Assembly (NCBI RefSeq): GCF_007827595.1
Contig: NZ_VISR01000023.1
Location: 1 to 64,000, forward strand
DNA: 64,000 nucleotides
Origin: Streptomyces sp. BK340
Lineage (GTDB): Bacteria; Actinomycetota; Actinomycetes; Streptomycetales; Streptomycetaceae
Direction of reading: 5' to 3'
Shown: positions 1 through 64,000 of the stretch, one piece after another
Position numbering within the stretch: position 1 is the stretch's first letter
Layout of the letters: the number at the start of each line of letters is the position of its first letter
Translations under genes and position numbers: made by a program
Notes under the pieces: model-generated
What the model was told of the DNA's origin: nothing
Seen by the model: the letters and a program-made list of their open reading frames with translations, nothing else
Database searches by the model: none

Positions 1-2
1 TG

Positions 3-95
3 AAGGATCTCGGTGGCATCCCCGCCTACGGCAACCAGCGCACCGCCTGGGACGCCGGCTGCCGCCGCGACTACGAGAACCCCGAGCACCGGTAG
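3..95 (+). CDS. C-terminal end of an unrecognised protein (5' end outside window)
   Basis: An open frame enters from the left edge and ends at a TAG at 93-95, giving 30 residues that finish with AGCRRDYENPEHR. The composition (Gly-Ile-Pro-Ala-Tyr, Trp-Asp-Ala, a basic/acidic tail) and codon usage with G/C third positions look like a real protein end. I do not recognise the family. The next gene is on the other strand about 290 bases on, so this is probably the last gene of a unit lying to the left. Confidence 0.35.
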   Translation, partial: KDLGGIPAYGNQRTAWDAGCRRDYENPEHR

Positions 96-388
96 CGAGA
101 TGCCGAAAACAAGTCCGCCCTCGGCATCACCCACCAGTGGACAGTCGGACACCGGCCGGCCCCGGCACGCGACCGGGCTGACGAGGGCGGGCGGGATCGC
201 GGGCATCCCGGCGGACCCTCTCGCGGACGTGCTGCCCGTGACAGTCGACGAGAGCTTCACCCACCGGCCGCACCGAGCGCTGGGAGGCGCTCGATGCGGC
301 GCACACGCGTGCCACCACTGAACTGTCAAGTGGGAGGGACTGCGACGGGACGCCCCCCGTTCTGCGGGCCCGCTGTCCGCCCTGCCGG
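96..388. other. Gap with no convincing gene
   Basis: No open frame here has a good start, ribosome-binding site and clean codon bias together. A short stretch around 250-320 could encode TERWEALDAAHTRATTEL in one frame, but it has a stop just upstream and no start, so at most it is a decayed remnant. It lies between the tail of the left-edge gene and the end of the thioesterase gene on the minus strand. Confidence 0.4.
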
Positions 389-946
389 TCAGGCCCCCTC
401 GGGCAGCGCGAACACCGCGCAGGTGGTGGTGGCGTGCGCGTAGAGCTTGCCGTCGGCGGTGCCGGTGATCCTGGCCTCGGCGGTCGCGGTCGTGCGGCCC
501 GCGTGGATCACGGTGCCCTCGCAGTGCAGGGTCGGGGTGTCCGCGAAGACGGGGCGCACCATGTGCACTCCGAGCTGGATCGTCGTGTACGCGCGCCCCA
601 CGGGGAGTGTCGACATCACCGCGCTGCCCAGCGCCGAGTCGAGGAGCGTGGCGAGGAAACCCCCGTGCACCGTGCCCATGGGGTTGAGCAGGTGTTCGCC
701 GGGTTCCCCCTCGAAGACGGCCCGGCCGTGCTCGGCCGCCACGAGACGGAATCCGAGCGTCCCGCCGATCGGCGCCTGGGGAAGGCGGCCCTCGACGCAC
801 ATCCGGAGCACCTCCAGACCCGAACGGCCGGCACCGTCGGCATAGCCGGTGGGCGGTGCCCATGTGTGGGTGCGGGAGCGGACGGTGGGCCCCGCGTCGC
901 GCCGGGCCCCGGCTTCCGTCGCCGGCGCGGGGGTCATGGATGTCAT
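389..946 (-). CDS. PaaI-type hotdog-fold thioesterase
   Basis: The 185-residue product is a single hotdog domain of the PaaI/YigI acyl-CoA thioesterase group. The family signature is clear: NPMGTVHGGFLATLLDSALG, where the HGG turn and the acidic residue on the following helix form the active site, followed by the strands YTTIQLGVHMVRPV and GRTTATAEARI. About 45 N-terminal residues before the domain are low in complexity. It should hydrolyse a CoA thioester in the cytoplasm; the acyl group is not predictable. It follows the small monooxygenase gene on the same strand with a 59-base gap, so the two are probably co-transcribed, and both face the GlxA-type regulator at 1421. Confidence 0.85.
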   Translation of the reverse strand: MTSMTPAPATEAGARRDAGPTVRSRTHTWAPPTGYADGAGRSGLEVLRMCVEGRLPQAPIGGTLGFRLVAAEHGRAVFEGEPGEHLLNPMGTVHGGFLATLLDSALGSAVMSTLPVGRAYTTIQLGVHMVRPVFADTPTLHCEGTVIHAGRTTATAEARITGTADGKLYAHATTTCAVFALPEGA

Positions 947-1005
947 GGTCGGTGGATCTCCTGTGCGTCGGGGTCTCGGGGGCGCGGTACGGCGTGCGGG
1001 GCCGC

Positions 1006-1305
1006 TCAGGGCAGCTTGACCGCGAGCAGGTCGACGGGCCGGATGTCGGGGGCCGAGGCGAGCATGGTCTCCGCGGCACCCATGAGCGCGGCGGCGATCC
1101 GCCCGCGCAGGTGCTCGGTGCGGCCCTCGTCGTTCTCGAAGGTGTCGAAGACACCGAAGGTGGTGGCGTCCTCCCGGAAGGCGAACCAGGTGACGGTCCG
1201 CTGCTCCTCCTCGGCGAGCTTCACGGCCTCGGTCAGCATCCGGGCGATCTCATCGGCGTGCTCCGGCTTGGCCTCGATACGGGCCAGCAGACCGATCTTG
1301 TTCAT
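1006..1305 (-). CDS. Antibiotic biosynthesis monooxygenase (ABM)-domain protein
   Basis: A 99-residue protein of the ABM dimeric ferredoxin-like fold: MNKIGLLARIEAKPEHADEI at the N-terminus, an acidic helix, then the WFAFREDATTFGVFDTFENDEGR stretch typical of quinol monooxygenase (YgiN-like) and heme-free monooxygenases. The start at 1305 was preferred to one 12 codons upstream because GAAGGAG lies six bases before it and the homologous region begins there. Such proteins oxidise quinols or polyketide anthrones without a cofactor, or act as small stress proteins. It is the first gene of a likely two-gene unit with the thioesterase. The divergent regulator next door suggests shared control. Confidence 0.85.
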   Translation of the reverse strand: MNKIGLLARIEAKPEHADEIARMLTEAVKLAEEEQRTVTWFAFREDATTFGVFDTFENDEGRTEHLRGRIAAALMGAAETMLASAPDIRPVDLLAVKLP

Positions 1306-1386
1306 GGTGGGCTCCTTCGGCTCGGTCGTGTGTCCCCTCACCGGGGCACACCATTCACGCTAGGTCGGTGAGCCGTCCGGCCCCAG

Positions 1387-1421
1387 TGTCGGAAACGACT
1401 TCTCTGGTAGCGTTTCCGACA
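1387..1421. promoter_or_regulatory. Perfect 11-bp inverted repeat over the regulator start; probable leaderless promoter
   Basis: TGTCGGAAACG (1387-1397) and CGTTTCCGACA (1411-1421) are exact reverse complements separated by 13 bases. The right arm ends on the A of the ATG of the GlxA-type gene. TAGCGT at 1408-1413 could be a -10 box only seven bases before the ATG, and there is no ribosome-binding site, so the transcript may be leaderless. A dyad covering the -10 region and start is a natural autoregulatory operator and also lies in front of the divergent monooxygenase gene. Confidence 0.7.
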
Positions 1422-2380
1422 TGAACGTCTCGGTGCTGGTCTACGACGGCGTGTTCGACTCGGGGCTCTGCGCGGCGCTGGACGTCCTGGAGGCGGCCAA
1501 CGCGATGCGCGGCGAACTCCCCCAGCCGCCACCGGCCTGGAACGTCACGACGGTCGGCTTCAGCCCGCAGGTGCGCACCGGCGCCGGGCACATCGTCACG
1601 ACCGAGCCCGCATCCGGCGCGGGGGCCGCGGATCTGCTGCTCGTTCCCGCGCTCGCCGAGCGCCGGCCGGACGCCCTCCTGGAGCGGGTCGCGGGACCCG
1701 GCCTCGCCGACGTACGGGAGCTGGTCGCCGGTCACCGGGGCCGGGGCGCACCCGTCGCCTCGGCCTGTACGGGCACTTTCCTGCTGGCCGAGTCGGGCAT
1801 CCTGGACGGCCACCGGGCGACGACCACGTGGTGGCTGGCGCCCGTCTTCCGCGGTCGCTATCCGGCCGTTGCGCTCGACGAGACGAGCATGGTCACCACC
1901 TCGCAGGGGGTGACGACGGCGGGGGCAGCCTTCGGGCACGTCGATCTCGCCCTCGCCGTCGTACGCATGGCCAGCCCCGCGCTGGCCGACCTGGTCGCCC
2001 GGTACCTGGTCGTCGACGAGCGCCCGTCACAGTCCGCGTACACGATCCCGAGCGCCCTCGCGCAGAGCGATCCGCTGATCTCCGCGTTCGAACGATGGGC
2101 GCGCCGGCACCTCGACACGCCGAACAGCCTGGCCGAGGCGGCACGGGCCCTGGGTGTCAGTGAGCGCACGCTGCAGCGCACCGTACGCCGGGTCCTGAAC
2201 ACCACTCCGGTGCGGTTCGTCCAGGACCTGCGCGTCGAGCAGGCGACGCATCTGCTGCGGACCACCGACCTGTCCCTGGAGAGCATCGCCCGCAAGGTCG
2301 GTTACGAGCACGCCGCCACCCTGCGCACGCTGCTGCGCGATCGCACCGGCACCACCACGGCGGGGCTGCGCACACGCTGA
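1421..2380 (+). CDS. GlxA-family transcriptional regulator (DJ-1/PfpI domain plus AraC HTH)
   Basis: The 319-residue protein has an N-terminal class I glutamine amidotransferase-like (DJ-1/PfpI) domain, residues about 1-175, with the nucleophile-elbow cysteine in ASACTGTFLLAESGIL. A C-terminal AraC-type double helix-turn-helix follows (about 215-315): LAEAARALGVSERTLQRTVRRVLNTTPVRFVQDLRVEQATHLL and the second helix pair LESIARKVGYEHAATL. GlxA-type regulators usually activate neighbouring genes in response to small metabolites. It is divergent from the ABM monooxygenase/thioesterase pair, which are its likely targets. The start is fixed by the ATG inside the dyad at 1387-1421; no Shine-Dalgarno sequence is seen. 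Confidence 0.9.
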   Translation: MNVSVLVYDGVFDSGLCAALDVLEAANAMRGELPQPPPAWNVTTVGFSPQVRTGAGHIVTTEPASGAGAADLLLVPALAERRPDALLERVAGPGLADVRELVAGHRGRGAPVASACTGTFLLAESGILDGHRATTTWWLAPVFRGRYPAVALDETSMVTTSQGVTTAGAAFGHVDLALAVVRMASPALADLVARYLVVDERPSQSAYTIPSALAQSDPLISAFERWARRHLDTPNSLAEAARALGVSERTLQRTVRRVLNTTPVRFVQDLRVEQATHLLRTTDLSLESIARKVGYEHAATLRTLLRDRTGTTTAGLRTR

Positions 2381-2407
2381 GCAGCACCGGGGATGCCCTC
2401 GCTCCGG

Positions 2408-3220
2408 CTAGAAGCCCGTGTGGGCGAACCAGCGGTCCAGCGTCGCGGATTCCCCCGTCACGTGGAAGGCGGCCTCCCGGTACGACCGCCGTCCGTAGAG
2501 CAGGAGCAGGAGGTCGGCGGCCCGGGCCCGCACCGTCGTCGTGCGTGCGCCGGACGGTTCCCCGTCCTCCGCTCGGGGCAGCTCGCGGAATCCGTCGGCC
2601 TCCAGTCGCACCCGCCACTGCTCACCGAGGCTTTCGCCGGGGCCTGCGCACTGGAACACGACGGTCTCGCCGTCGCCTTTCAGCTGGGCCACGGCAGGGG
2701 CGAACAGGTGCGCGTGGGGCAGGTTGACGAGGAACTCGTCGATCCCGTCCGCCGCCAGCGCGGGGTCGACGGGGGACTCCCGGCCCACGGACCGCTCGGC
2801 GTCGACGCGGTGGACCAGTGTCTCGAACAGCATCCGGCGGGCCCAGAACCGGGCGTGCTGGTCCTCGCCCCAGGCCCACATGGGCGCGTGGGGGTCCGTG
2901 GCCCGCAGCACGGCGGCCACCTGGGGGATGCCGGCCGCCACCCAGCGGGGGTACTCCTGCGCGCTGTCCGGCAGCTCCAGTTCCACCTCACGACTCCGCG
3001 GCTGCTCCTGCACCAGCCGGGTCAGCAGGGTGGAGAACCAGCGCTGCAGACTCCCGACGTGCCGGGTGAGGTCGGCCATCGTCCAGTCGGGGCAGGACGG
3101 CACGGGGGATGCCGGATCCACGCCCTCGGCCACCTCGGCGAAACGCGCCGTCTCCTGCTCGACGGCCCGCTGGTAGGTCGTGTACGGCAGCGGGTGGACC
3201 GCCGCTCGGCTGCCTTCCAT
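2408..3220 (-). CDS. Maleylpyruvate isomerase-fold (MDMPI), probably mycothiol-dependent, protein
   Basis: The 270-residue product has the N-terminal DinB-like four-helix bundle of mycothiol-dependent maleylpyruvate isomerases (SCPDWTMADLTRHVGSLQRWF with the metal-ligand His, then the WARRMLFETLVHRVDAER helix with further ligand candidates) and a C-terminal MDMPI_C domain from about residue 160 (EFLVNLPHAHLFAPAVAQL to RARAADLLLLLYGR). Family members use the actinobacterial thiol mycothiol in isomerisation or detoxification reactions, but most are uncharacterised. It is convergent with the GlxA-type gene (27-base gap) and divergent from the PAS/PP2C gene. The substrate cannot be inferred from context. 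Confidence 0.85.
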   Translation of the reverse strand: MEGSRAAVHPLPYTTYQRAVEQETARFAEVAEGVDPASPVPSCPDWTMADLTRHVGSLQRWFSTLLTRLVQEQPRSREVELELPDSAQEYPRWVAAGIPQVAAVLRATDPHAPMWAWGEDQHARFWARRMLFETLVHRVDAERSVGRESPVDPALAADGIDEFLVNLPHAHLFAPAVAQLKGDGETVVFQCAGPGESLGEQWRVRLEADGFRELPRAEDGEPSGARTTTVRARAADLLLLLYGRRSYREAAFHVTGESATLDRWFAHTGF

Positions 3221-3533
3221 GTCGCGTCCGCCCTTTCGTCCGCGGGAGGTGTCGCACCGTCATCGACCACGCGCGCCCCATGTGCGCCGGGCGCCGTCCG
3301 CGGTCCCGCATCATGATCCACCATCGCCGGTCATGCCTGCCCCGGCGCACCGCCCCGCTCACCGCCTTCCGGACCGGTCCACGGAGACGGAGCCCCGTGA
3401 ACCCCAATCAGTCACCGAGGAAAAACGGACGGCCATGTTCAACCGATGTGGGCCACTTGGCGACATGTGCGTACGGATGTCTCCGGATTGCGCTGGGATG
3501 GCCGACTCATCGAGCCGCGGATCGAGGATGGAC
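3221..3533. other. Divergent intergenic region (about 310 bases)
   Basis: This lies between the MDMPI gene (minus) and the PAS/PP2C gene (plus) and should hold both promoters. The plus frame is open through it, so the PAS/PP2C protein could begin further upstream, for example at the ATG at 3435 preceded by GAGGAAA. The translated upstream part is Arg/Pro/His-rich and does not look like a domain. I see no clear -35/-10 pair. Confidence 0.4.
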
Positions 3534-5882
3534 ATGAGCGACTTGGCCGAGGCGGTGCCGTCCGGTTCCACCCACATGGCGGAGCGGGCGACGTGCGAGT
3601 GCGGCGGCGACATACCCGGGGGCAGGCCCCGGGGCGAGGAGGACCGTTTCCGGGGGCTGCTGGAGGCGGCACCGGACGCGATGGTCATCGTCGACGACAC
3701 CGGCATCATCAGACTCGTCAACGCCCAGACCGAAGCCCTCTTCGGCTACCGACGCGAAGAACTCCTCGGCCGCCCAGTCGAACTCCTCGTCCCCGGCCGC
3801 TTCCGCACCCACCACACCACACACCGCAACGGCTACGCCCACAACCAGCAAGTACGCCCCATGGGCGCCGGCCTCGACCTCTACGGCCTCCGCAAGGACG
3901 GCACCGAATTCCCCGTCGAGATCAGCCTCAGCCCCCTCGAAACCGCCGACGGACTCCTCGTCTCCGCCGCCGTACGCGACGTCAGCGAACGCAAAGCCGC
4001 AGAGGAACGTTTCCGGGGGCTGCTGGAGGCGGCACCGGACGCGATGGTCATCGTCGACGACACCGGCATCATCAGACTCGTCAACGCCCAGACCGAAGCC
4101 CTCTTCGGCTACCGACGCGAAGAACTCCTCGGCCACCCAGTCGAACTCCTCGTCCCCGGCCGCTTCCGCACCCACCACACCACACACCGCAACGGCTACG
4201 CCCACAACCAGCAAGTACGCCCCATGGGCGCCGGCCTCGACCTCTACGGCCTCCGCAAGGACGGCACCGAATTCCCCGTCGAGATCAGCCTCAGCCCCCT
4301 CGAAACCGCCGACGGACTCCTCGTCTCCGCCGCCGTACGCGACGTCAGCGAACGCAAAGCCGCCGAAGAGCGCATCAACGAACTCGCCGCGCTGGTCGAG
4401 TCCTCCCAGGACGCGATCCTCGCCAAGACCCTCGACGGCCGGATCACCTACTGGAACGCCGCCGCCCAACGGTTGTACGGGTTCTCGGCCGCCGAGGCGG
4501 TCGGACAGCACGTGTCGATCCTGGCCCCGCCCGACATGACGGACGAGATCCGGCTGCTCCTCGACCGGTTGCGCCGCGGCGAGAAGGTCGAGCACTTCGA
4601 GACGCTGCGGGTGACCCGGTCCGGCGCGATGCTCGACGTCGACGTCACCCTGTGGCCGACCCGGTCCCCGGACGGCACGGTCATCGGCGCGTGCGCGATC
4701 GTCCGCGACATCAGTGACCGCAAACGGGCCGAGGCGGAACTGACCGAACTGTACGAGCAGCAGCGGCACATCGCGCTCACGCTGCAGCGCAGCCTGATGG
4801 GCACGCCGCCCGCGATTCCCGACCTGGCCACCGCGAGCCGCTACCTCCCCGCCACCCAGGGAGCCGGTGTGGGCGGCGACTGGTTCGACCTGATCCCGCT
4901 GGGAGCCGGCCGCGTCGGAGTGCTGATCGGTGACGTGATGGGCCGCGGTCTGGAAGCGGCCGCCGTGATGGGCCAGCTGCGGTCCGCCGCGCACGCGCTG
5001 GCGAAGACGGGTATGCGGCCCCGTCAGCTGATGCAGGCCCTGGACACGGTCGTGGCCGACCTGAACGTCCCCGACCAGCTGGTCACCTGCTGCTATCTCG
5101 TCGTCGCCGCGGACTCCGGCGAAGTGGTCATCTGTTCCGCGGGACATCTGCCGGTCCTGGTCGCCGTCCCCGGCGAGGGTGTCAGGGCCCTTCCCACGCC
5201 GGTGAACGCGCCCCTCGGCGTCGGCGGCGTGATCTTCGAGCAGCACACCGCGACCATCGCACGCGGCGCCACGCTCGTGCTCTACACCGACGGTCTCATC
5301 GAGACCCCGGGCACCGACATCGAGGACCAGCTCACCCAGCTCATCGGCACCCTCGACAAGCTGGCCAGCTCCGGCCTCGACCTGGAGGCCGCAGCCGACC
5401 ACGTACTGAAGACGCTGCTGCCCGACGCGAACGGGCACGACGACGTCACCCTGCTGCTCACACAGGTGCCGGCCGCCCCGCTGGCCACGGCCGGGGCCGA
5501 ACTGTGCGCGGAGCCGCGCGCGGTGCGTGACGGCCGCGGATTCCTCGCCGCGACCCTCTGCACATGGGGCTTCGTCGAGCGGACGGACGACGCGTGTCTG
5601 CTGCTGTCGGAGATTCTCACCAACGCGGTCCAGCACGCGCAGGGCCCGATCGGCCTGCGTGTGCGTCGCACGGACACCGAGCTGACCGTCGAGGTCAGCG
5701 ACCCCAGCCCGCAGTTGCCCCAGCCCCGGGTCGCGGCCGAGGAGGAGGAGTCCGGCCGGGGGCTGCAGCTCGTTCGGGCCCTCGCCGACGACTGGGGAGT
5801 CCGGCCTACCGACGAGGGCAAGACGACGTGGTTCAGCCTCCGGATGGGGCACGCGGTCGCCCTTCGGCCGGCAGGCCCGTAG
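3534..5882 (+). CDS. Multi-PAS SpoIIE-type PP2C phosphatase with C-terminal anti-sigma-like ATPase domain
   Basis: With the start at 3534 (GAGG eight bases upstream) the product has about 782 residues. Order: short N-terminus; two almost identical PAS domains (about 38-158 and 159-277), each with EERFRGLLEAAPDAMVIVDD to VRDVSERKAAEE; a third, different PAS (ESSQDAILAKTLDGRITYWN to DISDRKRAEAEL); a SpoIIE/RsbU PP2C domain with GVGGDWFDLIPLG, GDVMGRGLEAAAVMGQLR, CSAGHLP and HDDVTLLL; and a GHKL ATPase domain related to RsbW (LLLSEILTNAVQHAQGPI, then GRGLQLVRALADDW). Such proteins dephosphorylate anti-sigma-factor antagonists in response to a signal sensed by PAS. Starts at 3528 (ATG) or 3435 are possible. 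No membrane segment is visible, so the sensor is cytoplasmic. Two more PP2C proteins occur at 20960 and 29652. Confidence 0.9.
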   Translation: MSDLAEAVPSGSTHMAERATCECGGDIPGGRPRGEEDRFRGLLEAAPDAMVIVDDTGIIRLVNAQTEALFGYRREELLGRPVELLVPGRFRTHHTTHRNGYAHNQQVRPMGAGLDLYGLRKDGTEFPVEISLSPLETADGLLVSAAVRDVSERKAAEERFRGLLEAAPDAMVIVDDTGIIRLVNAQTEALFGYRREELLGHPVELLVPGRFRTHHTTHRNGYAHNQQVRPMGAGLDLYGLRKDGTEFPVEISLSPLETADGLLVSAAVRDVSERKAAEERINELAALVESSQDAILAKTLDGRITYWNAAAQRLYGFSAAEAVGQHVSILAPPDMTDEIRLLLDRLRRGEKVEHFETLRVTRSGAMLDVDVTLWPTRSPDGTVIGACAIVRDISDRKRAEAELTELYEQQRHIALTLQRSLMGTPPAIPDLATASRYLPATQGAGVGGDWFDLIPLGAGRVGVLIGDVMGRGLEAAAVMGQLRSAAHALAKTGMRPRQLMQALDTVVADLNVPDQLVTCCYLVVAADSGEVVICSAGHLPVLVAVPGEGVRALPTPVNAPLGVGGVIFEQHTATIARGATLVLYTDGLIETPGTDIEDQLTQLIGTLDKLASSGLDLEAAADHVLKTLLPDANGHDDVTLLLTQVPAAPLATAGAELCAEPRAVRDGRGFLAATLCTWGFVERTDDACLLLSEILTNAVQHAQGPIGLRVRRTDTELTVEVSDPSPQLPQPRVAAEEEESGRGLQLVRALADDWGVRPTDEGKTTWFSLRMGHAVALRPAGP
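3645..4363 (+). repeat. Near-exact 363-base tandem duplication of a PAS-domain coding segment
   Basis: Bases 3645-4000 and 4008-4363 are identical over 356 positions except one: G at 3772 and A at 4135, changing Arg to His in EELLG(R/H)PVELL. The period is 363 bases, exactly 121 codons, so the frame is kept and the protein gains one whole PAS domain with its linker helix. Identity that includes silent positions means the duplication (or a gene-conversion event) is very recent. Confidence 0.97.
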
Positions 5883-5942
5883 GACCCGGACGGGCCGGAG
5901 CCGGTCGACGCGGGCGCACCGGGCGGGAGAAGCCGACGCGGG

Positions 5943-5977
5943 CGCGGCGCGGCGCTCCCCGGGAGCGGCGCGCCGCG
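5943..5977. terminator. Strong hairpin between convergent genes, probable bidirectional terminator
   Basis: CGCTCCC (5953-5959), one base, and GGGAGCG (5961-5967) form the inner stem. After one G-G mismatch, nine more pairs extend it outward. There is no T-run, as is common in Streptomyces. It lies between the end of the PAS/PP2C gene (plus) and the lamin-tail gene (minus). Confidence 0.65.
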
Positions 5978-6026
5978 ATGCGGGTGGTCGGGTGCCGAGG
6001 CAGGTACGTCGGCACACCGGGGACGG

Positions 6027-6602
6027 TCAGAAGCGGTGGTCGCCGCGGTGGCTGGGGTCGTCGCCGCGGTAGTGACGGTCGCCTTCACCACGGAAGTGAC
6101 GGTCGTCATCACGGTAGCCGCGGTGGTCGTCACGCCGGCTGCCCCAGGACTCGGCGTCGATGAAACGGCCGTGGTCGTTGCGCAGGGTGGCGGTGTCGGC
6201 GTCGCGGTCCCACACCGAGAAGCGGCGGTCCTGGAAGACGTCGGTCGAGCTGTCGCGGCCGACACCGGTGTGGACGCGAACGGTTGACCGGCCCCCCAGC
6301 CAGTAGTTGCGGAAGGTGTAGGTGTTCCCGTCCCGGTCGGACAGGGTCCAGCCGCTCAGGTTCACGCCGTGACGGCCGTTGTTGGTGATGTCGACCCACT
6401 CCCGGTTGAGGGCCAGGTTGGATCGCTCGTAGCGGCCGTGGAGGCTGGACTGCACGTCGCCGATGACCACCTGGGCGCGGTCCGGGTACGCGCTCGCTCG
6501 GTCCGCGGCGGAGGCGGGCAGCGCCACCGCTCCGACCAGGGCGGCCGCCACGGCGGCGGCTGCGGTCAGACGACGCGGGGTCACAGAAACGGAAGCGGAC
6601 AC
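6027..6602 (-). CDS. Secreted lamin-tail-domain (LTD) protein
   Basis: The 191-residue product starts with a Sec signal peptide (RRLTAAAAVAAALVGAVALPASA, cleavage near residue 32). A lamin-tail domain follows, about 40-150: VVIGDVQSS, NREWVDITNNGRHGVNLSGWTLSD, NTYTFRNYWL, and the VRVHTG and DTATLRNDHGRFIDAESWG strands. LTD is an immunoglobulin-like fold found on bacterial extracellular and cell-surface proteins, often beside nucleases or adhesins; here it stands alone. The last 35 residues are an unusual Arg/Asp/His/Gly tail with repeats of RDD, HRGYR and HYRGDD, which could bind metal or phosphate. It is convergent with the PAS/PP2C gene and divergent from the LmeA-like gene. Confidence 0.85.
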   Translation of the reverse strand: MSASVSVTPRRLTAAAAVAAALVGAVALPASAADRASAYPDRAQVVIGDVQSSLHGRYERSNLALNREWVDITNNGRHGVNLSGWTLSDRDGNTYTFRNYWLGGRSTVRVHTGVGRDSSTDVFQDRRFSVWDRDADTATLRNDHGRFIDAESWGSRRDDHRGYRDDDRHFRGEGDRHYRGDDPSHRGDHRF

Positions 6603-6997
6603 AGGGTCCCCCTTTCAGGGTGTGGGCACGTCCTGGCCACACGGCTTCGGGCCGTGGGCCGGGGTGCGGTAGGTGAGGAGCGGCCGTGCGGCCGCGCATC
6701 CACACCCTCGTGCCCCGCACGAGAAGAGCGCGGCACATACGGCGTGTGTTACAAAACGCCCACATATTGGTGACACTCGGTTGCATAGTCCATCTATGCA
6801 CTGAATGACCGTTTCAAGGCTTCATCGAGCGACCTTTCACCTGCGTTCGCACCGGCTCGTCACCCGAAAGTGAGCAACAGTCCCCGGGCATATGCCGCGC
6901 GTACACCCACCGACCGTCGGTCACGAAGTGGCCGATTTCGAGCCTTACTTCAAGGAGGACTTGCGAGTCTGGTGGGACTATATGATCAAATCTCCCG
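6603..6997. other. Divergent intergenic region with lower GC and a small dyad
   Basis: Nearly 400 bases lie between the lamin-tail gene (minus) and the LmeA-like gene (plus). The centre (6740-6830) is unusually A/T-rich for this genome. The stretch GTGGGACTATATGATCAAAT just before the LmeA-like start carries TATGAT at 6981-6986, a good -10 match, which would put transcription start within a few bases of the ATG at 6998. No -35 match at proper spacing is evident. No protein-coding frame here is convincing. Confidence 0.5.
6782..6800. promoter_or_regulatory. 7-bp inverted repeat (possible operator)
   Basis: TGCATAG and CTATGCA flank a 5-base spacer. It sits in the A/T-rich middle of the divergent region between the lamin-tail and LmeA-like genes. 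The size and spacing suit a dimeric repressor, but no neighbouring regulator is encoded. Confidence 0.4.
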
Positions 6998-8242
6998 ATG
7001 CGTACCCCCCACGTACCGACGCATCAACCTGCCCTGTCCGACGGGGATTCCGCCGACGGGGTTCCACACAGTCGCAATCCGTACGACGAACTGGCCGCGC
7101 TGGCAGACAATCCGCTGGAGGACTTCCTCACCGACGACACCGCGCCGACCTCGCGGAACGACGAGGCCGAGGAGCCCTGGTCCCCGCCCAACCACCGGCG
7201 CGGCAGCCGCCGCCGCAACCGGGCCACCGGCCTGCCCACCATGGTCAGAGTCCTCGCCTGGGCGCTCACCCTCGCCTGCCTCGTCACCCTCGCCGACCGC
7301 TGGGCGCTGCTGTATGCCGAGCACAAGGCGTCGGACCGGCTCAAGGACCAACTGCATCTCGCCGCGGCCCCCGAGGTACGGATCGGAGGATTCCCGTTCC
7401 TCACCCAGCTGGCCGCACAGCGCCTCGACTCGGTCCGGATCACCGTCCCCGGCATCCCGGCCCGCCGGGTCACCCTCACCCAGGTCACCGCCACCGCACA
7501 CGACATACGCATCGACGGCGACGGGCCCACCGCCGTGCGCGGCGCCCTGGTGCGGCAGGTGCACGGTCGGGTCCTGCTGTCCTTCGCCGACATGAACCGC
7601 GAACTCGGCGCCTCCCAGGTGTCCTTCACGGCCCGCGGACCCGGCCGCGTCCGGGCCCACGGCGATCTGCGCGTCGCGGGGAACGATCTGCGGGTACGAG
7701 CCGACGTCCGCATCCGGCGCGAAGGGGAGCGCGGCATCGCCACCTCCGTGGACGGCATGCGGCTCGACGTCGGTGACCTCGCGACGTACCGGCCCGGCAC
7801 CGGGCCCGCCGAGGGCCTCCACCTGACCCGCGCCTCGGCGCGCCGGCTCACCCGGGAAGCGGAGAAGATCAGGGCGTTTCTGGCCGTCCCGGAGATCGTG
7901 CGGCGCCTGGGTGTGCCCGACAGCGCGGTGCGGGCCGCGCTGCACGACGAGGACCGGCTCCATCAGCTCACCGGCGCACCGCGGTTCCTGCACGACCTGA
8001 CCCGCATGAACCTCGTGGACGTGGCGCTCGCCCACCCGGCGCTCCTGAAGCGGCTGGGCCTCGACCTCTCCCTCCTCGCCGCACTGACCAAGCTCACTCG
8101 CCCGCAGATCGCGGACCGCTTCTCCTTCTCCTTCCAGCTCCCGAAACCGCCTTCGGGCGCCCTGCGCCTGGCGGGCGTGACGGTGCACAAGGACGGCATC
8201 CACGCCGACGTCACGGGGTCGGGGCTGCTCCTGGGGCACTGA
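6998..8242 (+). CDS. LmeA-like (DUF2993) phospholipid-binding protein
   Basis: The 414-residue product has an acidic/proline N-terminus, one membrane-spanning segment at about 82-101 (MVRVLAWALTLACLVTLADRW), and a DUF2993 domain: LAAAPEVRIGGFPFLTQLAAQRLDSVRITV, the strands with DIRIDGDGPTAVRGALV, and the C-terminal LRLAGVTVHKDGIHADVTGSGLLL. In mycobacteria LmeA is an envelope protein that binds phosphoinositides and supports lipomannan maturation; streptomycete members are uncharacterised. The topology implies an extracytoplasmic domain. The start is uncertain because there is no Shine-Dalgarno sequence before 6998. A shorter protein starting at Met82 would have a plain N-terminal anchor. It is convergent with the PKS gene. 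Confidence 0.75.
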   Translation: MRTPHVPTHQPALSDGDSADGVPHSRNPYDELAALADNPLEDFLTDDTAPTSRNDEAEEPWSPPNHRRGSRRRNRATGLPTMVRVLAWALTLACLVTLADRWALLYAEHKASDRLKDQLHLAAAPEVRIGGFPFLTQLAAQRLDSVRITVPGIPARRVTLTQVTATAHDIRIDGDGPTAVRGALVRQVHGRVLLSFADMNRELGASQVSFTARGPGRVRAHGDLRVAGNDLRVRADVRIRREGERGIATSVDGMRLDVGDLATYRPGTGPAEGLHLTRASARRLTREAEKIRAFLAVPEIVRRLGVPDSAVRAALHDEDRLHQLTGAPRFLHDLTRMNLVDVALAHPALLKRLGLDLSLLAALTKLTRPQIADRFSFSFQLPKPPSGALRLAGVTVHKDGIHADVTGSGLLLGH

Positions 8243-8248
8243 GCATCC

Positions 8249-8270
8249 GCACCGGGGACACCGGCGGTGC
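8249..8270. terminator. Hairpin between convergent LmeA-like and PKS genes
   Basis: GCACCG (8249-8254) pairs with CGGTGC (8265-8270) across a 10-base loop. It fills the 29-base space between the two stop codons and could end transcription from both sides. Confidence 0.45.
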
Positions 8271-8271
8271 C

Positions 8272-11200
8272 TCAATCCGTCGGTCTGCCGAGGCGGTTGA
8301 TCCAGTCACGGATCGCGCGTGCCGTCGTGGGTGCGTGTTCCCCGGCGACGGTCCAGTGGTCGCCGGGGACGTCCACGGTCTCGGACAGCTGTGGCCAGGA
8401 AGCCCGCCAGTCGTGGCTCTCCGGCTCGCGGCTGCCGTGGGTGCCCATCTCCGGCAGCCGGTCGGTGGCCCGCACCAGCAGTGTGGGTACGTCCAACGCT
8501 TCGGGGCGCCAGCCGCGGAGCATCCGGGTGTAGGCCCCGAGTGCGGCCAGCGCCATGTCCTCCACCGCGGTGTCGAACTCCTCCCCCATGGCCAGGGCCG
8601 CGCGGGCGGGGAGGGCGAGCAGCCATGGCTCGGCCTCCCGCTCGGGGGTCACGTGGTAGGTGTCGACGAGGACCAGGCCGGCCGGCGGGGTGCCGGTCTC
8701 CGCCAGCCGCGCGGCGACCGCGTGTGCCGGGCAGCCGCCCATCGACCAGCCCAGCAGGACGGGCCGGCGCTCGCCCAGTCGCTCCCGCAGGGTGGCTGCG
8801 TGCAGGCGCACCAGTGTCTGCCAGTCGCGGGGCAGCGCGTCGCCCGAGGTGAGCCCGGGGTGCCGCATCTCCAGAACGTCCCGGTCGTCTTCGAGGTGTC
8901 GCGCGAGCGCGTCGTACCAGGGCCGGCCCAGGTCCGGGGAGAAGCCGGGGAAGCACACCAGAGGTGACCGGTCGTCCGCGCCGATGGCCAGCTGGAGTGG
9001 CGGCAGGGCGTGCGCGGCGCCGTCCCCGGGGCCGAACCCGGGGACGGCCAGTGAGGCGGTCACGAGCAGGTGCATCGCCGAGACGACGTCGCCGGTCCCG
9101 CACACGCGGCGGTAGAGGGAGGCCAGAGTCTGTGCGGGGCGTGCGGGCCGTGCCCCGGTGGCCGCCTTGCGACGGGGCAGCGCCTCGTGCAGTTCGGCGA
9201 GCAGGTGGCTCGTCAGTCGCTCGGTGGTGGGCAGGTCGAAGGTGAGGGTGGCGGGCAGCTCCAGGCCGGTGAGCAGACTCAGCCGGTTGCGCAGCAGAAC
9301 GGCGGTGAGGGAGTCGAGACCCAGTTCCGTGAAGGAGCGGTCGGCCGTCACGGCGGCCGCGCCGGGATGGCCGAGCACCTCGGCGACCGCTTCCCGGACG
9401 AGCGTGAGCAGGGCGGAGTGCCGGTCGTCGGCGGGCAGCTGCGCCAGCCGTACTCGCCACGCTCCCGGCGAGTCGTGGGTCGGCCGGGTGGTGGTGGCCG
9501 CCGGTCCCCCGCCCCTTCGGTCCGCGCCCGGGCCCGCTGCCGAGCCGGACGGGCGCAGCAGATGCTGCAGCGGAGGCGGAACCGGCCTCCGCTCCGTACC
9601 GGCCTTCGGGTCCAACGGCAGCGGTGCCAGTACGGGTTCGTCCGCCGCCAAGGCGGCGTCGAACAACGCCATGCCTTCGGCGGGTGTGACGGCGCGCAGC
9701 ACGCCGTCACCGGTCCGGCCGGTGCGGGCCGCCATCCCCCCGGCCCCCGACCAGGGGCCCCACACCAGGGAGAGTGCGGGCATTCCCAGGGCGGCACGGT
9801 GCACCGCGAGGGCGTCGAGGAACGCGTTCGCGGCCGCGTAGCCCGCCTGACCGGGATTGCCGAGCAGTCCCGCCGCCGAGGAGAAGAACACGAACCGCGA
9901 CAGGGGCAGGTCCTTCGTCAGCTCGTGCAGGTGCCAGGCCGCGTCCGCCTTCGGGCGCATCACGGCCGCGATCCGTTCGGGCGTCTGCGCCTCCAGCACG
10001 CCGTCGTCGAGGACACCGGCCGTATGCACCACGGCGGTCAGGTCCGTTGCGTACCGGTCGACCACCTCCGCCAGTGCGGACCGGTCGGCCGCGTCGCAGG
10101 CGATCACCTCCACCCGGCCGCCGGCCTGCTCGATCTCCGCCTGCAGCCGGTGTGCGCCGGGCGCCTTCGGGCCGCTGCGGCTGGTGAGCACCAGGCGGCG
10201 CACCTTGTGATGTTCCGTCAGGTGGCGGGCCAGCAGCCCGCCGAGAGCACCGGTGCCCCCGGTGATCAGTACGGTGCCGTCCTCGCCGAACGAAGCCGAC
10301 CGGGACGGTGTGGCGGCCGCCTGTGTCAGCCGTGGCACCAGCACCTTCCCCGCGTGGAGGGCCAGTTGGGGTTCACCGGTCTCCAGGGCCGCCGTCAGCC
10401 GGCGCAGCGACTCGGGGTGGTCGTCGACGTCGACGAGGGTCAGGCGGCCGGGGTACTCCGACTGCGCACTGCGCGCCAGTCCCCAGACGGCTGCGGCGGG
10501 CAGGTCCGGGGCTGGACCGGTGGCTCCGCGGGTCACCAGGACCAGGCGTGATCGCGGAGCCAGGGTGGGCAGCCGGCCGCGCAGCAGTTCCAGGGCGCGT
10601 GTGACGAGGGCACGAGTGCCGGAGGCGGGGCCGGTGGACGGGGTCGGCGCGGTCAGGGAGACGACGACGGCCGGTGCATCGCCTTCGCGGGAGCCGGAGC
10701 GCCGTGTCCCGGACAGCGCTGCCCCCAGGTCCAGGTCGTCCGGGGATTCCACCGCGAGCGCGGAGGCGGTGGTGCGGTCGGCGGCCACGGCGGTCCAACT
10801 CGGCCGGTACAGCGGTCCGGCCTGCCGGCGGTCGTCGGTGCGCGGGACCGCACGGGTGGTGAGCGCCTCCACCCGCAGCACCGGCCTGCCCGCCGGGTCG
10901 GTGAGGTCCACGGCGACCGTGTCCTCTCCGGTACGGCACAGGCGTACCCGCAGCGCGTTGACGCCGGTCGCGTACCTGCTGACGCCCCGCCAGGCGAACG
11001 GCAGCCGGGGTGTTCCGGACTCCTCCCGGTCCCCTGGGACCAGCAGTGGAACGTGGATCGCGGCGTCGAGCAGCGCGGGATGGATGCCGTACCACTGCGC
11101 CTCCGCCGCGGCGGCGTCGGGGAGCCGGACATCGGCTAGGAGGTCGTCTCCCTGCCGCCAGACGGCCCGTACGCAGCGGAAGGCCGGGCCGTAGGCGTAG

Positions 11201-14200
11201 CCTTCGCGCGCCAGCCGGTCGTAGGCCTCTGTCACGTCGACCGGTACGGCGTCCGGCGGCGGCCAGGAACCCTGCGGTCCGGGGAACGGGGCGGGACCGG
11301 TGGCCGATGCTGCCAGCCGGCCGGTGGCGTGACGGGTCCAGGTGCCGACCGGGCCGGAGTCCTCGGGGCGCGCGTGGATCTCGACGGTCCTGCGGCCGTC
11401 CGGGTCCGGTTCGCCGAGCGCCACCTGGAGCTCGACGCCTGCGCCGCCGGGCAGTTGCAGTGGCAGCAGCAGGGTCAGCTCTTCCAGGACGTCCAGCCCG
11501 CAGCTGCTGCCGGAGTGGAGTGCCAGGTCGGCGAGGGCGGACGCGGGTACCAGCAGGCGTCCGTCGACGACGTGGTCGCGCAGCCAGGGCTGGTCGGCGT
11601 CCGACAGGTGGCCGGTGCACAGCAGGCGGCCGGTGTCCGGCAGGCTGGTCGTGGAGGTCAGCACCGGGTGACCGCCGGAGGCGGCGCGTGCGGCCGTCGG
11701 TGTGGGGTCGACAGGCTCGGTGAGCCAGTAGCGTTCCCGCTGGAAGGGGTAGGTGGGCAGGTCGACCCGCCGGGCGCGGCTGCCCGGGTGTGCCGCCTGG
11801 TGCACGGTGTCCCAGTCGATCGCCGTGCCGTGCTCGTGAAGCCGGGCGAGTGCCGCCAGAACCGTGCCGGGCTCCGGGTGACCGGCCCGCGCCGTCGGGG
11901 TGAACACCACGTCCCCGGGCGCCGCGACCGTGGCCATCGCGGCCGAGGTGAGCTGTGTGCCTGGTCCCACCTCGGCGAATGCGGTCACCCTCCCTTCACG
12001 CACCAGATGACGTACGGCGTCCGCGAACCGCACCGTTTCGCGGGCGTGACGGACCCAGTAGGCCGCCGAGCGCAGGTCGTCACCGGTGGCCTGACGCCCG
12101 GTCAGCGTCGAGGCGATCGGGATGCGGGGCTCACGGTAGGAGGCCCGGGAGGCGGCTCGGGCGAACTCCGCGAGCGCCGGTTCGATCAGCGGCGAGTGGA
12201 AGGCGTGGCCGGTACGCAGCCGTACGGTGCGACGCCCGAGGGTCTCGAAGCGCTCGGCCACCGCAGACACCGCCTGCTCCGCCCCGGAGACGACGACCGA
12301 CCGTGGACCGTTCACCGCCGCGACCGCCACCGGCCCGGCTGCTGCAGGCAGTTCGGCCAGGACCGCCAGCGCCTCTTCCTCGGTGGCGTCCAGGGACAGC
12401 ATGGCGCCGCCTGCCGGGAGTTGCCGCATCAACCGGCCCCGGGCGGCGACCAGGCCGACGGCGTCGCTCTCCGAGAGGATCCCGGCGGCGTGCGCCACGG
12501 CCAGCTCGCCGACGGAGTGGCCCGCCAGGAAGTCCGGTCGCACGCCCCACGATTCGAGCAGCCGGAACAGCGCGACCTCGAAGGTGAACAGGCCGGCCTG
12601 CGCGACATCCGTCCTGTGCTGCTCTGCGTCGGCGAGCCGTGTGCCCTGACCGTCCCACAGAGCCTCGCGCAGGGGCCGCTCCCCGACGCCGACGGAGTCG
12701 AACCGGCCGCACAACGCGTCGAAGGCGTCTGCGAAGACGGGGTACGCGGTGTGCAACTCCCTGCCGAGGCCCGCCCATCCGGCGCCCTGACCGGTGAAGA
12801 GCAGCGCCAGCCGTCCGCCCGTACGGACCGGGGAGGGCACGGCTGCCGCCCCCTCGTCCGAGAGCCGGTCCAGTTCACCCAGCAGGGCGGCGCGGTCCTG
12901 GACGGGCAGCGCCGCCCTGTGGCGGAGCGCGGCGCGGGCGGTGGCCGAGGTGAACGCCAGGTCCGCGAGCGGCAGTTCGGGCCGTTCGCGGAGGAAGGCG
13001 GCGGTACGCCGGGCCTGGGCGCGCAGCGCTCCGGCGGTCGCGCCGGACAGAAGGAGCGGCGGTTCCGGAGCGGTCCGGGCACCCTCGCGGTGCGGGGCCG
13101 CCTGCTCGTCGACCGCTTCCTCCAGGATCACGTGGGCGTTGGTTCCGCCGATGCCGAAGGCGGACACCGCGGCGCGCCGGGGTTTTCCGGGAGCGGGCTG
13201 CCACGGCTGCTCCCGCTGCAGCAGCCGTACGGCGCCGGAGGACCAGTCGACGCCCGGTGACGGCTCATCGGCGTGCAGCGTGCGCGGCAGGACGCCGTGC
13301 CGCATGGCGAGCACTGTCTTGATGACCCCGGCGACACCCGCCGCGGCCTGGGTGTGCCCGATGTTGGACTTCACCGATCCCAGCCACAGCGGCCGCTCCG
13401 CCGGGCGGTCGTGCCCGTACGCCGCGAGGAGCGCCCGGGCTTCGATGGGGTCGCCGAGCGGGGTGCCGGTGCCGTGTGCCTCGACGGCGTCGATGTCGGC
13501 CGGGCTGAGTCCGGCGGCGGCGAGGGCGTCGCCGATCACGCGCTCCTGGGCGGGCCCGCTGGGCGCGGTCAGGCCGTTGGAGGCGCCGTCGCCGTTGACG
13601 GCGGAGCCGCGGAGCACGGCCAGCACCGGATGCCCGTTGCGCCGCGCGTCGGCGAGCCGCTCCAGCAGGACCAGTCCGACGCCCTCGCCCCAGGCCGTGC
13701 CGTCGGCCGCGGCCGAGAACGGCTTGCACCGTCCGTCGGGCGACAGGCCGCGCAGCCTGCTGAACGCGGCGAACGGCACCGGGCTGGCCATGACGGTGGC
13801 CCCGCCCGCCACGGCCAGCGAGCACTGGCCCGAGCGCAGTGCCCGTGCCGCCCAGTCCATCGCCACCAGTGACGAGGAGCAGGCCGTGTCCACCGTCACC
13901 GCGGGTCCCTCCAGGCCCAGGGTGTAGGCGATGCGCCCGGAGGCCACGCTGCCGGCCGAGCCGAGCGCGAGGTGTGCCTCGTACTCGTGTCCTCCGCGGT
14001 GCAGCAGCCGGCCCGCGTAGTCGCCGTGCATCACGCCGACGTAGACGCCGGTGTCGCTGCCGCGCAGGGCGCTGGGGGCGATGCCCGCCCGTTCCACGAC
14101 CTCCCAGGCGGTCTCCAGCAGCAGCCTCTGCTGCGGGTCGGTGGCCAGTGCCTCCCGGGGCGACATGCCGAAGAAGGCCGCGTCGAAGTCGGCGGCCCGG

Positions 14201-16338
14201 CGCAGGAAACCACCGCGGCGGGTGACCGAGGTGCCGGGCCGGTCCGGGTCGGTGTCGAACAGTCCGGCCAGGTCCCAGCCCCGGTCGGCGGGGAACGTGG
14301 AGGTGGCGTCCGTGCCGTCGGCGATCAGCCGCCAGAGCTCCTCCGGTGAGGAGACGTCGTCCACGGCTCCCGGGTAGCGGCAGGCCATGGCGACGATGGC
14401 CACCGGTTCGTCGGGCTGCGGTGTGTCGCCGGGTGTGCCGGGCCCGGCCCCGCGCACCGCCGGTGTCGGGGCGCCGAGCAGCGCGTCGTGCAGGAACTCG
14501 GCCACCGCGTCCGGCGTCGGGCGGTCGAACACCAGGGTCGCGGGCAGCTGCAGGCCGGTCACCGCGCCGAGCCGGTCGCGCAGCAGGACACCCTGCAGGG
14601 AGCTGACTCCCAGATCGGTGAAGGCCTGGCCGGGCTCCGGCTCGGACTCCCCGTCGCCGCGGAGTTCGGCCATGACGAGGTGCAGCAGGGCGCGGCGCCG
14701 CTCCGGGGCCGGCAGCGCGAGCAACCGGGCCCGCAGGGCGGCGGAGGCGTCCTCTCGCTCGCTGACGAGCGCCTCGGCCAACTGGCCGGCGAGTACCACA
14801 CGTTGGATCTTGCCAGAGGATGTGCGGGGCAGCGGACCGCTCAGCCGGATCTCGTCCGGCACCTTGAAAGCGGACAGCCGCTCCCGGCACGCGGCCCGCA
14901 GCGGCGCGGGGTCGACTCCGTCCGGGCCGGGGACGACGCACGCCACCGGAACCTCCCCCAGCACGTCGTGCGGCCTGCCCACGACCGCCGCGTCGGCGAC
15001 ACCGGGACACGCCAGGAGCACCTGCTCCACCTCGACCGGGTTGACGTTCTGCCCGCCGCGGATGATCAGGTCGCCCACCCGGCCGGTGACCCGCAGACCA
15101 CCGTCCGGCTCAAGGCGGCCGAGGTCACCGGTCCGGTACCAGCCGTCACGCAGGACCTGTGCCGTGCTGTCGGGGCGACCGTGGTAACCGGTCATCACGC
15201 CGGGGCCGCGCACCCAGATCTCGCCCTCGTCACCGTCGACGGCGCCGGCACCGGCACCGGAGTGCGGGTCGGCCACCCGGACCTCGACTCCGGGCACCGG
15301 CTGCGGCACGCGCTGCGGACCCGGCACCTCGAGCCGGTCGACCGCGATCTTGCCGGAGGTCTCGGTGGAGCCGTAGCCGTCCAGCAGCGGAGCGCCCAGC
15401 AACTCCTCCACGGAGGAGCGCAGTTCCGGCGGGCAGGGGGCTCCGGCGGTGACGCACAGCCGGAGCCCACCCGGTGCGCGCGGCGCCTCCCGCAGTGCGC
15501 TCACCAGCAGGTGGTAGGTGGCCGGTACCCCGGCCAGCATGGTGAACGGCCCCTGCAGCGGCTGCTGTTCGAGCGCGTCCAGCACGTCCACGCCGCGGTC
15601 GAGGAGGTAGGCGCTCGCCCCCGTGGCGACCATCCCGAGGATGCACAGCGAGTACGCGTAGGCGTGATGCATCGGCAACGGCCACAGGAGCCGGTCCTCC
15701 TCGGACATGCCGAAGAGCGGTGCGTAGGCGGCGGCCGTCGACCACAGTACGGCCCGCTGGCTGGTCACCACGCCCTTGCGCTCGCCGGTGGTGCCCGAGG
15801 TGTAGAGGATCCAGGCCGGTTCGTCCAGGCCGAGGCCGTCGTACGGCGGGCGGTCCGGATCGGTGCTGACGAGTTCCTCGTAGGAGACCGCGCCCGCGGG
15901 TGCTCCGGGCGGCAGTGCCCGCGCGCCCACGACGACCACCAGTCGCGGCGAGCGCGGTCCTGTCGCCACTCGGGCCAGGCGCTCCAGCAACGCCGCCTCG
16001 GTCACGACGGCCACCGCGCCGCTGTCGCCGAGGACATGGTCCAGCTCGGCGTCGGCCACCCCGGGATCCATGGGCACACCGACGGCCCCCGCGCGCACGG
16101 CGGCCAGGCAACTCTCCGCCATTTCCACGCGGTTGGACAGCCAGAACACCACCCGGTCGCCGCGGCGCACGCCCAGCCGTGCCAGATGTCCCGCGATCCG
16201 TGCCGTCCGCCGGTCCAGCTGCTCCCAGGTCACCCCCCTGCGCGCGTCCCGGAAGGCGGTCCTCTCCCCCGCGCGTGCCGCATGCGCTTGGACGGCTTCG
16301 GTCAACGGACGGACAAGTTCCCCGCGAACCCCCGTCAT
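8272..16338 (-). CDS. Single-module type I polyketide synthase: CoA ligase-ACP-KS-AT-DH-KR-ACP-TE
   Basis: A giant protein of about 2688 residues. Domains: acyl/aryl-CoA ligase, 1-540 ([20 protein letters not shown] with the A10 Lys); ACP1, 545-620 (LGVSSL); KS, 647-1070 ([24 protein letters not shown] all present); AT, 1175-1460 (GHSVGE; HAFH, the malonyl-specific motif); DH, 1550-1830 ([10 protein letters not shown] and DAAIH intact); KR, 2020-2210 ([12 protein letters not shown] as in B-type, catalytic Ser and Tyr of [18 protein letters not shown]); ACP2 (LGLDSL); TE, 2460-2688 (GWSMGG, terminal DHW His). All catalytic residues seem intact, so one round would give an alpha,beta-unsaturated acid from a ligase-loaded starter; iteration is possible. 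The start at 16338 has GAGGGG upstream. TATAGT (minus strand, 16377-16382) is a possible -10. No tailoring genes adjoin it. Confidence 0.93.
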
Positions 16339-16629
16339 TCCCACCCCTCTTGTGCGTCCTCCCCCGACGCCCATCGACTATAGGGTCACGATCCGTTCAC
16401 GGCCGTCAGCTCCGGGCCGCGTCGCGCGCGCCGCCGAACGGGTGACGGCTCGCCGGGTGAACTCCGCCGGGGAGACGGCATGCCCCCGCGTGCTGCCGGT
16501 TCCGGCAGGTGTCCCTCTCCGGCGCGGCACACTGCAGCCGCGGCACCGCCGCGGTGCCTTGTCAACACGGCCGGGCCGGGAGGACGGCGCCCGCGGGCGG
16601 GGGTGGCCGGGCCGCGGTACAGGAGAGTC
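16339..16629. other. Divergent intergenic region between PKS and GDSL esterase
   Basis: About 290 bases carry the promoters of the PKS (minus) and esterase (plus). On the minus strand TATAGT (complement of 16377-16382) is a -10-like hexamer about 40 bases before the PKS start, but no matching -35 is seen. The esterase side is very GC-rich with AGGAG just before its ATG at 16630. No other gene is evident. Confidence 0.4.
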
Positions 16630-17454
16630 ATGAGACGGTCCCGCATAGCGTCCTGTGTGTCCTCCGCGCTCGTCGCGGCCGCCTGTACCCTCGCCGGTCC
16701 CGCGACGGCGCCGGCGGCGCCGAGCGCCGGAGCCACGCACTCCGAAGCCCTGGACTACGTGGCTCTCGGTGACTCCTATTCGGCCGGCGTCGGAGCCGGC
16801 AGCTACTTCACCTCCGCCTCGGACTGCCTGCGCAGCGGCCGGGCGTACCCGGTCCTGTGGGCCGCGGCCCATGCGCCGTCGTCGTTCAGCTTCACAGCGT
16901 GCAACGGCGCCCGCACGAGCGACGTCTTGTCGAGTCAGCTCGGCCCGCTGACTTCCCGTACCGACCTGGTCAGCATCACGGTCGGCGGCAGCGACTCGGG
17001 CTTCTCCGGCGTGATGGCGACCTGCGTACTGCCCGGCACCGAGGCATGCTTCTCCGCCGTCGCGAAGGCACGCGCCTTCATGGGCGGGACCCTTCCCGGC
17101 AGCCTGGACCGTCTCTACTCGGCCATCCGCAGCAAGGCGCCCGCCGCCCGTGTCGTCGTGCTCGGTTACCCGCACCTCTACCAGGTCCACGGCACCTGTT
17201 CGGGCGGCCTGGCGGACACGGAGAGGTCGGTGCTGAACGAGGCCGTGGACCAGCTCAACGGGGTGATCGCCGAGCGTGCCGTCGACCACGGGTTCACTTT
17301 CGCAGATCCCCGGGCCGCCTTCGCCGGGCACGAGATCTGTTCGTCCACGCCCTGGCTGCACAGCGTCGACTGGCTGGATCTGACCGAGTCGTACCACCCC
17401 ACCGCACCCGGGCAGTCGCTGGGCTACCTCCCTCTCCTCACCGGCGCGGCCTGA
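16630..17454 (+). CDS. Secreted SGNH/GDSL-family esterase
   Basis: The 274-residue product has a Sec signal peptide (MRRSRIASCVSSALVAAACTLAGPATAPAAP, cleavage near 30) followed by a single SGNH hydrolase domain like that of Streptomyces extracellular lipases. Block I is YVALGDSYSAGVGAG (catalytic Ser). Block V is near SYHPTAPGQ (catalytic His with an upstream Asp). Block III reads VGGSDSGF where most relatives have GGND, so the oxyanion-hole Asn appears replaced by Ser. Several cysteines (DCLRSGRAYP, FTACNGA, ATCVLPGTEACF) suit the disulfides of the secreted family. The likely substrate is a lipid ester. The start follows AGGAG. It is alone on its strand and divergent from the PKS. Confidence 0.85.
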   Translation: MRRSRIASCVSSALVAAACTLAGPATAPAAPSAGATHSEALDYVALGDSYSAGVGAGSYFTSASDCLRSGRAYPVLWAAAHAPSSFSFTACNGARTSDVLSSQLGPLTSRTDLVSITVGGSDSGFSGVMATCVLPGTEACFSAVAKARAFMGGTLPGSLDRLYSAIRSKAPAARVVVLGYPHLYQVHGTCSGGLADTERSVLNEAVDQLNGVIAERAVDHGFTFADPRAAFAGHEICSSTPWLHSVDWLDLTESYHPTAPGQSLGYLPLLTGAA

Positions 17455-17460
17455 TCTCTC

Positions 17461-17548
17461 CATACATCGGATGTGTCAGGGACTCGTGACCGCACGGGTG
17501 GTTGACACGCCCATGCGGTACTTCTAGGTTCCGCCATACACCCGATGT
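17461..17548 (+). promoter_or_regulatory. Consensus promoter flanked by two copies of an 11-bp palindromic operator
   Basis: TTGACA (17502-17507), a 17-base spacer and TAGGTT (17525-17530) make a near-ideal housekeeping promoter for the GH95 gene. CATACATCGGATGT (17461-17474) lies upstream of the -35 and the related CATACACCCGATGT (17535-17548) lies over the expected transcription start; 12 of 14 positions agree. The first contains the perfect palindrome ACATC-G-GATGT. Paired sites 74 bases apart, one upstream and one at +1, are typical of a sugar-responsive repressor of the GntR or LacI type. The regulator is not in this window. Confidence 0.75.
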
Positions 17549-17579
17549 TTCGACGATCCGTCAGCCCGGGAGGACGACG

Positions 17580-19916
17580 ATGACCTCGCAGCCGGAGAAG
17601 CGCTCGCCGGTGCCCCGCAGAGCCGTGCTCGGCACCGCGCTGGGCGGAGCGGCAACGGTGGCCCTGCCCGGGCCGGCCCACGCCGGGTTACCCGCACAGA
17701 CGACGGGATCCGGCAGACCTGGTCCGGCGGAGGCGGCCGTCAGGCGCCCGTGGCGACTGCGCGACACCATGACCACCGACGACGCCTGGGACCGGTTCCT
17801 GCACGGCCAGGACCTGCTGTGGACCAGGATGCCCACCCTCTGGCACGAGGGTCCGTTCCTCGGGGACGGGCTGCTCGGCAGCATGGTCCACCAGGAGCCG
17901 GGGGCCAACCAGGTCCGCTTCACCGTCCAGCACGGCCGCGTCCAGGACCACCGGCCCGAGTTCGGCAGCGGCTGGGGCACCTGCCGCCTCCCGGTCGGGC
18001 ATCTCACGCTCGAACCGGTCGGCACGATCACCGCCGTCGACTGGCGGCTGAGCCTGTGGAACGCCGAACTCACCGGCACCATCACCACCACCGCGGGAAC
18101 GCTCACCCTCTCCGTCCTCGTCCACGACGAGGTCCTGGCCGCCCGGGTGCTCGCCGGCGGCGGCGAGCGGGTCTCCTGGACCTTCCACCCCGAGGAGGCC
18201 GTCAGCCCCCGGCACATCAGCGAGGCCCCGCCCGCCGGCTACACCGCCAACCCGCCCTGGACCACCCGGACCGCCGCCGACGGCACCGAGCAGGTGCTCC
18301 AGCCGCTCACCGGCGGGGGCCAGACCGCCACCGCATACCGCCGCACCGGCGACGACCTGCTGCTGAGCGTCGGACACAGCTCGCCCTCCGGCACCGCAGC
18401 CGAGGCCGCCTCGCTGCGCAACCTCGGGCGCGTGGCGTCGTACAACGCCCTCAGGCGACGGCACCTGCGCTGGTGGCATGCGTTCTACCGCAAGAGCTTC
18501 GTCTCCTTCCCCGACCGGCGACTGCAGAGTTTCCACTGGATCCAGCTCTACAAGGTCGCCTCCGCCAGCCGCGCGGGCGGCCCCGTCATGGCCACCTCCG
18601 GGCCGTGGCTGGAGCCCACTCCCTGGCCCGCGGTCTGGTGGAACCTCAACGTCCAGCTGGAGTACTGGCTCATCCATGGCTTCAATCACCCGGAACTCGA
18701 CGCGCTCGCCACCACGCTGCGGCAGAGCCAGGAACAGCTCATCGCCAACGTGCCCGCCGCCTACCGCGCGGACAGCTCCGGGATCGGCCGCAGCTCCGAC
18801 ATGTTCGCCGACCGCGGCGTGGGCGTGCCGGGCAGCGGCGCCGAGACCGGTGACCTCACCTGGGCGCTGCACAACGTGTGGCTGTCCTACCGGCACTCCA
18901 TGGACAAGGCCCTGCTGCGCGACACGATCTTCCCGGTGCTGCGCCGGGCCATCAACTACTACCTGCACTTCCTCACCCCGGGCAGCGACGGCAGGCTCCA
19001 CCTGCCGAGCACGCTCTCGCCCGAGTACCCCGTCGTGCCGCCACAGGACACCAACTACGACCTGGCCCTGCTCCGCTGGGGCTGCCGGACACTGATCGAG
19101 TCCGCCGAACTGCTGGACATCGACGACGAGTTGATGCCGCGCTGGCAGGAGGTGCTGGCAAGACTCACGCCGTACCCGGTCGACGACAACGGCTTCATGA
19201 TCGGCGCGGACACGCCGTACGCCCAGTCGCACCGGCACTACTCGCACCTGCTGATGGTGTATCCGCTGTACCTCGTCAACTGGGACCAGCCCGGCAGCCG
19301 CGACCTGATCGCGAAGTCGGTGGCCCGCTGGCACGCACTGACCGGCGCCCACCGGGGCTACAGCTACACCGGGGCCGCCTCGATGTACGCGATGACCGGC
19401 GACGGCGACACCGCGATCACCTATCTGCGCAAGTTCTTCGACCCCACGACGCGCTTCCCCTGCCGTGCCAACACGCACTACACCGAGGCCGGTCCGGTCA
19501 TCGAGACCCCGCTGTCCGCCTCGCAGTCCCTGCACGACATGTTCTGCCAGAGCTGGGGCGGCACGGTCCGGGTCTTCCCGGCCGTCCCGTCCGCCTGGGC
19601 GGACGTCACCCTGCACAACTTCCGTGCCCAGGGCGCCTTCCTGGTCAGTGCCGTACGTAAGGCGGGGACGACCCGCTTCATCCGGATCAGGAGCCTGGCG
19701 GGCGAACCGCTCAAGCTGCGGCACGGTCTCAGCGGCACCCTCACCGTGCTGCTGGACGACGGCACCCCGGCCCGCACCCAGGACCTGGGCGACGGCACGC
19801 TCGCCATCGACCTGCCCCGGGGCCGCGAGGTGCTCGTCCACTCCAGCGTCCGACCCGAACTCGTCATAGCGCCCGTCGCCGGCGGCGAGCCGGGGCCTGC
19901 GTGGGGGCTGCCGTAG
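17580..19916 (+). CDS. Exported glycoside hydrolase family 95-like protein (alpha-L-fucosidase/galactosidase type)
   Basis: With the start at 17580 (GGAGGACGACG upstream) the product has 778 residues. A Tat-type leader is visible: PRRAVLGTALGGAATVALPGPAHA. The mature protein has the GH95 layout: an N-terminal beta-sandwich (LWHEGPFLGDGLLGSMVHQEPG, QDHRPEFGSGWGTCRLPVGHLTLEP), an (alpha/alpha)6 barrel from about residue 290 (PWPAVWWNLNVQLEYWLIHGFNHPELD; SPEYPVVPPQDTNYDLALLRWGCRTL; HRHYSHLLMVYPLYLVNWD) and a C-terminal beta domain (WGGTVRVFPAVPSAWADVTLHNFRAQGAFLVSAVRKAG). GH95 enzymes remove alpha-L-fucose or alpha-L-galactose from plant and host glycans. Exact specificity is open. Expression is probably sugar-controlled through the sites at 17461-17548. 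Confidence 0.85.
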   Translation: MTSQPEKRSPVPRRAVLGTALGGAATVALPGPAHAGLPAQTTGSGRPGPAEAAVRRPWRLRDTMTTDDAWDRFLHGQDLLWTRMPTLWHEGPFLGDGLLGSMVHQEPGANQVRFTVQHGRVQDHRPEFGSGWGTCRLPVGHLTLEPVGTITAVDWRLSLWNAELTGTITTTAGTLTLSVLVHDEVLAARVLAGGGERVSWTFHPEEAVSPRHISEAPPAGYTANPPWTTRTAADGTEQVLQPLTGGGQTATAYRRTGDDLLLSVGHSSPSGTAAEAASLRNLGRVASYNALRRRHLRWWHAFYRKSFVSFPDRRLQSFHWIQLYKVASASRAGGPVMATSGPWLEPTPWPAVWWNLNVQLEYWLIHGFNHPELDALATTLRQSQEQLIANVPAAYRADSSGIGRSSDMFADRGVGVPGSGAETGDLTWALHNVWLSYRHSMDKALLRDTIFPVLRRAINYYLHFLTPGSDGRLHLPSTLSPEYPVVPPQDTNYDLALLRWGCRTLIESAELLDIDDELMPRWQEVLARLTPYPVDDNGFMIGADTPYAQSHRHYSHLLMVYPLYLVNWDQPGSRDLIAKSVARWHALTGAHRGYSYTGAASMYAMTGDGDTAITYLRKFFDPTTRFPCRANTHYTEAGPVIETPLSASQSLHDMFCQSWGGTVRVFPAVPSAWADVTLHNFRAQGAFLVSAVRKAGTTRFIRIRSLAGEPLKLRHGLSGTLTVLLDDGTPARTQDLGDGTLAIDLPRGREVLVHSSVRPELVIAPVAGGEPGPAWGLP

Positions 19917-20088
19917 CGGCCGCCGGCTCGGCTGCGGCTCACGGCGTCAACCGTGCGCAGGACGGACGAGCTGTCGGGGGAATCTCCGTGTGCCACGGAC
20001 TGTCCGGCCGTCTCATGTGCCAGGCTTCCGCCGAGCGCCCTTCCTCAGGAGTCCGGGGCAGGTTCAGTGCAGGAGGCAGCGACCCTTG

Positions 20089-20826
20089 ATGGCCGGCGAC
20101 GACCCCCTCGACTGGGACACCACCGCCGCAGCCGGCGCCTACCGGGACCGTGACATGCGGCTGGCCGAGAGGCTGATCTTCCCGGCGGTGCTGCAGCGGC
20201 TCGGCCGCAGCCCGGGCCCGGACCGGCTCGTGCTGGACGTCGGCTGCGGCACCGGTGCGATCGCGGCGCAGCTCGCCGGCGGCGGCGAGTGGACGGTCCA
20301 GGCTCTCGACCCGTCGGCGTACATGCTGGACTTCGCCCGCGCCGACCGCCCGCACCCGCGCATCTCCTACCGGCTGTTCGACGGCCGCACCCTGCCCTGG
20401 CTCGCCGACAACAGCGTCGACGGCGCCGTGTGCGGCCTGGTGTACTGCACCGACCCCGACGACGACCGGCTGGCAGCCCTCACCGCCGAGATCCACCGTG
20501 TCCTGCGGCCCGGTGCCCCGTATCTGCTCGCCGACCTCAACCCCGCCGCGACCGGTGTGGGTTTCTCCACCCTGCGCCACGGCGAACCAGGAGCCGTGTA
20601 CTGCGACGGCGACACCGTGCCCGCGCTGCTGCGGCTGCGCGACGGCACCCCGATGACCAGCGTCACCCACTACCGCTCCCTCGACCGCTACCGGTCCTTC
20701 CTGACCGGGGCCGGCTTCCCCTCCCCCACCGTGGACCTGCCCACACTCCGCGTCGAAGCACCCGCGGAGGACGACCCGGCGGAGACCAGGACCGCGCCGT
20801 ACATGATCTTGACGACGCACGCCTGA
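20089..20826 (+). CDS. Class I SAM-dependent methyltransferase
   Basis: The 245-residue protein has the Rossmann-fold methyltransferase motifs: motif I VLDVGCGTGAIAAQLAGG, an acidic residue at the end of strand 2 (VQALDPSAYMLDFAR), motif post-I/II DGRTLPWLADNSVDGAVCGLVYC, and LRPGAPYLLADLNP as motif III. It resembles UbiE/Methyltransf_11 small-molecule methyltransferases. AGGAGG lies 12 bases before the ATG at 20089; the frame is open further upstream but that part is Arg/Pro-rich and lacks homology character. It stands alone after the GH95 gene (172-base gap). The substrate is unknown. Confidence 0.85.
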   Translation: MAGDDPLDWDTTAAAGAYRDRDMRLAERLIFPAVLQRLGRSPGPDRLVLDVGCGTGAIAAQLAGGGEWTVQALDPSAYMLDFARADRPHPRISYRLFDGRTLPWLADNSVDGAVCGLVYCTDPDDDRLAALTAEIHRVLRPGAPYLLADLNPAATGVGFSTLRHGEPGAVYCDGDTVPALLRLRDGTPMTSVTHYRSLDRYRSFLTGAGFPSPTVDLPTLRVEAPAEDDPAETRTAPYMILTTHA

Positions 20827-20959
20827 GGAAGCGTGGCTGCGTGAGCGGCCCTCCCCGCGCCCCTCGCTGCGTGCGCGCACGCGGGCACGTGACGTGAGGG
20901 GCGGGGCACGGCGGTCGCTCAAGGATGATGGCGCGTTGGAGCCGCGGTTAGATGGGGCT

Positions 20960-23476
20960 ATGGACCGGCGGCCCGGGCGTCTGCGGTCCTGGCAGGGGCT
21001 GCGCACCGTCTCCGGCCAGGTCTTCATCCTGCAGGTCTTCGTCATCGTGGTTCTGTGGGCGGCCGCCGTCGTCGCCCTGCTGCTGCAGTCCCGGACGGAC
21101 GCCGAGCGCGAGGCCCGCAACCGCACGCTCTCGGTGGCCTCGGCCGTCGCCTCGTCCCCGTCGGTACGGCAGGCCCTGGAAGGCCCGAGCCCCACCGCCG
21201 CGCTCCAGCCGCAGGCCGAGGAGGTCCGCAAGCGCGCCGAGGTGGACTTCATCGTGGTGATGAGTCCGGAGGGCACTCGCTACACCCATCCGAATCCGGC
21301 ACAGAGGATCAAGCAGGTGAGCAGGGCGGCGGACCGGCAGGTACCGCTCGTCCTGGTCCCGACCGGAGTGGTGCTCCTGGCGGCCACGGCCGGAACCGCG
21401 CTGATCAGCAGGCGGCTGCGCCGTCAGACACACGGTCTCGGCCCGGTGCGGATGACACGCATGTACGAGCACCACGACGCCGTCCTGCACGCGGTGCGCG
21501 AAGGCGTTCTGATCGTCGATCCGCAAGGCTGTCTGCTCCTGGCCAACGACGAGGCACGACGCCTGCTCGGGCTCGCGGCGGACGTGGAGGGCCGTCCCGT
21601 CAGGAGTCTGGGACTCGAGCCGGGCGCGGAGCGGCTGCTGCTGGCCGGTACCGCGACCACGGACCGGGTGATCAGGGTCGGCGACCGGCTGCTGGCGATC
21701 AGCCTGCGCCCCATGGGGCAGCAGCCCGGGCCAGGGGGCGCGGTCGCGACCCTGCGGGACACGACGGAGCTCAGCGCGCTGATGGGCCGCGTGGAGGACG
21801 TACAGGAACGGCTCAAGCTGCTGTACGACGCCGGCATCCGCATCGGCACGACGCTCAACGTGACCCGTACGGCCGAGGAACTGGCCGAACTGGCCGTGCC
21901 CAGGTTCGCCGACTACGTCACCGTCGACCTGGCCGACGCCGTGCTGCGCGGTGAGGAACCGACCCAGGCGAACATGGCGGAGCTGCGGCGTGTCGCCCTG
22001 TACGGCATCCGGGAGGACACCCCGCTGTATCCGCCCGGTCACCTCGTCCACTTCGACGCCTCCACGCCGCAGGCCTCCGGGTTCGGCTCCGGGCGGATGG
22101 TGCTGGAGGCCGACATGGGGGCGTTCTCCGGCTGGCAGGCACAGGCCCCCGACCGGGCTCGCCGGCTGGTGGCCCATGGCATTCACTCCATGATCGCGGC
22201 TCCGCTCCGGGCACGCGGGGTGATTCTCGGCGTGGCCACCTTCTGGCGTTCGAAGGAACCCGCGCCCTTCGGCCAGGAAGACCTCTCGGTGGCGGAGGAG
22301 CTGGTCGCCCGTGCCGCGGTGAGCATCGACAACGCCCGCCGTTTCACCCGGGAGCACGCCATGGCCGTCGCGCTGCAGCGCAGTCTGCTGCCGCACGCGC
22401 TTCCCGAGCACAGCGCCGTCGAGGTGGCCCATCGCTATCTGCCGGCCGAGGCGGGGCTCGGCGGCGTCGGCGGCGACTGGTTCGACGTCATCCCGCTGCC
22501 GGGAGCCCGCGTCGCGTTCGTGGTGGGCGACGTCGTCGGGCACGGTCTGCACGCCGCCGCCACGATGGGGCAACTGCGCACCGCCGTCCACAACTTCTCC
22601 ACGCTCGACCTGCCGCCCGACGAGTTGCTCTGGTACCTGGACGAACTCGTCACCCGCATCGACCAGGACCGGGACGACGAGAACAGCGAAGCGCCGACGC
22701 TCACGGGTGCCACGTGCCTGTACGCGATCTACGACCCGGTGCCGGGTCTGTGCACGATGGCCAGAGCCGGCCACCTGGACCCGCTGATCGTGCACCCGGA
22801 CGGCCGCGCGGACCTGGCCGGGGTACCGACCGGGCCGCCGCTGGGGCTGGGCGGGCTGCCCTACGAGAAGGCGGAGATACGCCTGCCCGCGGGCAGTGCC
22901 GTCGTGCTGTACACCAACGGGCTGATCGAGGAGCGGCAGCGTGACATCGACGAGGGGATCGAGCAGCTGCGCCGCGCCGTCGCACACGCGGGACGGACCC
23001 CGGAGGAGATGTGCCAGGCCGTGCTGGACACGCTGCTGCCGACGGCACCGCGCGACGACGTGGCTCTGCTGGTCGCTCGCACCCGGCTGCTCGACAGCGA
23101 CCGTACCGCGGTCTGGGACGTTCCCTCCGATCCCGCGGCCGTCGCCGGCGTGCGCGCCCGCGCCGGCCGGCTGCTGCACACCTGGGGTCTGGACGAGGAG
23201 GCGTTCACCCTGGAACTCATCCTCAGCGAGCTGGTCACCAACGCGATCCGGCACGCGACCGGTCCGATCAGCGTGCGCCTGATCCGCGACCGCACCCTCA
23301 TCTGCGAAGTGTCCGACGGGAGCAGCGTCTCCCCGCACCTGCGCCGGGCCACCACCATGGACGAGGGCGGCCGGGGCCTCTTCCTCGTGGCCCAGTTCGC
23401 CGACCGCTGGGGCACGCGGTACACGCCGGACGGCAAGGTCATCTGGACCGAACAGCAGCTGCCCGTAGAGCCCTGA
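20960..23476 (+). CDS. Membrane SpoIIE-type PP2C phosphatase with PAS, GAF and ATPase domains and a shortened sensor domain
   Basis: About 838 residues from the ATG at 20960. Order: TM1 (about 18-40, VSGQVFILQVFVIVVLWAAA); a CitA/DcuS-like extracellular Cache segment (SRTDAEREARNRTLSVASAVA, then EVDFIVVMSPEGTRYTHPNP); TM2 (about 118-142, VPLVLVPTGVVLLAATAG); PAS (HDAVLHAVREGVLIVDPQG); GAF (about 290-460); PP2C (GVGGDWFDVIPLPG, GDVVGHGLHAAATMGQLR, RAGHLDP, RDDVALL); and an RsbW-like ATPase (LELILSELVTNAIRHATGPI, GRGLFLVAQFADRW). The Cache domain is cut short: after YTHPNPAQRI it passes directly to TM2, missing the 50-60 residues expected in relatives, while the frame stays open. Likely role: signal-dependent dephosphorylation of an anti-anti-sigma factor. 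The start may be 22 codons upstream. Confidence 0.9.
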   Translation: MDRRPGRLRSWQGLRTVSGQVFILQVFVIVVLWAAAVVALLLQSRTDAEREARNRTLSVASAVASSPSVRQALEGPSPTAALQPQAEEVRKRAEVDFIVVMSPEGTRYTHPNPAQRIKQVSRAADRQVPLVLVPTGVVLLAATAGTALISRRLRRQTHGLGPVRMTRMYEHHDAVLHAVREGVLIVDPQGCLLLANDEARRLLGLAADVEGRPVRSLGLEPGAERLLLAGTATTDRVIRVGDRLLAISLRPMGQQPGPGGAVATLRDTTELSALMGRVEDVQERLKLLYDAGIRIGTTLNVTRTAEELAELAVPRFADYVTVDLADAVLRGEEPTQANMAELRRVALYGIREDTPLYPPGHLVHFDASTPQASGFGSGRMVLEADMGAFSGWQAQAPDRARRLVAHGIHSMIAAPLRARGVILGVATFWRSKEPAPFGQEDLSVAEELVARAAVSIDNARRFTREHAMAVALQRSLLPHALPEHSAVEVAHRYLPAEAGLGGVGGDWFDVIPLPGARVAFVVGDVVGHGLHAAATMGQLRTAVHNFSTLDLPPDELLWYLDELVTRIDQDRDDENSEAPTLTGATCLYAIYDPVPGLCTMARAGHLDPLIVHPDGRADLAGVPTGPPLGLGGLPYEKAEIRLPAGSAVVLYTNGLIEERQRDIDEGIEQLRRAVAHAGRTPEEMCQAVLDTLLPTAPRDDVALLVARTRLLDSDRTAVWDVPSDPAAVAGVRARAGRLLHTWGLDEEAFTLELILSELVTNAIRHATGPISVRLIRDRTLICEVSDGSSVSPHLRRATTMDEGGRGLFLVAQFADRWGTRYTPDGKVIWTEQQLPVEP

Positions 23477-23588
23477 CGGCCTCCGCCGGTTCGGGCCGCT
23501 GCGCAGCGACTGCCAGGTCCCGAGCGCCTCGCGTGTCCGTCGGCGGCCGCCCGGGGTCGGTCTGTGAGTGCCGTCCTATGGTTCGGGT

Positions 23589-24158
23589 ATGAGCAACTCC
23601 GCTGCGGCCGCTGTCCTCACAACCGCCGACCTGCCTGAAGCGATACGTGCGGTGCGTACGTTGCTCGGCATGGCGGACATCGATCAGGGAGAGGTCGACT
23701 TCGAAGCCGTGATCAGATCGCCGGATGTCCTGGCGCGAGTACGTCGCGTACTGCCCGACCTCGAATGGTGGGCGTCGGCCGGCAAGGAGCACGGCTCGTC
23801 GGAGGCCGGCGACAACCCGGCGGACTGCCTGCCGATCCGGGTGTTCGACTGGGGTCGGCCGCTGGACCGCGCCGAGCCCTTCATCGTCGCCCTGGGGCCG
23901 GATCCCGCTGCTGTGCGGTGGGATCTGAACGCATGGCCCGCGGTTCCCGAAGCGGGACTGGAGGCGATCTCGCAGAAGTACGCGTACCTCACGCTGACAG
24001 TGAATTGCCGGGACCTCTACCAGGACGAGCCGTCGCAGGACCACACCATCCACGTGCATGTCCGGGACCGGAACGGCGACCAGACCGCCCGCGTCCATTG
24101 GCTCGCAGATCAGGTGGGTGGCCGGTTCACCGGCAGGGTGGAGTTGGCGCCTCTGTGA
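23589..24158 (+). CDS. Conserved-looking hypothetical protein
   Basis: A 189-residue acidic soluble protein that I do not recognise. It starts with a helical region (TTADLPEAIRAVRTLLGMADIDQGEVDFEAVIRSPDVLARVRRVLPDLEWW) and ends with beta-strand-like segments (AYLTLTVNCRDLYQDEPSQDHTIHVHVRDRNGDQTARVHWLADQVGGRF). There is no signal peptide or membrane segment. Codon bias is normal for the genome. The start at 23589 is the ATG where sensible protein sequence begins. It follows the PP2C gene by 112 bases on the same strand and is convergent with the flavin monooxygenase gene. Confidence 0.7.
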   Translation: MSNSAAAAVLTTADLPEAIRAVRTLLGMADIDQGEVDFEAVIRSPDVLARVRRVLPDLEWWASAGKEHGSSEAGDNPADCLPIRVFDWGRPLDRAEPFIVALGPDPAAVRWDLNAWPAVPEAGLEAISQKYAYLTLTVNCRDLYQDEPSQDHTIHVHVRDRNGDQTARVHWLADQVGGRFTGRVELAPL

Positions 24159-24204
24159 CCCCTCGGCGGACGGGCAGGACGTCCGTCTCCATCTGCCTCG
24201 GCCA

Positions 24205-24233
24205 GTCCGGCCCGGTCACATGACCGGCCGGAC
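24205..24233. terminator. Strong bidirectional terminator hairpin
   Basis: The left arm GTCCGGCCCGGTCA and right arm TGACCGGCCGGAC pair along their whole length except for one extra C on the left, with a loop of only two bases (CA). It lies between the stop codons of the convergent hypothetical and monooxygenase genes. Confidence 0.75.
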
Positions 24234-24238
24234 ACGTC

Positions 24239-25471
24239 CTAGCGGACGGCCACCGCGGGCGGGCGTTCCCGAAGCGCGCCGTAGCCGATGAAGTACGCGG
24301 GCAGGCGCCGCATCCATCGTGATCCGGCGACCCGGCGGGCGAGGCGCTGGGCCCGCTCCGGGCTGCCGAGCGGTGGACGGCCCTGCAGGACGGGAGCGAT
24401 GAGGAGGGCGTGGGCCGTGCGCTGGAGGGCCTGGGTGACGACCGTGGTCGGAAGGCGCCGGCGCTGCACACCGCGTACGTCGCGCAGTCCCACGGTCCCG
24501 TTGCGCAGCGGCTCGACCAGGTGGCGGGCGGCGGCAACGGCGTCCTGGACCGCGAGGTTGATCCCGATGCCGAAGACCGGGGACATCGCGTGCGCGGCGT
24601 CGCCGATGCACAGCAGCCCCGGACGGTGCCAGCGGCGCAGCCGGTCCAGGCGTACGTCCAGGAGCTTGACCTCGTCCCACGAGCGCAGGGCGTGCGAGCG
24701 GTCGGCGATCCACGGGACGGCCGCGGTGAACTGGGCCAGGAAGCGGTCCAGGCCCGCGGCACGGCGTTGTGCGTCGGTGCCCTTCGGAATGAGCCCGGCG
24801 CACTGCCAGTAGTCGCCGCGGTCGATCATCGCGGTCAGGAAGCGGTCCCCGGCGGCGCCGAAGAGTCCGCGCGGGTCGCCCTCCTGCCGTGGCAGGCGGA
24901 ACCACCAGGCGTCCATCGGACAGGTGAAGCTGCGCAGTCCCAGCTCCGGCCGGGAGCGCGCCAGTGATCCACGGCCGTCACAGGCGACGGTCAGCGCAGC
25001 CCGCAACTCGCCGCCGCGGCCGTCGGCGGTGCGGTAGCGCACCCCGTTGACCCGTCCGGACTCGATGAGGAAGGACGTCGCCTCGGTGTTCATCCTCAGC
25101 CGGAAGGACGGCTCGCGCCGGGCCTCGTCCGCGAGCAGCTCCAACAGGTCCCACTGGGGCACCATCGCCACGTAGTTGTACGGTCCGCGCAGCACCGTGA
25201 GGTCGGCGACGGTGACCGTCGAGCGGCCGGCTCCGACCGGCAGCTGGACGGTGTTCACCCGGCGCTGCGGCAGCTGGGCGAAGCGTTCGGCCAGCCCCAG
25301 GTCGTCCAGGAGGGCCAGGGTGGAGGGGTGGACGGTGTCGCCGCGGAAGTCGCGCAGGAAGTCGCCGTGCTTCTCCAGGACCGTCACCTCGACACCGGCC
25401 CGGGCCAGCAGCAGGGCGAACACCATGCCTGCGGGGCCGCCCCCCACTACACAGCACGTGGTCTGTTCCAT
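24239..25471 (-). CDS. FAD-dependent monooxygenase (PHBH/UbiH type)
   Basis: The 410-residue product is a group A flavoprotein hydroxylase. It has the dinucleotide fold VVGGGPAGMVFALLLARAGVEVTVLEKH (GxGxxG), a DG-like motif VACDGRGSLARSRPELGL, and the ribityl-binding GD motif GLLCIGDAAHAMSPVFGIGINLAVQDAVAAARHL. The C-terminus ends with an Arg-rich helix and no thioredoxin-like domain. Such enzymes hydroxylate aromatic or polyketide substrates with NAD(P)H and oxygen. The start at 25471 was chosen over one eight codons upstream because the Rossmann fold begins at once. A TetR-type dyad lies 35 bases upstream (25506-25523), so expression is probably repressor-controlled, though no TetR gene adjoins it. 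Confidence 0.88.
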   Translation of the reverse strand: MEQTTCCVVGGGPAGMVFALLLARAGVEVTVLEKHGDFLRDFRGDTVHPSTLALLDDLGLAERFAQLPQRRVNTVQLPVGAGRSTVTVADLTVLRGPYNYVAMVPQWDLLELLADEARREPSFRLRMNTEATSFLIESGRVNGVRYRTADGRGGELRAALTVACDGRGSLARSRPELGLRSFTCPMDAWWFRLPRQEGDPRGLFGAAGDRFLTAMIDRGDYWQCAGLIPKGTDAQRRAAGLDRFLAQFTAAVPWIADRSHALRSWDEVKLLDVRLDRLRRWHRPGLLCIGDAAHAMSPVFGIGINLAVQDAVAAARHLVEPLRNGTVGLRDVRGVQRRRLPTTVVTQALQRTAHALLIAPVLQGRPPLGSPERAQRLARRVAGSRWMRRLPAYFIGYGALRERPPAVAVR

Positions 25472-25505
25472 CGCGGTCCTGCCCTTCACGATCACGAGAG
25501 CAGTA

Positions 25506-25523
25506 ATTCATCAGTCGATGAAT
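25506..25523. promoter_or_regulatory. TetR-type operator dyad upstream of the monooxygenase
   Basis: ATTCATC and GATGAAT are perfect inverted repeats with a 4-base spacer (AGTC), inside an A/T-rich patch (AGTAATTC to GAATACT) that stands out from the surrounding GC-rich DNA. It lies just before the minus-strand FAD monooxygenase and about 75 bases before the aldo/keto reductase promoter. Confidence 0.6.
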
Positions 25524-25596
25524 ACTATACCCCTCACCGCGACGGCCGACCGGGAAAAGGTGCGCGAAAAAGCGCCGCTCGGCGGCCGGAAAGCAC

Positions 25597-25627
25597 TTGC
25601 TTCGAGCGCGCTCCAACGATCTAGCGT
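25597..25627 (+). promoter_or_regulatory. MerR-type promoter with 19-bp spacer, driving a leaderless gene
   Basis: TTGCTT (25597-25602) and TAGCGT (25622-25627) are separated by 19 bases. The spacer carries the perfect palindrome GAGCGCGCTC (25604-25613), extended by TT/AA at 25601-25602 and 25615-25616. An overlong 19-20 bp spacer filled by a dyad is the hallmark of promoters activated by MerR-family proteins through DNA distortion. The ATG of the aldo/keto reductase is seven bases after the -10, so the mRNA is probably leaderless. No merR gene lies in the window. Confidence 0.75.
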
Positions 25628-25634
25628 GACGGGC

Positions 25635-26660
25635 ATGAGTAACGCCATCGAACAGATCCACAAGGTCCGGCTGGGCAACGGCGGCCCCCTCGTGGGCGTG
25701 CAGGGCTTCGGCGCCATGGGCATCAGCGACGCGTACGGCGAGACGGACGTCGCGGCAGCCCGCGACACCCTGGAGGCCACTCTCGAGGCGGGTGTCACCC
25801 TCATCGACACCGCCGACATGTACGGCTCCGGCGCCAACGAGGAGTTCCTCGCACCGTTCGTGGCCGCGCACCGCGACGAGATCACTCTGGCCACCAAGTT
25901 CGGCATCGAGCGCCGCGCCGACGACCCGCGCTACCGCGGTATCCGCAACGAGCCCGCCTACGTGAAGAGCGCGGTCGAGGCGAGCCTGCGCCGCCTGGGC
26001 GTCGAGGTCATCGACCTGTACTACATGCACCGGCGCGACCCCGCCGTGCCGCTCGCCGAGTCCGTCGGCGCCATGGCCGAACTGGTGCGGGAGGGCAAGG
26101 TCAAACACCTGGGCCTGAGCGAGGTCACCGGAGCCGAGCTGCGCGAGGCCCACGCCGTGCATCCCATCACCGCGCTGCAGTCGGAGTGGTCGGTCTTCAG
26201 CCGGGACGTCGAGCGCAGCGCGGTGGGCGCGGCCGCCGAACTGGGGGTCGCGTTCGTGCCGTACTCGCCGCTGGGCCGCGGCTTCCTGACAGGTGCCTTC
26301 GTCGACGCGGGCACGGAACTCTCCAGCAGCGACTTCCGCCAGTACCAGCCGCGCTTCACCGGCGACAACGCCAAGGCGAACGCCACCCTCCTGGAGCCCC
26401 TGCGCAAGATCGCGGCCGGCCACGGCGCCACCACGGCGCAGACCGCCCTCGCCTGGGTGCACCAGCGGGCCCAGGTGCACGGCCTGACCGTCGTACCGAT
26501 CCCCGGGACCCGCAAGCGCAGCCGCCTCCTGGAGAACGCCGCGGCCACCCGCATCACGCTGACCGCCGACGAACTGGCGCTGCTGGAGCCGATCGCCGCC
26601 CAGGTGGCGGGCGACCGCTACCCGGACATGTCGTTCACCTCCGTGGGGCGGGAGGCCTAG
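25635..26660 (+). CDS. Aldo/keto reductase
   Basis: The 341-residue TIM-barrel oxidoreductase carries the AKR catalytic tetrad: Asp58 and Tyr63 in LIDTADMYGSG, Lys88 in LATKFG and His132 in YYMHRRD. The NADPH-binding end is also present (PIPGTRKRSRLLENAAA). It resembles the AKR11/AKR13-like group common in actinobacteria that reduces aldehydes and ketones. The start follows directly on the MerR-type promoter at 25597-25627 with no Shine-Dalgarno sequence. MerR control suggests a role in detoxifying reactive carbonyls or oxidative products, but this is inferred from the promoter only. Confidence 0.9.
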   Translation: MSNAIEQIHKVRLGNGGPLVGVQGFGAMGISDAYGETDVAAARDTLEATLEAGVTLIDTADMYGSGANEEFLAPFVAAHRDEITLATKFGIERRADDPRYRGIRNEPAYVKSAVEASLRRLGVEVIDLYYMHRRDPAVPLAESVGAMAELVREGKVKHLGLSEVTGAELREAHAVHPITALQSEWSVFSRDVERSAVGAAAELGVAFVPYSPLGRGFLTGAFVDAGTELSSSDFRQYQPRFTGDNAKANATLLEPLRKIAAGHGATTAQTALAWVHQRAQVHGLTVVPIPGTRKRSRLLENAAATRITLTADELALLEPIAAQVAGDRYPDMSFTSVGREA

Positions 26661-26736
26661 GGTCCTTCGTTCCCGAGGGTCTCGGCCGCGATTGCGGGAG
26701 GGTCGGTCGCGGCCGGGGCCGGTGGCGGGGTTGAGG

Positions 26737-26764
26737 CGGACGTCGGTGTCCGACAAGATTTTTT
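26737..26764 (+). terminator. Hairpin followed by six T, probable intrinsic terminator
   Basis: GTCGG-TGT-CCGAC (26742-26754), or the alternative CGGAC/GTCCG pairing, is followed by AAGA and TTTTTT (26759-26764). A second GC-rich 9-bp hairpin (26683-26715) precedes it. Together they should end the aldo/keto reductase transcript. A T-run terminator is unusual in this GC-rich DNA. TTGAGG (26731-26736) and CAAGAT (26754-26759), 17 bases apart, are a weak alternative promoter reading for fabV. Confidence 0.55.
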
Positions 26765-26915
26765 AGCGGACCCTGGTACATGTCGCCACGTCCCCATACG
26801 GGTTGACCGGACAGGATGGAAGCCTGGCCGGCCTGGAGCGGGCTCATGGCTTCGCCGCCCCCGGCCAAGCCATCGGGGCGATGACTCCTCAGCATCCTCA
26901 GCACGAAGGAAATTG

Positions 26916-28115
26916 ATGACTCTCCGCGAGATCAAACCCGGCAACCGTGGCTTCCTCTACGTCAACTCCCACCCCGAGGGCTGCGCCGCTGTCGTCGACG
27001 AGCTGTGGCGGCGCACCCCCGAACCCACCGGCCCGGCCGTCGACGCGGGGCCGGTCGCCCTGATCATCGGCTCCAGCGCCGGCTACGGCCTCGCCGCCAC
27101 CGTCGCCGCGTTGCGCACCTACGGCATGCGCGGAATCGGCATCGCCTTCGAGGGGCCCGAGACCGAGCGCCGTACCGCCTCCGGCGGCTGGTACCGGACG
27201 GCACGCACCGCAGCACTCGCCGGACCGGACGGCGACTTCGCCTTCCTCAACGCAGACGCCTTCTCCGTCGCGGCCAAGGAGCGCGCGCTGGACCACCTCG
27301 CCGCCCGGTACGGCAAGGTCGACTACCTCATCTACAGCGTCGCCGCGCCCCGCCGCACCGACCCTGTCACCGGCGAGGTCCACCACTCGGTGATCAAGCC
27401 GCTGGGATCCGCCTACCGGGCCAAGACCCTGCAGTTCGACGGCGACACCCCCCTCGTCGGCTCCCTGGAACTCGAGCCCGCCGACGACGCCGAGCTCGAC
27501 GCGACCGTGCGGGTCATGGGCGGCGCCGACTGGAAGCTGTGGATCGACGCACTGGCGGACCGTGGCCTCATCCAGGACGGCTTCCACACGGTGGCGCTCT
27601 CCTACGTGGGCTCCGACCTGACCGCACCGATCTACCGGGCCGGCACCATCGGCGCGGCCAAGCAGCACCTGGAGGACACCGCGCGCCGCCTCCAGCAGGA
27701 CTTGGCCCCGCTCGGCGGACAGGCGCACACCGTGGTCGCCGGCGCGGCTGTCACCCAGGCCTCGACCGCCATCCCGTCCATCGCGCTCTACACCAGCCTT
27801 CTCCGCGCCGTCCTGGGTGACGACTTCCAGAGCACCGCGCAGCAGGCCGCCGCGCTCTGGCAGCAGCTCACCGGCGCGGCGCCGCTCCAGCTCGACCAGG
27901 AGCAGCGGATCCGTCTCGACGGCTGGGAGATGGACGACAAGGTCCAGGACGCCGTCCACGAACGCTGGGCCGCAGCGGCCACCGACACCCTGGCCGAACT
28001 CGCGGACACCGACTGGTTCCAGGCGCAGGTCGGCCGGCTCTACGGGTGGCACGTCCCCGGAACCGACTACGACGCCCCGGCCCAGACCACGGTTCCCTGG
28101 CCGGCCACGCGCTGA
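26916..28115 (+). CDS. fabV: Trans-2-enoyl-CoA/ACP reductase FabV
   Basis: The 399-residue single-domain NADH-dependent enoyl reductase matches the FabV/TER family, which is longer than FabI. The N-terminus IKPGNRGFLYVNSHPEGCAAVVDEL, the nucleotide loop LIIGSSAGYGLAATVAALRTYG with an acidic residue soon after (AFEGPE, favouring NADH), and the catalytic Tyr-x8-Lys in YRAGTIGAAK are all present. It performs the last reduction in fatty-acid elongation or reduces crotonyl-CoA, and family members are naturally insensitive to triclosan. The ATG at 26916 has GAAGGA upstream. The leader of about 150 bases contains a 7-bp inverted repeat (ATGGCTT 26846-26852, AAGCCAT 26867-26873). It is convergent with the membrane-protein gene. 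Confidence 0.92.
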   Translation: MTLREIKPGNRGFLYVNSHPEGCAAVVDELWRRTPEPTGPAVDAGPVALIIGSSAGYGLAATVAALRTYGMRGIGIAFEGPETERRTASGGWYRTARTAALAGPDGDFAFLNADAFSVAAKERALDHLAARYGKVDYLIYSVAAPRRTDPVTGEVHHSVIKPLGSAYRAKTLQFDGDTPLVGSLELEPADDAELDATVRVMGGADWKLWIDALADRGLIQDGFHTVALSYVGSDLTAPIYRAGTIGAAKQHLEDTARRLQQDLAPLGGQAHTVVAGAAVTQASTAIPSIALYTSLLRAVLGDDFQSTAQQAAALWQQLTGAAPLQLDQEQRIRLDGWEMDDKVQDAVHERWAAAATDTLAELADTDWFQAQVGRLYGWHVPGTDYDAPAQTTVPWPATR

Positions 28116-28244
28116 GCCCGCACGGGGTCGTCGGGACCCACGTGAGGAGAGCCGCGCGATGAGGTGCGGCCTGATCGGCGCGACGGCAAGTTCGTCCGTT
28201 CGCACGGTCAGGCTGCACCAATGCTCCCGGATGCTGCGGCGTTC

Positions 28245-29321
28245 TCACCGCTGTCGCCGCAATTCGCTTGTGCCGTAGGGCACTTGGCCCCGGAACGGGC
28301 GGAAGCCCGGTGGTCGGGCGGAGGCCTTGGCGGCGTCGCGCGCGGTGGGAATTCCACGGGAGCGGACGAGTACCGGCAGCATCGCCGCGCCTGCAGCCAC
28401 GGCGGCGGCTTGCAGAACGGCCACGAACGCGAGGTTCTCCGGCAGCGACACATCAGCGGGACGCGCGAGCGCGACGTACAACGTGATCGGCAGCCGCCAG
28501 CCGCTCCACGCGAACAGCGAACCGGTACCGAGCCAGCCGAGTGACAAGGGGACCCACCGGGGCAGCCGGGCAGGCCGGCCGCGGCTGAGCATCCATGTGG
28601 CGGCGGAGGCGACGAGCGCCCACAGTCCCCACACGCCCGTCAGCAGCCGTCCGCCGGCTTCCTGGTGCGCGGGACGGGCCACACCGGCCGTGCCGCCGAG
28701 CGCCCAGTAGACCCAGACCGCGCCGATCACCGCCGCGACGGCGGCCGCCCACAGCGCGGGCCGTCGGCCGCGCCCGCCGTCGTCCCCGACCCGCCCCTCG
28801 AACACTTCCGGCCAACGCCGTCGAAGGTATGCGGGCAGGGCGAGTGCGAGGCCGAGGCCCATCCCCACGAAGCTGATCTGGATCAGCGCCGCTTCCCAAC
28901 CCGGCATGGCAGGACCCGAGCCCTCGTGGCGCTGCGACGCGTCGCCGGACAGGCCGAGCAACGGGTCCAGTACTGCATACGGCAACAAGGGAACGAGGAA
29001 CCCCGTGCCCACCCAGGCGACGAACGCCACCAGCGGTCCCGGTATCCGCATCCCCCAGGGCCGTACGAGGGCGAGGGCCACGGCCATCCCGATGGCCGCC
29101 ATGCCGATGGTCACCGTGTTGAGCACGACCCACCCCGTCAGGTCGAACCCGTCTCCGATGGGCAGCAGCCCCGCCACCGACCCGACCACCCAGGAGATCT
29201 TGATCAATGCGTAGGGCGTCATCACCAGCGCCGCCCCGTACGCCGCCAGCCGACCCACCCGGTCCAAACGGTCCACCCGGTCCACCCGGTCCACCCGGTC
29301 CACCCGGTCCACCCGGTCCAT
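28245..29321 (-). CDS. Polytopic membrane protein of unknown function with a VDR-repeat N-terminus
   Basis: The 358-residue product begins with MDR followed by four VDR triplets, LDR and VGR before the first membrane helix. About eight hydrophobic segments follow: AAYGAALVMTPYALIKISWVVGSVAGLLP, GWVVLNTVTIGMAAIGMAVALALV, PLVAFVAWVGTGFLVPLLPYAVL, ALIQISFVGMGLGLALALPAYL, ALWAAAVAAVIGAVWVYWAL, LTGVWGLWALVASAATWML, PLSLGWLGTGSLFAWSGW and NLAFVAVLQAAAVAAGAAMLPVLV. No known transport or enzyme motif is visible. The start at 29321 follows GAGGGGGGA. The cytoplasmic N-terminal charge ladder is encoded by a 9-base minisatellite (29257-29322) and may vary in length between strains. Confidence 0.75.
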   Translation of the reverse strand: MDRVDRVDRVDRVDRVDRLDRVGRLAAYGAALVMTPYALIKISWVVGSVAGLLPIGDGFDLTGWVVLNTVTIGMAAIGMAVALALVRPWGMRIPGPLVAFVAWVGTGFLVPLLPYAVLDPLLGLSGDASQRHEGSGPAMPGWEAALIQISFVGMGLGLALALPAYLRRRWPEVFEGRVGDDGGRGRRPALWAAAVAAVIGAVWVYWALGGTAGVARPAHQEAGGRLLTGVWGLWALVASAATWMLSRGRPARLPRWVPLSLGWLGTGSLFAWSGWRLPITLYVALARPADVSLPENLAFVAVLQAAAVAAGAAMLPVLVRSRGIPTARDAAKASARPPGFRPFRGQVPYGTSELRRQR

Positions 29322-29322
29322 C
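29257..29322. repeat. 9-base coding minisatellite (about seven units)
   Basis: The block GGTCC recurs with exact 9-base spacing at 29261, 29270, 29279, 29288, 29297, 29306 and 29315; the middle units are perfect copies of CGGTCCACC and the outer ones are diverged. On the minus strand each unit encodes Val-Asp-Arg at the start of the membrane protein. Unit gain or loss keeps the frame, so length variation would be tolerated. Confidence 0.95.
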
Positions 29323-29651
29323 GAAGGTCCCCCCTCTTCTCCCCTTGGGAGATCCACCCTCGTCGGCAGCCCGACGCGCCGCGTCACGCGCAGGTCGTAT
29401 CCCTCTCCCCCGTCCGGCGGACACCGTCCTCCAACCATGACCCGGCCTCCGGAACATGCCGCCAAGCGGAGTAATCACCGGTGTGCCGGGACGCCGCGCA
29501 GGACGCTGGACCTCTTGCAGGGGTCGTGCGATCAGGAGTCCGGTGTGCGAAGGCCGCGTAAGCCGAACCGTCAGGCAAGTCGTCCACCGGCACGGCACGC
29601 CTCCCGGGCCGGTCTGGCAGCTCCGACGGCCTGCGCGTGCGGGAGCGCCGG

Positions 29652-30854
29652 GTGAGGCTCGGGCGTACCCGGGGGGAACCTGAGGCCGACATCGCCGTAC
29701 GGACCCAACTGCCGGCGCCTCCGGCGTGGATGCGCTGGCTTCCTGCGCTGTTCGTCGCGGCCCTTCTGCTGATCGAACCCATCACGCCGGTGGACTGGCC
29801 GGTGAGCTTCGCGCTGATCACCGTGCCGCTGCTGGCCGCCTTCACCCAGGGGCCGCGCGCGGTCGCCGCCATCACGCTCTTCGCGGTGCTCCTCGAAGGG
29901 GTCCTGGCCGGCACCCCTTGCTGTGCGGGCCGGTCCGTCGGCTACCTGTGGGACCGCCACTACGTGGCCTCCTACATCTGCACGATCCTGGTGGGCACGA
30001 TCGCCACGGTCCTGGCCGCCCATCGGACCCGCCGTGAACGCACGCTCGCCGACGTGCGGTTCGTGGCCGAGATCGCGCAGCGCGTGCTGCTGCGACCGGT
30101 GCCGCACCGGATCGGCAACCTCCTCCTGGAGAGCCTCTACCTCTCCGCCGCCGCGGAGGCCCGGATCGGCGGCGACCTCTACGAGGCCGTCCCCACCCGG
30201 TACGGGGTCCGGCTGCTGATCGGCGACGTCCGCGGCAAGGGTCTGCTCGCGGTCGAGACCGCCGCGACCCTGCTGGGCGCGTTCCGCGAGTCGGCGCACG
30301 ACGAACCCGATCTGCCCGCCCTGGCCCGCCGCGTGGAGATCAGCATGGGCCGCAGGGCGACGCTGCTCGGCGGAAGCGAGGTCGGCGAACGGTTCGTCAC
30401 CGCGGTCTTCGCCGAGATCCCGGCCGACGGTCATCTGGTCCGCATCGTCAACTGCGGTCATCCGCCGCCGCTCCTCATCCGCTCCGACGAGGTGCGCGAA
30501 CTGGACCGGGGACGGTCGGCTCCGCCGTTGAACCTCGGCGTGCTGGTCGGAGAGCCGTACAACGTCGACGTCTACGACTTCCGCCCCGGCGAGCAGCTCT
30601 TCCTCTACACGGACGGCATCACGGAGACCCGCGATCCGCACGGCGCCTTCTATCCCCTGTCCGAGCGTCTGCGCTCCTGGGGCCCCCTTCCGCCGCGGGA
30701 GCTTCTGGAACAGCTCCACCGCGACCTGACGGCCTACAGTCACGACCGCCTCCAGGACGACACCGCGGCACTCACCGCCTGCCTGCTCGCCGACCAGCCG
30801 GCCGCGCCGCCTCCACCGCCCGGCGGGGTGGAGGAAAGCGACGGGCCGCGGTGA
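29652..30854 (+). CDS. Membrane-anchored SpoIIE-type PP2C phosphatase
   Basis: The GTG at 29652 has GGGAG six bases before it, giving 400 residues; a GTG five codons upstream lacks this. Four hydrophobic segments fill residues about 26-120 (WLPALFVAALLLIEPI, VSFALITVPLLAAF, AVAAITLFAVLLEGVLAG, YVASYICTILVGTIATVLAA). A PP2C domain follows: ARIGGDLYEAVPTRYGVRLLIGDVRGKGLLAVETAATLLGAFRE, NCGHPPPLLI, LFLYTDGITETRD and LQDDTAALTACLL, with the metal-binding Asp residues in place. There is no PAS, GAF or ATPase domain. This layout is common in streptomycetes and presumably acts on an STAS-domain antagonist in a partner-switching pathway. It is the third such phosphatase in the window. Confidence 0.9.
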   Translation: MRLGRTRGEPEADIAVRTQLPAPPAWMRWLPALFVAALLLIEPITPVDWPVSFALITVPLLAAFTQGPRAVAAITLFAVLLEGVLAGTPCCAGRSVGYLWDRHYVASYICTILVGTIATVLAAHRTRRERTLADVRFVAEIAQRVLLRPVPHRIGNLLLESLYLSAAAEARIGGDLYEAVPTRYGVRLLIGDVRGKGLLAVETAATLLGAFRESAHDEPDLPALARRVEISMGRRATLLGGSEVGERFVTAVFAEIPADGHLVRIVNCGHPPPLLIRSDEVRELDRGRSAPPLNLGVLVGEPYNVDVYDFRPGEQLFLYTDGITETRDPHGAFYPLSERLRSWGPLPPRELLEQLHRDLTAYSHDRLQDDTAALTACLLADQPAAPPPPPGGVEESDGPR

Positions 30855-31017
30855 TGCCGACTGCGGTCCCCGCGGCGTGCGCGGCAGGACGCTCGGCGAC
30901 GGCCACGGGCCCCTTCGGACACCGTGGTAGCGTCCCGTCGGAGGCTCTGACGTGCCTGCCCCGGACGAGATGTGCGCCGTACCCGGCCCGCCAAGACGAC
31001 GCACGCGCGGAGGCATC

Positions 31018-31896
31018 GTGGATTCCGGCACGCACCTGATCGACTTCAGCAGCACCCCTCCCCGGGCACGTCCGCTGGACGTGCGGTGGATCCACGGGTC
31101 GCCCTCGGCCAAGCACAACACCGACCCGGACATCCAGGTCCACGCCTATGACGAGCACACGTTCATCCTGCGGCAGAACATGGCGGTGCACTACGAGGCG
31201 CCGTTCCTGTTCCTGCTCTGCGGCAACGAACGGGCCGTGCTGATCGACACCGGCGCCACCGGTTCCGCCGAGTTCTTCCCGCTGCGCCGGGTGGTCGACG
31301 GGCTTCTCGCGGACTGGCTCGCCCGGCACCCCCGCGACGGCTACCAGCTGCTGGTGCTGCACACCCACGGGCACGGTGACCACGTCGCCGGTGACGGCCA
31401 GTTCGCCGACCGCCCCGGCACCACGGTGGTGGGTGCCGACCGCCCCGACGCCTGGCGGTACTTCGGGTTCGACGTGGACCCGGACGCCGTCGCCGGCGTC
31501 GACCTGGGCGGCCGGGTGCTGGAGTGCCTGGCCACCCCGGGCCATCACGAGGCGGCCGTCACGTACTACGACCCGGCCACCGGCTTCCTGCTCACCGGCG
31601 ACAGCGTGTACCCCGGACGGCTCTACATCGAGGACGTCCCCGCCTTCGCCCGCAGCGTCGACCGTCTGATCGAGTTCGCCGGCCGCCGGCCCGTCACCCA
31701 TGTGCTCGGCTGTCACATCGAGATGACCGCCGAGCCGGGCGTGGACTACCCGGTCCGCACCACCTACCAGCCGGACGAGCCGCCGCTCCAGCTGACCCCG
31801 GCTCACCTCCGCTTGATCCGTGACGCGCTCACCGAACTCGGCGCCGACCGCACCTGGCGCGCCTACTCCGACTTCGTCCTGTGCCCCCGCGCCTGA
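31018..31896 (+). CDS. Metallo-beta-lactamase-fold hydrolase
   Basis: The GTG at 31018 has GGAGG six bases upstream and gives 292 residues. Zinc motifs are intact: HTHGHGDHVAG (HxHxDH), GHHEAAV (third His), LTGDSVYPGR (bridging Asp) and GCHIEM (final His). The N-terminus with KHNTDPDIQVHAYDEHTFILRQNMAVHYEAPFLFLLCG precedes the core. Family members include glyoxalase II-like thioesterases, lactonases and other hydrolases; the reaction cannot be chosen here. There is no signal peptide. It is convergent with the XdhC-type gene, 24 bases away, and may be independent of the oxidoreductase operon. Confidence 0.85.
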   Translation: MDSGTHLIDFSSTPPRARPLDVRWIHGSPSAKHNTDPDIQVHAYDEHTFILRQNMAVHYEAPFLFLLCGNERAVLIDTGATGSAEFFPLRRVVDGLLADWLARHPRDGYQLLVLHTHGHGDHVAGDGQFADRPGTTVVGADRPDAWRYFGFDVDPDAVAGVDLGGRVLECLATPGHHEAAVTYYDPATGFLLTGDSVYPGRLYIEDVPAFARSVDRLIEFAGRRPVTHVLGCHIEMTAEPGVDYPVRTTYQPDEPPLQLTPAHLRLIRDALTELGADRTWRAYSDFVLCPRA

Positions 31897-31920
31897 GCCC
31901 GGCGCGGACGGCAGTGCCCC

Positions 31921-33063
31921 TCAGGCGGCCGTAGCCTCGTCACGTCCTCTCTGGTCGTGGTGGATCGGATTCTTCGTGCCGGTCAGGGGAACGCCCGTAC
32001 CGCCACGTCCGGCGGCGACGATCTCCGCCACGATCGACAGGGCGGTCTCCTCCGGTGTACGGGCGCCGAGGTCGAGGCCGATCGGGGAGCGCAGCCGGGC
32101 CAGCTCCCGCTCACTGACACCCTCTTCCCGCAGCCGCCGGTTTCGTTCCTCGTGGGTGCGGCGCGAGCCCATCGCACCGACGAACGCCACCGGCATCGCG
32201 AGGGCCGTCTGCAACAGCGGTACGTCGAACTTCGCGTCGTGGGTGAGCACGCACAGGACGGTACGGGCGTCGGTCTCGGTGTGCCGCAGATAGCGGTGCG
32301 GCCAGTCGACGACGACCTCGTCGGCCTCGGGGAAACGGGCCCGCGTGGCGAAGACGGGGCGGGCGTCGCAGACGGTCACGTGGTAGCCGAGGAACTTGCC
32401 GGCCCGCGCCAGCGCCGAGGCGAAGTCCACCGCGCCGAAGACGATCATCCGTGGGGGCGGCACGTTCGACTCGACCAGCAGGGTGAGGCCGCCGGGACAG
32501 TGCGAGCCGTCCGCGGCGACGTCCACGGTGCCGGTGCGTCCGGCCTCCAGCAGGGCCCGGGCCTCGGCCGCCGCCGTCCGGTCCAGCTGAGCGTGGCCGC
32601 CGAGACCTCCCTCGTGCATGCCGTCGGGTCGTACCAGCACAGCCCGGCCAAGGAGTTCGGCCGGGCCGCGGACGACCCGGGCGAGGGCCGCCGGTTCACC
32701 CCGGACCGCGGCCGACAGACCCGACGCCAGGACCGTCCGGACGGGCGCCCGCCCGGCCACCGGCGTGATCAGCACGTCGATCGTCCCGCCGCAGGTCAGT
32801 CCTACGGCGAAGGCGTCCTCGTCGCTGTAGCCGAACCGTTCCGTGACGCTCTCGCCCGTCCCGAGCGACTGCCGGCACAGGTCGTAGACAGCGCCCTCCA
32901 CGCACCCGCCGGAGACCGAGCCGATGACGGTGCCCCCGCTGTCGACGGCGAGGGCGGCGCCGGGACCGCGCGGTGCGCTGCCGCCCACCGCCAGCACGGT
33001 GGCCACGGCAAAGTCCCGGCCCTCCTCGACCCACCGGAACAACTCCTCCGCGATGTCAAGCAC
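31921..33063 (-). CDS. XdhC/CoxI-family molybdenum cofactor insertion chaperone
   Basis: The 380-residue product has the XdhC_CoxI N-terminal domain (LFRWVEEGRDFAVATVLAVGGSAPRGPGAALAV; SVSGGCVEGAVYDLC with the conserved Cys; FAVGLTCGGTIDVLI) and a C-terminal Rossmann domain (MIVFGAVDFASALARAGKFLGYHVTVCDARPVFA; VLTHDAKFDVPLLQTAL; VAFVGAMGSRRTHEERNRRL). These chaperones bind molybdenum cofactor, help convert it to the sulfurated or MCD form and insert it into xanthine-dehydrogenase-family enzymes; PaoD is the equivalent of PaoABC. It starts with GTG overlapping the end of the large subunit gene by eight bases, so it is the last gene of the operon and translationally coupled. Confidence 0.9.
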   Translation of the reverse strand: MLDIAEELFRWVEEGRDFAVATVLAVGGSAPRGPGAALAVDSGGTVIGSVSGGCVEGAVYDLCRQSLGTGESVTERFGYSDEDAFAVGLTCGGTIDVLITPVAGRAPVRTVLASGLSAAVRGEPAALARVVRGPAELLGRAVLVRPDGMHEGGLGGHAQLDRTAAAEARALLEAGRTGTVDVAADGSHCPGGLTLLVESNVPPPRMIVFGAVDFASALARAGKFLGYHVTVCDARPVFATRARFPEADEVVVDWPHRYLRHTETDARTVLCVLTHDAKFDVPLLQTALAMPVAFVGAMGSRRTHEERNRRLREEGVSERELARLRSPIGLDLGARTPEETALSIVAEIVAAGRGGTGVPLTGTKNPIHHDQRGRDEATAA

Positions 33064-35188
33064 TTGGTACCCCGGCCTGGATGACGCGGTCCGGCCGGAT
33101 GGGCAGGCTGCGGTGGCGTACGCCGGTCGCGTGCCAGACCGCGTTGGCGACGGCGGCCGCGGCGCCCACGACGCCGATCTCTCCGATGCCCTTGATCCCG
33201 ACCGGATCCCTCGGGTCCGAGTCGTCGATCCAGTCGGCCTCGATGTCCGGTACGTCGGCGTGCGTGGCCACGTGGTAGCCCGCGAGGTCGGCTCCGACGT
33301 GGCCGCCCGAGGCGCGGTCCCGGATCGCCTCCTCGTGCAGGGCCATGGAGATGCCCCAGATCATGCCGCCCGTGAACTGGCCGCGTGCCGTGAGCGGGTT
33401 GACGATCCGGCCTGCCGCGAAGATGCCGAGCATGCGCCGCACACGCACCTCGCCGGTGGTGACGTCCACGGCCACCTCGGCGAACTGCGCCCCGAAGGAG
33501 TGGCGTTCGGCGGGGGCGAGGGCGCCGATGGCCGCGGTGGTGTCCGACCGCACCGTGATGCCCTCCGCGGGGATGCCGGTGCCCAGCGCCAGCCGGTCGC
33601 GCAGCTCGTCGGCCGCTGCCGTGACCGCCCATGCCCAGGAGCGGGTGCCCATGGACCCGCCGGCAATCATGGCCGGTCCGAAGTCGCTGTCGCCGATGCG
33701 TACCTGGACCCGCTCCGGAGGCACGCGCAGCGCGTCCGCGGCGACCAGGGTGAGTGCGGTGCGGGCACCGGTGCCGATGTCGGCCGCGGCGATCCGGACG
33801 GTGAAGCTGCCGTCCTGGTGCGCGGTCACGGCCGCCGTGGACGGCATGGCACCCGCGTGGAAAGAGGCCGCCGCGGTGCCGGTGCCCAGCAGCCAGCGAC
33901 CGTCCCGGCGCAGGCCCGGACGCGGGTCCCGGTCCGCCCAGCCGAACCGGCGGGCGCCCTCGCGGAAACAGGCGGGCAGATTGCGGCCCGCGAAGGGCAG
34001 GCCGGAGACCGGACCCTTGTCGGGTTCGTTGCGCAGGCGCAGCTCGATCGGGTCGATCCCGCACTGCTCGGCGAGTTCGTCGAGCGCCGCCTCCAGCGCG
34101 AACGAACCCGGTGCCTCTCCCGGGGCACGCATCCACGTCGGGGTCGGTACGTCGAGCCGTACGACCCGGTTGGCGGTGTGGTGGGCGTCGGCGTCGTACA
34201 TCACCCGGGCCACCCCGGCGCTCGGTTCGACGAACTCGTGCACGGTGGAGGTGAGGCTGACCGAGCGGTGCTCCAGTGCGCGCAGTCGTCCGTCGGCGTC
34301 GGCACCGAGCCTGACACGCTGGACGGTGGGGCTGCGGTAGCCCGCGAGCGAGAACATCTGGCGGCGGGTCAGGACCACCCGTACCGGACGCTGCAGTACG
34401 GTCGCGGCCATCACGGCGGCCACCTGGTGGGCGCGGACGCCCTTGCTGCCGAAGCCGCCGCCGACGTGTTCGGAGCGTACGTGCACCGAGGCCGGGTCGA
34501 GCGAGAAGAGGTTCGCGAGTTCGCCGACGACCCAGGTGGTGCCCTGGTTGGAGTCGACCACCTCGAGCCGGCCGCCGTCCCAGCGGACGGTCGCCGCGTG
34601 CGGTTCCATCGGGTTGTGATGCTCTTCGGGGGTGGTGTACTCGGCGTCCAGGACGACGGCCGACGCGGCGAGTTCGGCGTCGAGGTCTCCCTTCTCCGTC
34701 ACTGCCGGCATATGGCCGTCCAGCGGGTAGGCGTCCGGGTGTTCGCCCGTGAAGTCGACGTCGTGGGACTCCTGTTCGTAGTGCACCACGAGTGCCTCGG
34801 CGGCCTCCCTGGCCTGCTCGGACGTCTCGGCGACGACCAGTGCCACCGGCCAGCCCAGGTGCGGAATCCGGTCGTGCTGGAAGACGGCGCAGGTCAAGTC
34901 GGGCTTCGAGCCCATCAGGCCGACATAGTCGGTCTCGACGCGCGGGGCGTTGCGGTGGTCCAGGACGGCAAGGACGCCGGGGAGTTCGAGGACGGCAGCG
35001 GTGTCGATCTCGCGGATGCGGCCGCGGGCGACCGTGGACAGCACCAGCCAGCCGTGCGCGAGGTCGGCGAAGGGGACCTCGCCCGCGTAGCGGGCCGCTC
35101 CGGTGACCTTGTCCCGGCCCTCCACGCGGGTGTGCGCGGTGCCGACGGAGGGTGCCGGCGTGGGTGTCCCGGTGGTGGCGGTGGTCAT
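33056..35188 (-). CDS. paoC: Molybdenum-binding large subunit of a PaoABC/YagTSR-type aldehyde oxidoreductase
   Basis: The 710-residue protein belongs to the xanthine dehydrogenase large-subunit family. The first domain (TRVEGRDKVTGAARYAGEVPF to PHLGWPVALVVAETSEQAREAA) and molybdopterin-binding domains (HVGGGFGSKGVRAHQVAAVMA; RAPGEAPGSFALEAALDELAE; AADIGTGARTALTLVAADAL; GGSMGTRSWAWAVTAAADELRDRL) are recognisable. The C-terminal GIKGIGEIGVVGAAAAVANAV carries the active-site Glu. It resembles the single-copy PaoC/YagR type. It would oxidise aldehydes (often aromatic) to acids using water and pass electrons to the FAD and FeS subunits. The start ATG overlaps the stop of the FAD-subunit gene by four bases. 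Confidence 0.88.
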   Translation of the reverse strand: MTTATTGTPTPAPSVGTAHTRVEGRDKVTGAARYAGEVPFADLAHGWLVLSTVARGRIREIDTAAVLELPGVLAVLDHRNAPRVETDYVGLMGSKPDLTCAVFQHDRIPHLGWPVALVVAETSEQAREAAEALVVHYEQESHDVDFTGEHPDAYPLDGHMPAVTEKGDLDAELAASAVVLDAEYTTPEEHHNPMEPHAATVRWDGGRLEVVDSNQGTTWVVGELANLFSLDPASVHVRSEHVGGGFGSKGVRAHQVAAVMAATVLQRPVRVVLTRRQMFSLAGYRSPTVQRVRLGADADGRLRALEHRSVSLTSTVHEFVEPSAGVARVMYDADAHHTANRVVRLDVPTPTWMRAPGEAPGSFALEAALDELAEQCGIDPIELRLRNEPDKGPVSGLPFAGRNLPACFREGARRFGWADRDPRPGLRRDGRWLLGTGTAAASFHAGAMPSTAAVTAHQDGSFTVRIAAADIGTGARTALTLVAADALRVPPERVQVRIGDSDFGPAMIAGGSMGTRSWAWAVTAAADELRDRLALGTGIPAEGITVRSDTTAAIGALAPAERHSFGAQFAEVAVDVTTGEVRVRRMLGIFAAGRIVNPLTARGQFTGGMIWGISMALHEEAIRDRASGGHVGADLAGYHVATHADVPDIEADWIDDSDPRDPVGIKGIGEIGVVGAAAAVANAVWHATGVRHRSLPIRPDRVIQAGVPSA

Positions 35189-36177
35189 CGGGCGGCCTCC
35201 TCGGCGAGTTCGGTCAGCACGGCCACCACGAGGTTGCGCATCAGGGTCACCTTGTAGCCGTTGTGCGGCAGCGGCCGCGCGGCCGTCAGCTCGGCGTCGG
35301 CCGCCGCGGCGTAGGTGTCGGCACCGGCCGGCGCTCCGGTCAGGACCCGTTCGGCCGCGACGGCCCGCCACGGGCGGGAGGCGACCGCGCCGAGCGCCAG
35401 ACGGACGTCCCGGACGACGCCGTCACGGATGTCGAGGGCGGCGGCGACCGAGCCGACGGCGAACGCGTACGAGGCGCGCTCGCGCACCTTGCGGTAGCGG
35501 GAGTTGGCGGCCGCAGGCGTGGGCGGCAGGGTGACGCCGGTGATCAGCGCGCCGGGCGGCAGGGCGGTCTCACGGTGCGGGGTGCCACCGACAGGCAGGT
35601 AGAACTCACCGAGCGGCAACCGGCCCGGCCCGTCCGCGGTTTCGTACGAGACGACGGCGTCGAAGGCGGTGAGTGCGACGGCCATGTCGGAGGGGTGTAC
35701 GGCCACGCAGTGCTCGGATGCGCCGAGGATCGCGTGGTTGTGGTGTTCGCCCCCGACGGCGGGGCAACCGCTGCCGGGGACCCGCTTGTTGCAGGGCTTG
35801 GTGACATCGGTGAAGTAGCCGCAGCGGGTGCGCTGGAGCAGGTTTCCGCCGACCGTGGCCATGTTGCGGAGCTGTCCGGACGCGCCGGCCAGCACCGCCT
35901 GGGCCAGCGCCGGGTAGCGGCGCCGGACTTCGGGGTGGGCGGCCAGTTCGCCGTTGGTGACGGTGGCGCCGATGCGCAGACCGCCCTGCGGTGTCGACTC
36001 GATCTGGTCGAGCGGGAGTTCGCGGATGTCGACGAGTCGGGCGGGGCGTTCGACACCGGCCTTCATGAGGTCGACCAGGTTGGTGCCGCCGCCGAGGAAG
36101 CGCGTGTCCGGATCGGCGCCGAGCAGCGCGACGGCGCCGGCGACGTCGGAGGCTCGCTGATAACCGAACTCCCTCAT
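35185..36177 (-). CDS. paoB: FAD-binding subunit of the aldehyde oxidoreductase, with PaoB-type [4Fe-4S] insert
   Basis: The 330-residue protein has the CO-dehydrogenase flavoprotein fold: TRFLGGGTNLVDLMKAGVERPARLVDI (FAD pyrophosphate loop), ASGQLRNMATVGGNLLQRTRC, and the C-terminal CODH_C domain (YRKVRERASYAFAVGSVAAALDI). The insert RTRCGYFTDVTKPCNKRVPGSGC contains cysteines spaced as in PaoB of E. coli, where an extra [4Fe-4S] cluster is bound; ordinary xanthine dehydrogenases lack it. This is the main reason for choosing the PaoABC assignment. It overlaps both neighbours by ATGA, so the three subunits are translationally coupled. Confidence 0.88.
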   Translation of the reverse strand: MREFGYQRASDVAGAVALLGADPDTRFLGGGTNLVDLMKAGVERPARLVDIRELPLDQIESTPQGGLRIGATVTNGELAAHPEVRRRYPALAQAVLAGASGQLRNMATVGGNLLQRTRCGYFTDVTKPCNKRVPGSGCPAVGGEHHNHAILGASEHCVAVHPSDMAVALTAFDAVVSYETADGPGRLPLGEFYLPVGGTPHRETALPPGALITGVTLPPTPAAANSRYRKVRERASYAFAVGSVAAALDIRDGVVRDVRLALGAVASRPWRAVAAERVLTGAPAGADTYAAAADAELTAARPLPHNGYKVTLMRNLVVAVLTELAEEAAR

Positions 36178-36770
36178 GCCACAGCCTCCTTGGTCCCGGC
36201 CCCGGAGCTGATGGGCGCCGCCGAGGCCGCTCCGGTGTCCGTACCGGCCCCGGCCGCCCGGGCCACCGCCTCGACGATGGAGACGTACGCGCCACAGCGG
36301 CACAGATTGCCGCTCATCCGCTCGCGGATCTCGCCGGCGGTCAGAGGTGGTGGTCCCGCCTCGGGCCGTACGTCGTCGGTGACCGCGCTCGGCCAGCCCG
36401 CCGCGTGCTCCTGGATCATCCCGATAGCCGAACAGATCTGTCCGGGGGTGCAGTAGCCGCACTGGAAGCCGTCCAGGTCGAGGAAGGCCTGCTGCAAGGG
36501 GTGCAACTGCTCTCCGTCGGCGACGCCTTCGATGGTGGTGATCTCCCGGCCCTCGGCCGCGACGGCCAGTTGCAGGCAGGCGACGGTCCGACGCCCGTCG
36601 AGCAGGACGGTGCAGGCACCGCACTGGCCCTGGTCACAGCCCTTCTTGGTGCCGGTCAGATCGAGGCGCTCGCGCAGTGCGTCGAGCAGCGTGGTGCGGT
36701 GGTCGACGGGCAGCGTGTACTTCTCGCCGTTGATCTTCAGGGTGATGACACTGGACGTCGGTAAAGCCAT
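36174..36770 (-). CDS. paoA: [2Fe-2S] small subunit of the aldehyde oxidoreductase
   Basis: The 198-residue protein has two [2Fe-2S] motifs: the plant-ferredoxin-like CDQGQCGAC (Cys45, 50, 53) with Cys65, and the helical-domain cysteines CGYC (104, 107) and CRC (157, 159). It transfers electrons from the molybdenum site to the FAD subunit. E. coli PaoA carries a Tat leader, but this one starts MALPTSSVITLKINGEKY with no leader, so the complex should be cytoplasmic. A GAAAGAAG sequence precedes the ATG at 36770. It is the first gene of the four-gene operon. The promoter region (36902-36979) holds palindromes likely bound by the divergent TetR protein. Confidence 0.9.
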   Translation of the reverse strand: MALPTSSVITLKINGEKYTLPVDHRTTLLDALRERLDLTGTKKGCDQGQCGACTVLLDGRRTVACLQLAVAAEGREITTIEGVADGEQLHPLQQAFLDLDGFQCGYCTPGQICSAIGMIQEHAAGWPSAVTDDVRPEAGPPPLTAGEIRERMSGNLCRCGAYVSIVEAVARAAGAGTDTGAASAAPISSGAGTKEAVA

Positions 36771-36901
36771 GAACAACTTCTTTCGCTTTCCGGGACGGTT
36801 GTGGAGAGTGCGTCGAGCAGGCCGCTGCCGGGGGGGTGAAACCGAAGGTGCGGGATGCTTGGGCCGAAGAAGGTGGCAACTGCTGACTGCCCCAGGGCGG
36901 C

Positions 36902-36979
36902 GTCCACGGCTACCGTGGACACAACCGGACAGCTGTCCGCTACCCGAGGAACCTATACGGACAGCTGTCCGGTTAGCAA
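36902..36979. promoter_or_regulatory. Operator region with two identical 14-bp palindromes plus an 8-bp dyad
   Basis: CGGACAGCTGTCCG occurs twice, at 36926-36939 and 36958-36971, both perfect palindromes with centres 32 bases (three turns) apart. A further dyad, GTCCACGG-CTA-CCGTGGAC, lies at 36902-36920. On the minus strand TTGCTA (complement of 36974-36979), an 18-base spacer and TAGGTT (complement of 36950-36955) form a good promoter for the oxidoreductase operon, with one palindrome in the spacer and the other just after the start. This suits repression by the adjacent TetR protein at 37015. Confidence 0.85.
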
Positions 36980-37014
36980 GGGCGGGGTTCGGCCAGAACC
37001 CCTGAGGAGGACGA

Positions 37015-37590
37015 GTGCCACAGAAGAGGGCCCCGCTGCGGTCCGACGCACAGCGCAACCGCGAGCGCATCCTGGAAGTGGCACTCGTCGAGCTGACGCG
37101 CAGCGCGGACACCCCGCTCAGCGTGATCGCCAAGAAGGCCGGCGTCGGGCAGGGCACGTTCTACCGGAACTTCCCGAACCGCGAGGCGCTCGTCCTCGAG
37201 ATCTACCGCCACGAGATGCGGCAGGTCGCCGGCAGCGCGGCTCAGTTGCTCGACACCCGGGCGCCCGAGCAGGCCCTGCGTGCCTGGATGGACCGGCTCG
37301 CGGAGTTCGCCATGGCCAAGGCCGGCCTGGCCGACGCGATACGTCAGGCCACCAGCACACCGGGGAGCCCGGCGAAGCCGGCCCACACGCCGGTGACCGC
37401 CGCGGCGGAACTCCTGCTCCGGGCCAACGAGAAGGCGGGCACGATCCGCCCCGGAGTGACGGCGGACGACTTCTTCCTCGCCATCGCGGGTCTGTGGCAG
37501 CTCGACCCGCACGAGGACTGGCAGGCACGGGCGGCCTGGCTCCTCGACTTCGTCATGGACGGTCTGCGGACGGCGGCGCCCGGCCGGTGA
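37015..37590 (+). CDS. TetR-family transcriptional repressor
   Basis: The 191-residue product has the TetR helix-turn-helix at about 12-58: LRSDAQRNRERILEVALVELTRS, PLSVIAKKAGVGQGTFYRNFPNREALVLEIY. A helical ligand-binding domain of the TetR_C type follows (LRAWMDRLAEFAMAKAGLADAIRQ to DDFFLAIAGLWQLDPHEDWQARAAWLLDFVMDGL). The GTG start has GAGGAGG five bases upstream. It is divergent from the aldehyde oxidoreductase operon across 244 bases that contain two identical palindromes, so it almost certainly represses that operon and probably itself, with an aldehyde or related compound as a possible inducer (inference). Confidence 0.92.
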   Translation: MPQKRAPLRSDAQRNRERILEVALVELTRSADTPLSVIAKKAGVGQGTFYRNFPNREALVLEIYRHEMRQVAGSAAQLLDTRAPEQALRAWMDRLAEFAMAKAGLADAIRQATSTPGSPAKPAHTPVTAAAELLLRANEKAGTIRPGVTADDFFLAIAGLWQLDPHEDWQARAAWLLDFVMDGLRTAAPGR

Positions 37591-37840
37591 AGGACGCTCA
37601 GCCTGCGGCGGTCCGGCTGAGGCGGTGTCACGCGCGGCCCTCGGCCGACATCGCTCCCTGCTCCCGCAGCCGGGCGGCGGCCGGCTGTTGACCGCCGCGG
37701 GACGCCGACCGGACCGACGACCGGGATCGCGTCCGAACGGGTGACAGCGGAACGCTTCTGCTCCGACGGCCCGCATGCGAGGTGCTCACGGGGAGCAGGG
37801 CTGCAGATGACCTTGGTCGTCCTCACGAAACGAGAACTCC

Positions 37841-38194
37841 GTGCGTCTTTGGAACCCCGTCGCCGCCGTCTGCGGTGCCATCGCCCTGACCGCCGTCCTG
37901 GCCACGCCCGCCCAGGCCGCCACCGGCGATTTCGGCTACCAGTTCATCGGCCTGAACGGACGGCCCCAGACGGCCGCCCTGCACGACCCGCCGAGCGGCG
38001 AGTGCGTCACCCTGCCCGAAGTCGCGGACCCGGGCGCCTCCGAGCCCGCCTTCGCCCCGCACAACAACACCGACGAGTTCGCCGTCGTCTTCACCGACTC
38101 CGACTGCACGGGCGCCTCCTGGACCCTCCGCCCCCACGGCAACCCGGCCACGGACCGCCTGAAGCTCCGCTCGGTCGTCTTCCGCAGGCCCTGA
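37841..38194 (+). CDS. Small secreted protein of unknown function
   Basis: The 117-residue precursor starts with GTG and has a clear Sec signal peptide (MRLWNPVAAVCGAIALTAVLATPAQAA, cleavage near 27). The mature part of about 90 residues (GDFGYQFIGLNGRPQTAALHDPPSGECVTLPEVAD, then NNTDEFAVVFTDSDCTGASWTLRPHG) has two cysteines that probably form a disulfide and a beta-rich pattern seen in other small secreted streptomycete proteins of the beta/gamma-crystallin-like sort. No function can be assigned. It is a single gene about 250 bases after the TetR gene. Confidence 0.8.
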   Translation: MRLWNPVAAVCGAIALTAVLATPAQAATGDFGYQFIGLNGRPQTAALHDPPSGECVTLPEVADPGASEPAFAPHNNTDEFAVVFTDSDCTGASWTLRPHGNPATDRLKLRSVVFRRP

Positions 38195-38375
38195 CCCTCT
38201 CGACCAGGGCCCCGGAATTCGCCCCTGCGGGGCCCTGCCCATGCTTCCCGCATTGCGGCCCGCCACCGGGTGCGGATCATTGATCTCATGACGGCTCAGG
38301 CCCGGATCCCGGGACGGCATCGCCGACGGACACGGGGAGCCCCGACGGTTCCGGGGTGACCAGGAGGAACTCGAC

Positions 38376-39944
38376 ATGGCCGCGGCGAACGCCGAGGTGG
38401 AGGTACTGATCGTCGGCGGCGGCCCGGTCGGGCTCACCGCCCGCGCACTGCTGGAACGCTGGGGCGTGCGCCTGCTGCTGGTCGAGAGACACAACGAGCT
38501 GTCACCGTTCCCACGGTCCCGGCTCGTCAACGTGCGCTCGATGGAGATCTACCGCCAGCTGGGGCTCGCCGACAGGATCGCTGCCCGCGCGTTCGCACCG
38601 GAATACGGCCGCATCCGCTTCCGTGACACCCTGCACGAGCGGGACTTCGCCACGGCGGCGATGGTCGGGGTCAACGCGCCGGTTCCCGAAAGCCCCGTGA
38701 TCGGCGTGGTCACCTCGCAGGATCGCCTGGAACCCGCCCTGCTCGCCGCGGCAGAGGCGGAAGTGCGGTTCGGGGTCGAACTCGTCGGCCTGACAGAAGA
38801 GGCCGAGGGCGTCGTGGCCCTGCTCTCCGACCGGCAACGCGGAGCGGAGACGCGCGTCCGCGCCCGTTACGTCCTCGCCGCCGACGGCGCGAGCTCCACC
38901 GTCCGGCCACTGCTCGGGATCGGCACCGAGGGTCCCGGAGCACTGGGCGGCTTCACCACTGTCGTGTTCGACGCCGACCTCAGCCGCTGGTGCGCGCACC
39001 GACCCGCCGGGGTCTACTTCACCCCGCACGGCTCCTTCGCCCCGCTCTACCCCGAAGGAGGCTGGGCCTGGTTCGGTGCCACACCCGAACACAGCACGGA
39101 GGCCGACTGGCCCGACGTCGTCGCACGTGCCCTCGGACCCGGAGCGGACGTGGAAGCCGAGGTGTTGCGGGTCCAGCACTGGGTGATGAACGCGTTCGTC
39201 GCCGAGCGCTTCCTGCACGGCCGGACCCTGCTGGCCGGCGACGCCGCGCACGCACTCCCCACCATCGGCGGCCTGGGCATGAACACCGGCCTCGCCGACG
39301 TGCACAACCTGTGCTGGAAACTGGCGGGCGTGCTCCGCGGCTGGGCCGAACCAGGGCTGCTGGAAACCTACGAGAGGGAACGCCACCCCGTCGCCCTCCG
39401 CACGCTCCGCCAGGCGGTGGCCAACACCGAGCTCATGGTCCACGTACAGACCAGACGCCGCGACCAGCTCGCGGCCGGCGAACCGATGTCGTCCGAGATC
39501 GAACTCCCCTGGTCGGAAAGGTACTTCGCCCAACTGGGTCTCGTGCTCGGCGTCGCCTACCGCTCCCCGGCCGTCCTCACGGGCAACAGTGCCCCGCCCG
39601 AACCGTCCGACGGAGACACGGACTACGTCCCCACCGCAGAGCCCGGCCACCGCATGCCCCACTTCTGGCTCGCACCCGGCCGCTCCACGCTCGACACCGT
39701 CGGCGAGTGGTTCACCGTGCTCACCCCGGACCCCACCCACTGGGACCGGCACACCGACGCACGATGGCCAGTGCGCATCGAACCTCTTCCGAGGGAGCAC
39801 GCCGACCGCTGCGGCATCCACCCGCGGGGAGCACTCCTCGTCCGGCCCGACGGTCACATCGGCGCCCGCTGGCAGGACCGCCCGTCGACCGACGGCACCC
39901 TCCCTCGCGCGCTCGCCTCGATCACCCGCTCGGCACCCTCCTGA
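38376..39944 (+). CDS. FAD-dependent aromatic hydroxylase (PheA/TfdB/rifampicin-monooxygenase type)
   Basis: The 522-residue class A flavoprotein starts with AGGAGG eight bases before its ATG. Motifs: VLIVGGGPVGLTARALLERWGVRLLLVERH (GxGxxG), PRSRLVNVRSMEIYRQLGL, VLAADGASSTVRPLLGI (DG motif), and LLAGDAAHALPTIGGLGMNTGLADVHNLCWKLA (GD motif). The C-terminal part (about 420-522, FTVLTPDPTHWDRH to HPRGALLVRPDGHIGARW) is the thioredoxin-like domain of the phenol-hydroxylase/polyketide-oxygenase group. The family hydroxylates aromatic polyketides or inactivates antibiotics. It is followed on the same strand, 162 bases later, by a blasticidin-S-deaminase-like gene; the two could form a small resistance or modification unit (inference). 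Confidence 0.88.
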   Translation: MAAANAEVEVLIVGGGPVGLTARALLERWGVRLLLVERHNELSPFPRSRLVNVRSMEIYRQLGLADRIAARAFAPEYGRIRFRDTLHERDFATAAMVGVNAPVPESPVIGVVTSQDRLEPALLAAAEAEVRFGVELVGLTEEAEGVVALLSDRQRGAETRVRARYVLAADGASSTVRPLLGIGTEGPGALGGFTTVVFDADLSRWCAHRPAGVYFTPHGSFAPLYPEGGWAWFGATPEHSTEADWPDVVARALGPGADVEAEVLRVQHWVMNAFVAERFLHGRTLLAGDAAHALPTIGGLGMNTGLADVHNLCWKLAGVLRGWAEPGLLETYERERHPVALRTLRQAVANTELMVHVQTRRRDQLAAGEPMSSEIELPWSERYFAQLGLVLGVAYRSPAVLTGNSAPPEPSDGDTDYVPTAEPGHRMPHFWLAPGRSTLDTVGEWFTVLTPDPTHWDRHTDARWPVRIEPLPREHADRCGIHPRGALLVRPDGHIGARWQDRPSTDGTLPRALASITRSAPS

Positions 39945-40106
39945 CAGCCGGCCCTGGGACCGGGTCGGCTGCGGGGGCCGGACTCCGGCAACGACTGCGA
40001 GCGCAGGCCCGGTCATCCGGCGGGACAAGCACAACGCCGATATTCACTTGCGCACCGGCGTCACCCGGGTCAACGTCGCCTGGCACCCTGACGAAGGCAG
40101 AGAAGA

Positions 40107-40556
40107 ATGATCACGCCGGACCACCCGGTCGACCACGAACTCATCGAGGCCGCGGCCCATGTCGCCCGCACCCGCTGCCGGGGCGACAACCACACCATGG
40201 CAGCCGCCGCCCGCGCCAAGGACGGCCGGATCATCACCGCGGTGAACGCCTACCACTTCACAGGAGGTCCCTGTGCAGAACTCGTCCTCATCGGCGCGGC
40301 AGCCGCCCAGGGGGCCTACGACCTGGAGACGATCGTCGCCGTGGGCGACCGCGAACGGGGGGTTGTCCCCCCGTGCGGCCGTTGCCGTCAGGTCCTTCTC
40401 GACTACTTCCCGGCCCTCGAGGTCATCGTCGGCGCGGGCGACCGCATCCGCAGCGTCCTCATCACCGACTTGCTGCCCGAGAGCTATGTGTGGGCCGACC
40501 ACCAGCTGGACGCGGAGCAACCCGCGTCTGACGGGCCGGGTGCCGCAGGTGGATGA
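40107..40556 (+). CDS. Blasticidin-S-deaminase-like cytidine deaminase
   Basis: The 149-residue zinc deaminase reads NAYHFTGGPCAELVLIGAAAA and VVPPCGRCRQVLLDY, with zinc ligands Cys56, Cys90 and Cys93 and catalytic Glu58. The NxYHFTGGPCAEL stretch, the RG(x)3PCGRCRQVLLD stretch and the LLPESYVW C-terminus closely follow fungal blasticidin-S deaminase, rather than the usual bacterial Cdd. The predicted reaction is hydrolytic deamination of the cytosine of blasticidin S or a related peptidyl nucleoside; a salvage cytidine deaminase role is the alternative. The last 20 residues are extra. The gene is convergent, with a 15-base gap, with another deaminase gene. Confidence 0.85.
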   Translation: MITPDHPVDHELIEAAAHVARTRCRGDNHTMAAAARAKDGRIITAVNAYHFTGGPCAELVLIGAAAAQGAYDLETIVAVGDRERGVVPPCGRCRQVLLDYFPALEVIVGAGDRIRSVLITDLLPESYVWADHQLDAEQPASDGPGAAGG

Positions 40557-40571
40557 GGGTGAACCGCTCCC

Positions 40572-41066
40572 CTAACCCCAGTACCCGGCATGCACGGCTG
40601 CCGCCTCCTCGTACAGGTACGGCCCGGACACCTCCACCGTGTTCCCGCCCGACTCGAAGACTTGGCGGCACGGCAGGTCGAGCAGCGGTTCGTTGGGGTC
40701 CGCCCCCGCGAGTACGTTCAGCTCCGGGGCCGCGAGCGCGTACACCACTCGGCGGATGCCGCTCCAGTAGACGGCGCCGGAGCACATCGCGCATGGTTCG
40801 GTGCTGGTGTACATCGTGGCCTCGATGAGCTGGTCCGGCTCCAGCGTGCGCGACGCCAACCGCACCAGGTTGATCTCCGCGTGACCGGTGACGTCGCGTT
40901 CCGTCAGCACCGTGTTCTCGGCCGTGAGCAGGACGTTTCCCGCGGAGTCGGTCAGCAGCGCGCCGAACGGATGGTTTCCGTGCTTCCGCGCGCCGGCCGC
41001 GAGCTCGATCGCTGCCAGCAGGTGAGTTCGGTCCTGATCGGCCGGCTTGTTCGGTGATGACTGCAT
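40572..41066 (-). CDS. CMP/dCMP-type nucleoside deaminase (guanine/tRNA-adenosine deaminase family)
   Basis: The 164-residue zinc deaminase has the signatures GHAEINLVRLA (HAE) and TEPCAMCSGAVYWSGIRRVVYAL (PCxxC), and the N-terminal ELAAGARKHGNHPFGALLTDSAGNVLL typical of GuaD/TadA-like proteins. The C-terminus (FESGGNTVEVSGPYLYEEAAAVHAGYW) is the GuaD-like lid, so guanine or another purine base is a likelier substrate than tRNA. GAGGAG precedes the ATG at 41066. A near-palindrome at 41099-41114 just upstream may be its operator. It is convergent with the blasticidin-S-deaminase-like gene. Confidence 0.88.
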   Translation of the reverse strand: MQSSPNKPADQDRTHLLAAIELAAGARKHGNHPFGALLTDSAGNVLLTAENTVLTERDVTGHAEINLVRLASRTLEPDQLIEATMYTSTEPCAMCSGAVYWSGIRRVVYALAAPELNVLAGADPNEPLLDLPCRQVFESGGNTVEVSGPYLYEEAAAVHAGYWG

Positions 41067-41098
41067 GGCACGCTCCTCAGCGGTCGGACACGGAGGCA

Positions 41099-41114
41099 GG
41101 TTATACGTATGACC
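41099..41114. promoter_or_regulatory. 16-bp near-palindrome upstream of the purine deaminase
   Basis: GGTTATACGTATGACC is symmetrical at 14 of 16 positions around the central CG. It is A/T-rich in a GC-rich neighbourhood and lies 33 bases before the minus-strand deaminase start, 40 bases past the DoxX stop. It looks like a repressor site; TATAAC on the minus strand could also be a -10. Confidence 0.5.
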
Positions 41115-41153
41115 CAAGCTCCGCCAGAGTCCTCACCTGCCCTTGGAGGACAT

Positions 41154-41711
41154 CTAGAGACTCAGCGTTATCGCAGCGGCGACCCCGCCCAGACCGAGGG
41201 CGAACGCCGCCTCGCCCCAGCCGCCCGCGCCCCAGCGGAAGAAGCGGTCCAGGGCGAGGCGGCCCGGACCGATCGCCGCCACGGCGATGGCGACCACGGC
41301 GATGCAGACGTTGTACTCCACGCCGCCGTGCTCGTCCCACAGGCCGTTGGCGGCCGAGACGGTCGCCATGGCATTGATCATCACGCCGATCAGGGCGGCG
41401 GCCGCGAGCGGGGTGAACAGTCCGAGAGCCAGGCCGAGGCCACCGAGGCACTCGGACAGGCCGCCGATCGCGGCGAACAGCTTTCCCGGTCGGTAGCCGA
41501 TGCTCGCGAACGCCCGGCCGGTCGCCGTCAGGCCGTCTCCGCCGAGGATCCCGAACAGTTTCCGCGCGCCGTGGGCGGCCATCAGCAGCCCGAAGGTCAG
41601 CCGGACCAGCAGCAGGCCCCAGTCGGCGGCGGAGGCCGTGGGTTCACCGGCGGCGTGCGCTCCTGTTCCCGCCGGGCTCGAAAGACGTCGCAAAAGGTGA
41701 TTCGTATCCAT
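41154..41711 (-). CDS. DoxX-family membrane protein
   Basis: The 185-residue protein has the four-helix DoxX/DoxD-like layout: LLLVRLTFGLLMAAHGARKLFG (with the family HGxxKLFG), KLFAAIGGLSECLGGLGLALGLFTPLAAAALIGVMINAMATV, the VEYNVCIAVVAIAVAAIG helix and a final FALGLGGVAAAITL. Related proteins include thiosulfate:quinone oxidoreductase subunits and actinobacterial DoxX proteins linked to redox stress complexes. The N-terminal 30 residues are disordered. It precedes the deaminase on the same strand but a palindrome and about 90 bases separate them. The function is not predictable beyond the family. Confidence 0.85.
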   Translation of the reverse strand: MDTNHLLRRLSSPAGTGAHAAGEPTASAADWGLLLVRLTFGLLMAAHGARKLFGILGGDGLTATGRAFASIGYRPGKLFAAIGGLSECLGGLGLALGLFTPLAAAALIGVMINAMATVSAANGLWDEHGGVEYNVCIAVVAIAVAAIGPGRLALDRFFRWGAGGWGEAAFALGLGGVAAAITLSL

Positions 41712-41722
41712 GTCGATGCTCC

Positions 41723-41749
41723 GGTAACAACGCCGGAACGGGCGTTACC
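41723..41749. promoter_or_regulatory. Nested inverted repeats upstream of the DoxX gene
   Basis: GGTAAC (41723-41728) pairs with GTTACC (41744-41749), and AACGCC (41729-41734) with GGCGTT (41741-41746) around a 6-base loop. They sit 12 bases upstream of the DoxX start, between it and the divergent AfsR-like regulator, so an operator role is plausible. Confidence 0.45.
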
Positions 41750-41941
41750 CCCAGCTCGGACGGACGCCGAGGCACCGGCCGGTGGTGAGCCCCGCGCCGC
41801 GTCGCGGGGCGTGGACCGCCTGGGCCGATCCTTCTGTTCCGATCCTTCCGCCGCGAGCGTGGTCATGCATCCGGGAGGGCGCAGGGAACGGCCCACGGGT
41901 CCCGAACGCGGTCGGGCGGTAGCCTGCTCGTGAGGGCAGCC

Positions 41942-44900
41942 ATGGCCGATGAGGTACACATCCGGCTCCTCGGTGGTTTCGCCGTTGCGGTCGGGGACCG
42001 CCCGGTCGCCGCCGGGGCGTGGCGGCTGCGCAAGGCCCGGAGCCTGCTGAAACTGCTGTGTCTGTCACCGGGCCATCAGCTGCACCGGGAACGGCTCTAC
42101 GACCTTCTGTGGCCGGACCTCGACGGGGCGTCCGCGGCGAACAATCTGCACCAGGTGCTGCATGCCGTGCGGCGCGCTCTGAACTCCACGGGAGCGCCGG
42201 GGGACGTGCTCGTCCTCCGCGACGACATGGTGGTGCTCGCCCCCGACGGCGGTGTGCGGATCGATCTCGACGCCTTCGAGCAGACGGCTCGGCGGGCCTC
42301 GGACGGCGGCGGTGCCGCGGACTACCGTGCCGCGCTGGCTCTGGCCGATGCCGGGCTGCTGCCCGAGGACCGGTACGAGCCCTGGGCGAGCGAGGCGGCC
42401 GAGGCGCTGGAGGCACGGCGGGCGGCGCTCCGGCTGGGGCTGGGCGAGACGCTCGAGCAAGATCATCAGACGGCGGAGGCCCTCGACGTGCTGCGGTCCC
42501 TGACCGCGCAGGACCCGCTGCACGAGCCCGGCCACCGGGCGCTGATGCGGGTGCTGGCCGAGGCCGGGCAACGGCGGGAGGCACTGGCCGACTTCGAGCT
42601 GCTGCGGGACACACTCCGCCAGGAGACAGGTGCCGATCCCGATCCGCAGACCCGCCGTCTCTACCGTGAGCTGCTGGCCGACTCCGTCGAGGCACGGGAG
42701 CAGCGGCCGGCGGCGCCGCGGCACCGTCTGCCGGCACCCGCGACGGCCCTCATCGGGCGGGAACGCGAGATGGCCGAGGTGGAGAAGCTGCTCGGGCGGG
42801 GAAGGCTGCTGACCCTCACCGGGGCCGGTGGGTGCGGCAAGACCCGGCTGGCGCTCGCCGTGGCGGCTCGTCGGGGCGACGACTTCCGGGAGGGGGCTTG
42901 GTTCGTGGACCTCGCCGGGCTCGCGGAACCGCACCTCGTGCCCGAGGCGGTCGCCGCCGCCCTGGGACTGCAGCTGCCGCCGTCCGACGGCGGCCGGGAA
43001 GCGCTGATCGCACAGCTCGGCGGCCGCGAGATGCTGCTGGTGCTGGACAACTGCGAGCACCTGATCGACGCGTGCGCCGCTCTCGTCTCGGAGGTCCTGG
43101 CCCGCTGCCGCGGCGTGCTGGTGCTCGCGACCAGCCGGGAGCCGCTGCGCAGCTACGGGGAACGTACCTTCCGGGTGCCTTCCCTGGGGCTGCCTGATCC
43201 CCGCCGGCTTCCGTCCGTGGCGGAACTGGGCCGGTTCGCCTCGGTACGGCTGTTCGTGGAGCGGGCCGGGGACGCGGACCCCGGTTTCCGGCTGACCCCG
43301 GGGAACGCGGAGGCCGTCGCGCAGATCTGTTTCCGGCTCGACGGCATGCCCCTGGCGCTGGAGCTCGCGGCGGCGCGGGTGCCCGTTCTGGCCCCGCGTC
43401 AGATCGCCGAACGGCTCGACGACGCACTGGCTCTCCTCGGCCGGGGCAGCCGGCGCGGCGCGACCCGCCAGGAGACGTTGCTCGCCACCCTGGAGTGGAG
43501 TCACCGGCTGCTCGACGAGGAGGAACGGCGCCTGTTCCGCCGCCTGGCGGTCTTCGCCGGCGGGTTCTCCCTCGCCGCGGCCGAGCAGGTGTGCGCGGAC
43601 GGTGTGCAGGGCACTTCGGTACTGGATCTCCTCGGCCGGCTCGCCGACAAGTCCCTGGTGTGGGCGGAGCCCCGGCAGGACGAGGTCCGCTACCGGCTGC
43701 TGGAGACGATCCGGCAGTACGCCGCCGAGCGGCTGCGGGCCGCCGGGGAACCGGCCGCCACCGAGGCCCGGCATCGCCGGTTCTACCTGGAGCTGGCCGA
43801 GGCGCGGGACCGCGAGCCGCCCACCGGCATCTGCGGAGCCACCTCGCTCGAGCTGGAGGCCGACTACGGCAATCTCCGGGCCGCCCTGCGCTCCTTCCTG
43901 CGCCACGAACCGGAGGACGCGCTCCGCCTGGCCGTGGCCCTGCGCTCGTTCTGGCCCGAACGGGGACGCCTCGCCGAGGGCCGGCGCTGGCTGGAGGACG
44001 CCCTGGCCGCCGCACCGGAGCCCTCCCTTCCCCGGGCGAGGGCGCTGATGGGGCGCGCCGTGCTGGCCATCCGCCTCGGTGACGGCTCCCCGCTGGAGGA
44101 CATCGGCGAGCAGATCGTAGGGATCCACCGGCTGGGGGCGGACCCGGCGGCGCTGGCGTACGCCCACCTGCAGCAGGCGATCCTGCTGTGGATGCGGGGT
44201 ACTTGGGACCGCGGCCGCACCGCCCTGGACCTGGCCCGTGCCCTCGCCCGCGACGCAGGCGATCCCTCGGTGCTCGCCGCCGCCGCGCACCTGGAGGGCG
44301 TCTGTGCCGTCTACCGGGGTGAGAACGCGATCGCACGCGAGGCCTGCGCCGAGTGTCTCCGGCTGCTGGACGACGTCCAGGGCGGGAGCGGGCCGTTCTT
44401 CCCGGTGATGACACCGGGATACGTGGTCGAGGACGACGAGGCGGGGCAGGTGTCGCTGTTCTACGAGGAGACGGTGCTCGTCGGCCGTACGGTCGGCCCC
44501 GCCCGGGCGCGTGGCTACGCCCTGGCGACTCTTGCGTGGGCGAGCCGCTGTGACGGCGACACCGGCGCCGCCGTCTCGGCGGCCGAACGCAGTGCCGACT
44601 GTTTCCGCGCGCTCGACGACCCGCACGGCGAATCGCTGGCCCTCAACATCCTCGGCAACATCCACCGGAACCAGGACCGCCACGATGCGGCACGCGAACA
44701 CCTCGAGGCGGCTCTCGCGGTCCGGCGCCGGCTCGGCGACCGCCGGGCCGAGGGAATCACCCTCGGTTGCCTGGGCCTGCTCCACCTGGCCGCCGGGGAC
44801 ACCGACCGCGCGCAGGCGACCCTGTGCGATGTCCACGCGGGCTTCGAGGAGACCGACGACATCCCGGGCACCACCAACACCCTGCTCCACCTCGGGCTCG

Positions 44901-45166
44901 TGGCCAGGGCCGCGGGTGACTCCGCGCGAGCCCGCACCCTGCTGACCCGCGCCCAGCACCTGGAACACGTCGCGGGGTCCACCTGCACCGCCGGCTGGGT
45001 CGCCCTCATGCTGGCGCGGCTGCTGTGGGAGGAGGGCGACCGCGAGGCGGCCGAGGCGGCAGCCGCCCGTGCCCGTGTTCTCTTCGCCGACCTGGGCGAC
45101 AAGCGCGGCCCGGCCGTCCTGCGGCGCACGCTGCCCTGGTCGTCCGCCGGTCAAAGCGGCTGCTGA
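41942..45166 (+). CDS. AfsR/SARP-like regulator: winged helix-BTAD-NB-ARC-TPR
   Basis: About 1074 residues from the ATG at 41942 (GAGGG eight bases upstream). Residues 1-95 form an OmpR-type winged helix (IRLLGGFAVAVGDRPV, WRLRKARSLLKLLCLSPGHQLHRERLYDLLWPDLDGASAANNLHQVLHAVRRAL). About 100-245 are a BTAD domain. About 270-560 are an NB-ARC/STAND ATPase with Walker A LTGAGGCGKTRLAL, Walker B MLLVLDNCEHL and the GLPL-like GMPLALELAAARV. About 700-1060 hold TPR repeats (GESLALNILGNIHRNQDRHDAAREHLEAAL; RRAEGITLGCLGLLHLAAGDTDRAQ). AfsR-type proteins activate secondary-metabolite or stress genes once an inducer relieves TPR inhibition. The FAD oxidase gene 69 bases downstream on the same strand may be its target or operon partner. 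Confidence 0.92.
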   Translation: MADEVHIRLLGGFAVAVGDRPVAAGAWRLRKARSLLKLLCLSPGHQLHRERLYDLLWPDLDGASAANNLHQVLHAVRRALNSTGAPGDVLVLRDDMVVLAPDGGVRIDLDAFEQTARRASDGGGAADYRAALALADAGLLPEDRYEPWASEAAEALEARRAALRLGLGETLEQDHQTAEALDVLRSLTAQDPLHEPGHRALMRVLAEAGQRREALADFELLRDTLRQETGADPDPQTRRLYRELLADSVEAREQRPAAPRHRLPAPATALIGREREMAEVEKLLGRGRLLTLTGAGGCGKTRLALAVAARRGDDFREGAWFVDLAGLAEPHLVPEAVAAALGLQLPPSDGGREALIAQLGGREMLLVLDNCEHLIDACAALVSEVLARCRGVLVLATSREPLRSYGERTFRVPSLGLPDPRRLPSVAELGRFASVRLFVERAGDADPGFRLTPGNAEAVAQICFRLDGMPLALELAAARVPVLAPRQIAERLDDALALLGRGSRRGATRQETLLATLEWSHRLLDEEERRLFRRLAVFAGGFSLAAAEQVCADGVQGTSVLDLLGRLADKSLVWAEPRQDEVRYRLLETIRQYAAERLRAAGEPAATEARHRRFYLELAEARDREPPTGICGATSLELEADYGNLRAALRSFLRHEPEDALRLAVALRSFWPERGRLAEGRRWLEDALAAAPEPSLPRARALMGRAVLAIRLGDGSPLEDIGEQIVGIHRLGADPAALAYAHLQQAILLWMRGTWDRGRTALDLARALARDAGDPSVLAAAAHLEGVCAVYRGENAIAREACAECLRLLDDVQGGSGPFFPVMTPGYVVEDDEAGQVSLFYEETVLVGRTVGPARARGYALATLAWASRCDGDTGAAVSAAERSADCFRALDDPHGESLALNILGNIHRNQDRHDAAREHLEAALAVRRRLGDRRAEGITLGCLGLLHLAAGDTDRAQATLCDVHAGFEETDDIPGTTNTLLHLGLVARAAGDSARARTLLTRAQHLEHVAGSTCTAGWVALMLARLLWEEGDREAAEAAAARARVLFADLGDKRGPAVLRRTLPWSSAGQSGC

Positions 45167-45235
45167 GTGGATGCTAAGTGGCGTTGCCTACGGTCCTGAA
45201 TGTCAGCCCGACAAACACACACCAAGGAGCCGACC

Positions 45236-46648
45236 ATGTCGATCGACACGGCAAAGGGCATCCTGGGGGACGCCACTGTCGCCGAACTGGAGGCAGGCCT
45301 GCGCGGCACTGTCGTCCGTCCCGACGACGCCGAGTACGACCGGGCCCGCGCGGTCTGGAACGCGGCACATGACAAGCATCCGGCGCTGATCGTGCGGTGC
45401 GCCGGGACCGCGGACGTGATCCGCGCCGTCGAGTTCGCCCGCAGCCAGGACCTGCTGGTCGCCGTGCGCGGGGGCTCCCACAGCATCGCCGGGTTCTCGA
45501 CCTGCGACGACGGCATCGTCATCGACCTGTCGCCCATGAAGGGCGCCATCGTGGACCCGGTGCGCCGCCGGGTCGTCGCCCAGACCGGTATGACCTGGGG
45601 CGACCTCGACCACGAGACCCAGGCCTTCGGCCTGGCCGTGACCGGTGGCCTGGTCTCCTCGACCGGCATCGCGGGCTTCACGCTCGGTGGCGGCGTGGGC
45701 TGGCTGGTGCGCCGCCACGGTCTGGCCTCCGACAACGTGACGGCGGCCGAGGTCGTCACGGCGGACGGCCGTGTGGTGCGCGCGGACCAGGACGAGAACC
45801 CCGAACTGTTCTGGGCCCTGAGAGGTGGCGGCGGCAACTTCGGTGTCGTGACCTCCCTCGAGTACCAACTGCACCCCGTCGGGCCGCAGGTCCTCGGGGG
45901 CCTGATCATCTATCCGCTGGAGCAGGCCCGGCAGGTGGTCACGGGCTGGCGTGAGCTGACCGGGAACATGCCCGACGAGCTGACGACCCTGATCAACTTC
46001 ACCACAGCGCCCCCGCTGCCCTTCCTGCCCCCGGAGGTCCACGGCACCCGCATCGCGGTGCTGGTCGGCATGTACGCGGGCGACCCCGCGGCCGGCGAGG
46101 CGGCCGTCGCCCCGCTGCGCACGCTGGGGACGCCCATCGTCGACCTCATGGGCCCCATGCCGTACACCGGCATGCAGACACTGCTCGACCCGCTGTGGAC
46201 GGCGGGTGCGCACAACTACTTCACGTCGGCGTTCATCGAGCCGTCCGACGCCGCACTCGACGCCGTACTGCGTCACCACCTGACGACGCCCTCGCCCTCG
46301 AGCGAACTCCATCTGCACCAGCTGGGCGGTGCCTTCGCCCGTGTGCCCGCCGAGGCCACGGCCTTCAGCCAGCGTGATTCGAGCGTCCTGTGCAACGTGA
46401 TCGCACGGTCCCCGGACCCGACCGACTTCGACGCGCAGATCGCCTGGGCCCGCGGCGCCCGCGAGGAGATCGCCCGCCACGGCCGCGGGACCACATACGT
46501 CAACTTCACCGGCGACGCGGCCGAGGACAAGGTGCGCGCCGCGTATCCCGGCGCGGTCCACGAGCGGCTGGTGCGGGTGAAGGACACCTTCGATCCCACG
46601 AACCTGTTCCGCCTCAACCAGAACATCCGGCCCTCCAAGGCGGCCTGA
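45236..46648 (+). CDS. Berberine-bridge-enzyme-like FAD-linked oxidase
   Basis: The 470-residue protein is of the PCMH (FAD_binding_4) type: VRCAGTADVIRAVEFARSQDLLVAVRGGSHSIAGFSTCDDGIVIDLSPMKGAIV, then TGGLVSSTGIAGFTLGGGVGWLVRRHGLASDNVTAAEVVTADG, and the C-terminal BBE motif YVNFTGDAAEDKVRAAYPGAVHERLVRVKDTFDPTNLFRLNQNI. His82 of GGSHS is positioned for covalent 8-alpha-histidyl FAD. The second (cysteinyl) attachment site of bicovalent members is absent (VSSTGIAG). Such enzymes oxidise alcohols, sugars or alkaloid and polyketide intermediates. AAGGAG precedes the ATG. It probably belongs to the AfsR-like regulator's unit. Confidence 0.9.
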   Translation: MSIDTAKGILGDATVAELEAGLRGTVVRPDDAEYDRARAVWNAAHDKHPALIVRCAGTADVIRAVEFARSQDLLVAVRGGSHSIAGFSTCDDGIVIDLSPMKGAIVDPVRRRVVAQTGMTWGDLDHETQAFGLAVTGGLVSSTGIAGFTLGGGVGWLVRRHGLASDNVTAAEVVTADGRVVRADQDENPELFWALRGGGGNFGVVTSLEYQLHPVGPQVLGGLIIYPLEQARQVVTGWRELTGNMPDELTTLINFTTAPPLPFLPPEVHGTRIAVLVGMYAGDPAAGEAAVAPLRTLGTPIVDLMGPMPYTGMQTLLDPLWTAGAHNYFTSAFIEPSDAALDAVLRHHLTTPSPSSELHLHQLGGAFARVPAEATAFSQRDSSVLCNVIARSPDPTDFDAQIAWARGAREEIARHGRGTTYVNFTGDAAEDKVRAAYPGAVHERLVRVKDTFDPTNLFRLNQNIRPSKAA

Positions 46649-46954
46649 TCGACCCTCTGGAGCTACTGTCCATCGCGCGCTGATCGGGCTCCGCTCCCGG
46701 TCGGCGCGTCCCAGCGCACAGCTGATGCCGCGCTGGTCGCCGCATCCTTCAGGAGGGAAACCGGCAGATGGATGCCGGGTCTGTGGGCGGTACCTGAGCG
46801 GGCCACCAGCGAGGTCAGCACAGGGAAGTCACTGCTCCGTACGCGGCTGTCGGGCATCCCCGTCAGCGGACCAGCCGCACTGGGCCGACAGGCTCGCGGA
46901 CCCCGGCGTCGGCATGGCACACGACGGTCCGAGTACGACGAGACCTCTCGGTGA
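46649..46954. other. Gap of about 300 bases with no recognisable feature
   Basis: Open frames here lack starts with ribosome-binding sites and show no coding bias of their own. I see no hairpin, repeat or promoter worth naming. It lies between the FAD oxidase gene and the small acidic protein on the opposite strand. Confidence 0.35.
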
Positions 46955-47131
46955 TCATGCAGGTTCGGTGTCCTGCGTCCGCTCTCCCTCCGCCTGGGAC
47001 GGCTCGGTCCTGGGGACGTCCGGGTGCTGCTCCATGGCCGCGCGCTCGGCCGGCTCGTCGCGCTCACCCTCGGCCTGGGAGGGCGTGTGCGAGTACAGCC
47101 AGGCGTCGTAGTCCGAGGCTCCGGTCTTCAT
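46955..47131 (-). CDS. Small acidic protein with a duplicated PSQAEGER motif
   Basis: From the ATG at 47131 (AAAGGGGG upstream on the minus strand) a 58-residue acidic, probably disordered protein is encoded: a MKTGASDYDAWLYSHT head, then PSQAEGERDE, a spacer, and PSQAEGERTQ. The internal repeat and a head with aromatic residues resemble short streptomycete proteins of unknown role. No membrane or secretion signal is seen. It is a single gene between the oxidase and the M14-peptidase gene, and it is small enough that the call remains uncertain. Confidence 0.6.
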   Translation of the reverse strand: MKTGASDYDAWLYSHTPSQAEGERDEPAERAAMEQHPDVPRTEPSQAEGERTQDTEPA

Positions 47132-47287
47132 GACGGGCCCCCTTTGCTCGCCTTTGTTCACTCACCTCCCATACTCCTCCGGGAGGCGCGGCAAGGCGAG
47201 AGCGGCTCCTACCCCGATTCCTCTGCGGAGGACCTCACCAGCTCCGATCCGCGGGCCGGCGGCAGCGATCCGCTCGGGTGTCCAGCA

Positions 47288-47531
47288 TCAGCCCATCGAG
47301 CCGATCGACTGCCAGTCGTTCCACCTCCCGTGCCACCACGCGTTGTAGACGCGCCCGTCGGTGCCCATCGCGAACAGATCCATCTGGTCGGAGTTACGGC
47401 TCTGGGCCGCGATGGGGGTGTTGGGGGCGAAGGTACGGGTGCCGATGGGCTGCCAGTCGTTCCACTCGCCGTGCCACCACGCCACGTACACCCGGCCGTC
47501 CTCCCCGACCGCGAACACGTCCATCCACCAT
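47288..47531 (-). pseudogene. Frame-displaced C-terminal repeats of the M14 peptidase
   Basis: In a different frame from the end of the peptidase gene, this stretch encodes two more copies of the C-terminal repeat: MDVFAVGEDGRVYVAWWHG and MDLFAMGTDGRVYNAWWHG units ending at a stop at 47288. The join is broken by seven extra bases, CCACCAT (47525-47531), inside GTCCAT/CTGGTCGG, where the neighbouring repeat at about 47380 reads straight through. Removing the seven bases gives one continuous frame of 984 codons including the stop. The repeats are therefore out of frame in this copy. Confidence 0.8.
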
Positions 47532-50246
47532 CTGGTCGGAGTTGCGGCTCTGTGCGGCGATGACGGTGCCCGGTGCGAAGGTGCGTGCGTAGATGGGCTG
47601 CCAGGCGTTCCAGCCCCCGTTCCACCAGGCGACCCGTGCCACTCCGTCCGCGCCGACCGCGAAGATGTCCATCCAGTCGGGGTCACGCGACAGGGCGGTG
47701 ATCGGGGTGTGCGGGACGAAGGTGTGCCCGGCGATGGGCTGCCAGTCGTTCCACCGGCCGTGCCACCACGCCACCCGTGCCAGGCCGTCCCCGCCGACCC
47801 CGAAGACGTCCATCCAGTCGGGGTCACGGGTCACGGTGGCGATGTGGCCGGCCTCAAGCGCCGCTCGGTGGCAGAAGGAGAAGAGCCCCGAGGACACGTC
47901 CCGGATGACTTCGGTCATCTCGGTCCACGTCGGCACGTACTCCGTACTGAACTCCACGAAGAATCCGTGGACCTTCTCCCTCCCGGGGTCGACCAGGTGC
48001 CGGGCGTAGGCGTAGTCGTCGACCGTGCCGGCAGTGACGTAGGTGACCACGCCCTGTTCGGGTTGGTACGCCGTGCCTCTGACGGCTCGCAAGCCGTCGG
48101 TGAAGGTCTGGGTCAGTGACTGCACGATGCCGAGGTCGGCGGCGGGAATGTACTCCCGGTAGACGGCCTCCAGGGGCCGGTCGGGATGAAACGTTCGGGT
48201 GACGCCGCGTTTCCCGTCGTACGCGGGGTTCCGGAAGTTCATGCCGGGATCGGTGATCTGGTTGTCGTCGTTGTTCCAGTTGTAGCCGAACACCTGGGTG
48301 TAACTGTGCACGTCGACCTGCCAGCGCACCCGGGGATGGGTGTCCAGCAGCCATTTGACGTTCAGGGTCTCGGCCTCGGAGAAAGGCCTCGGCCCCTGGT
48401 ACACCTCGTATTCGTTCGGGTCGGCGGAAGTGGCTCCCAGCACCTCACCGCCCTCGCTGCTGGGCGCCCAGTGTTTTCCGAGATCGAAGAGGAAGTCGTA
48501 GTTGCGGTTGAGGTCGACACCGCTCACCTCGGGCACGCCGTAGGCGGGGTTCCGGTTCTTGCGCCAGTCGCCCTTGTGGTACTGGCTGTGGTGCCGGCCG
48601 TCGGGGTTGACCATGGGGAAGACGAGGAGGTGCAGGCGTTCCATCACGGTCCGCACCTCGACGGGCGAGATCTCCCGGCCGCCGTAGCGCAGGCCCGTAC
48701 CGCCCCGGTAGGCCTGGAGGAGGTCGGCCGCGAGGTTCACCAGGATCTCGCAGCCTCCCCACTCCCGGGCGTGCTGCCCGCCGAGCAGCAGTACCGTCGG
48801 GCGGCTGTGATCCGCTCCGCCGCCCAGCCGCAGGGCGTGGCTGACACGGTGTGCTTCGGACGCGGTCCGTTCGGGGAGTTCGATGAGGCGGCAGAGATCG
48901 CCGTGGGTCGCCGCGAGGTTGCGGACGGCGGTGTCCACCTCTTCGACGTTCAGATAGAGGTCGCCCAGGCCGGTACCGCCCGGCACGCCGAGCCCGGAGG
49001 GTGCCGTACCGTCGGCGAATCGGTTGCCGCGTCCCACCTCCTTCTGCCGGTCGAGCCAGTACTGGGTGTTGTCGTCGACCACGTCGACGGTGAGGCCCCG
49101 GGCCCGGACGGCGTCCAGCCGCTCCACCGTGGCGTAGACCTCTGCGCGCGCCGTTCCGGACTCGTCCCGCTGCACGCCGCCCACCGCGCGTACCTGCGAC
49201 TCGGCGAGTGCGGCCTGCAGTCCCTCGTAGTCCGGGGCCGAGACCTGGGCGCGTTTGACGCGTAGCCATGGTGCGGCGGCGTAGCAGGAGTTGAGGTTCT
49301 GCAGCGCCCATGCCTCGCCGGGGTCGCTGCGCAGCTCGCGATAGAAGCCGGTGCCGTCGACGGCGGTGTCGATGGCCTCGGCGAAGGACCGCAGGTGTCG
49401 CAGGTAGGAGCTGAGGACGACGAGGGTGCGGGCCAGGTCCGGACGGTCTCCGCGCCGGCGGTGGATGTCACAGCACTCCCGCCCCGCCACCACCGACTGC
49501 TCATGCAGCCCCGCCGCCGAATACCGGTTCGCCAGATTCTCCAACCCCCAGGCCAGATCCGGCTCGTCCGCCAACTCCCGGTAGATCGAAACGCCTTCCT
49601 CGGCCGCCGCCACCGCCTGCGCGTACGCGGCGGTGTGAGACTCGTACGAGCTGAGCACGATCAGGGTGCGGGCGAGCTCCGGACGGTCTCCGCGCCGGCG
49701 GTGGATGTCACAGCACTCCCGCCCCGCCACCACCGACTGCTCATGCAGCCCCGCCGCCGAATACCGGTTCGCCAGATTCTCCAACCCCCAGGCCAGGCCC
49801 GGCTCGTCCGCCAACTCCCGGTAGATCGAAACGCCTTCACCGGCCGCCGCCACCGCCTGCGCGTACGCGGCGGTGTGCTGGAGGTACGCGGAGAGGGTGA
49901 TCAGGGCCTCGGCCAGTGTGGATCGGTCACCGAGTCGCCGGAGGATGTCGCAGCGCTCGCGGGCCGCCGTCACGGACTTGTCGTGCTGTCCGGCCTCCGA
50001 GTAGCGAGCGGCGACGTTCTGCAGCGCCCATGCCAACTCGGCGTCGCCGTGCAGCTCGCGGAAGATCGAGACAGCCTCTTCACCTGCCGCGACGGCCTCC
50101 GGCAGGCGGCCCGCGTTGCGCAGCAGCGCCGAGAGCCTGATCAACGCGCGGGCAAGGCCGGGCCGGTCTCCGGCCTGTCGGCAGCGCTCGACTTCCTGCT
50201 GCGCCTCCTGCAGTGGGTCGTCGGCGCCGACCCTGATTCCGGTCAT
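47394..50246 (-). CDS. TPR-M14 metallo-carboxypeptidase with C-terminal propeller-like repeats (frameshifted tail)
   Basis: The 950-residue frame starts at 50246 (GGGGG upstream). Residues 1-320 are TPR repeats, two of them near-identical copies. About 345-800 form an M14 carboxypeptidase: zinc ligands in GGQHAREWGG (His and Glu) and DVHSYTQ (His), substrate-binding NPDGRHHSQYHKGDWRKNRNP and VDLNRNYDF, and catalytic Glu in FFVEFSTEY. From about 810 come repeats of 46 residues (WMDVFGVGGDGLARVAWWHG, then WNDWQPI), resembling beta-propeller blades of PLL-type lectins. A 7-base insertion at 47525 throws the last two repeats out of frame, so the tail after NSDQM is scrambled Arg-rich sequence. 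No signal peptide. It is divergent from the subtilase operon and likely its functional partner. Confidence 0.85.
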   Translation of the reverse strand: MTGIRVGADDPLQEAQQEVERCRQAGDRPGLARALIRLSALLRNAGRLPEAVAAGEEAVSIFRELHGDAELAWALQNVAARYSEAGQHDKSVTAARERCDILRRLGDRSTLAEALITLSAYLQHTAAYAQAVAAAGEGVSIYRELADEPGLAWGLENLANRYSAAGLHEQSVVAGRECCDIHRRRGDRPELARTLIVLSSYESHTAAYAQAVAAAEEGVSIYRELADEPDLAWGLENLANRYSAAGLHEQSVVAGRECCDIHRRRGDRPDLARTLVVLSSYLRHLRSFAEAIDTAVDGTGFYRELRSDPGEAWALQNLNSCYAAAPWLRVKRAQVSAPDYEGLQAALAESQVRAVGGVQRDESGTARAEVYATVERLDAVRARGLTVDVVDDNTQYWLDRQKEVGRGNRFADGTAPSGLGVPGGTGLGDLYLNVEEVDTAVRNLAATHGDLCRLIELPERTASEAHRVSHALRLGGGADHSRPTVLLLGGQHAREWGGCEILVNLAADLLQAYRGGTGLRYGGREISPVEVRTVMERLHLLVFPMVNPDGRHHSQYHKGDWRKNRNPAYGVPEVSGVDLNRNYDFLFDLGKHWAPSSEGGEVLGATSADPNEYEVYQGPRPFSEAETLNVKWLLDTHPRVRWQVDVHSYTQVFGYNWNNDDNQITDPGMNFRNPAYDGKRGVTRTFHPDRPLEAVYREYIPAADLGIVQSLTQTFTDGLRAVRGTAYQPEQGVVTYVTAGTVDDYAYARHLVDPGREKVHGFFVEFSTEYVPTWTEMTEVIRDVSSGLFSFCHRAALEAGHIATVTRDPDWMDVFGVGGDGLARVAWWHGRWNDWQPIAGHTFVPHTPITALSRDPDWMDIFAVGADGVARVAWWNGGWNAWQPIYARTFAPGTVIAAQSRNSDQMVDGRVRGRGGRPGVRGVVARRVERLAAHRHPYLRPQHPHRGPEP
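49441..49876 (-). repeat. 240-base in-frame tandem repeat within the TPR region
   Basis: The segment from 49441 is repeated from 49681 with an exact 240-base (80-codon) period, almost identical for about 195 bases. Both copies encode GLENLANRYSAAGLHEQSVV and CCDIHRRRGDRP(E/D)LARTL. Nearby TPR units of the same protein are clearly diverged, so this pair arose recently. Confidence 0.92.
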
Positions 50247-50660
50247 GTGTTTCCCCCCGGTCCGTACGGCGGTGGTCAGTCGCCGTCCTCGCCCCGAAGG
50301 CGTGCGCCCTGGGGTGCGGTGCGGGTGTGTCGATGAGGGGGTGCCCGAAAAACCCGAACCTCACTCGGACGGTCCGCCGATGCGAGCCAAAAGGCTTCTC
50401 CGAGTGCCGAGTTGGAGAGTGAAGCGGGCATGTTAGGGCAGCGTTCAATTCCTGCACATACTTTACCGTTGCTATAACCTCGAAATGATTAACCACTTTC
50501 AGCCAATCACTCCTTTCCGGCCATCTTTCAGGGCGTCGAAGCCTGCAAATCAAAGCCACAAAAAGCCAATTGACGCATAACTTCGCGGGCCTTTACGCTG
50601 GTCGTCGACCATGGGGGATACGTGAGCGCACAATTGTGTTGCTCAGCGCGGGGGTGCCGT
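50247..50660. other. A/T-richer divergent control region of the peptidase/giant-protein cluster
   Basis: About 400 bases separate the M14-peptidase gene (minus) from the subtilase gene (plus). The stretch 50430-50600 is much richer in A/T than anything else nearby (TTTACCGTTGCTATAACCTC, AATGATTAACC, AATCAAAGCCACAAAAAGCC). It holds the promoter at 50570-50599. An upstream subtilase start (GTG 50622) would use part of this region. Confidence 0.6.
50570..50599 (+). promoter_or_regulatory. Housekeeping-type promoter for the subtilase operon
   Basis: TTGACG (50570-50575), an 18-base spacer and TACGCT (50594-50599) match the streptomycete main sigma-factor consensus. Transcription would begin near 50606. 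It should drive the whole coupled operon from the subtilase to the right edge. Confidence 0.7.
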
Positions 50661-53420
50661 GTGGTGATCAGCAAACTCGACGGAACACTTCTCTCTCGTC
50701 TCCGGACCCTGCAGGAACTCGCCCGCCGTGCCGAAGAGACCGCCGGACCAGCCGCGGCGCAGGCTGCCGAGCAACCCGTTCCGCTCGGGGACGCGGCTGT
50801 GGAAGCCGCCCGGATCGCGGCCGAGGCCGTGCAGGCCGCGGGGCAGGAGCAGGTCCGGGTCCTGGCGCACATCGAGGGGGACTTGGCGGCCGCGGAGAGC
50901 GCCGGGCTGTGGACCGAGTTCCGCACGGCGCGGGTCGCGGTCGGCAGAATCGCGGTGGCCGACCTCGAAAACGTGGCCGCGGTGACCGACGTCGTCGCGA
51001 TCCACGGTGACCAGCCGGTACGTCCGCTTCGGCCGGACCAGGCAGCGCCGGCTCATCCGGAGGCGGAGGCGGTCACCGCCTCCGGCACACCGGTCACGGA
51101 CATCGCGGACACCCACGCCGAAGCCATGCCGCCGTTGCCCGACGGGGTGACCGGGAAGGGCACACTCGTCGGCGTCATCGATTCCGGCATCGACATCTAC
51201 CACCCCGCCTTCATCAAGCCGGGCAGCAGCCCTCCCCGGACCCGGATCGTCTCACTGCTCGACTTCACGCTGCGTCAGACCATCGAGTGCACCGGGAACC
51301 CGACGGGCTCCGTGGTCCTCACCTGGCTTGCGCCCGGGGCCCAGGCGTCGGACATCACGCCGTCGCTGGCCTTCCCGCTGCAGGCGGCCACCGTGCAGAC
51401 CGCGCTCGAGGCGTTCAACTCGATCGATCCGGGTGATGTGAAGGTCACCGGTGGTCCGCTTCCCGGGACCCCCGTCGTCGTCGACTTCACAGGCCACTAC
51501 GACGGCAAGATCGTCGAGGAGATCGGCCTGCGGCCTTCCTTCACCGGAGGCGCCTCCCCGAAGATCGCCGTCCGTCGCGGTCGCGTGATCACCGAGGCGG
51601 AGATCAACGCAGCACTCCAGGCCAGCCCGCGCGTCCCCTTCGTGTCCCGCGACGGCACCGACCACGGCACCCATGTCGCGGGCATCGCCGCGGGCGTGGG
51701 GAAGGCGTCTCAGGCCTGCTGCAAGCGTGACCAGCCGATCGGTGTCGCACCGGACGCCGACCTGGCCATCGTCAGGGCCCTCACGAAAGGTGACATCGTC
51801 GCGGGTGCCACCCACGTCTTCGGTCAGTCCTGGCTCGCCCCCGGGGTGTTCAAGAAGCCCGCCGTCGTGAACGTGAGCCTCGGCTCCTTCGGCAGCGCGG
51901 GGGACGGCTCCGACCCGACCGACCTCGCACTGGACGACCTGCTGGTGGGAAGCAACGCGCGATCCATCGTGGTGGCCGCCGGGAACGAGGGCGACTCGTA
52001 TCCCATGCCGTCGCCCACCAACACCACGTTCACCGTGCCGACGTATCAGCGCGGCGGTGGGCAGCACGCGCGGGGTTTCGTCCCGGCACACGGAACGACG
52101 GTCCTCAAGCCGCTCCGCTTCTTCGTCGAGTTCGCGGACAACCGGCCGGACTGGTTCGACCTCTGGTACGAAGGCCCTGGGGAGCTCGCCGTCGATCTGT
52201 ACGGGCCGCCCAGCGCCCCGGGCGCCGTCTCGGCCACCGTGGGACCTCACCTCCACCCCCAGCTGACCCCCAGTCCGAACCCGAAGAGCACCCAGGTCGA
52301 CCTCGGCGGAACCGGGGGACATCCGCTGACGTACACGTATTACTCCGCCGTGCCGCCGAGCGGCAAGCGCCATCTCCGGCTGACGATCTCTCCGCCCGCC
52401 GGCCAGGACATCACCATGGGGTCATGGGAGATCGAGCTGCGTGAAAGGGCGGGGTTCGACACATGGTTCGACGTGTGGTTCCTGGAGGACAGGACGGATC
52501 CGTCGGGGCGGTTCGACACCGCCAACCAGGACCGCAGCAGGACCGTCACCTCTCCCGGCACCGCACGTCAGGTGATCACCGTGGGGTCCTTCAACCCCGA
52601 GGACGACCGACTCGCGCCGTACTCCAGCCGCGGCCCGACCACGGACTCGCGGTTGAAGCCGGAGCTGTGCGCCCCTGGAGAGCAGATCACCTCGGCCAAG
52701 AACGGCGGAACCCCACCCGACGGCCTCTACGCCGTCGACAGCGGCACCAGCATGGCCTCCCCGTACGTCGCCGGCGTCGTGGCCCTGATGTTCGAGGTCA
52801 ACGGCATTCTGGACCAGGGGGCCATCGTCTCCCACCTCATCAGCACCTGCGACGACCCGGTGCCTCCCGTTCCGCCGGGCCGGCTGGACAGCGGCTGGGG
52901 CAAGGGCCGGGTCAATCCCGAGAAGGCGGTGAACGCCGTCAGAGCGGCCTCCGCCGCGCGCCGCACCGTCACCCCGCACACGCCGGACGAGCCCCTCGTC
53001 CTGCCCGCCGCCGCCTACCCCGCCGCGCGTGTGCCGTTCACGACCCGGGTACGACAGGTGCGGTCCCGTATCGAGAGCACTCCAGCCGGGCGCCATCTGG
53101 CCTCGCTGGCCGCCACGCACCAGCCGGAGGTGCAACGGCTGGTCACGGGCGACCGGCGGGTGACCGTGGCCTGGCACCGGATGCACGGGCCGCTGCTCGT
53201 GCGGCTGTTGCTGTTCAGCGAGCTGTACCCGGACGCGCCCGTGCCCCGCACCCTCGGCGGGAAGTCCGTCGCCGACGGACTGGCACGGCTGCTCGAAGAG
53301 TTGCACCGTGCCGGGAGTCCCGCGCTGCGGGCCGGAATCACCGCACACCGCGCCTTCGTCCTCGCCCTGCCCGGAGCCCGGCTGTCCGAACTCGACGTAC
53401 CCACGGGCGAGGTGAGCTGA
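50661..53420 (+). CDS. Subtilisin-family (S8) serine protease with an inserted domain
   Basis: About 919 residues from the GTG at 50661 (GGGGG six bases upstream; a GTG at 50622 is the alternative). Catalytic triad: Asp in GVIDSGIDIYHP (about 174), His in DGTDHGTHVAGIA (about 335), Ser in DSGTSMASPYVAG (about 697), with oxyanion Asn in VVAAGNEGDS (about 440). Between Asp and His there is an insert of over 100 residues. Between Asn and Ser a beta-sandwich-like segment (KPLRFFVEFADNRPDWFDLWYEGPGELAVDLYGP) occurs, as in Bacteroides-type and tripeptidyl-type S8 enzymes. The N-terminal 120 residues are an alanine-rich helical region. There is no signal peptide, so it may act inside the cell or leave by another route. 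It is one base from the next gene and translationally coupled. Confidence 0.88.
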   Translation: MVISKLDGTLLSRLRTLQELARRAEETAGPAAAQAAEQPVPLGDAAVEAARIAAEAVQAAGQEQVRVLAHIEGDLAAAESAGLWTEFRTARVAVGRIAVADLENVAAVTDVVAIHGDQPVRPLRPDQAAPAHPEAEAVTASGTPVTDIADTHAEAMPPLPDGVTGKGTLVGVIDSGIDIYHPAFIKPGSSPPRTRIVSLLDFTLRQTIECTGNPTGSVVLTWLAPGAQASDITPSLAFPLQAATVQTALEAFNSIDPGDVKVTGGPLPGTPVVVDFTGHYDGKIVEEIGLRPSFTGGASPKIAVRRGRVITEAEINAALQASPRVPFVSRDGTDHGTHVAGIAAGVGKASQACCKRDQPIGVAPDADLAIVRALTKGDIVAGATHVFGQSWLAPGVFKKPAVVNVSLGSFGSAGDGSDPTDLALDDLLVGSNARSIVVAAGNEGDSYPMPSPTNTTFTVPTYQRGGGQHARGFVPAHGTTVLKPLRFFVEFADNRPDWFDLWYEGPGELAVDLYGPPSAPGAVSATVGPHLHPQLTPSPNPKSTQVDLGGTGGHPLTYTYYSAVPPSGKRHLRLTISPPAGQDITMGSWEIELRERAGFDTWFDVWFLEDRTDPSGRFDTANQDRSRTVTSPGTARQVITVGSFNPEDDRLAPYSSRGPTTDSRLKPELCAPGEQITSAKNGGTPPDGLYAVDSGTSMASPYVAGVVALMFEVNGILDQGAIVSHLISTCDDPVPPVPPGRLDSGWGKGRVNPEKAVNAVRAASAARRTVTPHTPDEPLVLPAAAYPAARVPFTTRVRQVRSRIESTPAGRHLASLAATHQPEVQRLVTGDRRVTVAWHRMHGPLLVRLLLFSELYPDAPVPRTLGGKSVADGLARLLEELHRAGSPALRAGITAHRAFVLALPGARLSELDVPTGEVS

Positions 53421-53421
53421 C

Positions 53422-56400
53422 ATGGCGGCCGGGACGCTGGAGCTGCTGGCCCGGGAGATCGCCCGGGCGCTGCAGCCCCTGGAGCAACGGCTCGGTGCGG
53501 AGCAGCGGCAGCGCTTCTTCAAGGAGCTGGGGCTGTGGCTGCCCGGCGGACTGGATTCCGCCGCGGGTGCCATCGGCGCGGTGGCCGTACAGGCGGCCGG
53601 TCTCGCAGCCGCCGTCGACGAACTCACCAGGGCGATCGAAGGGGACAGCACACCGGAGATCGTTCGGGCGGGCACGTCGCTGCTGGGGGCTCTCGGCCAG
53701 GTGCTCTCAGCCATCGGCACCCTCGGCCCGGCCCTCGAGACAACGGTCGCAGCCGATCAGTACCTGACGGACGCTCAACGTGGCCGACTTGCCGCCGAAG
53801 TACAGCAGTTGCCCAAGCGGCTGCTCGACCACACGCTGATCACCTATCTGGAGGGCCGAAGCCGAGAGGTGGTCGACGCGCTGACCCTCGTCGGCATCGT
53901 CGAGAGCATTCCGGCGGTCTACGACCCGGCGGATCCGACGCGGCTGCCCGTACGGCGTCGCGTCCTGCACCTGGACCGCCTGCTCGGCCTCCTCGCCGAT
54001 CCTGCCGGACTCCTCCGCGACGTCTTCCGCTTCGGCACACCGGAGTTCGACGGCCTGGCGCTGTTCCGCGTCGTCGCCGAACAGCTCATCGCGCGGGGGC
54101 AGCCCTACCTGTACCAGGGGCCGCCCGAACAGCCCGACCTGCCACCGACGTTCGACGTGCTCCTGACGCGGCTGATCGTCGACAAGTCGACCACACCGCC
54201 CTCCTTGCCCGTGGAGACCGCCGGTACGTCGGCCGCAAAGCTCTCCACCGCGGTCGAACTCAGCCCGCTCTGGAAGCTGGCTCTCGACGCGACCGCCACC
54301 TTCGACGCCGGACTGCGGGCCGTCGTCACCCCGCCCCTGGCTATCGCCTTCCGTCCCGAGGGCGACCTCGCGCTCTCCGCCGAGCTCACCCTGGAGGCGC
54401 GGCACGCGGACGGCAAGCCCATGCTGCTCCTCGGGCAGGCCGGCGGCTCCCGCCTGGAACTGGGGCACTTCGCCCTCGCCCTCGGACTCCACGCCGAAGC
54501 GACCGCCGGTGCCGACGTCACCGTCGAGCCCTCCGCACGCCTGAGCCTCCAGGACGGGCACCTCCTCATCGACCTCTCCGAAGCCGACGGATTCCTGCGT
54601 ACCGTCACCCGCGGAGGGAGGATCGAGTCCGACGTCGACGTCACCGCACTGTGGGCGCCGTCCTCCGGGCTGCGGCTCGAAGGCAGCGGCTCCCTGGATC
54701 TGTCGATCCCGGTGCATCTCGAGCTCGGTCCCGTCGAGGTCACCACGCTCTACCTCAGCGTCGGCATCGGCGACGGTCCCTCGGTGCCGGTGGAGATCTC
54801 GGGGGCGTTCACCGCGGAGTTCGGCCCCGTCAAAGCGGCCGTCGACCGGGTGGGGCTCGTGGTGACGCTCGGTTTCCCGGCGGACGGCGGGGCATTCGGA
54901 CCGCTCGACCTCGGATTCCGGTTCAAGCCTCCGAACGGTGTCGGGCTGTCGGTGGACGCCGGGGTGATCTCCGGCGGTGGGTACCTGTACGTCGACGCCG
55001 AACGCGGCGAGTACGCGGGCGCCGTGGAGCTGGAGTTCGCCGGCCTTCTCCAACTCAAGGGAATCGGGCTGATCTCCACCCGGATGCCGGACCGGCCCGA
55101 CGGATTCTCGCTGCTCGTCGTCATCACCGCGGAGTTCGGCACCGGGATCCAACTGGGGTACGGCTTCACGCTGCTCGCGGTCGGCGGGATCATCGGGCTC
55201 AACCGCGCCATGAACCTCAGGGCGCTGACCGAGGGCGTGCACAGCGGGCGTGTCGAATCGGTCATGTTCCCGCGGGACGTGGTGGCCAACGCGCCGCGGA
55301 TCATCAGCGATCTGCGGCAGTTCTTCCCGCCGGAGGACGGGAAGTTCCTCATCGGGCCGATGGCGAAGATCGGTTGGGGAACCCCGACGCTGGTCAGCGT
55401 CTCGCTCGGCCTGATCGTCGAGATCCCCGGGAACCTGGCCGTCCTCGGCGTGCTGAGGTGTGTGCTGCCCACCGAGCAACTGCCCTTGCTCGTACTGCAG
55501 GTGCAGTTCATCGGGGCCATCGAGTTCGACAGGTCACGGCTGTGGTTCTACGCCCGGCTGTTCGAGTCGCGCATCCTGTGGATGACCATCGACGGGGGGA
55601 TGGGTCTGTACGTCGCCTGGGGCGACAGCCCGGACCTCGTGCTGTCCGTCGGTGGGTTCCATCCCTCGTACAAGCCGCCCACGCTCCCCTTCCCGGTGCC
55701 CGACCGGCTGTCCGTCGACATCATCAACATGCCCGGCCGGCTGATCCGGGTCTCCGGATACTTCGCGATCACCAGCAACACCGTCCAGTTCGGAGCCGAG
55801 GCCCTGCTGCGCTTCGGGTTCGAGGACTTCGGCATCGAGGGGCACGTCAGTTTCGACGCGCTGTTCCGGTTCTCGCCGTTCGCGTTCGTCATCAGCGTGT
55901 CCGCCAGCGTCACGCTCAAGGTGTTCGGAGCGGGGATCTTCGGTATCGACCTGAGGTTCCAGCTCGAAGGCCCGTCACCGTGGCGGGCGCACGGGCGGGG
56001 CTCCATCTCCCTGCTCTTCTTCGAGATCTCCGCCGACTTCGACATCAGCTGGGGCGAGGAGCACAACACGACGCTCCCGCCCGTGGAGGTCCTCGCGCTG
56101 CTCGCCGGTGAGATCGCCAAGACTGAGGGGTGGGAGACCCGGCTGCCCACCGGGAACACCCGAACCCTGGTCACCCTGCGCCGGTTGGCGGACACCGAGG
56201 ACCTGGTGCTGCACCCGCTCGGCACTCTCTTCGTACGGCAGCGGGCCGTTCCGCTCGGGGTGCGGATCGACCGGGTGGGCGCGCAGCGGCCGAGCGACGG
56301 CAAGCGGTTCACCATCGCTCCGGACCCCGCCGGAGGGCTCGTCCGGCTCTCCCTGCCCGACGAGAAGTTCGCGATGGCCCAGTTCCAGGACATGGACGAC

Positions 56401-58071
56401 GCGGCCAAACTCTCCCGGCCGGCCTACGAGGACCAGGACGCGGGCCTCGAACTCAGCGCCGCCCCCGATGCGCTGGCCACTCACCGCGCGGTACGGCGCA
56501 GCGCCCGTTACGAGGCGCACGTCTTCGACTCCCGTAAGCCCCACACCCGGCCGGCCCCGAACTCGGCGGCGGCTGCGGCGCCCCGGGCCGTCGTCGCCCC
56601 CGCAGGCCGGACCAGGCGGTTCCAGAACGTGGACGCGGCCGTGTTCCGCCGGCTCCTCGACGGCAGCAGCACCAGCCGCTCGCCCCTGTCCCGCACGGAG
56701 GCCGGCCGTCGGCAGCCGTTCGCGGCCGAGGACACCGTGCGCGTGGCGGCGCAGCGGTTCGTCATCGCGTACGTGCGCAACAACGTCCAGGCGTTCCCGC
56801 CACGCGCGGGACTGAGTGCGACCACGTTCCGGTCCCAGGCCACCGCCGAGGACGCGCTCTCCGACTGGATCGCGGCGGATCCGGGACTCTCCGGGAAGCT
56901 GCACGTCATCCGGGAGTCGGAGGTCTCCGCACCGCTCGCGGCGCCGGACACCTGGACGGCCGCCGCACCTGCGCCCTTCGCCGCGGCGGGCGGTGAGGCC
57001 GTCCGGCTCGCGGGCGGGGTCGTACTGGTCACCGGGGGACGGGGCGAGACGGGTGCGCCGGTCGCGTCCGCCGCGCTGTTCGACCCTGTCGGAGGGGTCT
57101 GGGAGGCCGCCCCGGACATGGCGGTGGCCCGTCAGGGTCACACGGTCACGCTGCTCGCCGACGGCCGGGTACTGGTCGTCGGCGGACTCGGCACCGACGG
57201 CGAGGTGCTCGGCTCGGCCGAGGTCCATGACCCGGTGACCCGCGTCTGGAGCACGGTCGCGCCGCTGCCGGGCGCCCGCTTCGGTCACAGCGCCACCCTC
57301 CTCGGCGACGGCACGGTACTGATCACCGGTGGCTCCGGGCCGCGCGGCGGGCAGGGCCACGCCTCACTGGCGTCCGCGGAACTGTTCGACCCCCGTACCG
57401 GGGCCTGGGCCGAGGGCGAGCGGCGGCCCGCTCCCATGGGCGACGCCCGGTCCGGGCACCGGGCCGTCCGCCTGACCGACGGACGGGGCCGAGTGCTGGT
57501 CGTGGGCGGTGCGCTGCACACCGGAGCGGGGCGGGCGGCCCTCGCGTACTGCGAGCTGTACGACCCCGGAAGCCGGACCTGGACGCCGGCCGGCAGTCTC
57601 GCCGTACCGCGCACCGGTCACCAGGCCACGCTGCTCTCCGACGGGACCGTCCTGGTGACCGGTGGCGACCCGGACGGCACCCCGTCCGGCGCCCGGTTCT
57701 CCACGGCGTGCCAGGTCTCCGTGGAGCAGTACCGCCCGGGCACCGACACCTGGGTCCCGTGCCCCGGCCTGCCCCTCGCCGGACGCGGCCGCCATCAGGC
57801 CGTGGCCCTGCGCAGCGGCGGGGTCCTGGTGTTCGGCGGTACGCCCCGGCGCGAGCCGGCCTCGCCCGGGCTGCGGGGCGCGGTGCTCTACGACCCGGCG
57901 GCGCGCACCTGGACGGCCACCGGAGGCCTGGCCACCGGCCGTTCGGAGGCGGTGGCCGTCGAGCTGGCCGACGGACGGGTGCTCACCACCGGCGGGCTGG
58001 TCCGCTCGGGTCCCGCCACCCCGGACGGCGGCGACGCCGTCACCGCCACCACCGAGCTCCACACGCCCTGA
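53422..58071 (+). CDS. Giant DUF6603-like protein with C-terminal kelch propeller
   Basis: 1549 residues. About 1-300: alpha-helical region (LELLAREIARALQPLEQRLGAEQRQRFFKELGLWL). About 300-450: repetitive beta segments. About 450-880: a long amphipathic beta region I recognise as DUF6603-like (LGFRFKPPNGVGLSVDAGVI, SLLVVITAEFGTGIQLGYGF, FLIGPMAKIGWGTPTLVSVS, LVLSVGGFHPSYKPPTLPFP, GSISLLFFEISADFDISWGE). About 900-1170: variable linker. About 1176-1545: six or so kelch repeats (VVLVTGG, VLVVGG, VLITGG, SAELFDP, W). The beta region resembles a barrel- or tube-forming repeat, but no signal peptide is present. The function is unknown. The gene sits between the subtilase (1-base gap) and a second kelch gene (34-base gap). 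Confidence 0.85.
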   Translation: MAAGTLELLAREIARALQPLEQRLGAEQRQRFFKELGLWLPGGLDSAAGAIGAVAVQAAGLAAAVDELTRAIEGDSTPEIVRAGTSLLGALGQVLSAIGTLGPALETTVAADQYLTDAQRGRLAAEVQQLPKRLLDHTLITYLEGRSREVVDALTLVGIVESIPAVYDPADPTRLPVRRRVLHLDRLLGLLADPAGLLRDVFRFGTPEFDGLALFRVVAEQLIARGQPYLYQGPPEQPDLPPTFDVLLTRLIVDKSTTPPSLPVETAGTSAAKLSTAVELSPLWKLALDATATFDAGLRAVVTPPLAIAFRPEGDLALSAELTLEARHADGKPMLLLGQAGGSRLELGHFALALGLHAEATAGADVTVEPSARLSLQDGHLLIDLSEADGFLRTVTRGGRIESDVDVTALWAPSSGLRLEGSGSLDLSIPVHLELGPVEVTTLYLSVGIGDGPSVPVEISGAFTAEFGPVKAAVDRVGLVVTLGFPADGGAFGPLDLGFRFKPPNGVGLSVDAGVISGGGYLYVDAERGEYAGAVELEFAGLLQLKGIGLISTRMPDRPDGFSLLVVITAEFGTGIQLGYGFTLLAVGGIIGLNRAMNLRALTEGVHSGRVESVMFPRDVVANAPRIISDLRQFFPPEDGKFLIGPMAKIGWGTPTLVSVSLGLIVEIPGNLAVLGVLRCVLPTEQLPLLVLQVQFIGAIEFDRSRLWFYARLFESRILWMTIDGGMGLYVAWGDSPDLVLSVGGFHPSYKPPTLPFPVPDRLSVDIINMPGRLIRVSGYFAITSNTVQFGAEALLRFGFEDFGIEGHVSFDALFRFSPFAFVISVSASVTLKVFGAGIFGIDLRFQLEGPSPWRAHGRGSISLLFFEISADFDISWGEEHNTTLPPVEVLALLAGEIAKTEGWETRLPTGNTRTLVTLRRLADTEDLVLHPLGTLFVRQRAVPLGVRIDRVGAQRPSDGKRFTIAPDPAGGLVRLSLPDEKFAMAQFQDMDDAAKLSRPAYEDQDAGLELSAAPDALATHRAVRRSARYEAHVFDSRKPHTRPAPNSAAAAAPRAVVAPAGRTRRFQNVDAAVFRRLLDGSSTSRSPLSRTEAGRRQPFAAEDTVRVAAQRFVIAYVRNNVQAFPPRAGLSATTFRSQATAEDALSDWIAADPGLSGKLHVIRESEVSAPLAAPDTWTAAAPAPFAAAGGEAVRLAGGVVLVTGGRGETGAPVASAALFDPVGGVWEAAPDMAVARQGHTVTLLADGRVLVVGGLGTDGEVLGSAEVHDPVTRVWSTVAPLPGARFGHSATLLGDGTVLITGGSGPRGGQGHASLASAELFDPRTGAWAEGERRPAPMGDARSGHRAVRLTDGRGRVLVVGGALHTGAGRAALAYCELYDPGSRTWTPAGSLAVPRTGHQATLLSDGTVLVTGGDPDGTPSGARFSTACQVSVEQYRPGTDTWVPCPGLPLAGRGRHQAVALRSGGVLVFGGTPRREPASPGLRGAVLYDPAARTWTATGGLATGRSEAVAVELADGRVLTTGGLVRSGPATPDGGDAVTATTELHTP

Positions 58072-58105
58072 CCCCCCACGCCCCACCACGAAGGGTGCAT
58101 CCACG

Positions 58106-59311
58106 ATGACCAGTCCCACTCCGACGGCCGTCGGCAGCTGGACGAAGACCGGCGCCCTGCCCGCGGCGGCCGGCTGGCACGGGCAGGACGACGGCGCCGT
58201 CCTGCTGAAGAACGCCAAGGGCGTGCTGCTCGTCGGCGGCTCCGACACCGCCTCGGCCGCCACCAACCGCACCAACGTCTACGACCTGACGAAGCGGGAG
58301 TGGAAGGCGGGCAGCCCGCTCGCCTTCCCGCGCCGCCTGCACACCGTGACCGTGCTCGACAGCGGCAAGGTCCTGGTCACCGGCGGGACGGGCGGCTCCG
58401 GTCCGCACCCGGCCGGGCTGGCCGCGGTGGAGCTGTACGACCCGGTGCAGGGGACCTGGAAGACGGTCGCCGGCCTGCGCGAGGCCCGGTGGGGGCATGC
58501 CGCGGTACTCCTGGAGGGCGGGAAGGTGCTGGTGACCGGCGGGTCCACCAGCCGCTCAGGGGACTCGGTCCGGGCGCTCGCCTCGGCGGAGATCTTCGAT
58601 CCGAAGGGCGACCCGGACGATCCGGACAAGGGCTCCTGGACCCCCGCCGCGCCGATGACCGACGCCCGGACCGGGCACTGCGCCCTCGTCTTCAAGGGCG
58701 GCAAGGTCCTGGTGGCCGGCGGCACCGCGCCCGTGTCCCCGACCGGCGTGGCCGCGCTCGCCTACTGCGAGGTGTACGACCCGGGTGCCGGCCCCGCGGG
58801 TGCCTGGACGCCCGTCGCGAGCCTGTCGGAGCCGAGGAGCGGCCATCGGGCGGTCCTCGCCTCCGACACGGCCGCGCTGGTCGTCGGCGGAGCGACACCG
58901 GGCACCGCGGGCGACGGCACCTACGACCCGTACGACGAACTGACCGTGGAGCGTTTCGACCTGGCGTCCGGAAAGTGGACTGCGCGGCCGTCGACGCCGG
59001 GCGGCCGGGCCCTGCACCGGGTGGTCCCGCTCGGCTCGGCGAAGTTCCTCGTCGTGGGCGGCACCACCGACGACGGCAACGGCATCGGCTACCAGAGTGC
59101 GCTGGTCTACGACGACAACGGGCCGGGCGGCTGGAGCACGGCCGCGGGCCTGGCCGAGGGCCGCTGGGCGTTCGCCGCGACCGCGCTCGACGCCGGCACG
59201 GTCCTGGTCACCGGCGGGACCCTCGCCTCGGGTGTCGCCGCGGCGGACCCGACGAAGGCCGAACTGACCATGACCACCGAGGTCTTCACGCTCACCGGAG
59301 GCGGCTCGTGA
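58106..59311 (+). CDS. Kelch-repeat beta-propeller protein
   Basis: The 401-residue protein is made almost wholly of kelch blades: WTKTGALPAAAGWHGQDDGAVLLKNAKGVLLVGGSDTASAATNRTNVYDL, then repeats with GKVLVTGG, AAVELYDPVQGTWKTVAGL, ASAEIFDP, GKVLVAGG, ALAYCEVYDPG, AALVVGG and TVLVTGG. It is a free-standing relative of the propeller at the C-terminus of the preceding giant protein, with shared phrases (AALAYCE(L/V)YDPG). Galactose-oxidase catalytic residues are not evident, so a binding or scaffold role is likelier. There is no leader peptide. Its TGA overlaps the GTG of the next gene by four bases (GTGA), giving tight translational coupling. Confidence 0.9.
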   Translation: MTSPTPTAVGSWTKTGALPAAAGWHGQDDGAVLLKNAKGVLLVGGSDTASAATNRTNVYDLTKREWKAGSPLAFPRRLHTVTVLDSGKVLVTGGTGGSGPHPAGLAAVELYDPVQGTWKTVAGLREARWGHAAVLLEGGKVLVTGGSTSRSGDSVRALASAEIFDPKGDPDDPDKGSWTPAAPMTDARTGHCALVFKGGKVLVAGGTAPVSPTGVAALAYCEVYDPGAGPAGAWTPVASLSEPRSGHRAVLASDTAALVVGGATPGTAGDGTYDPYDELTVERFDLASGKWTARPSTPGGRALHRVVPLGSAKFLVVGGTTDDGNGIGYQSALVYDDNGPGGWSTAAGLAEGRWAFAATALDAGTVLVTGGTLASGVAAADPTKAELTMTTEVFTLTGGGS

Positions 59312-62300
59312 GCGGCGGCGCCTACTCCTTCCTGCCGTGGCTGCGCTCCGGAATCGTCACCCGTGTCACCGAGGCCCCGACCGCGCCCTCGACCCGGGCG
59401 ACCATCCCGGTCAGGCTCATCGTGTCCGGGGATCCGCTCCAGGGGTCCGACCCCCTGGAGAAGCCGGTCGAGCGGCGGGTCCAGCTCTACGGTCCCGGTG
59501 ACGTCGTCGGCGTCGACCCGCGCGCGATCTCCCGCACCGAGCCCCGTCCGTGGGTCACCGATGTCGAGCCCAACTACCTTGCGCACATCGAGTTCTACGC
59601 GGAGGACTTCCTCTGGCGGTACAGCCCGGCCGCCCCCGAGGCGACCGGCCGGCTCAAGCCGTGGCTGGCGCTGGTCGTGCTGGAGGGTCCGGGCGAATCC
59701 GGTGAGCCGGGCGAGTTCACCGAAGGGACCGCTCCGGAGCGCCCGCTGCCCTTCGTCACCGTCACCGACCCCGCGCGCACCCTGCCCCACCCGGACCAGC
59801 TGGGCGCGTGGGCGCACGTGCACGTCAACGGCGAACTCGACGGAGCCGTCGTCTCGGACGAGCCGCGCATGCCGGCCGTCGTGGACGCCCTGCGCGCGGT
59901 CCTGCGCGACCGGCCGGACGACGCCTGCTGCCGGCTGCTGTGTCCCCGGCACCTGCTCCCGAACCGGCCGTACCACGCCTTCCTGGTACCGGCGTTCGAG
60001 ACCGGCCGGCTCAGCGGACTCGGCCTCCCGCCCGTCCTGCCTGCCGACGCGAAGGCCGACTTCCCGGCCTGGGGGCGCGGCTATCCGAACCGGCCCGCCG
60101 CCGGGCAACTGCCGTACTACCACCGCTGGTTCTTCGCCACGGGTGACGCAGGCGACTTCGAGTACCTGGTACGGCAGCTCGTGCCGGAGCGGCCCGATGT
60201 GCGCGTGGCCCGGCGCGATGTCGACGTGCGGCAGCCGCCGGGCGCGAATCTGCCGCCGATCGACACGCCGGCAGCGCTCGGCGGCGTCCTGAAGCTGGGC
60301 GGCGCCCTGCGGGTGCCGGGACGCGAGCGCGATGTGTGGGACAACTGGGACGGCTGGTTCCCCGCCACGGACCCCTCACAACCGCCTCCCCCGGACCACC
60401 CGCATCCCTTTCAGGAGGCGCTCGCCGGGCTGGTCAACCTGGCAGACGCCTACCTCGACACCGCCCCGGCGGAGGCGCACGCCCGGCTGGCCGCCGCCGC
60501 ACCCGACGGCGCCGCCCACCCGGTGGTGCCCGGCGCGCCCGAGGTGCGGATGCTCGCGGGTCAGGTCGACCCGGTCGTCACGCCGCCCCTGTACGGCAGG
60601 TGGCATGCGGCGACCTCGCGGTTGCTGAGGGAGCGGGACGGTACGCCGGTCCCGGAGCCACGGAGCCGGAACTGGGTGCACCGGCTGAACCTGGACCCCC
60701 GGTTCCGTATCGCGGCGAACTTCGGCACCCAGGTGGTGCAGGCACGCCAGGAGGAGTTCATGGCGGCCGCCTGGGCGCAGATCGGCGAGGTGCTGGAGGC
60801 CAACAAGCGGATCCGGCAGGCCCAGTTGGCCCGCGAGGTGGGGCACGCCCTGCAGAAGAAGCATCTCGATCCGCCCGCCACGCCGGCCGGCGGTACCGCC
60901 TTCGCACCTGCCGCCCGGTCCGGCCGCGCGCTGCGGCTGACCGCCCCGGCGGGTGCCCGTGTCACACCGGAGCCGACGGGCGCGGCGCTGTTCGCCGCCG
61001 CGGGCCAGAACCTGGCCGTCGGCTTCCAGCTCGCCACCAGCCGCGTCGGCTCCGCGCCGGTGTCGCCCGCGATGCGGCGGATCACCCGGCCCGGCTCCCG
61101 GCTCATGCGGACGCTGGCCTTCGGCACGGCGTCCCCGGACGAACTGCCGGAGAAGATGGACCGGGACACCGGGGCGGTCACACCGGCGCCCGTGAAGACC
61201 ACACCGCCGGCCGTGGTCACCGCGCAGCGGCTGGAGGACCTCCTGCGCCCCCAGGCGCCGACCCGGGCGGCCGCCGACGACCCCGACGAGATCAAGCGGC
61301 TGAGGACCAGCGCCCAGTTCGTCGTCACCCTCCCCCGCGAGGGCGTCGTGCCCCCGGCCGGCGGCGACCACGACAGCCCCGAGGGCGCACGGTTCAAGGA
61401 CGGTCTGCGGGACCTCTACCGGGCACGCGCGGACGCGGAGGCGGGCGCCAGGGCCAGGGAGCGTGACCCGCTCGGCGTGGACCTGACCGTCTCCCGCCTG
61501 CTCACCGGACTCCGCTCCGACCTCACCGTGCCCAGGGACCTGTTCCACTCGGCCCGCGTTCCTGAGCGGCTGCGGAGTTTCGCCGACCGGTTCCTGGAGG
61601 TGATGGCGTACCCGGTGATCGACCTGCCGATGTTCCAGTCCCTGATCGACATGTCGGTGGACACCTTCGTGCCGAACCTCCGGATGGTCCCGCCGAACTC
61701 GGTCACCCTGCTGGAGACCGACCAGGAGTTCATCGAGTCGTTCCTGGTCGGGCTCAACCACGAGATGGCGCGTGAGCTGCTGTGGCGCGAGTACCCCACC
61801 GACCAACGGGGCTCGCCCTTCCGGCAGTTCTGGGACCCGCGCCCCGCGCTGGCGCTGCCCGGCGAGAGCGCCGAGCAGCGCCGGGAACGCCTCTACGACA
61901 TCACGCCCGTCGCCGGCTGGGACCCCGGCTCTCGGCTCGGCACGCACGACAACCGCGACCAGGGCGTGCAGGAGCAGGAACTCGTCCTCGTGATCCGCGG
62001 CGACCTGCTGAAGAAGTACCCCACCGCGGCGATCTACGCCCACGCCGCCGACTGGGACCGGGACGAGGACGGCACACCGCGCCCGGAGCGGGAACGGGTG
62101 CTCGCCGCGTTCCCGGACTCCGAGCACCCGCCGCCGGACAAGGTGAGGCTGCCGATCTACGAGGCGAAGGTCGAGCCGGACATCACCCTGCTCGGGTTCG
62201 ACCTGACGGCCGAGGCGGCACGCGGGCGTGTCCCGGACGACCCGGGCTGGTTCTTCGTCATCAAGGAGCGGCCCGGCGATCCACGGTTCGGGGCCGACGA

Positions 62301-62589
62301 GGAGGGCCAGGGCACCGATGCCGTCGAGGTGTGGAACGACCTGTCCTGGAACGACATCGACCCGGGCGGAACCCGGTTCATCAGCCTCGACCCGGCCGTG
62401 CGGCAGCCGCTGGCGCCGTTCGACGGGTCCGAGGACGACCAGGAGAAGGAGGAGCAGCGCCGCGAGGACGCGTTCCTGCCGCGCTGGGACGAGACGCTCG
62501 GCTCGGCGGACATCGCCTACATGCTCTTCCAGGCTCCCGTACTGATCGCCGTTCACGCGCAGGAGATGCTGCTCGATGCCGCTGAGTGA
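59308..62589 (+). CDS. Large cytoplasmic-looking protein of unknown family (1093 residues)
   Basis: I do not recognise this family. The GTG start overlaps the kelch stop. The N-terminus is YSFLPWLRSGIVTRV, followed by a beta-rich domain (TIPVRLIVSGD, VQLYGPGDVVGVDPRAI, NYLAHIEFYAEDFLWRYSPAAP, LKPWLALVVLE). The middle is proline- and Arg-rich with helices (RNWVHRLNLDPRFRIAANFGTQVVQARQEEFMAAAWAQIGEVLEANKRIRQAQLAREVGHAL). The C-terminal third is rich in conserved-looking motifs: FIESFLVGLNHEMARELLWREYPTDQRGSPFRQFWD, LVIRGDLLKKYPTAAIYAHAA, WFFVIKERPGDPRFG, DLSWNDI. There is no signal peptide or membrane helix. It overlaps the next gene by 14 bases, so production of the two is coupled. Confidence 0.85.
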   Translation: MSGGAYSFLPWLRSGIVTRVTEAPTAPSTRATIPVRLIVSGDPLQGSDPLEKPVERRVQLYGPGDVVGVDPRAISRTEPRPWVTDVEPNYLAHIEFYAEDFLWRYSPAAPEATGRLKPWLALVVLEGPGESGEPGEFTEGTAPERPLPFVTVTDPARTLPHPDQLGAWAHVHVNGELDGAVVSDEPRMPAVVDALRAVLRDRPDDACCRLLCPRHLLPNRPYHAFLVPAFETGRLSGLGLPPVLPADAKADFPAWGRGYPNRPAAGQLPYYHRWFFATGDAGDFEYLVRQLVPERPDVRVARRDVDVRQPPGANLPPIDTPAALGGVLKLGGALRVPGRERDVWDNWDGWFPATDPSQPPPPDHPHPFQEALAGLVNLADAYLDTAPAEAHARLAAAAPDGAAHPVVPGAPEVRMLAGQVDPVVTPPLYGRWHAATSRLLRERDGTPVPEPRSRNWVHRLNLDPRFRIAANFGTQVVQARQEEFMAAAWAQIGEVLEANKRIRQAQLAREVGHALQKKHLDPPATPAGGTAFAPAARSGRALRLTAPAGARVTPEPTGAALFAAAGQNLAVGFQLATSRVGSAPVSPAMRRITRPGSRLMRTLAFGTASPDELPEKMDRDTGAVTPAPVKTTPPAVVTAQRLEDLLRPQAPTRAAADDPDEIKRLRTSAQFVVTLPREGVVPPAGGDHDSPEGARFKDGLRDLYRARADAEAGARARERDPLGVDLTVSRLLTGLRSDLTVPRDLFHSARVPERLRSFADRFLEVMAYPVIDLPMFQSLIDMSVDTFVPNLRMVPPNSVTLLETDQEFIESFLVGLNHEMARELLWREYPTDQRGSPFRQFWDPRPALALPGESAEQRRERLYDITPVAGWDPGSRLGTHDNRDQGVQEQELVLVIRGDLLKKYPTAAIYAHAADWDRDEDGTPRPERERVLAAFPDSEHPPPDKVRLPIYEAKVEPDITLLGFDLTAEAARGRVPDDPGWFFVIKERPGDPRFGADEEGQGTDAVEVWNDLSWNDIDPGGTRFISLDPAVRQPLAPFDGSEDDQEKEEQRREDAFLPRWDETLGSADIAYMLFQAPVLIAVHAQEMLLDAAE

Positions 62590-64000
62590 CGACTTTCCCG
62601 TGCTGCTCGGACCGGTCCGGGTGGAGACCCGGTTCACCGAGAGCGAGCTGCTGGTACGGGTGTTTCCCGACGAGTGGTGCGTCTCCACCGAGGAGACGGT
62701 GCCGAGCGACGCGGAGTTCGGGGCGCTGTCGGCGTACTGGACGGCGCTGTGGCGGGCCGCGGGGCGGCAGAGCGCCGAACATGCCGCCTGGCAGGAGCTG
62801 ACCGGCCGCGTCCCGGTCGGCCGGGCCGCCTGGCTCACCGACACCTACCGGCCCGCCAACCCGGACGACCGGCCCGCCCAGGCGCAGGCCGAGACGGCGG
62901 TCCTGGTGATCGTCAGCGAGGCCGCGCTGCCCGCCGCCGACCGGCAGCCCGCCGTCACGTACTGGACGTCGGTCTGGCGGGCCCACGGTGACCGGTCCCG
63001 GCTGCGGGCCGCCGACGTCGCGCTGCTCGCCGCCGTGGGCGCCGGCCGCGCCGACGCCATCCGCAGCCGGCTGCCGTCCGGGATCGACGCGGCGCCGGTC
63101 ACACCGTACGAGGGTGTCGTGGTCGCCTTCCTGGTCCTGCCCCGGCCGCAGACGGCCGCCGACTCCTGGACCAGGCCCGCCAGGGCGGCGCTGCTGCCGG
63201 ACCGGTTCACGGTGTTCGGGTACGTCGGCGACGACCTGGTGCTGACCGCCGACGGTGCTCCGCTCGCCCGGCAGGAGCTGGCCGTCAGCCCCGACCCGGG
63301 CGAGCAAAACCAGCTGAGACTCGACGAGAGCACCGGCGTGCTGAACGTGCCCGACGAGCTGCTGTGGCTGGTCGACTTCCGCGAGGCCGTCCGGATCGGC
63401 ATGGGACTGAGGATCCCGCTCGACGAACGGACCCAAAACGGCCTCGACCGGCTCGTCGTACTCGGCCTGCGCGAGGGGCCGACGGCCGGGGGGAGTGCCC
63501 GGGATCTGGCAGATCTGATCACTCGTCAGGTTCGCAGCTCGACCGGGTTCGCCTTGCTGCCGCAGGGTACTCCGACCATCAACACCGGGCAGGCGCCCGC
63601 CGGCCAGGACGAGAGGACGGCGGCCGTGGCCGGGCTGCGCAGCCTCCGGCAGAGCTTCGCCGCCGCACCCGGCGACTGGCGCGGCCGCACCGACGGGCAG
63701 TGGTTCGCCGAACTCCTCGGCCTCGACCCGGCCGTGCTCAGCGGGGTGCCGAACGCCGACGGCACCGATCAGCGCGACGCCCGCGCCGCGCACACCGCGC
63801 TGTGGCCCGCGACCTGGGGAGCGTTCCTGGAGGGCGCGCTGCACCCGGTCCTCCCGGCGGAGGCGGTGGCCGAGACCCGCGAGTTCTTCCTGCGATACGT
63901 CTCCGGGCGCGGCCCGGTCCCCGCCGTCAAGGTGGGCCGACAGCCCTACGGAATCCTGCCGACCACCGCCTTCTCCCAGCTCCGGTGGCCGGACTCGGCA
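62576..64000 (+). CDS. Start of a large protein of unknown family (runs off the right edge)
   Basis: The ATG at 62576 lies inside the end of the previous gene, and the frame stays open for 475 codons to the window edge. The N-terminus is PLSDDFPVLLGPVRVETRFTESELLVRVFPDEWCVSTEE, then YWTALWRAAG, and later LNVPDELLWLVDFREAVRIGMGLRIPLDERTQNGLDRLVVLGLREG, QWFAELLGLDPAVLSGV and VKVGRQPYGILPTTAFSQLRW. It is soluble-looking and rich in Trp and Arg. I do not recognise a named domain. The strong coupling to the 1093-residue gene suggests the two proteins form a complex or successive layers of one assembly. The 3' end lies outside. Confidence 0.8.
   Translation, partial: MPLSDDFPVLLGPVRVETRFTESELLVRVFPDEWCVSTEETVPSDAEFGALSAYWTALWRAAGRQSAEHAAWQELTGRVPVGRAAWLTDTYRPANPDDRPAQAQAETAVLVIVSEAALPAADRQPAVTYWTSVWRAHGDRSRLRAADVALLAAVGAGRADAIRSRLPSGIDAAPVTPYEGVVVAFLVLPRPQTAADSWTRPARAALLPDRFTVFGYVGDDLVLTADGAPLARQELAVSPDPGEQNQLRLDESTGVLNVPDELLWLVDFREAVRIGMGLRIPLDERTQNGLDRLVVLGLREGPTAGGSARDLADLITRQVRSSTGFALLPQGTPTINTGQAPAGQDERTAAVAGLRSLRQSFAAAPGDWRGRTDGQWFAELLGLDPAVLSGVPNADGTDQRDARAAHTALWPATWGAFLEGALHPVLPAEAVAETREFFLRYVSGRGPVPAVKVGRQPYGILPTTAFSQLRWPDSA

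What the first reader, a model, noticed from the sequence alone, without database searches (positions are those of the whole stretch)
47288..64000. A cluster of two peptidases and four large beta-rich or unknown proteins that looks like one undescribed system
The sequence shows an M14 carboxypeptidase with TPRs and lectin-like repeats divergent from a plus-strand operon (subtilase, DUF6603-kelch giant, kelch, 1093-residue unknown, another large unknown). Coupling is extreme: a 1-base gap, a 34-base gap, a 4-base overlap and a 14-base overlap. None of the proteins has a signal peptide or membrane segment. Known from families: kelch and TPR modules build assemblies, and S8/M14 enzymes process proteins. 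Inference: the cluster makes a large protein particle or surface/released complex whose parts are matured by the two proteases, perhaps acting on other cells.
Basis: partly seen in the sequence, partly recalled or inferred. Interest (0 to 1): 0.9.

Follow-up and report, generated by a model that had tools for sequence, protein, structure and literature searches.

The report
Widespread protein complex with swappable enzyme
This Streptomyces-type gene cluster is one copy of an apparently undescribed four-gene module found in many bacteria and some salt-loving archaea, usually next to an interchangeable enzyme (protease, lipase, phosphatase or oxidase), which suggests a protein complex that carries a swappable weapon or tool.

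Summary
DUF6603-P5-P6-P7 is a conserved module. Over 92 loci (nine bacterial phyla, plus haloarchaea and others on plasmids), where enough sequence is in view, 83 of 86 have DUF6603 upstream of P5, 90 of 90 have P6 and 84 of 85 have P7; all 79 with all four keep the order. P5, P6 and P7 have no significant match in Pfam, NCBIfam, PHROGs or PADLOC.

The main new finding is an exchangeable enzyme slot before DUF6603: S1, S8 or M64 protease, PhoD phosphatase, phospholipase D, tyrosinase or copper oxidase (61 of 72 slot genes classified; at least 27 class changes on a quick P5 tree). All 17 S1 and 7 of 13 S8 slot proteases share a new C-terminal domain; its 35 matches in 28 genomes or records all lie at this locus.

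The idea that the peptidases mature a particle is unlikely. I favour a lipid- or membrane-engaging complex that carries a swappable enzyme in biological conflict. Complex formation, location and target are not shown.

The parts
47288..50246 (-). M14 zinc carboxypeptidase with N-terminal TPRs and C-terminal lectin-like repeats; reading frame shifts near 47600. Accessory, not core; divergent from an S8 slot gene here, in G033 and in L066
   Evidence: Pfam M14 1.3e-38 and TPR; lectin NCBIfam 4e-14, below cut-off; M14 peptidase domain at 1 of 92 loci, L066, and in G033, one open frame of 1169 aa
50622..53420 (+). S8 subtilase in the exchangeable enzyme slot; Asp187, His348 and Ser710 motifs present
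   Evidence: Pfam 3.7e-39; motifs; slot counts
52977..53417 (+). C-terminal domain of the slot protease, shared with trypsin-like slot proteases and stand-alone ~138-aa ORFs; proposed docking domain
   Evidence: Profiles; whole-genome search (35 of 35 matches at the locus); no Pfam match in the window copy, none in PDB
53422..58071 (+). DUF6603 protein: predicted N-terminal helical bundle, about 40 antiparallel strands, C-terminal kelch domain. Core
   Evidence: Pfam DUF6603 1.6e-122 at 431-994, kelch at about 1194-1473; model; strand alternation
58106..59311 (+). Separate kelch protein (401 aa); mostly an Actinomycetota feature
   Evidence: Pfam; kelch hits at 39 of 46 Actinomycetota loci and 1 of 34 others
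59308..62589 (+). P5 (1093 aa), core; predicted N-terminal Ig/CopC-like sandwich, no credible match for the rest
   Evidence: No match; model pLDDT 86; fold searches; 479 related stretches
62576..64000 (+). Start of P6 (1752 aa in all, to contig position 67834), core; followed outside the window by P7 (67879-69768), core
   Evidence: P6 in 90 of 90 and P7 in 84 of 85 loci with enough downstream sequence; no significant family match

Best explanation
DUF6603, P5, P6 and P7 form a four-protein core complex that carries an exchangeable enzyme encoded next to it. Shown: the four genes are kept together in fixed order across phyla, the neighbouring enzyme belongs to at least seven unrelated classes, and S1 and about half of the S8 slot proteases share a C-terminal domain that was found only at this locus in the genomes searched. 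Predicted from models and sequence: DUF6603 is one very long amphipathic beta sheet with a hydrophobic face, and P5 of many non-actinobacterial lineages has a membrane-type hydrophobic stretch. Inferred: the core binds lipid or membrane, holds the enzyme (by the C-terminal domain for those proteases, by other means for other enzymes) and deploys it against a target in biological conflict, either released against other cells or at the cell's own membrane against an invader. In this copy the enzyme is a subtilase; the kelch and lectin parts may add binding.
For: Module: 83 of 86, 90 of 90, 84 of 85; order kept in 79 of 79 loci with all four. In a draw of 296 Actinomycetota genomes the 6 with P5 are all among the 9 with DUF6603 and the 7 with P7. 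P6 and P7 are one open frame in two genomes. Exchange: seven enzyme classes in 61 of 72 slots; at least 27 class changes on a 62-row P5 tree; against close relative G033 the slot S8 is 57% identical while DUF6603, kelch, P5, P6, P7 and M14 are 88-93%. Docking domain: 35 of 35 matches at the locus, 28 genomes or records. Enzymes look competent: HExxH in 19 of 19 M64, GDSG in 16 of 17 first S1 genes. Lipid or membrane: strand alternation 1.54 against 0.60 shuffled, 0 of 2000; fold matches include ushers, porins, LptD, ApoB100; hydrophobic stretch in 19 of 92 P5. Accessory pattern: 4 of 61 genomes, its own included; 13 plasmid records; some phyla split in the P5 tree.
Against: No direct evidence of complex formation, docking, location or target. 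The C-terminal domain was not found in M64, PhoD, PLD, tyrosinase, oxidase or the unclassified slot proteins tested and is absent from 6 of 13 slot S8 proteins, so docking by it is not general; it is not homologous to any core protein. In the high-GC genomes only 150 of up to 341 first-look candidates were scored, so weak copies elsewhere could be missed. Core proteins lack export signals by a simple test: 0 of 92 P5, 0 of 91 P6, 0 of 84 P7, 1 of 86 DUF6603. DUF6603 fold matches have rmsd 8-13 A and TM-scores of about 0.1-0.3; the model's pTM is 0.48. The P5 hydrophobic stretch is absent from all 46 Actinomycetota loci. L061 and L104 have P5-P6-P7 without DUF6603 upstream. Enzyme class and phylum are both clustered on the P5 trees more than in shuffles, so much inheritance is vertical, and the tree has long branches that meet.
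Confidence: 0.45

Rival explanations
1. A purely intracellular defence system: the complex sits in the cytoplasm or on the inner face of the membrane and unleashes its enzyme on the cell's own components when an invader is sensed.
For: No signal peptides in core proteins by a simple test; 4 of 72 slot proteins flagged for a signal-like N-terminus, of which by eye only L091 and L119 convince; K/R in the 19 P5 hydrophobic stretches are denser in the 12-residue flanks (26 and 34 in all) than inside (35 over much longer stretches), as in an inner-membrane hairpin; trypsin and subtilase domains are known in bacterial conflict systems (passages of PMC7159879); patchy distribution.
Against: No NTPase in the core; no PADLOC match for P5, P6, P7 or DUF6603; tyrosinase, galactose-oxidase-like, PhoD and M64 enzymes and VCBS, lamin-tail, surface and peptidoglycan-binding accessories are usually extracytoplasmic (general knowledge).
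Confidence: 0.28
2. An extracytoplasmic enzyme platform for nutrition or surface chemistry: the core displays one secreted-type enzyme to degrade or modify polymers, without a role in conflict.
For: Enzyme classes are typical degradative or cross-linking ones; two slot proteins have signal-like N-termini, L091 lipoprotein-like and L119; kelch, lectin and surface-type accessories.
Against: No export signal on the core; patchy distribution with repeated enzyme swaps is unusual for basic nutrition.
Confidence: 0.17
3. One reading: S8 and M14 process the large proteins so that they mature into a particle or surface complex.
For: Tight linkage in the window and in G033; M14 also divergent from an S8 slot gene in L066; catalytic motifs of S8 and M14 present.
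Against: The slot can hold PhoD, PLD, tyrosinase or copper oxidase with the same core; the M14 peptidase domain was seen at 1 of 92 loci.
Confidence: 0.07
4. Chance neighbourhood of unrelated genes.
For: None found for the core; the upstream regulator may be a chance neighbour.
Against: Fixed order in nine phyla and in haloarchaea; linked presence in the 296-genome draw.
Confidence: 0.01

Closest known systems
Trypsin/caspase/EAD conflict systems of multicellular bacteria (eLife 2020;9:e52696, PMC7159879; passages seen)
   Same: Constant core with interchangeable effectors; proteases tied in by small non-catalytic domains; some operons couple trypsin-like and S8 peptidases.
   Different: Those have NTPase cores and homotypic EAD pairs; here no NTPase was found in the core and the docking-type domain is not homologous to any core protein. 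DUF6603 is not mentioned in that paper's main text.
IetAS (S8 protease plus AAA ATPase defence pair; name from PADLOC and NCBIfam, the pairing is recalled)
   Same: S8 protease; a PADLOC IetS model matches the window S8 weakly (1.8e-7).
   Different: No AAA partner in the operon; the S8 is replaced by unrelated enzymes elsewhere; NCBIfam's model of this kind scores far below its cut-off (12.8 against 900 bits).
Bridge-like/AsmA-TamB lipid transfer proteins and outer-membrane barrels and ushers
   Same: Long amphipathic antiparallel beta sheet; Foldseek hits to SDBC, FimD/PapC ushers, ApoB100 and LptD.
   Different: No Pfam match to such families, no signal peptide, found in a Streptomyces-type bacterium without outer membrane (general knowledge), poor superposition (rmsd about 11 A).
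Contractile injection systems and phage tails
   Same: Multi-gene module of large proteins with variable cargo.
   Different: P5 and P7 match no PHROG and P6 only an unknown one at 0.078; no relative of P5 in IMG/VR viral contigs.

Membership tests
EAD/trypsin NTP-dependent conflict systems | NTPase (vWA-MoxR, GTPase, STAND) core component | tested here: not met
   Pfam finds no NTPase in the window operon, P6 or P7. A BTAD-AAA regulator lies beside some other loci.
EAD/trypsin NTP-dependent conflict systems | Effector EAD paired with a homologous EAD on a core protein | tested here: not met
   Slot C-terminal domain is not EAD by Pfam (1 of 21 members to EAD1, at 0.028) and has no homologue in DUF6603, P5, P6 or P7 (hhalign).
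Known anti-phage defence systems (PADLOC 2023) | Core proteins match a known system's models | tested here: not met
   No match for DUF6603, P5, P6, P7; S8 matches subtilase and IetS models only.
IetAS | Adjacent AAA ATPase partner | tested here: not met
   No AAA gene in the operon.
Phage tail or contractile injection system | Homology of the core proteins to phage structural families | tested here: not met
   No PHROG for P5 or P7; P6 0.078 to an unknown family; the kelch part of DUF6603 and the S8 match kelch-type (2.6e-50, also a virion protein family at 1.5e-7) and protease PHROGs.
Outer-membrane beta barrel or usher | Export signal | tested here: not met
   N-terminal hydrophobic stretch in 1 of 86 DUF6603 proteins, none in the window copy; simple hydropathy test only.
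Outer-membrane beta barrel or usher | Closed transmembrane barrel fold | tested here: inconclusive
   Z up to 14.5 but rmsd 11.8 A over 276 residues.
Bridge-like/AsmA lipid transfer proteins | Chorein/AsmA/TamB domains | tested here: not met
   No such Pfam match in the DUF6603 protein at E up to 1.
Bridge-like/AsmA lipid transfer proteins | Open hydrophobic beta groove | tested here: inconclusive
PF20248 DUF6603 | Profile match over the curated cut-off | tested here: met
   410 bits against 27.

The most novel reading that the evidence does not exclude
A new class of enzyme-delivery particle shared by Bacteria and Archaea: a lipid- or membrane-engaging assembly of four large proteins, unrelated to phage tails, that carries one swappable degradative enzyme (protease, lipase, phosphatase or oxidase) to other cells.
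Probability: 0.25. Interest if true: 0.95.

Novelty: categorically new. Interest (0 to 1): 0.78.

Why it matters
Three large, widely conserved protein families without annotation turn out to belong to one module, with 479 related stretches among about 85,000 species genomes (stretches, not counted as distinct loci). The exchangeable enzyme slot makes function testable: one core and many enzymes. If it is a delivery or defence machine it would be a new kind of it, and the locus-specific protease domain gives a handle for recognising its cargo.

Tried and rejected
Profiles against PDB sequences: nothing for P5 and P7; for P6 and DUF6603 only helical bundles and coils over helical stretches (best 5e-6 for P6, 0.0064 for DUF6603), which I treat as chance. 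P5, P6 and P7 are not related to each other by profile comparison. The P5 model had no match at E <= 0.001 among viral structures or PDB; its best VIA Z was 4.8 to CopC/PcoC over 69-279. Absence of a listed fold does not exclude it.

A first count of M14 neighbours ('6 of 92') was wrong: that profile had drifted to the TPR part alone. Recounted with the peptidase domain it is 1 of 92 (L066). The other core profiles still span nearly the whole protein.

A virus or phage origin was considered: one unannotated record labelled 'UNVERIFIED Bacteriophage sp.' holds P5, P6, P7 and the end of DUF6603, and also a member of the gene cluster that includes a BTAD-AAA regulator, so I read it as probably bacterial DNA; not tested further. 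One search (patterns in IMG/VR) found no relative.

A docking domain common to all slot classes was looked for and not found. Slot genes of L091 and L120 share only a weak stretch (3e-4). A second DUF6603 locus type (G261, G303, G318) lacks P6 and P7, but its next protein resembles the N-terminal part of P5 (E 5e-13, 5e-4 and 2e-3). The beta-lactamase-like gene before G261's DUF6603 is below Pfam's cut-off (17.3 against 22.7 bits) and is not counted.

The promoter and terminator scan found nothing. Literature: DUF6603 0 papers, PF20248 0; combined-term searches gave no relevant listing; one search listed lipid-transfer papers (listing only). The library holds open-licence papers only.

Rows dropped: slot counts leave out 7 of 92 loci where no DUF6603 gene was picked; 13 of 85 had no slot gene found, of which L072, L073 and L076 carry S8-profile ORFs that other picks overlapped, and L079, L105, L108 and L127 begin at a contig end. 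One search kept 80 of 479. Of 13 plasmid records with a P5 match I fetched 11; two further S. longwoodensis records were left out.

Full report
What is there. The window is positions 1-64000 of a contig of 183,722 bases in a genome of 10.3 Mb. The described genes are real and their spacing is as stated. Reading on, the plus-strand operon is S8, DUF6603-kelch, kelch, P5 (1093 aa), P6 (1752 aa), P7 (629 aa); the next gene is a GH5 cellulase. P5, P6 and P7 have no significant match in Pfam, NCBIfam, PHROGs or PADLOC (best P7 NCBIfam 0.0086 at 14 of 812 bits, best P6 Pfam 0.032), nor among solved structures apart from helical-bundle matches to P6.

It is one module. I first found DUF6603, P5, P6 and P7 in one order in other actinobacterial genomes. 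In a draw of 296 Actinomycetota genomes (same handles in three searches), DUF6603 is in 9, P5 in 6 and P7 in 7; all 6 P5 genomes are among the 9 and the 7 (in G263 P5 and P7 lie on different contigs). By hand, the hypergeometric chance of 6 of 6 falling in 9 of 296 is about 1e-10, though genomes are related. The seventh P7 genome, G326, has P7 fragments on a contig of 3,170 bases. The three DUF6603 genomes without P5-P7 (G261, G303, G318) hold a second arrangement whose next protein resembles the P5 N-terminus. A scan of about 85,000 species genomes gave 479 related stretches; the best 80 loci kept are 46 Actinomycetota, 16 Bacteroidota, 5 Chloroflexota, 4 Pseudomonadota, 3 Cyanobacteriota, 3 Acidobacteriota and 1 each of three more phyla. 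Plasmid records add haloarchaea, Gemmatirosa, Rhizobium and others. Over 92 loci (80, plus 11 plasmid and 1 phage-labelled), with enough sequence in view, DUF6603 lies upstream of P5 in 83 of 86, P6 downstream in 90 of 90 and P7 in 84 of 85, all on one strand; all 79 loci with all four have the same order. Of the three DUF6603 misses, L068 begins inside kelch ORFs and L061 and L104 lack it in the stretch held. P6 and P7 are one open frame in G016 and G250.

The enzyme slot. Of 85 loci with a picked DUF6603 gene, 72 have a same-strand gene directly before it. Local profile classes: 19 M64, 17 trypsin-like S1, 13 S8, 5 PhoD, 3 phospholipase D, 2 copper oxidase, 2 tyrosinase, 11 unclassified. Pfam on the same 72 gives M64 19, S8 13, PhoD 4, PLD 3, tyrosinase 2, galactose-oxidase-like 2 and Trypsin_2 3; most S1 calls thus rest on local profiles seeded from weak Pfam trypsin matches, supported by a GDSG motif in 16 of 17. 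M64 proteins have HExxH in 19 of 19. The window S8 keeps Asp187, His348 and Ser710; most slot S8 proteins do, with variants in L067 and L116. On a 62-row P5 tree the slot class needs at least 27 changes (least possible 6; shuffled mean 35.4, none of 200 as low), so class is partly inherited; S1 alone is no more clustered than chance (15 against 15.1). That tree is a quick one with long branches (L041, L044, L051). Against close relative G033 the slot S8 is 57% identical while the other six genes are 88-93%. The slot enzyme can also lie after P7 (S8 in Nocardia L047; M64-cluster gene in L104).

A locus-specific protease domain. The last ~145 residues of the window S8 recur at the C-terminus of all 17 S1 and 7 of 13 S8 slot proteases and as stand-alone ~138-aa ORFs. 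Searched over 26 genomes and 2 plasmid records there are 35 matches in 23 of the 28; I compared each position by eye with the locus ranges and all 35 fall inside, and matches per genome equal the copies at the locus. The five others have M64, PhoD or unclassified slots. The profile was built from these loci, so presence is by construction; absence elsewhere is the finding, with the limit that in large high-GC genomes only 150 first-look candidates were scored. The window copy has no Pfam match, and over 21 members there are only scattered weak hits. The domain was not found in the other enzyme classes and is unlike any core protein.

Structure and location. P5 models well (pLDDT 86, pTM 0.75): an Ig/CopC-like sandwich (Z 4.8) and no other credible match. 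DUF6603 models as a helical bundle plus about 40 antiparallel strands (pLDDT 80, pTM 0.48). Its 28 longer strands alternate strongly between hydrophobic and polar residues (1.54 against 0.60; 0 of 2000 shuffles). Fold matches are barrels, ushers, LptD and ApoB100, at rmsd too high to claim a barrel. In 19 of 92 P5 proteins a central site carries a hydrophobic stretch of 25-59 residues, mostly hairpin-like: 0 of 46 Actinomycetota, 18 of 34 others in the genome set, plus Gemmatirosa. By a simple hydropathy test core proteins lack signal peptides; DUF6603 reaches a high 19-residue hydropathy in 40 of 86 and P6 in 3 of 91, which for DUF6603 fits beta strands. I infer a lipid- or membrane-associating complex but cannot tell inside from outside.

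Accessories. Kelch hits lie near 39 of 46 Actinomycetota loci and 1 of 34 others; in L083 and L086 the hit is the copper-oxidase slot gene itself. The M14 peptidase domain was found at 1 of 92 loci, L066, on the minus strand directly before the S8 slot gene, and in the window and G033 in the same place. So M14 may be a rare partner of S8-type slots; the view before the slot gene is short (median 2.7 kb, 14 of 72 under 1.5 kb), so it may be undercounted.

Known or new. No held paper names DUF6603 or PF20248, and combined searches found no description; the library covers open-licence papers only. The nearest concept is the modular conflict systems of PMC7159879 (passages seen), whose NTPase core and paired EAD domains are not met. 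I rate it categorically new as a module, with the mechanism uncertain.

Noticed in passing
window 47288-50246: The M14 gene's reading frame shifts within the lectin-like repeats near 47600; relative G033 has one open frame of 1169 aa.
   Followed up: partly
window 8272-16374: 2700-aa minus-strand ORF that looks by eye like a nonribosomal peptide synthetase; not searched.
   Followed up: no
window 41930-45166: AfsR/SARP-like regulator ORF (judged by eye) just before the cluster; genes of the cluster that includes a BTAD-AAA regulator lie near loci L048, L049, L106, L107, L112, so a regulatory link is possible.
   Followed up: partly
L031 (G261), L034 (G318), L040 (G303): Second DUF6603 locus type without P6 and P7, with a P5-N-like protein and another large protein.
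   Followed up: partly
L048 (MT835531.1): An unannotated record labelled bacteriophage holds part of the module; probably mislabelled bacterial DNA.
   Followed up: partly
L118, L124, L125: Bacteroidota loci have a stand-alone copy of the protease C-terminal domain directly before the trypsin-like slot gene.
   Followed up: partly
L044:5200-9900: PhoD-like slot protein of 1566 aa with a peptidoglycan-binding domain on a Streptomyces longwoodensis plasmid.
   Followed up: no
L066:2-1654: M14 peptidase gene on the minus strand next to an S8 slot gene in Amycolatopsis xylanica, the same layout as in the window.
   Followed up: partly
L007:7375-9282: GH5 cellulase directly after the operon.
   Followed up: no
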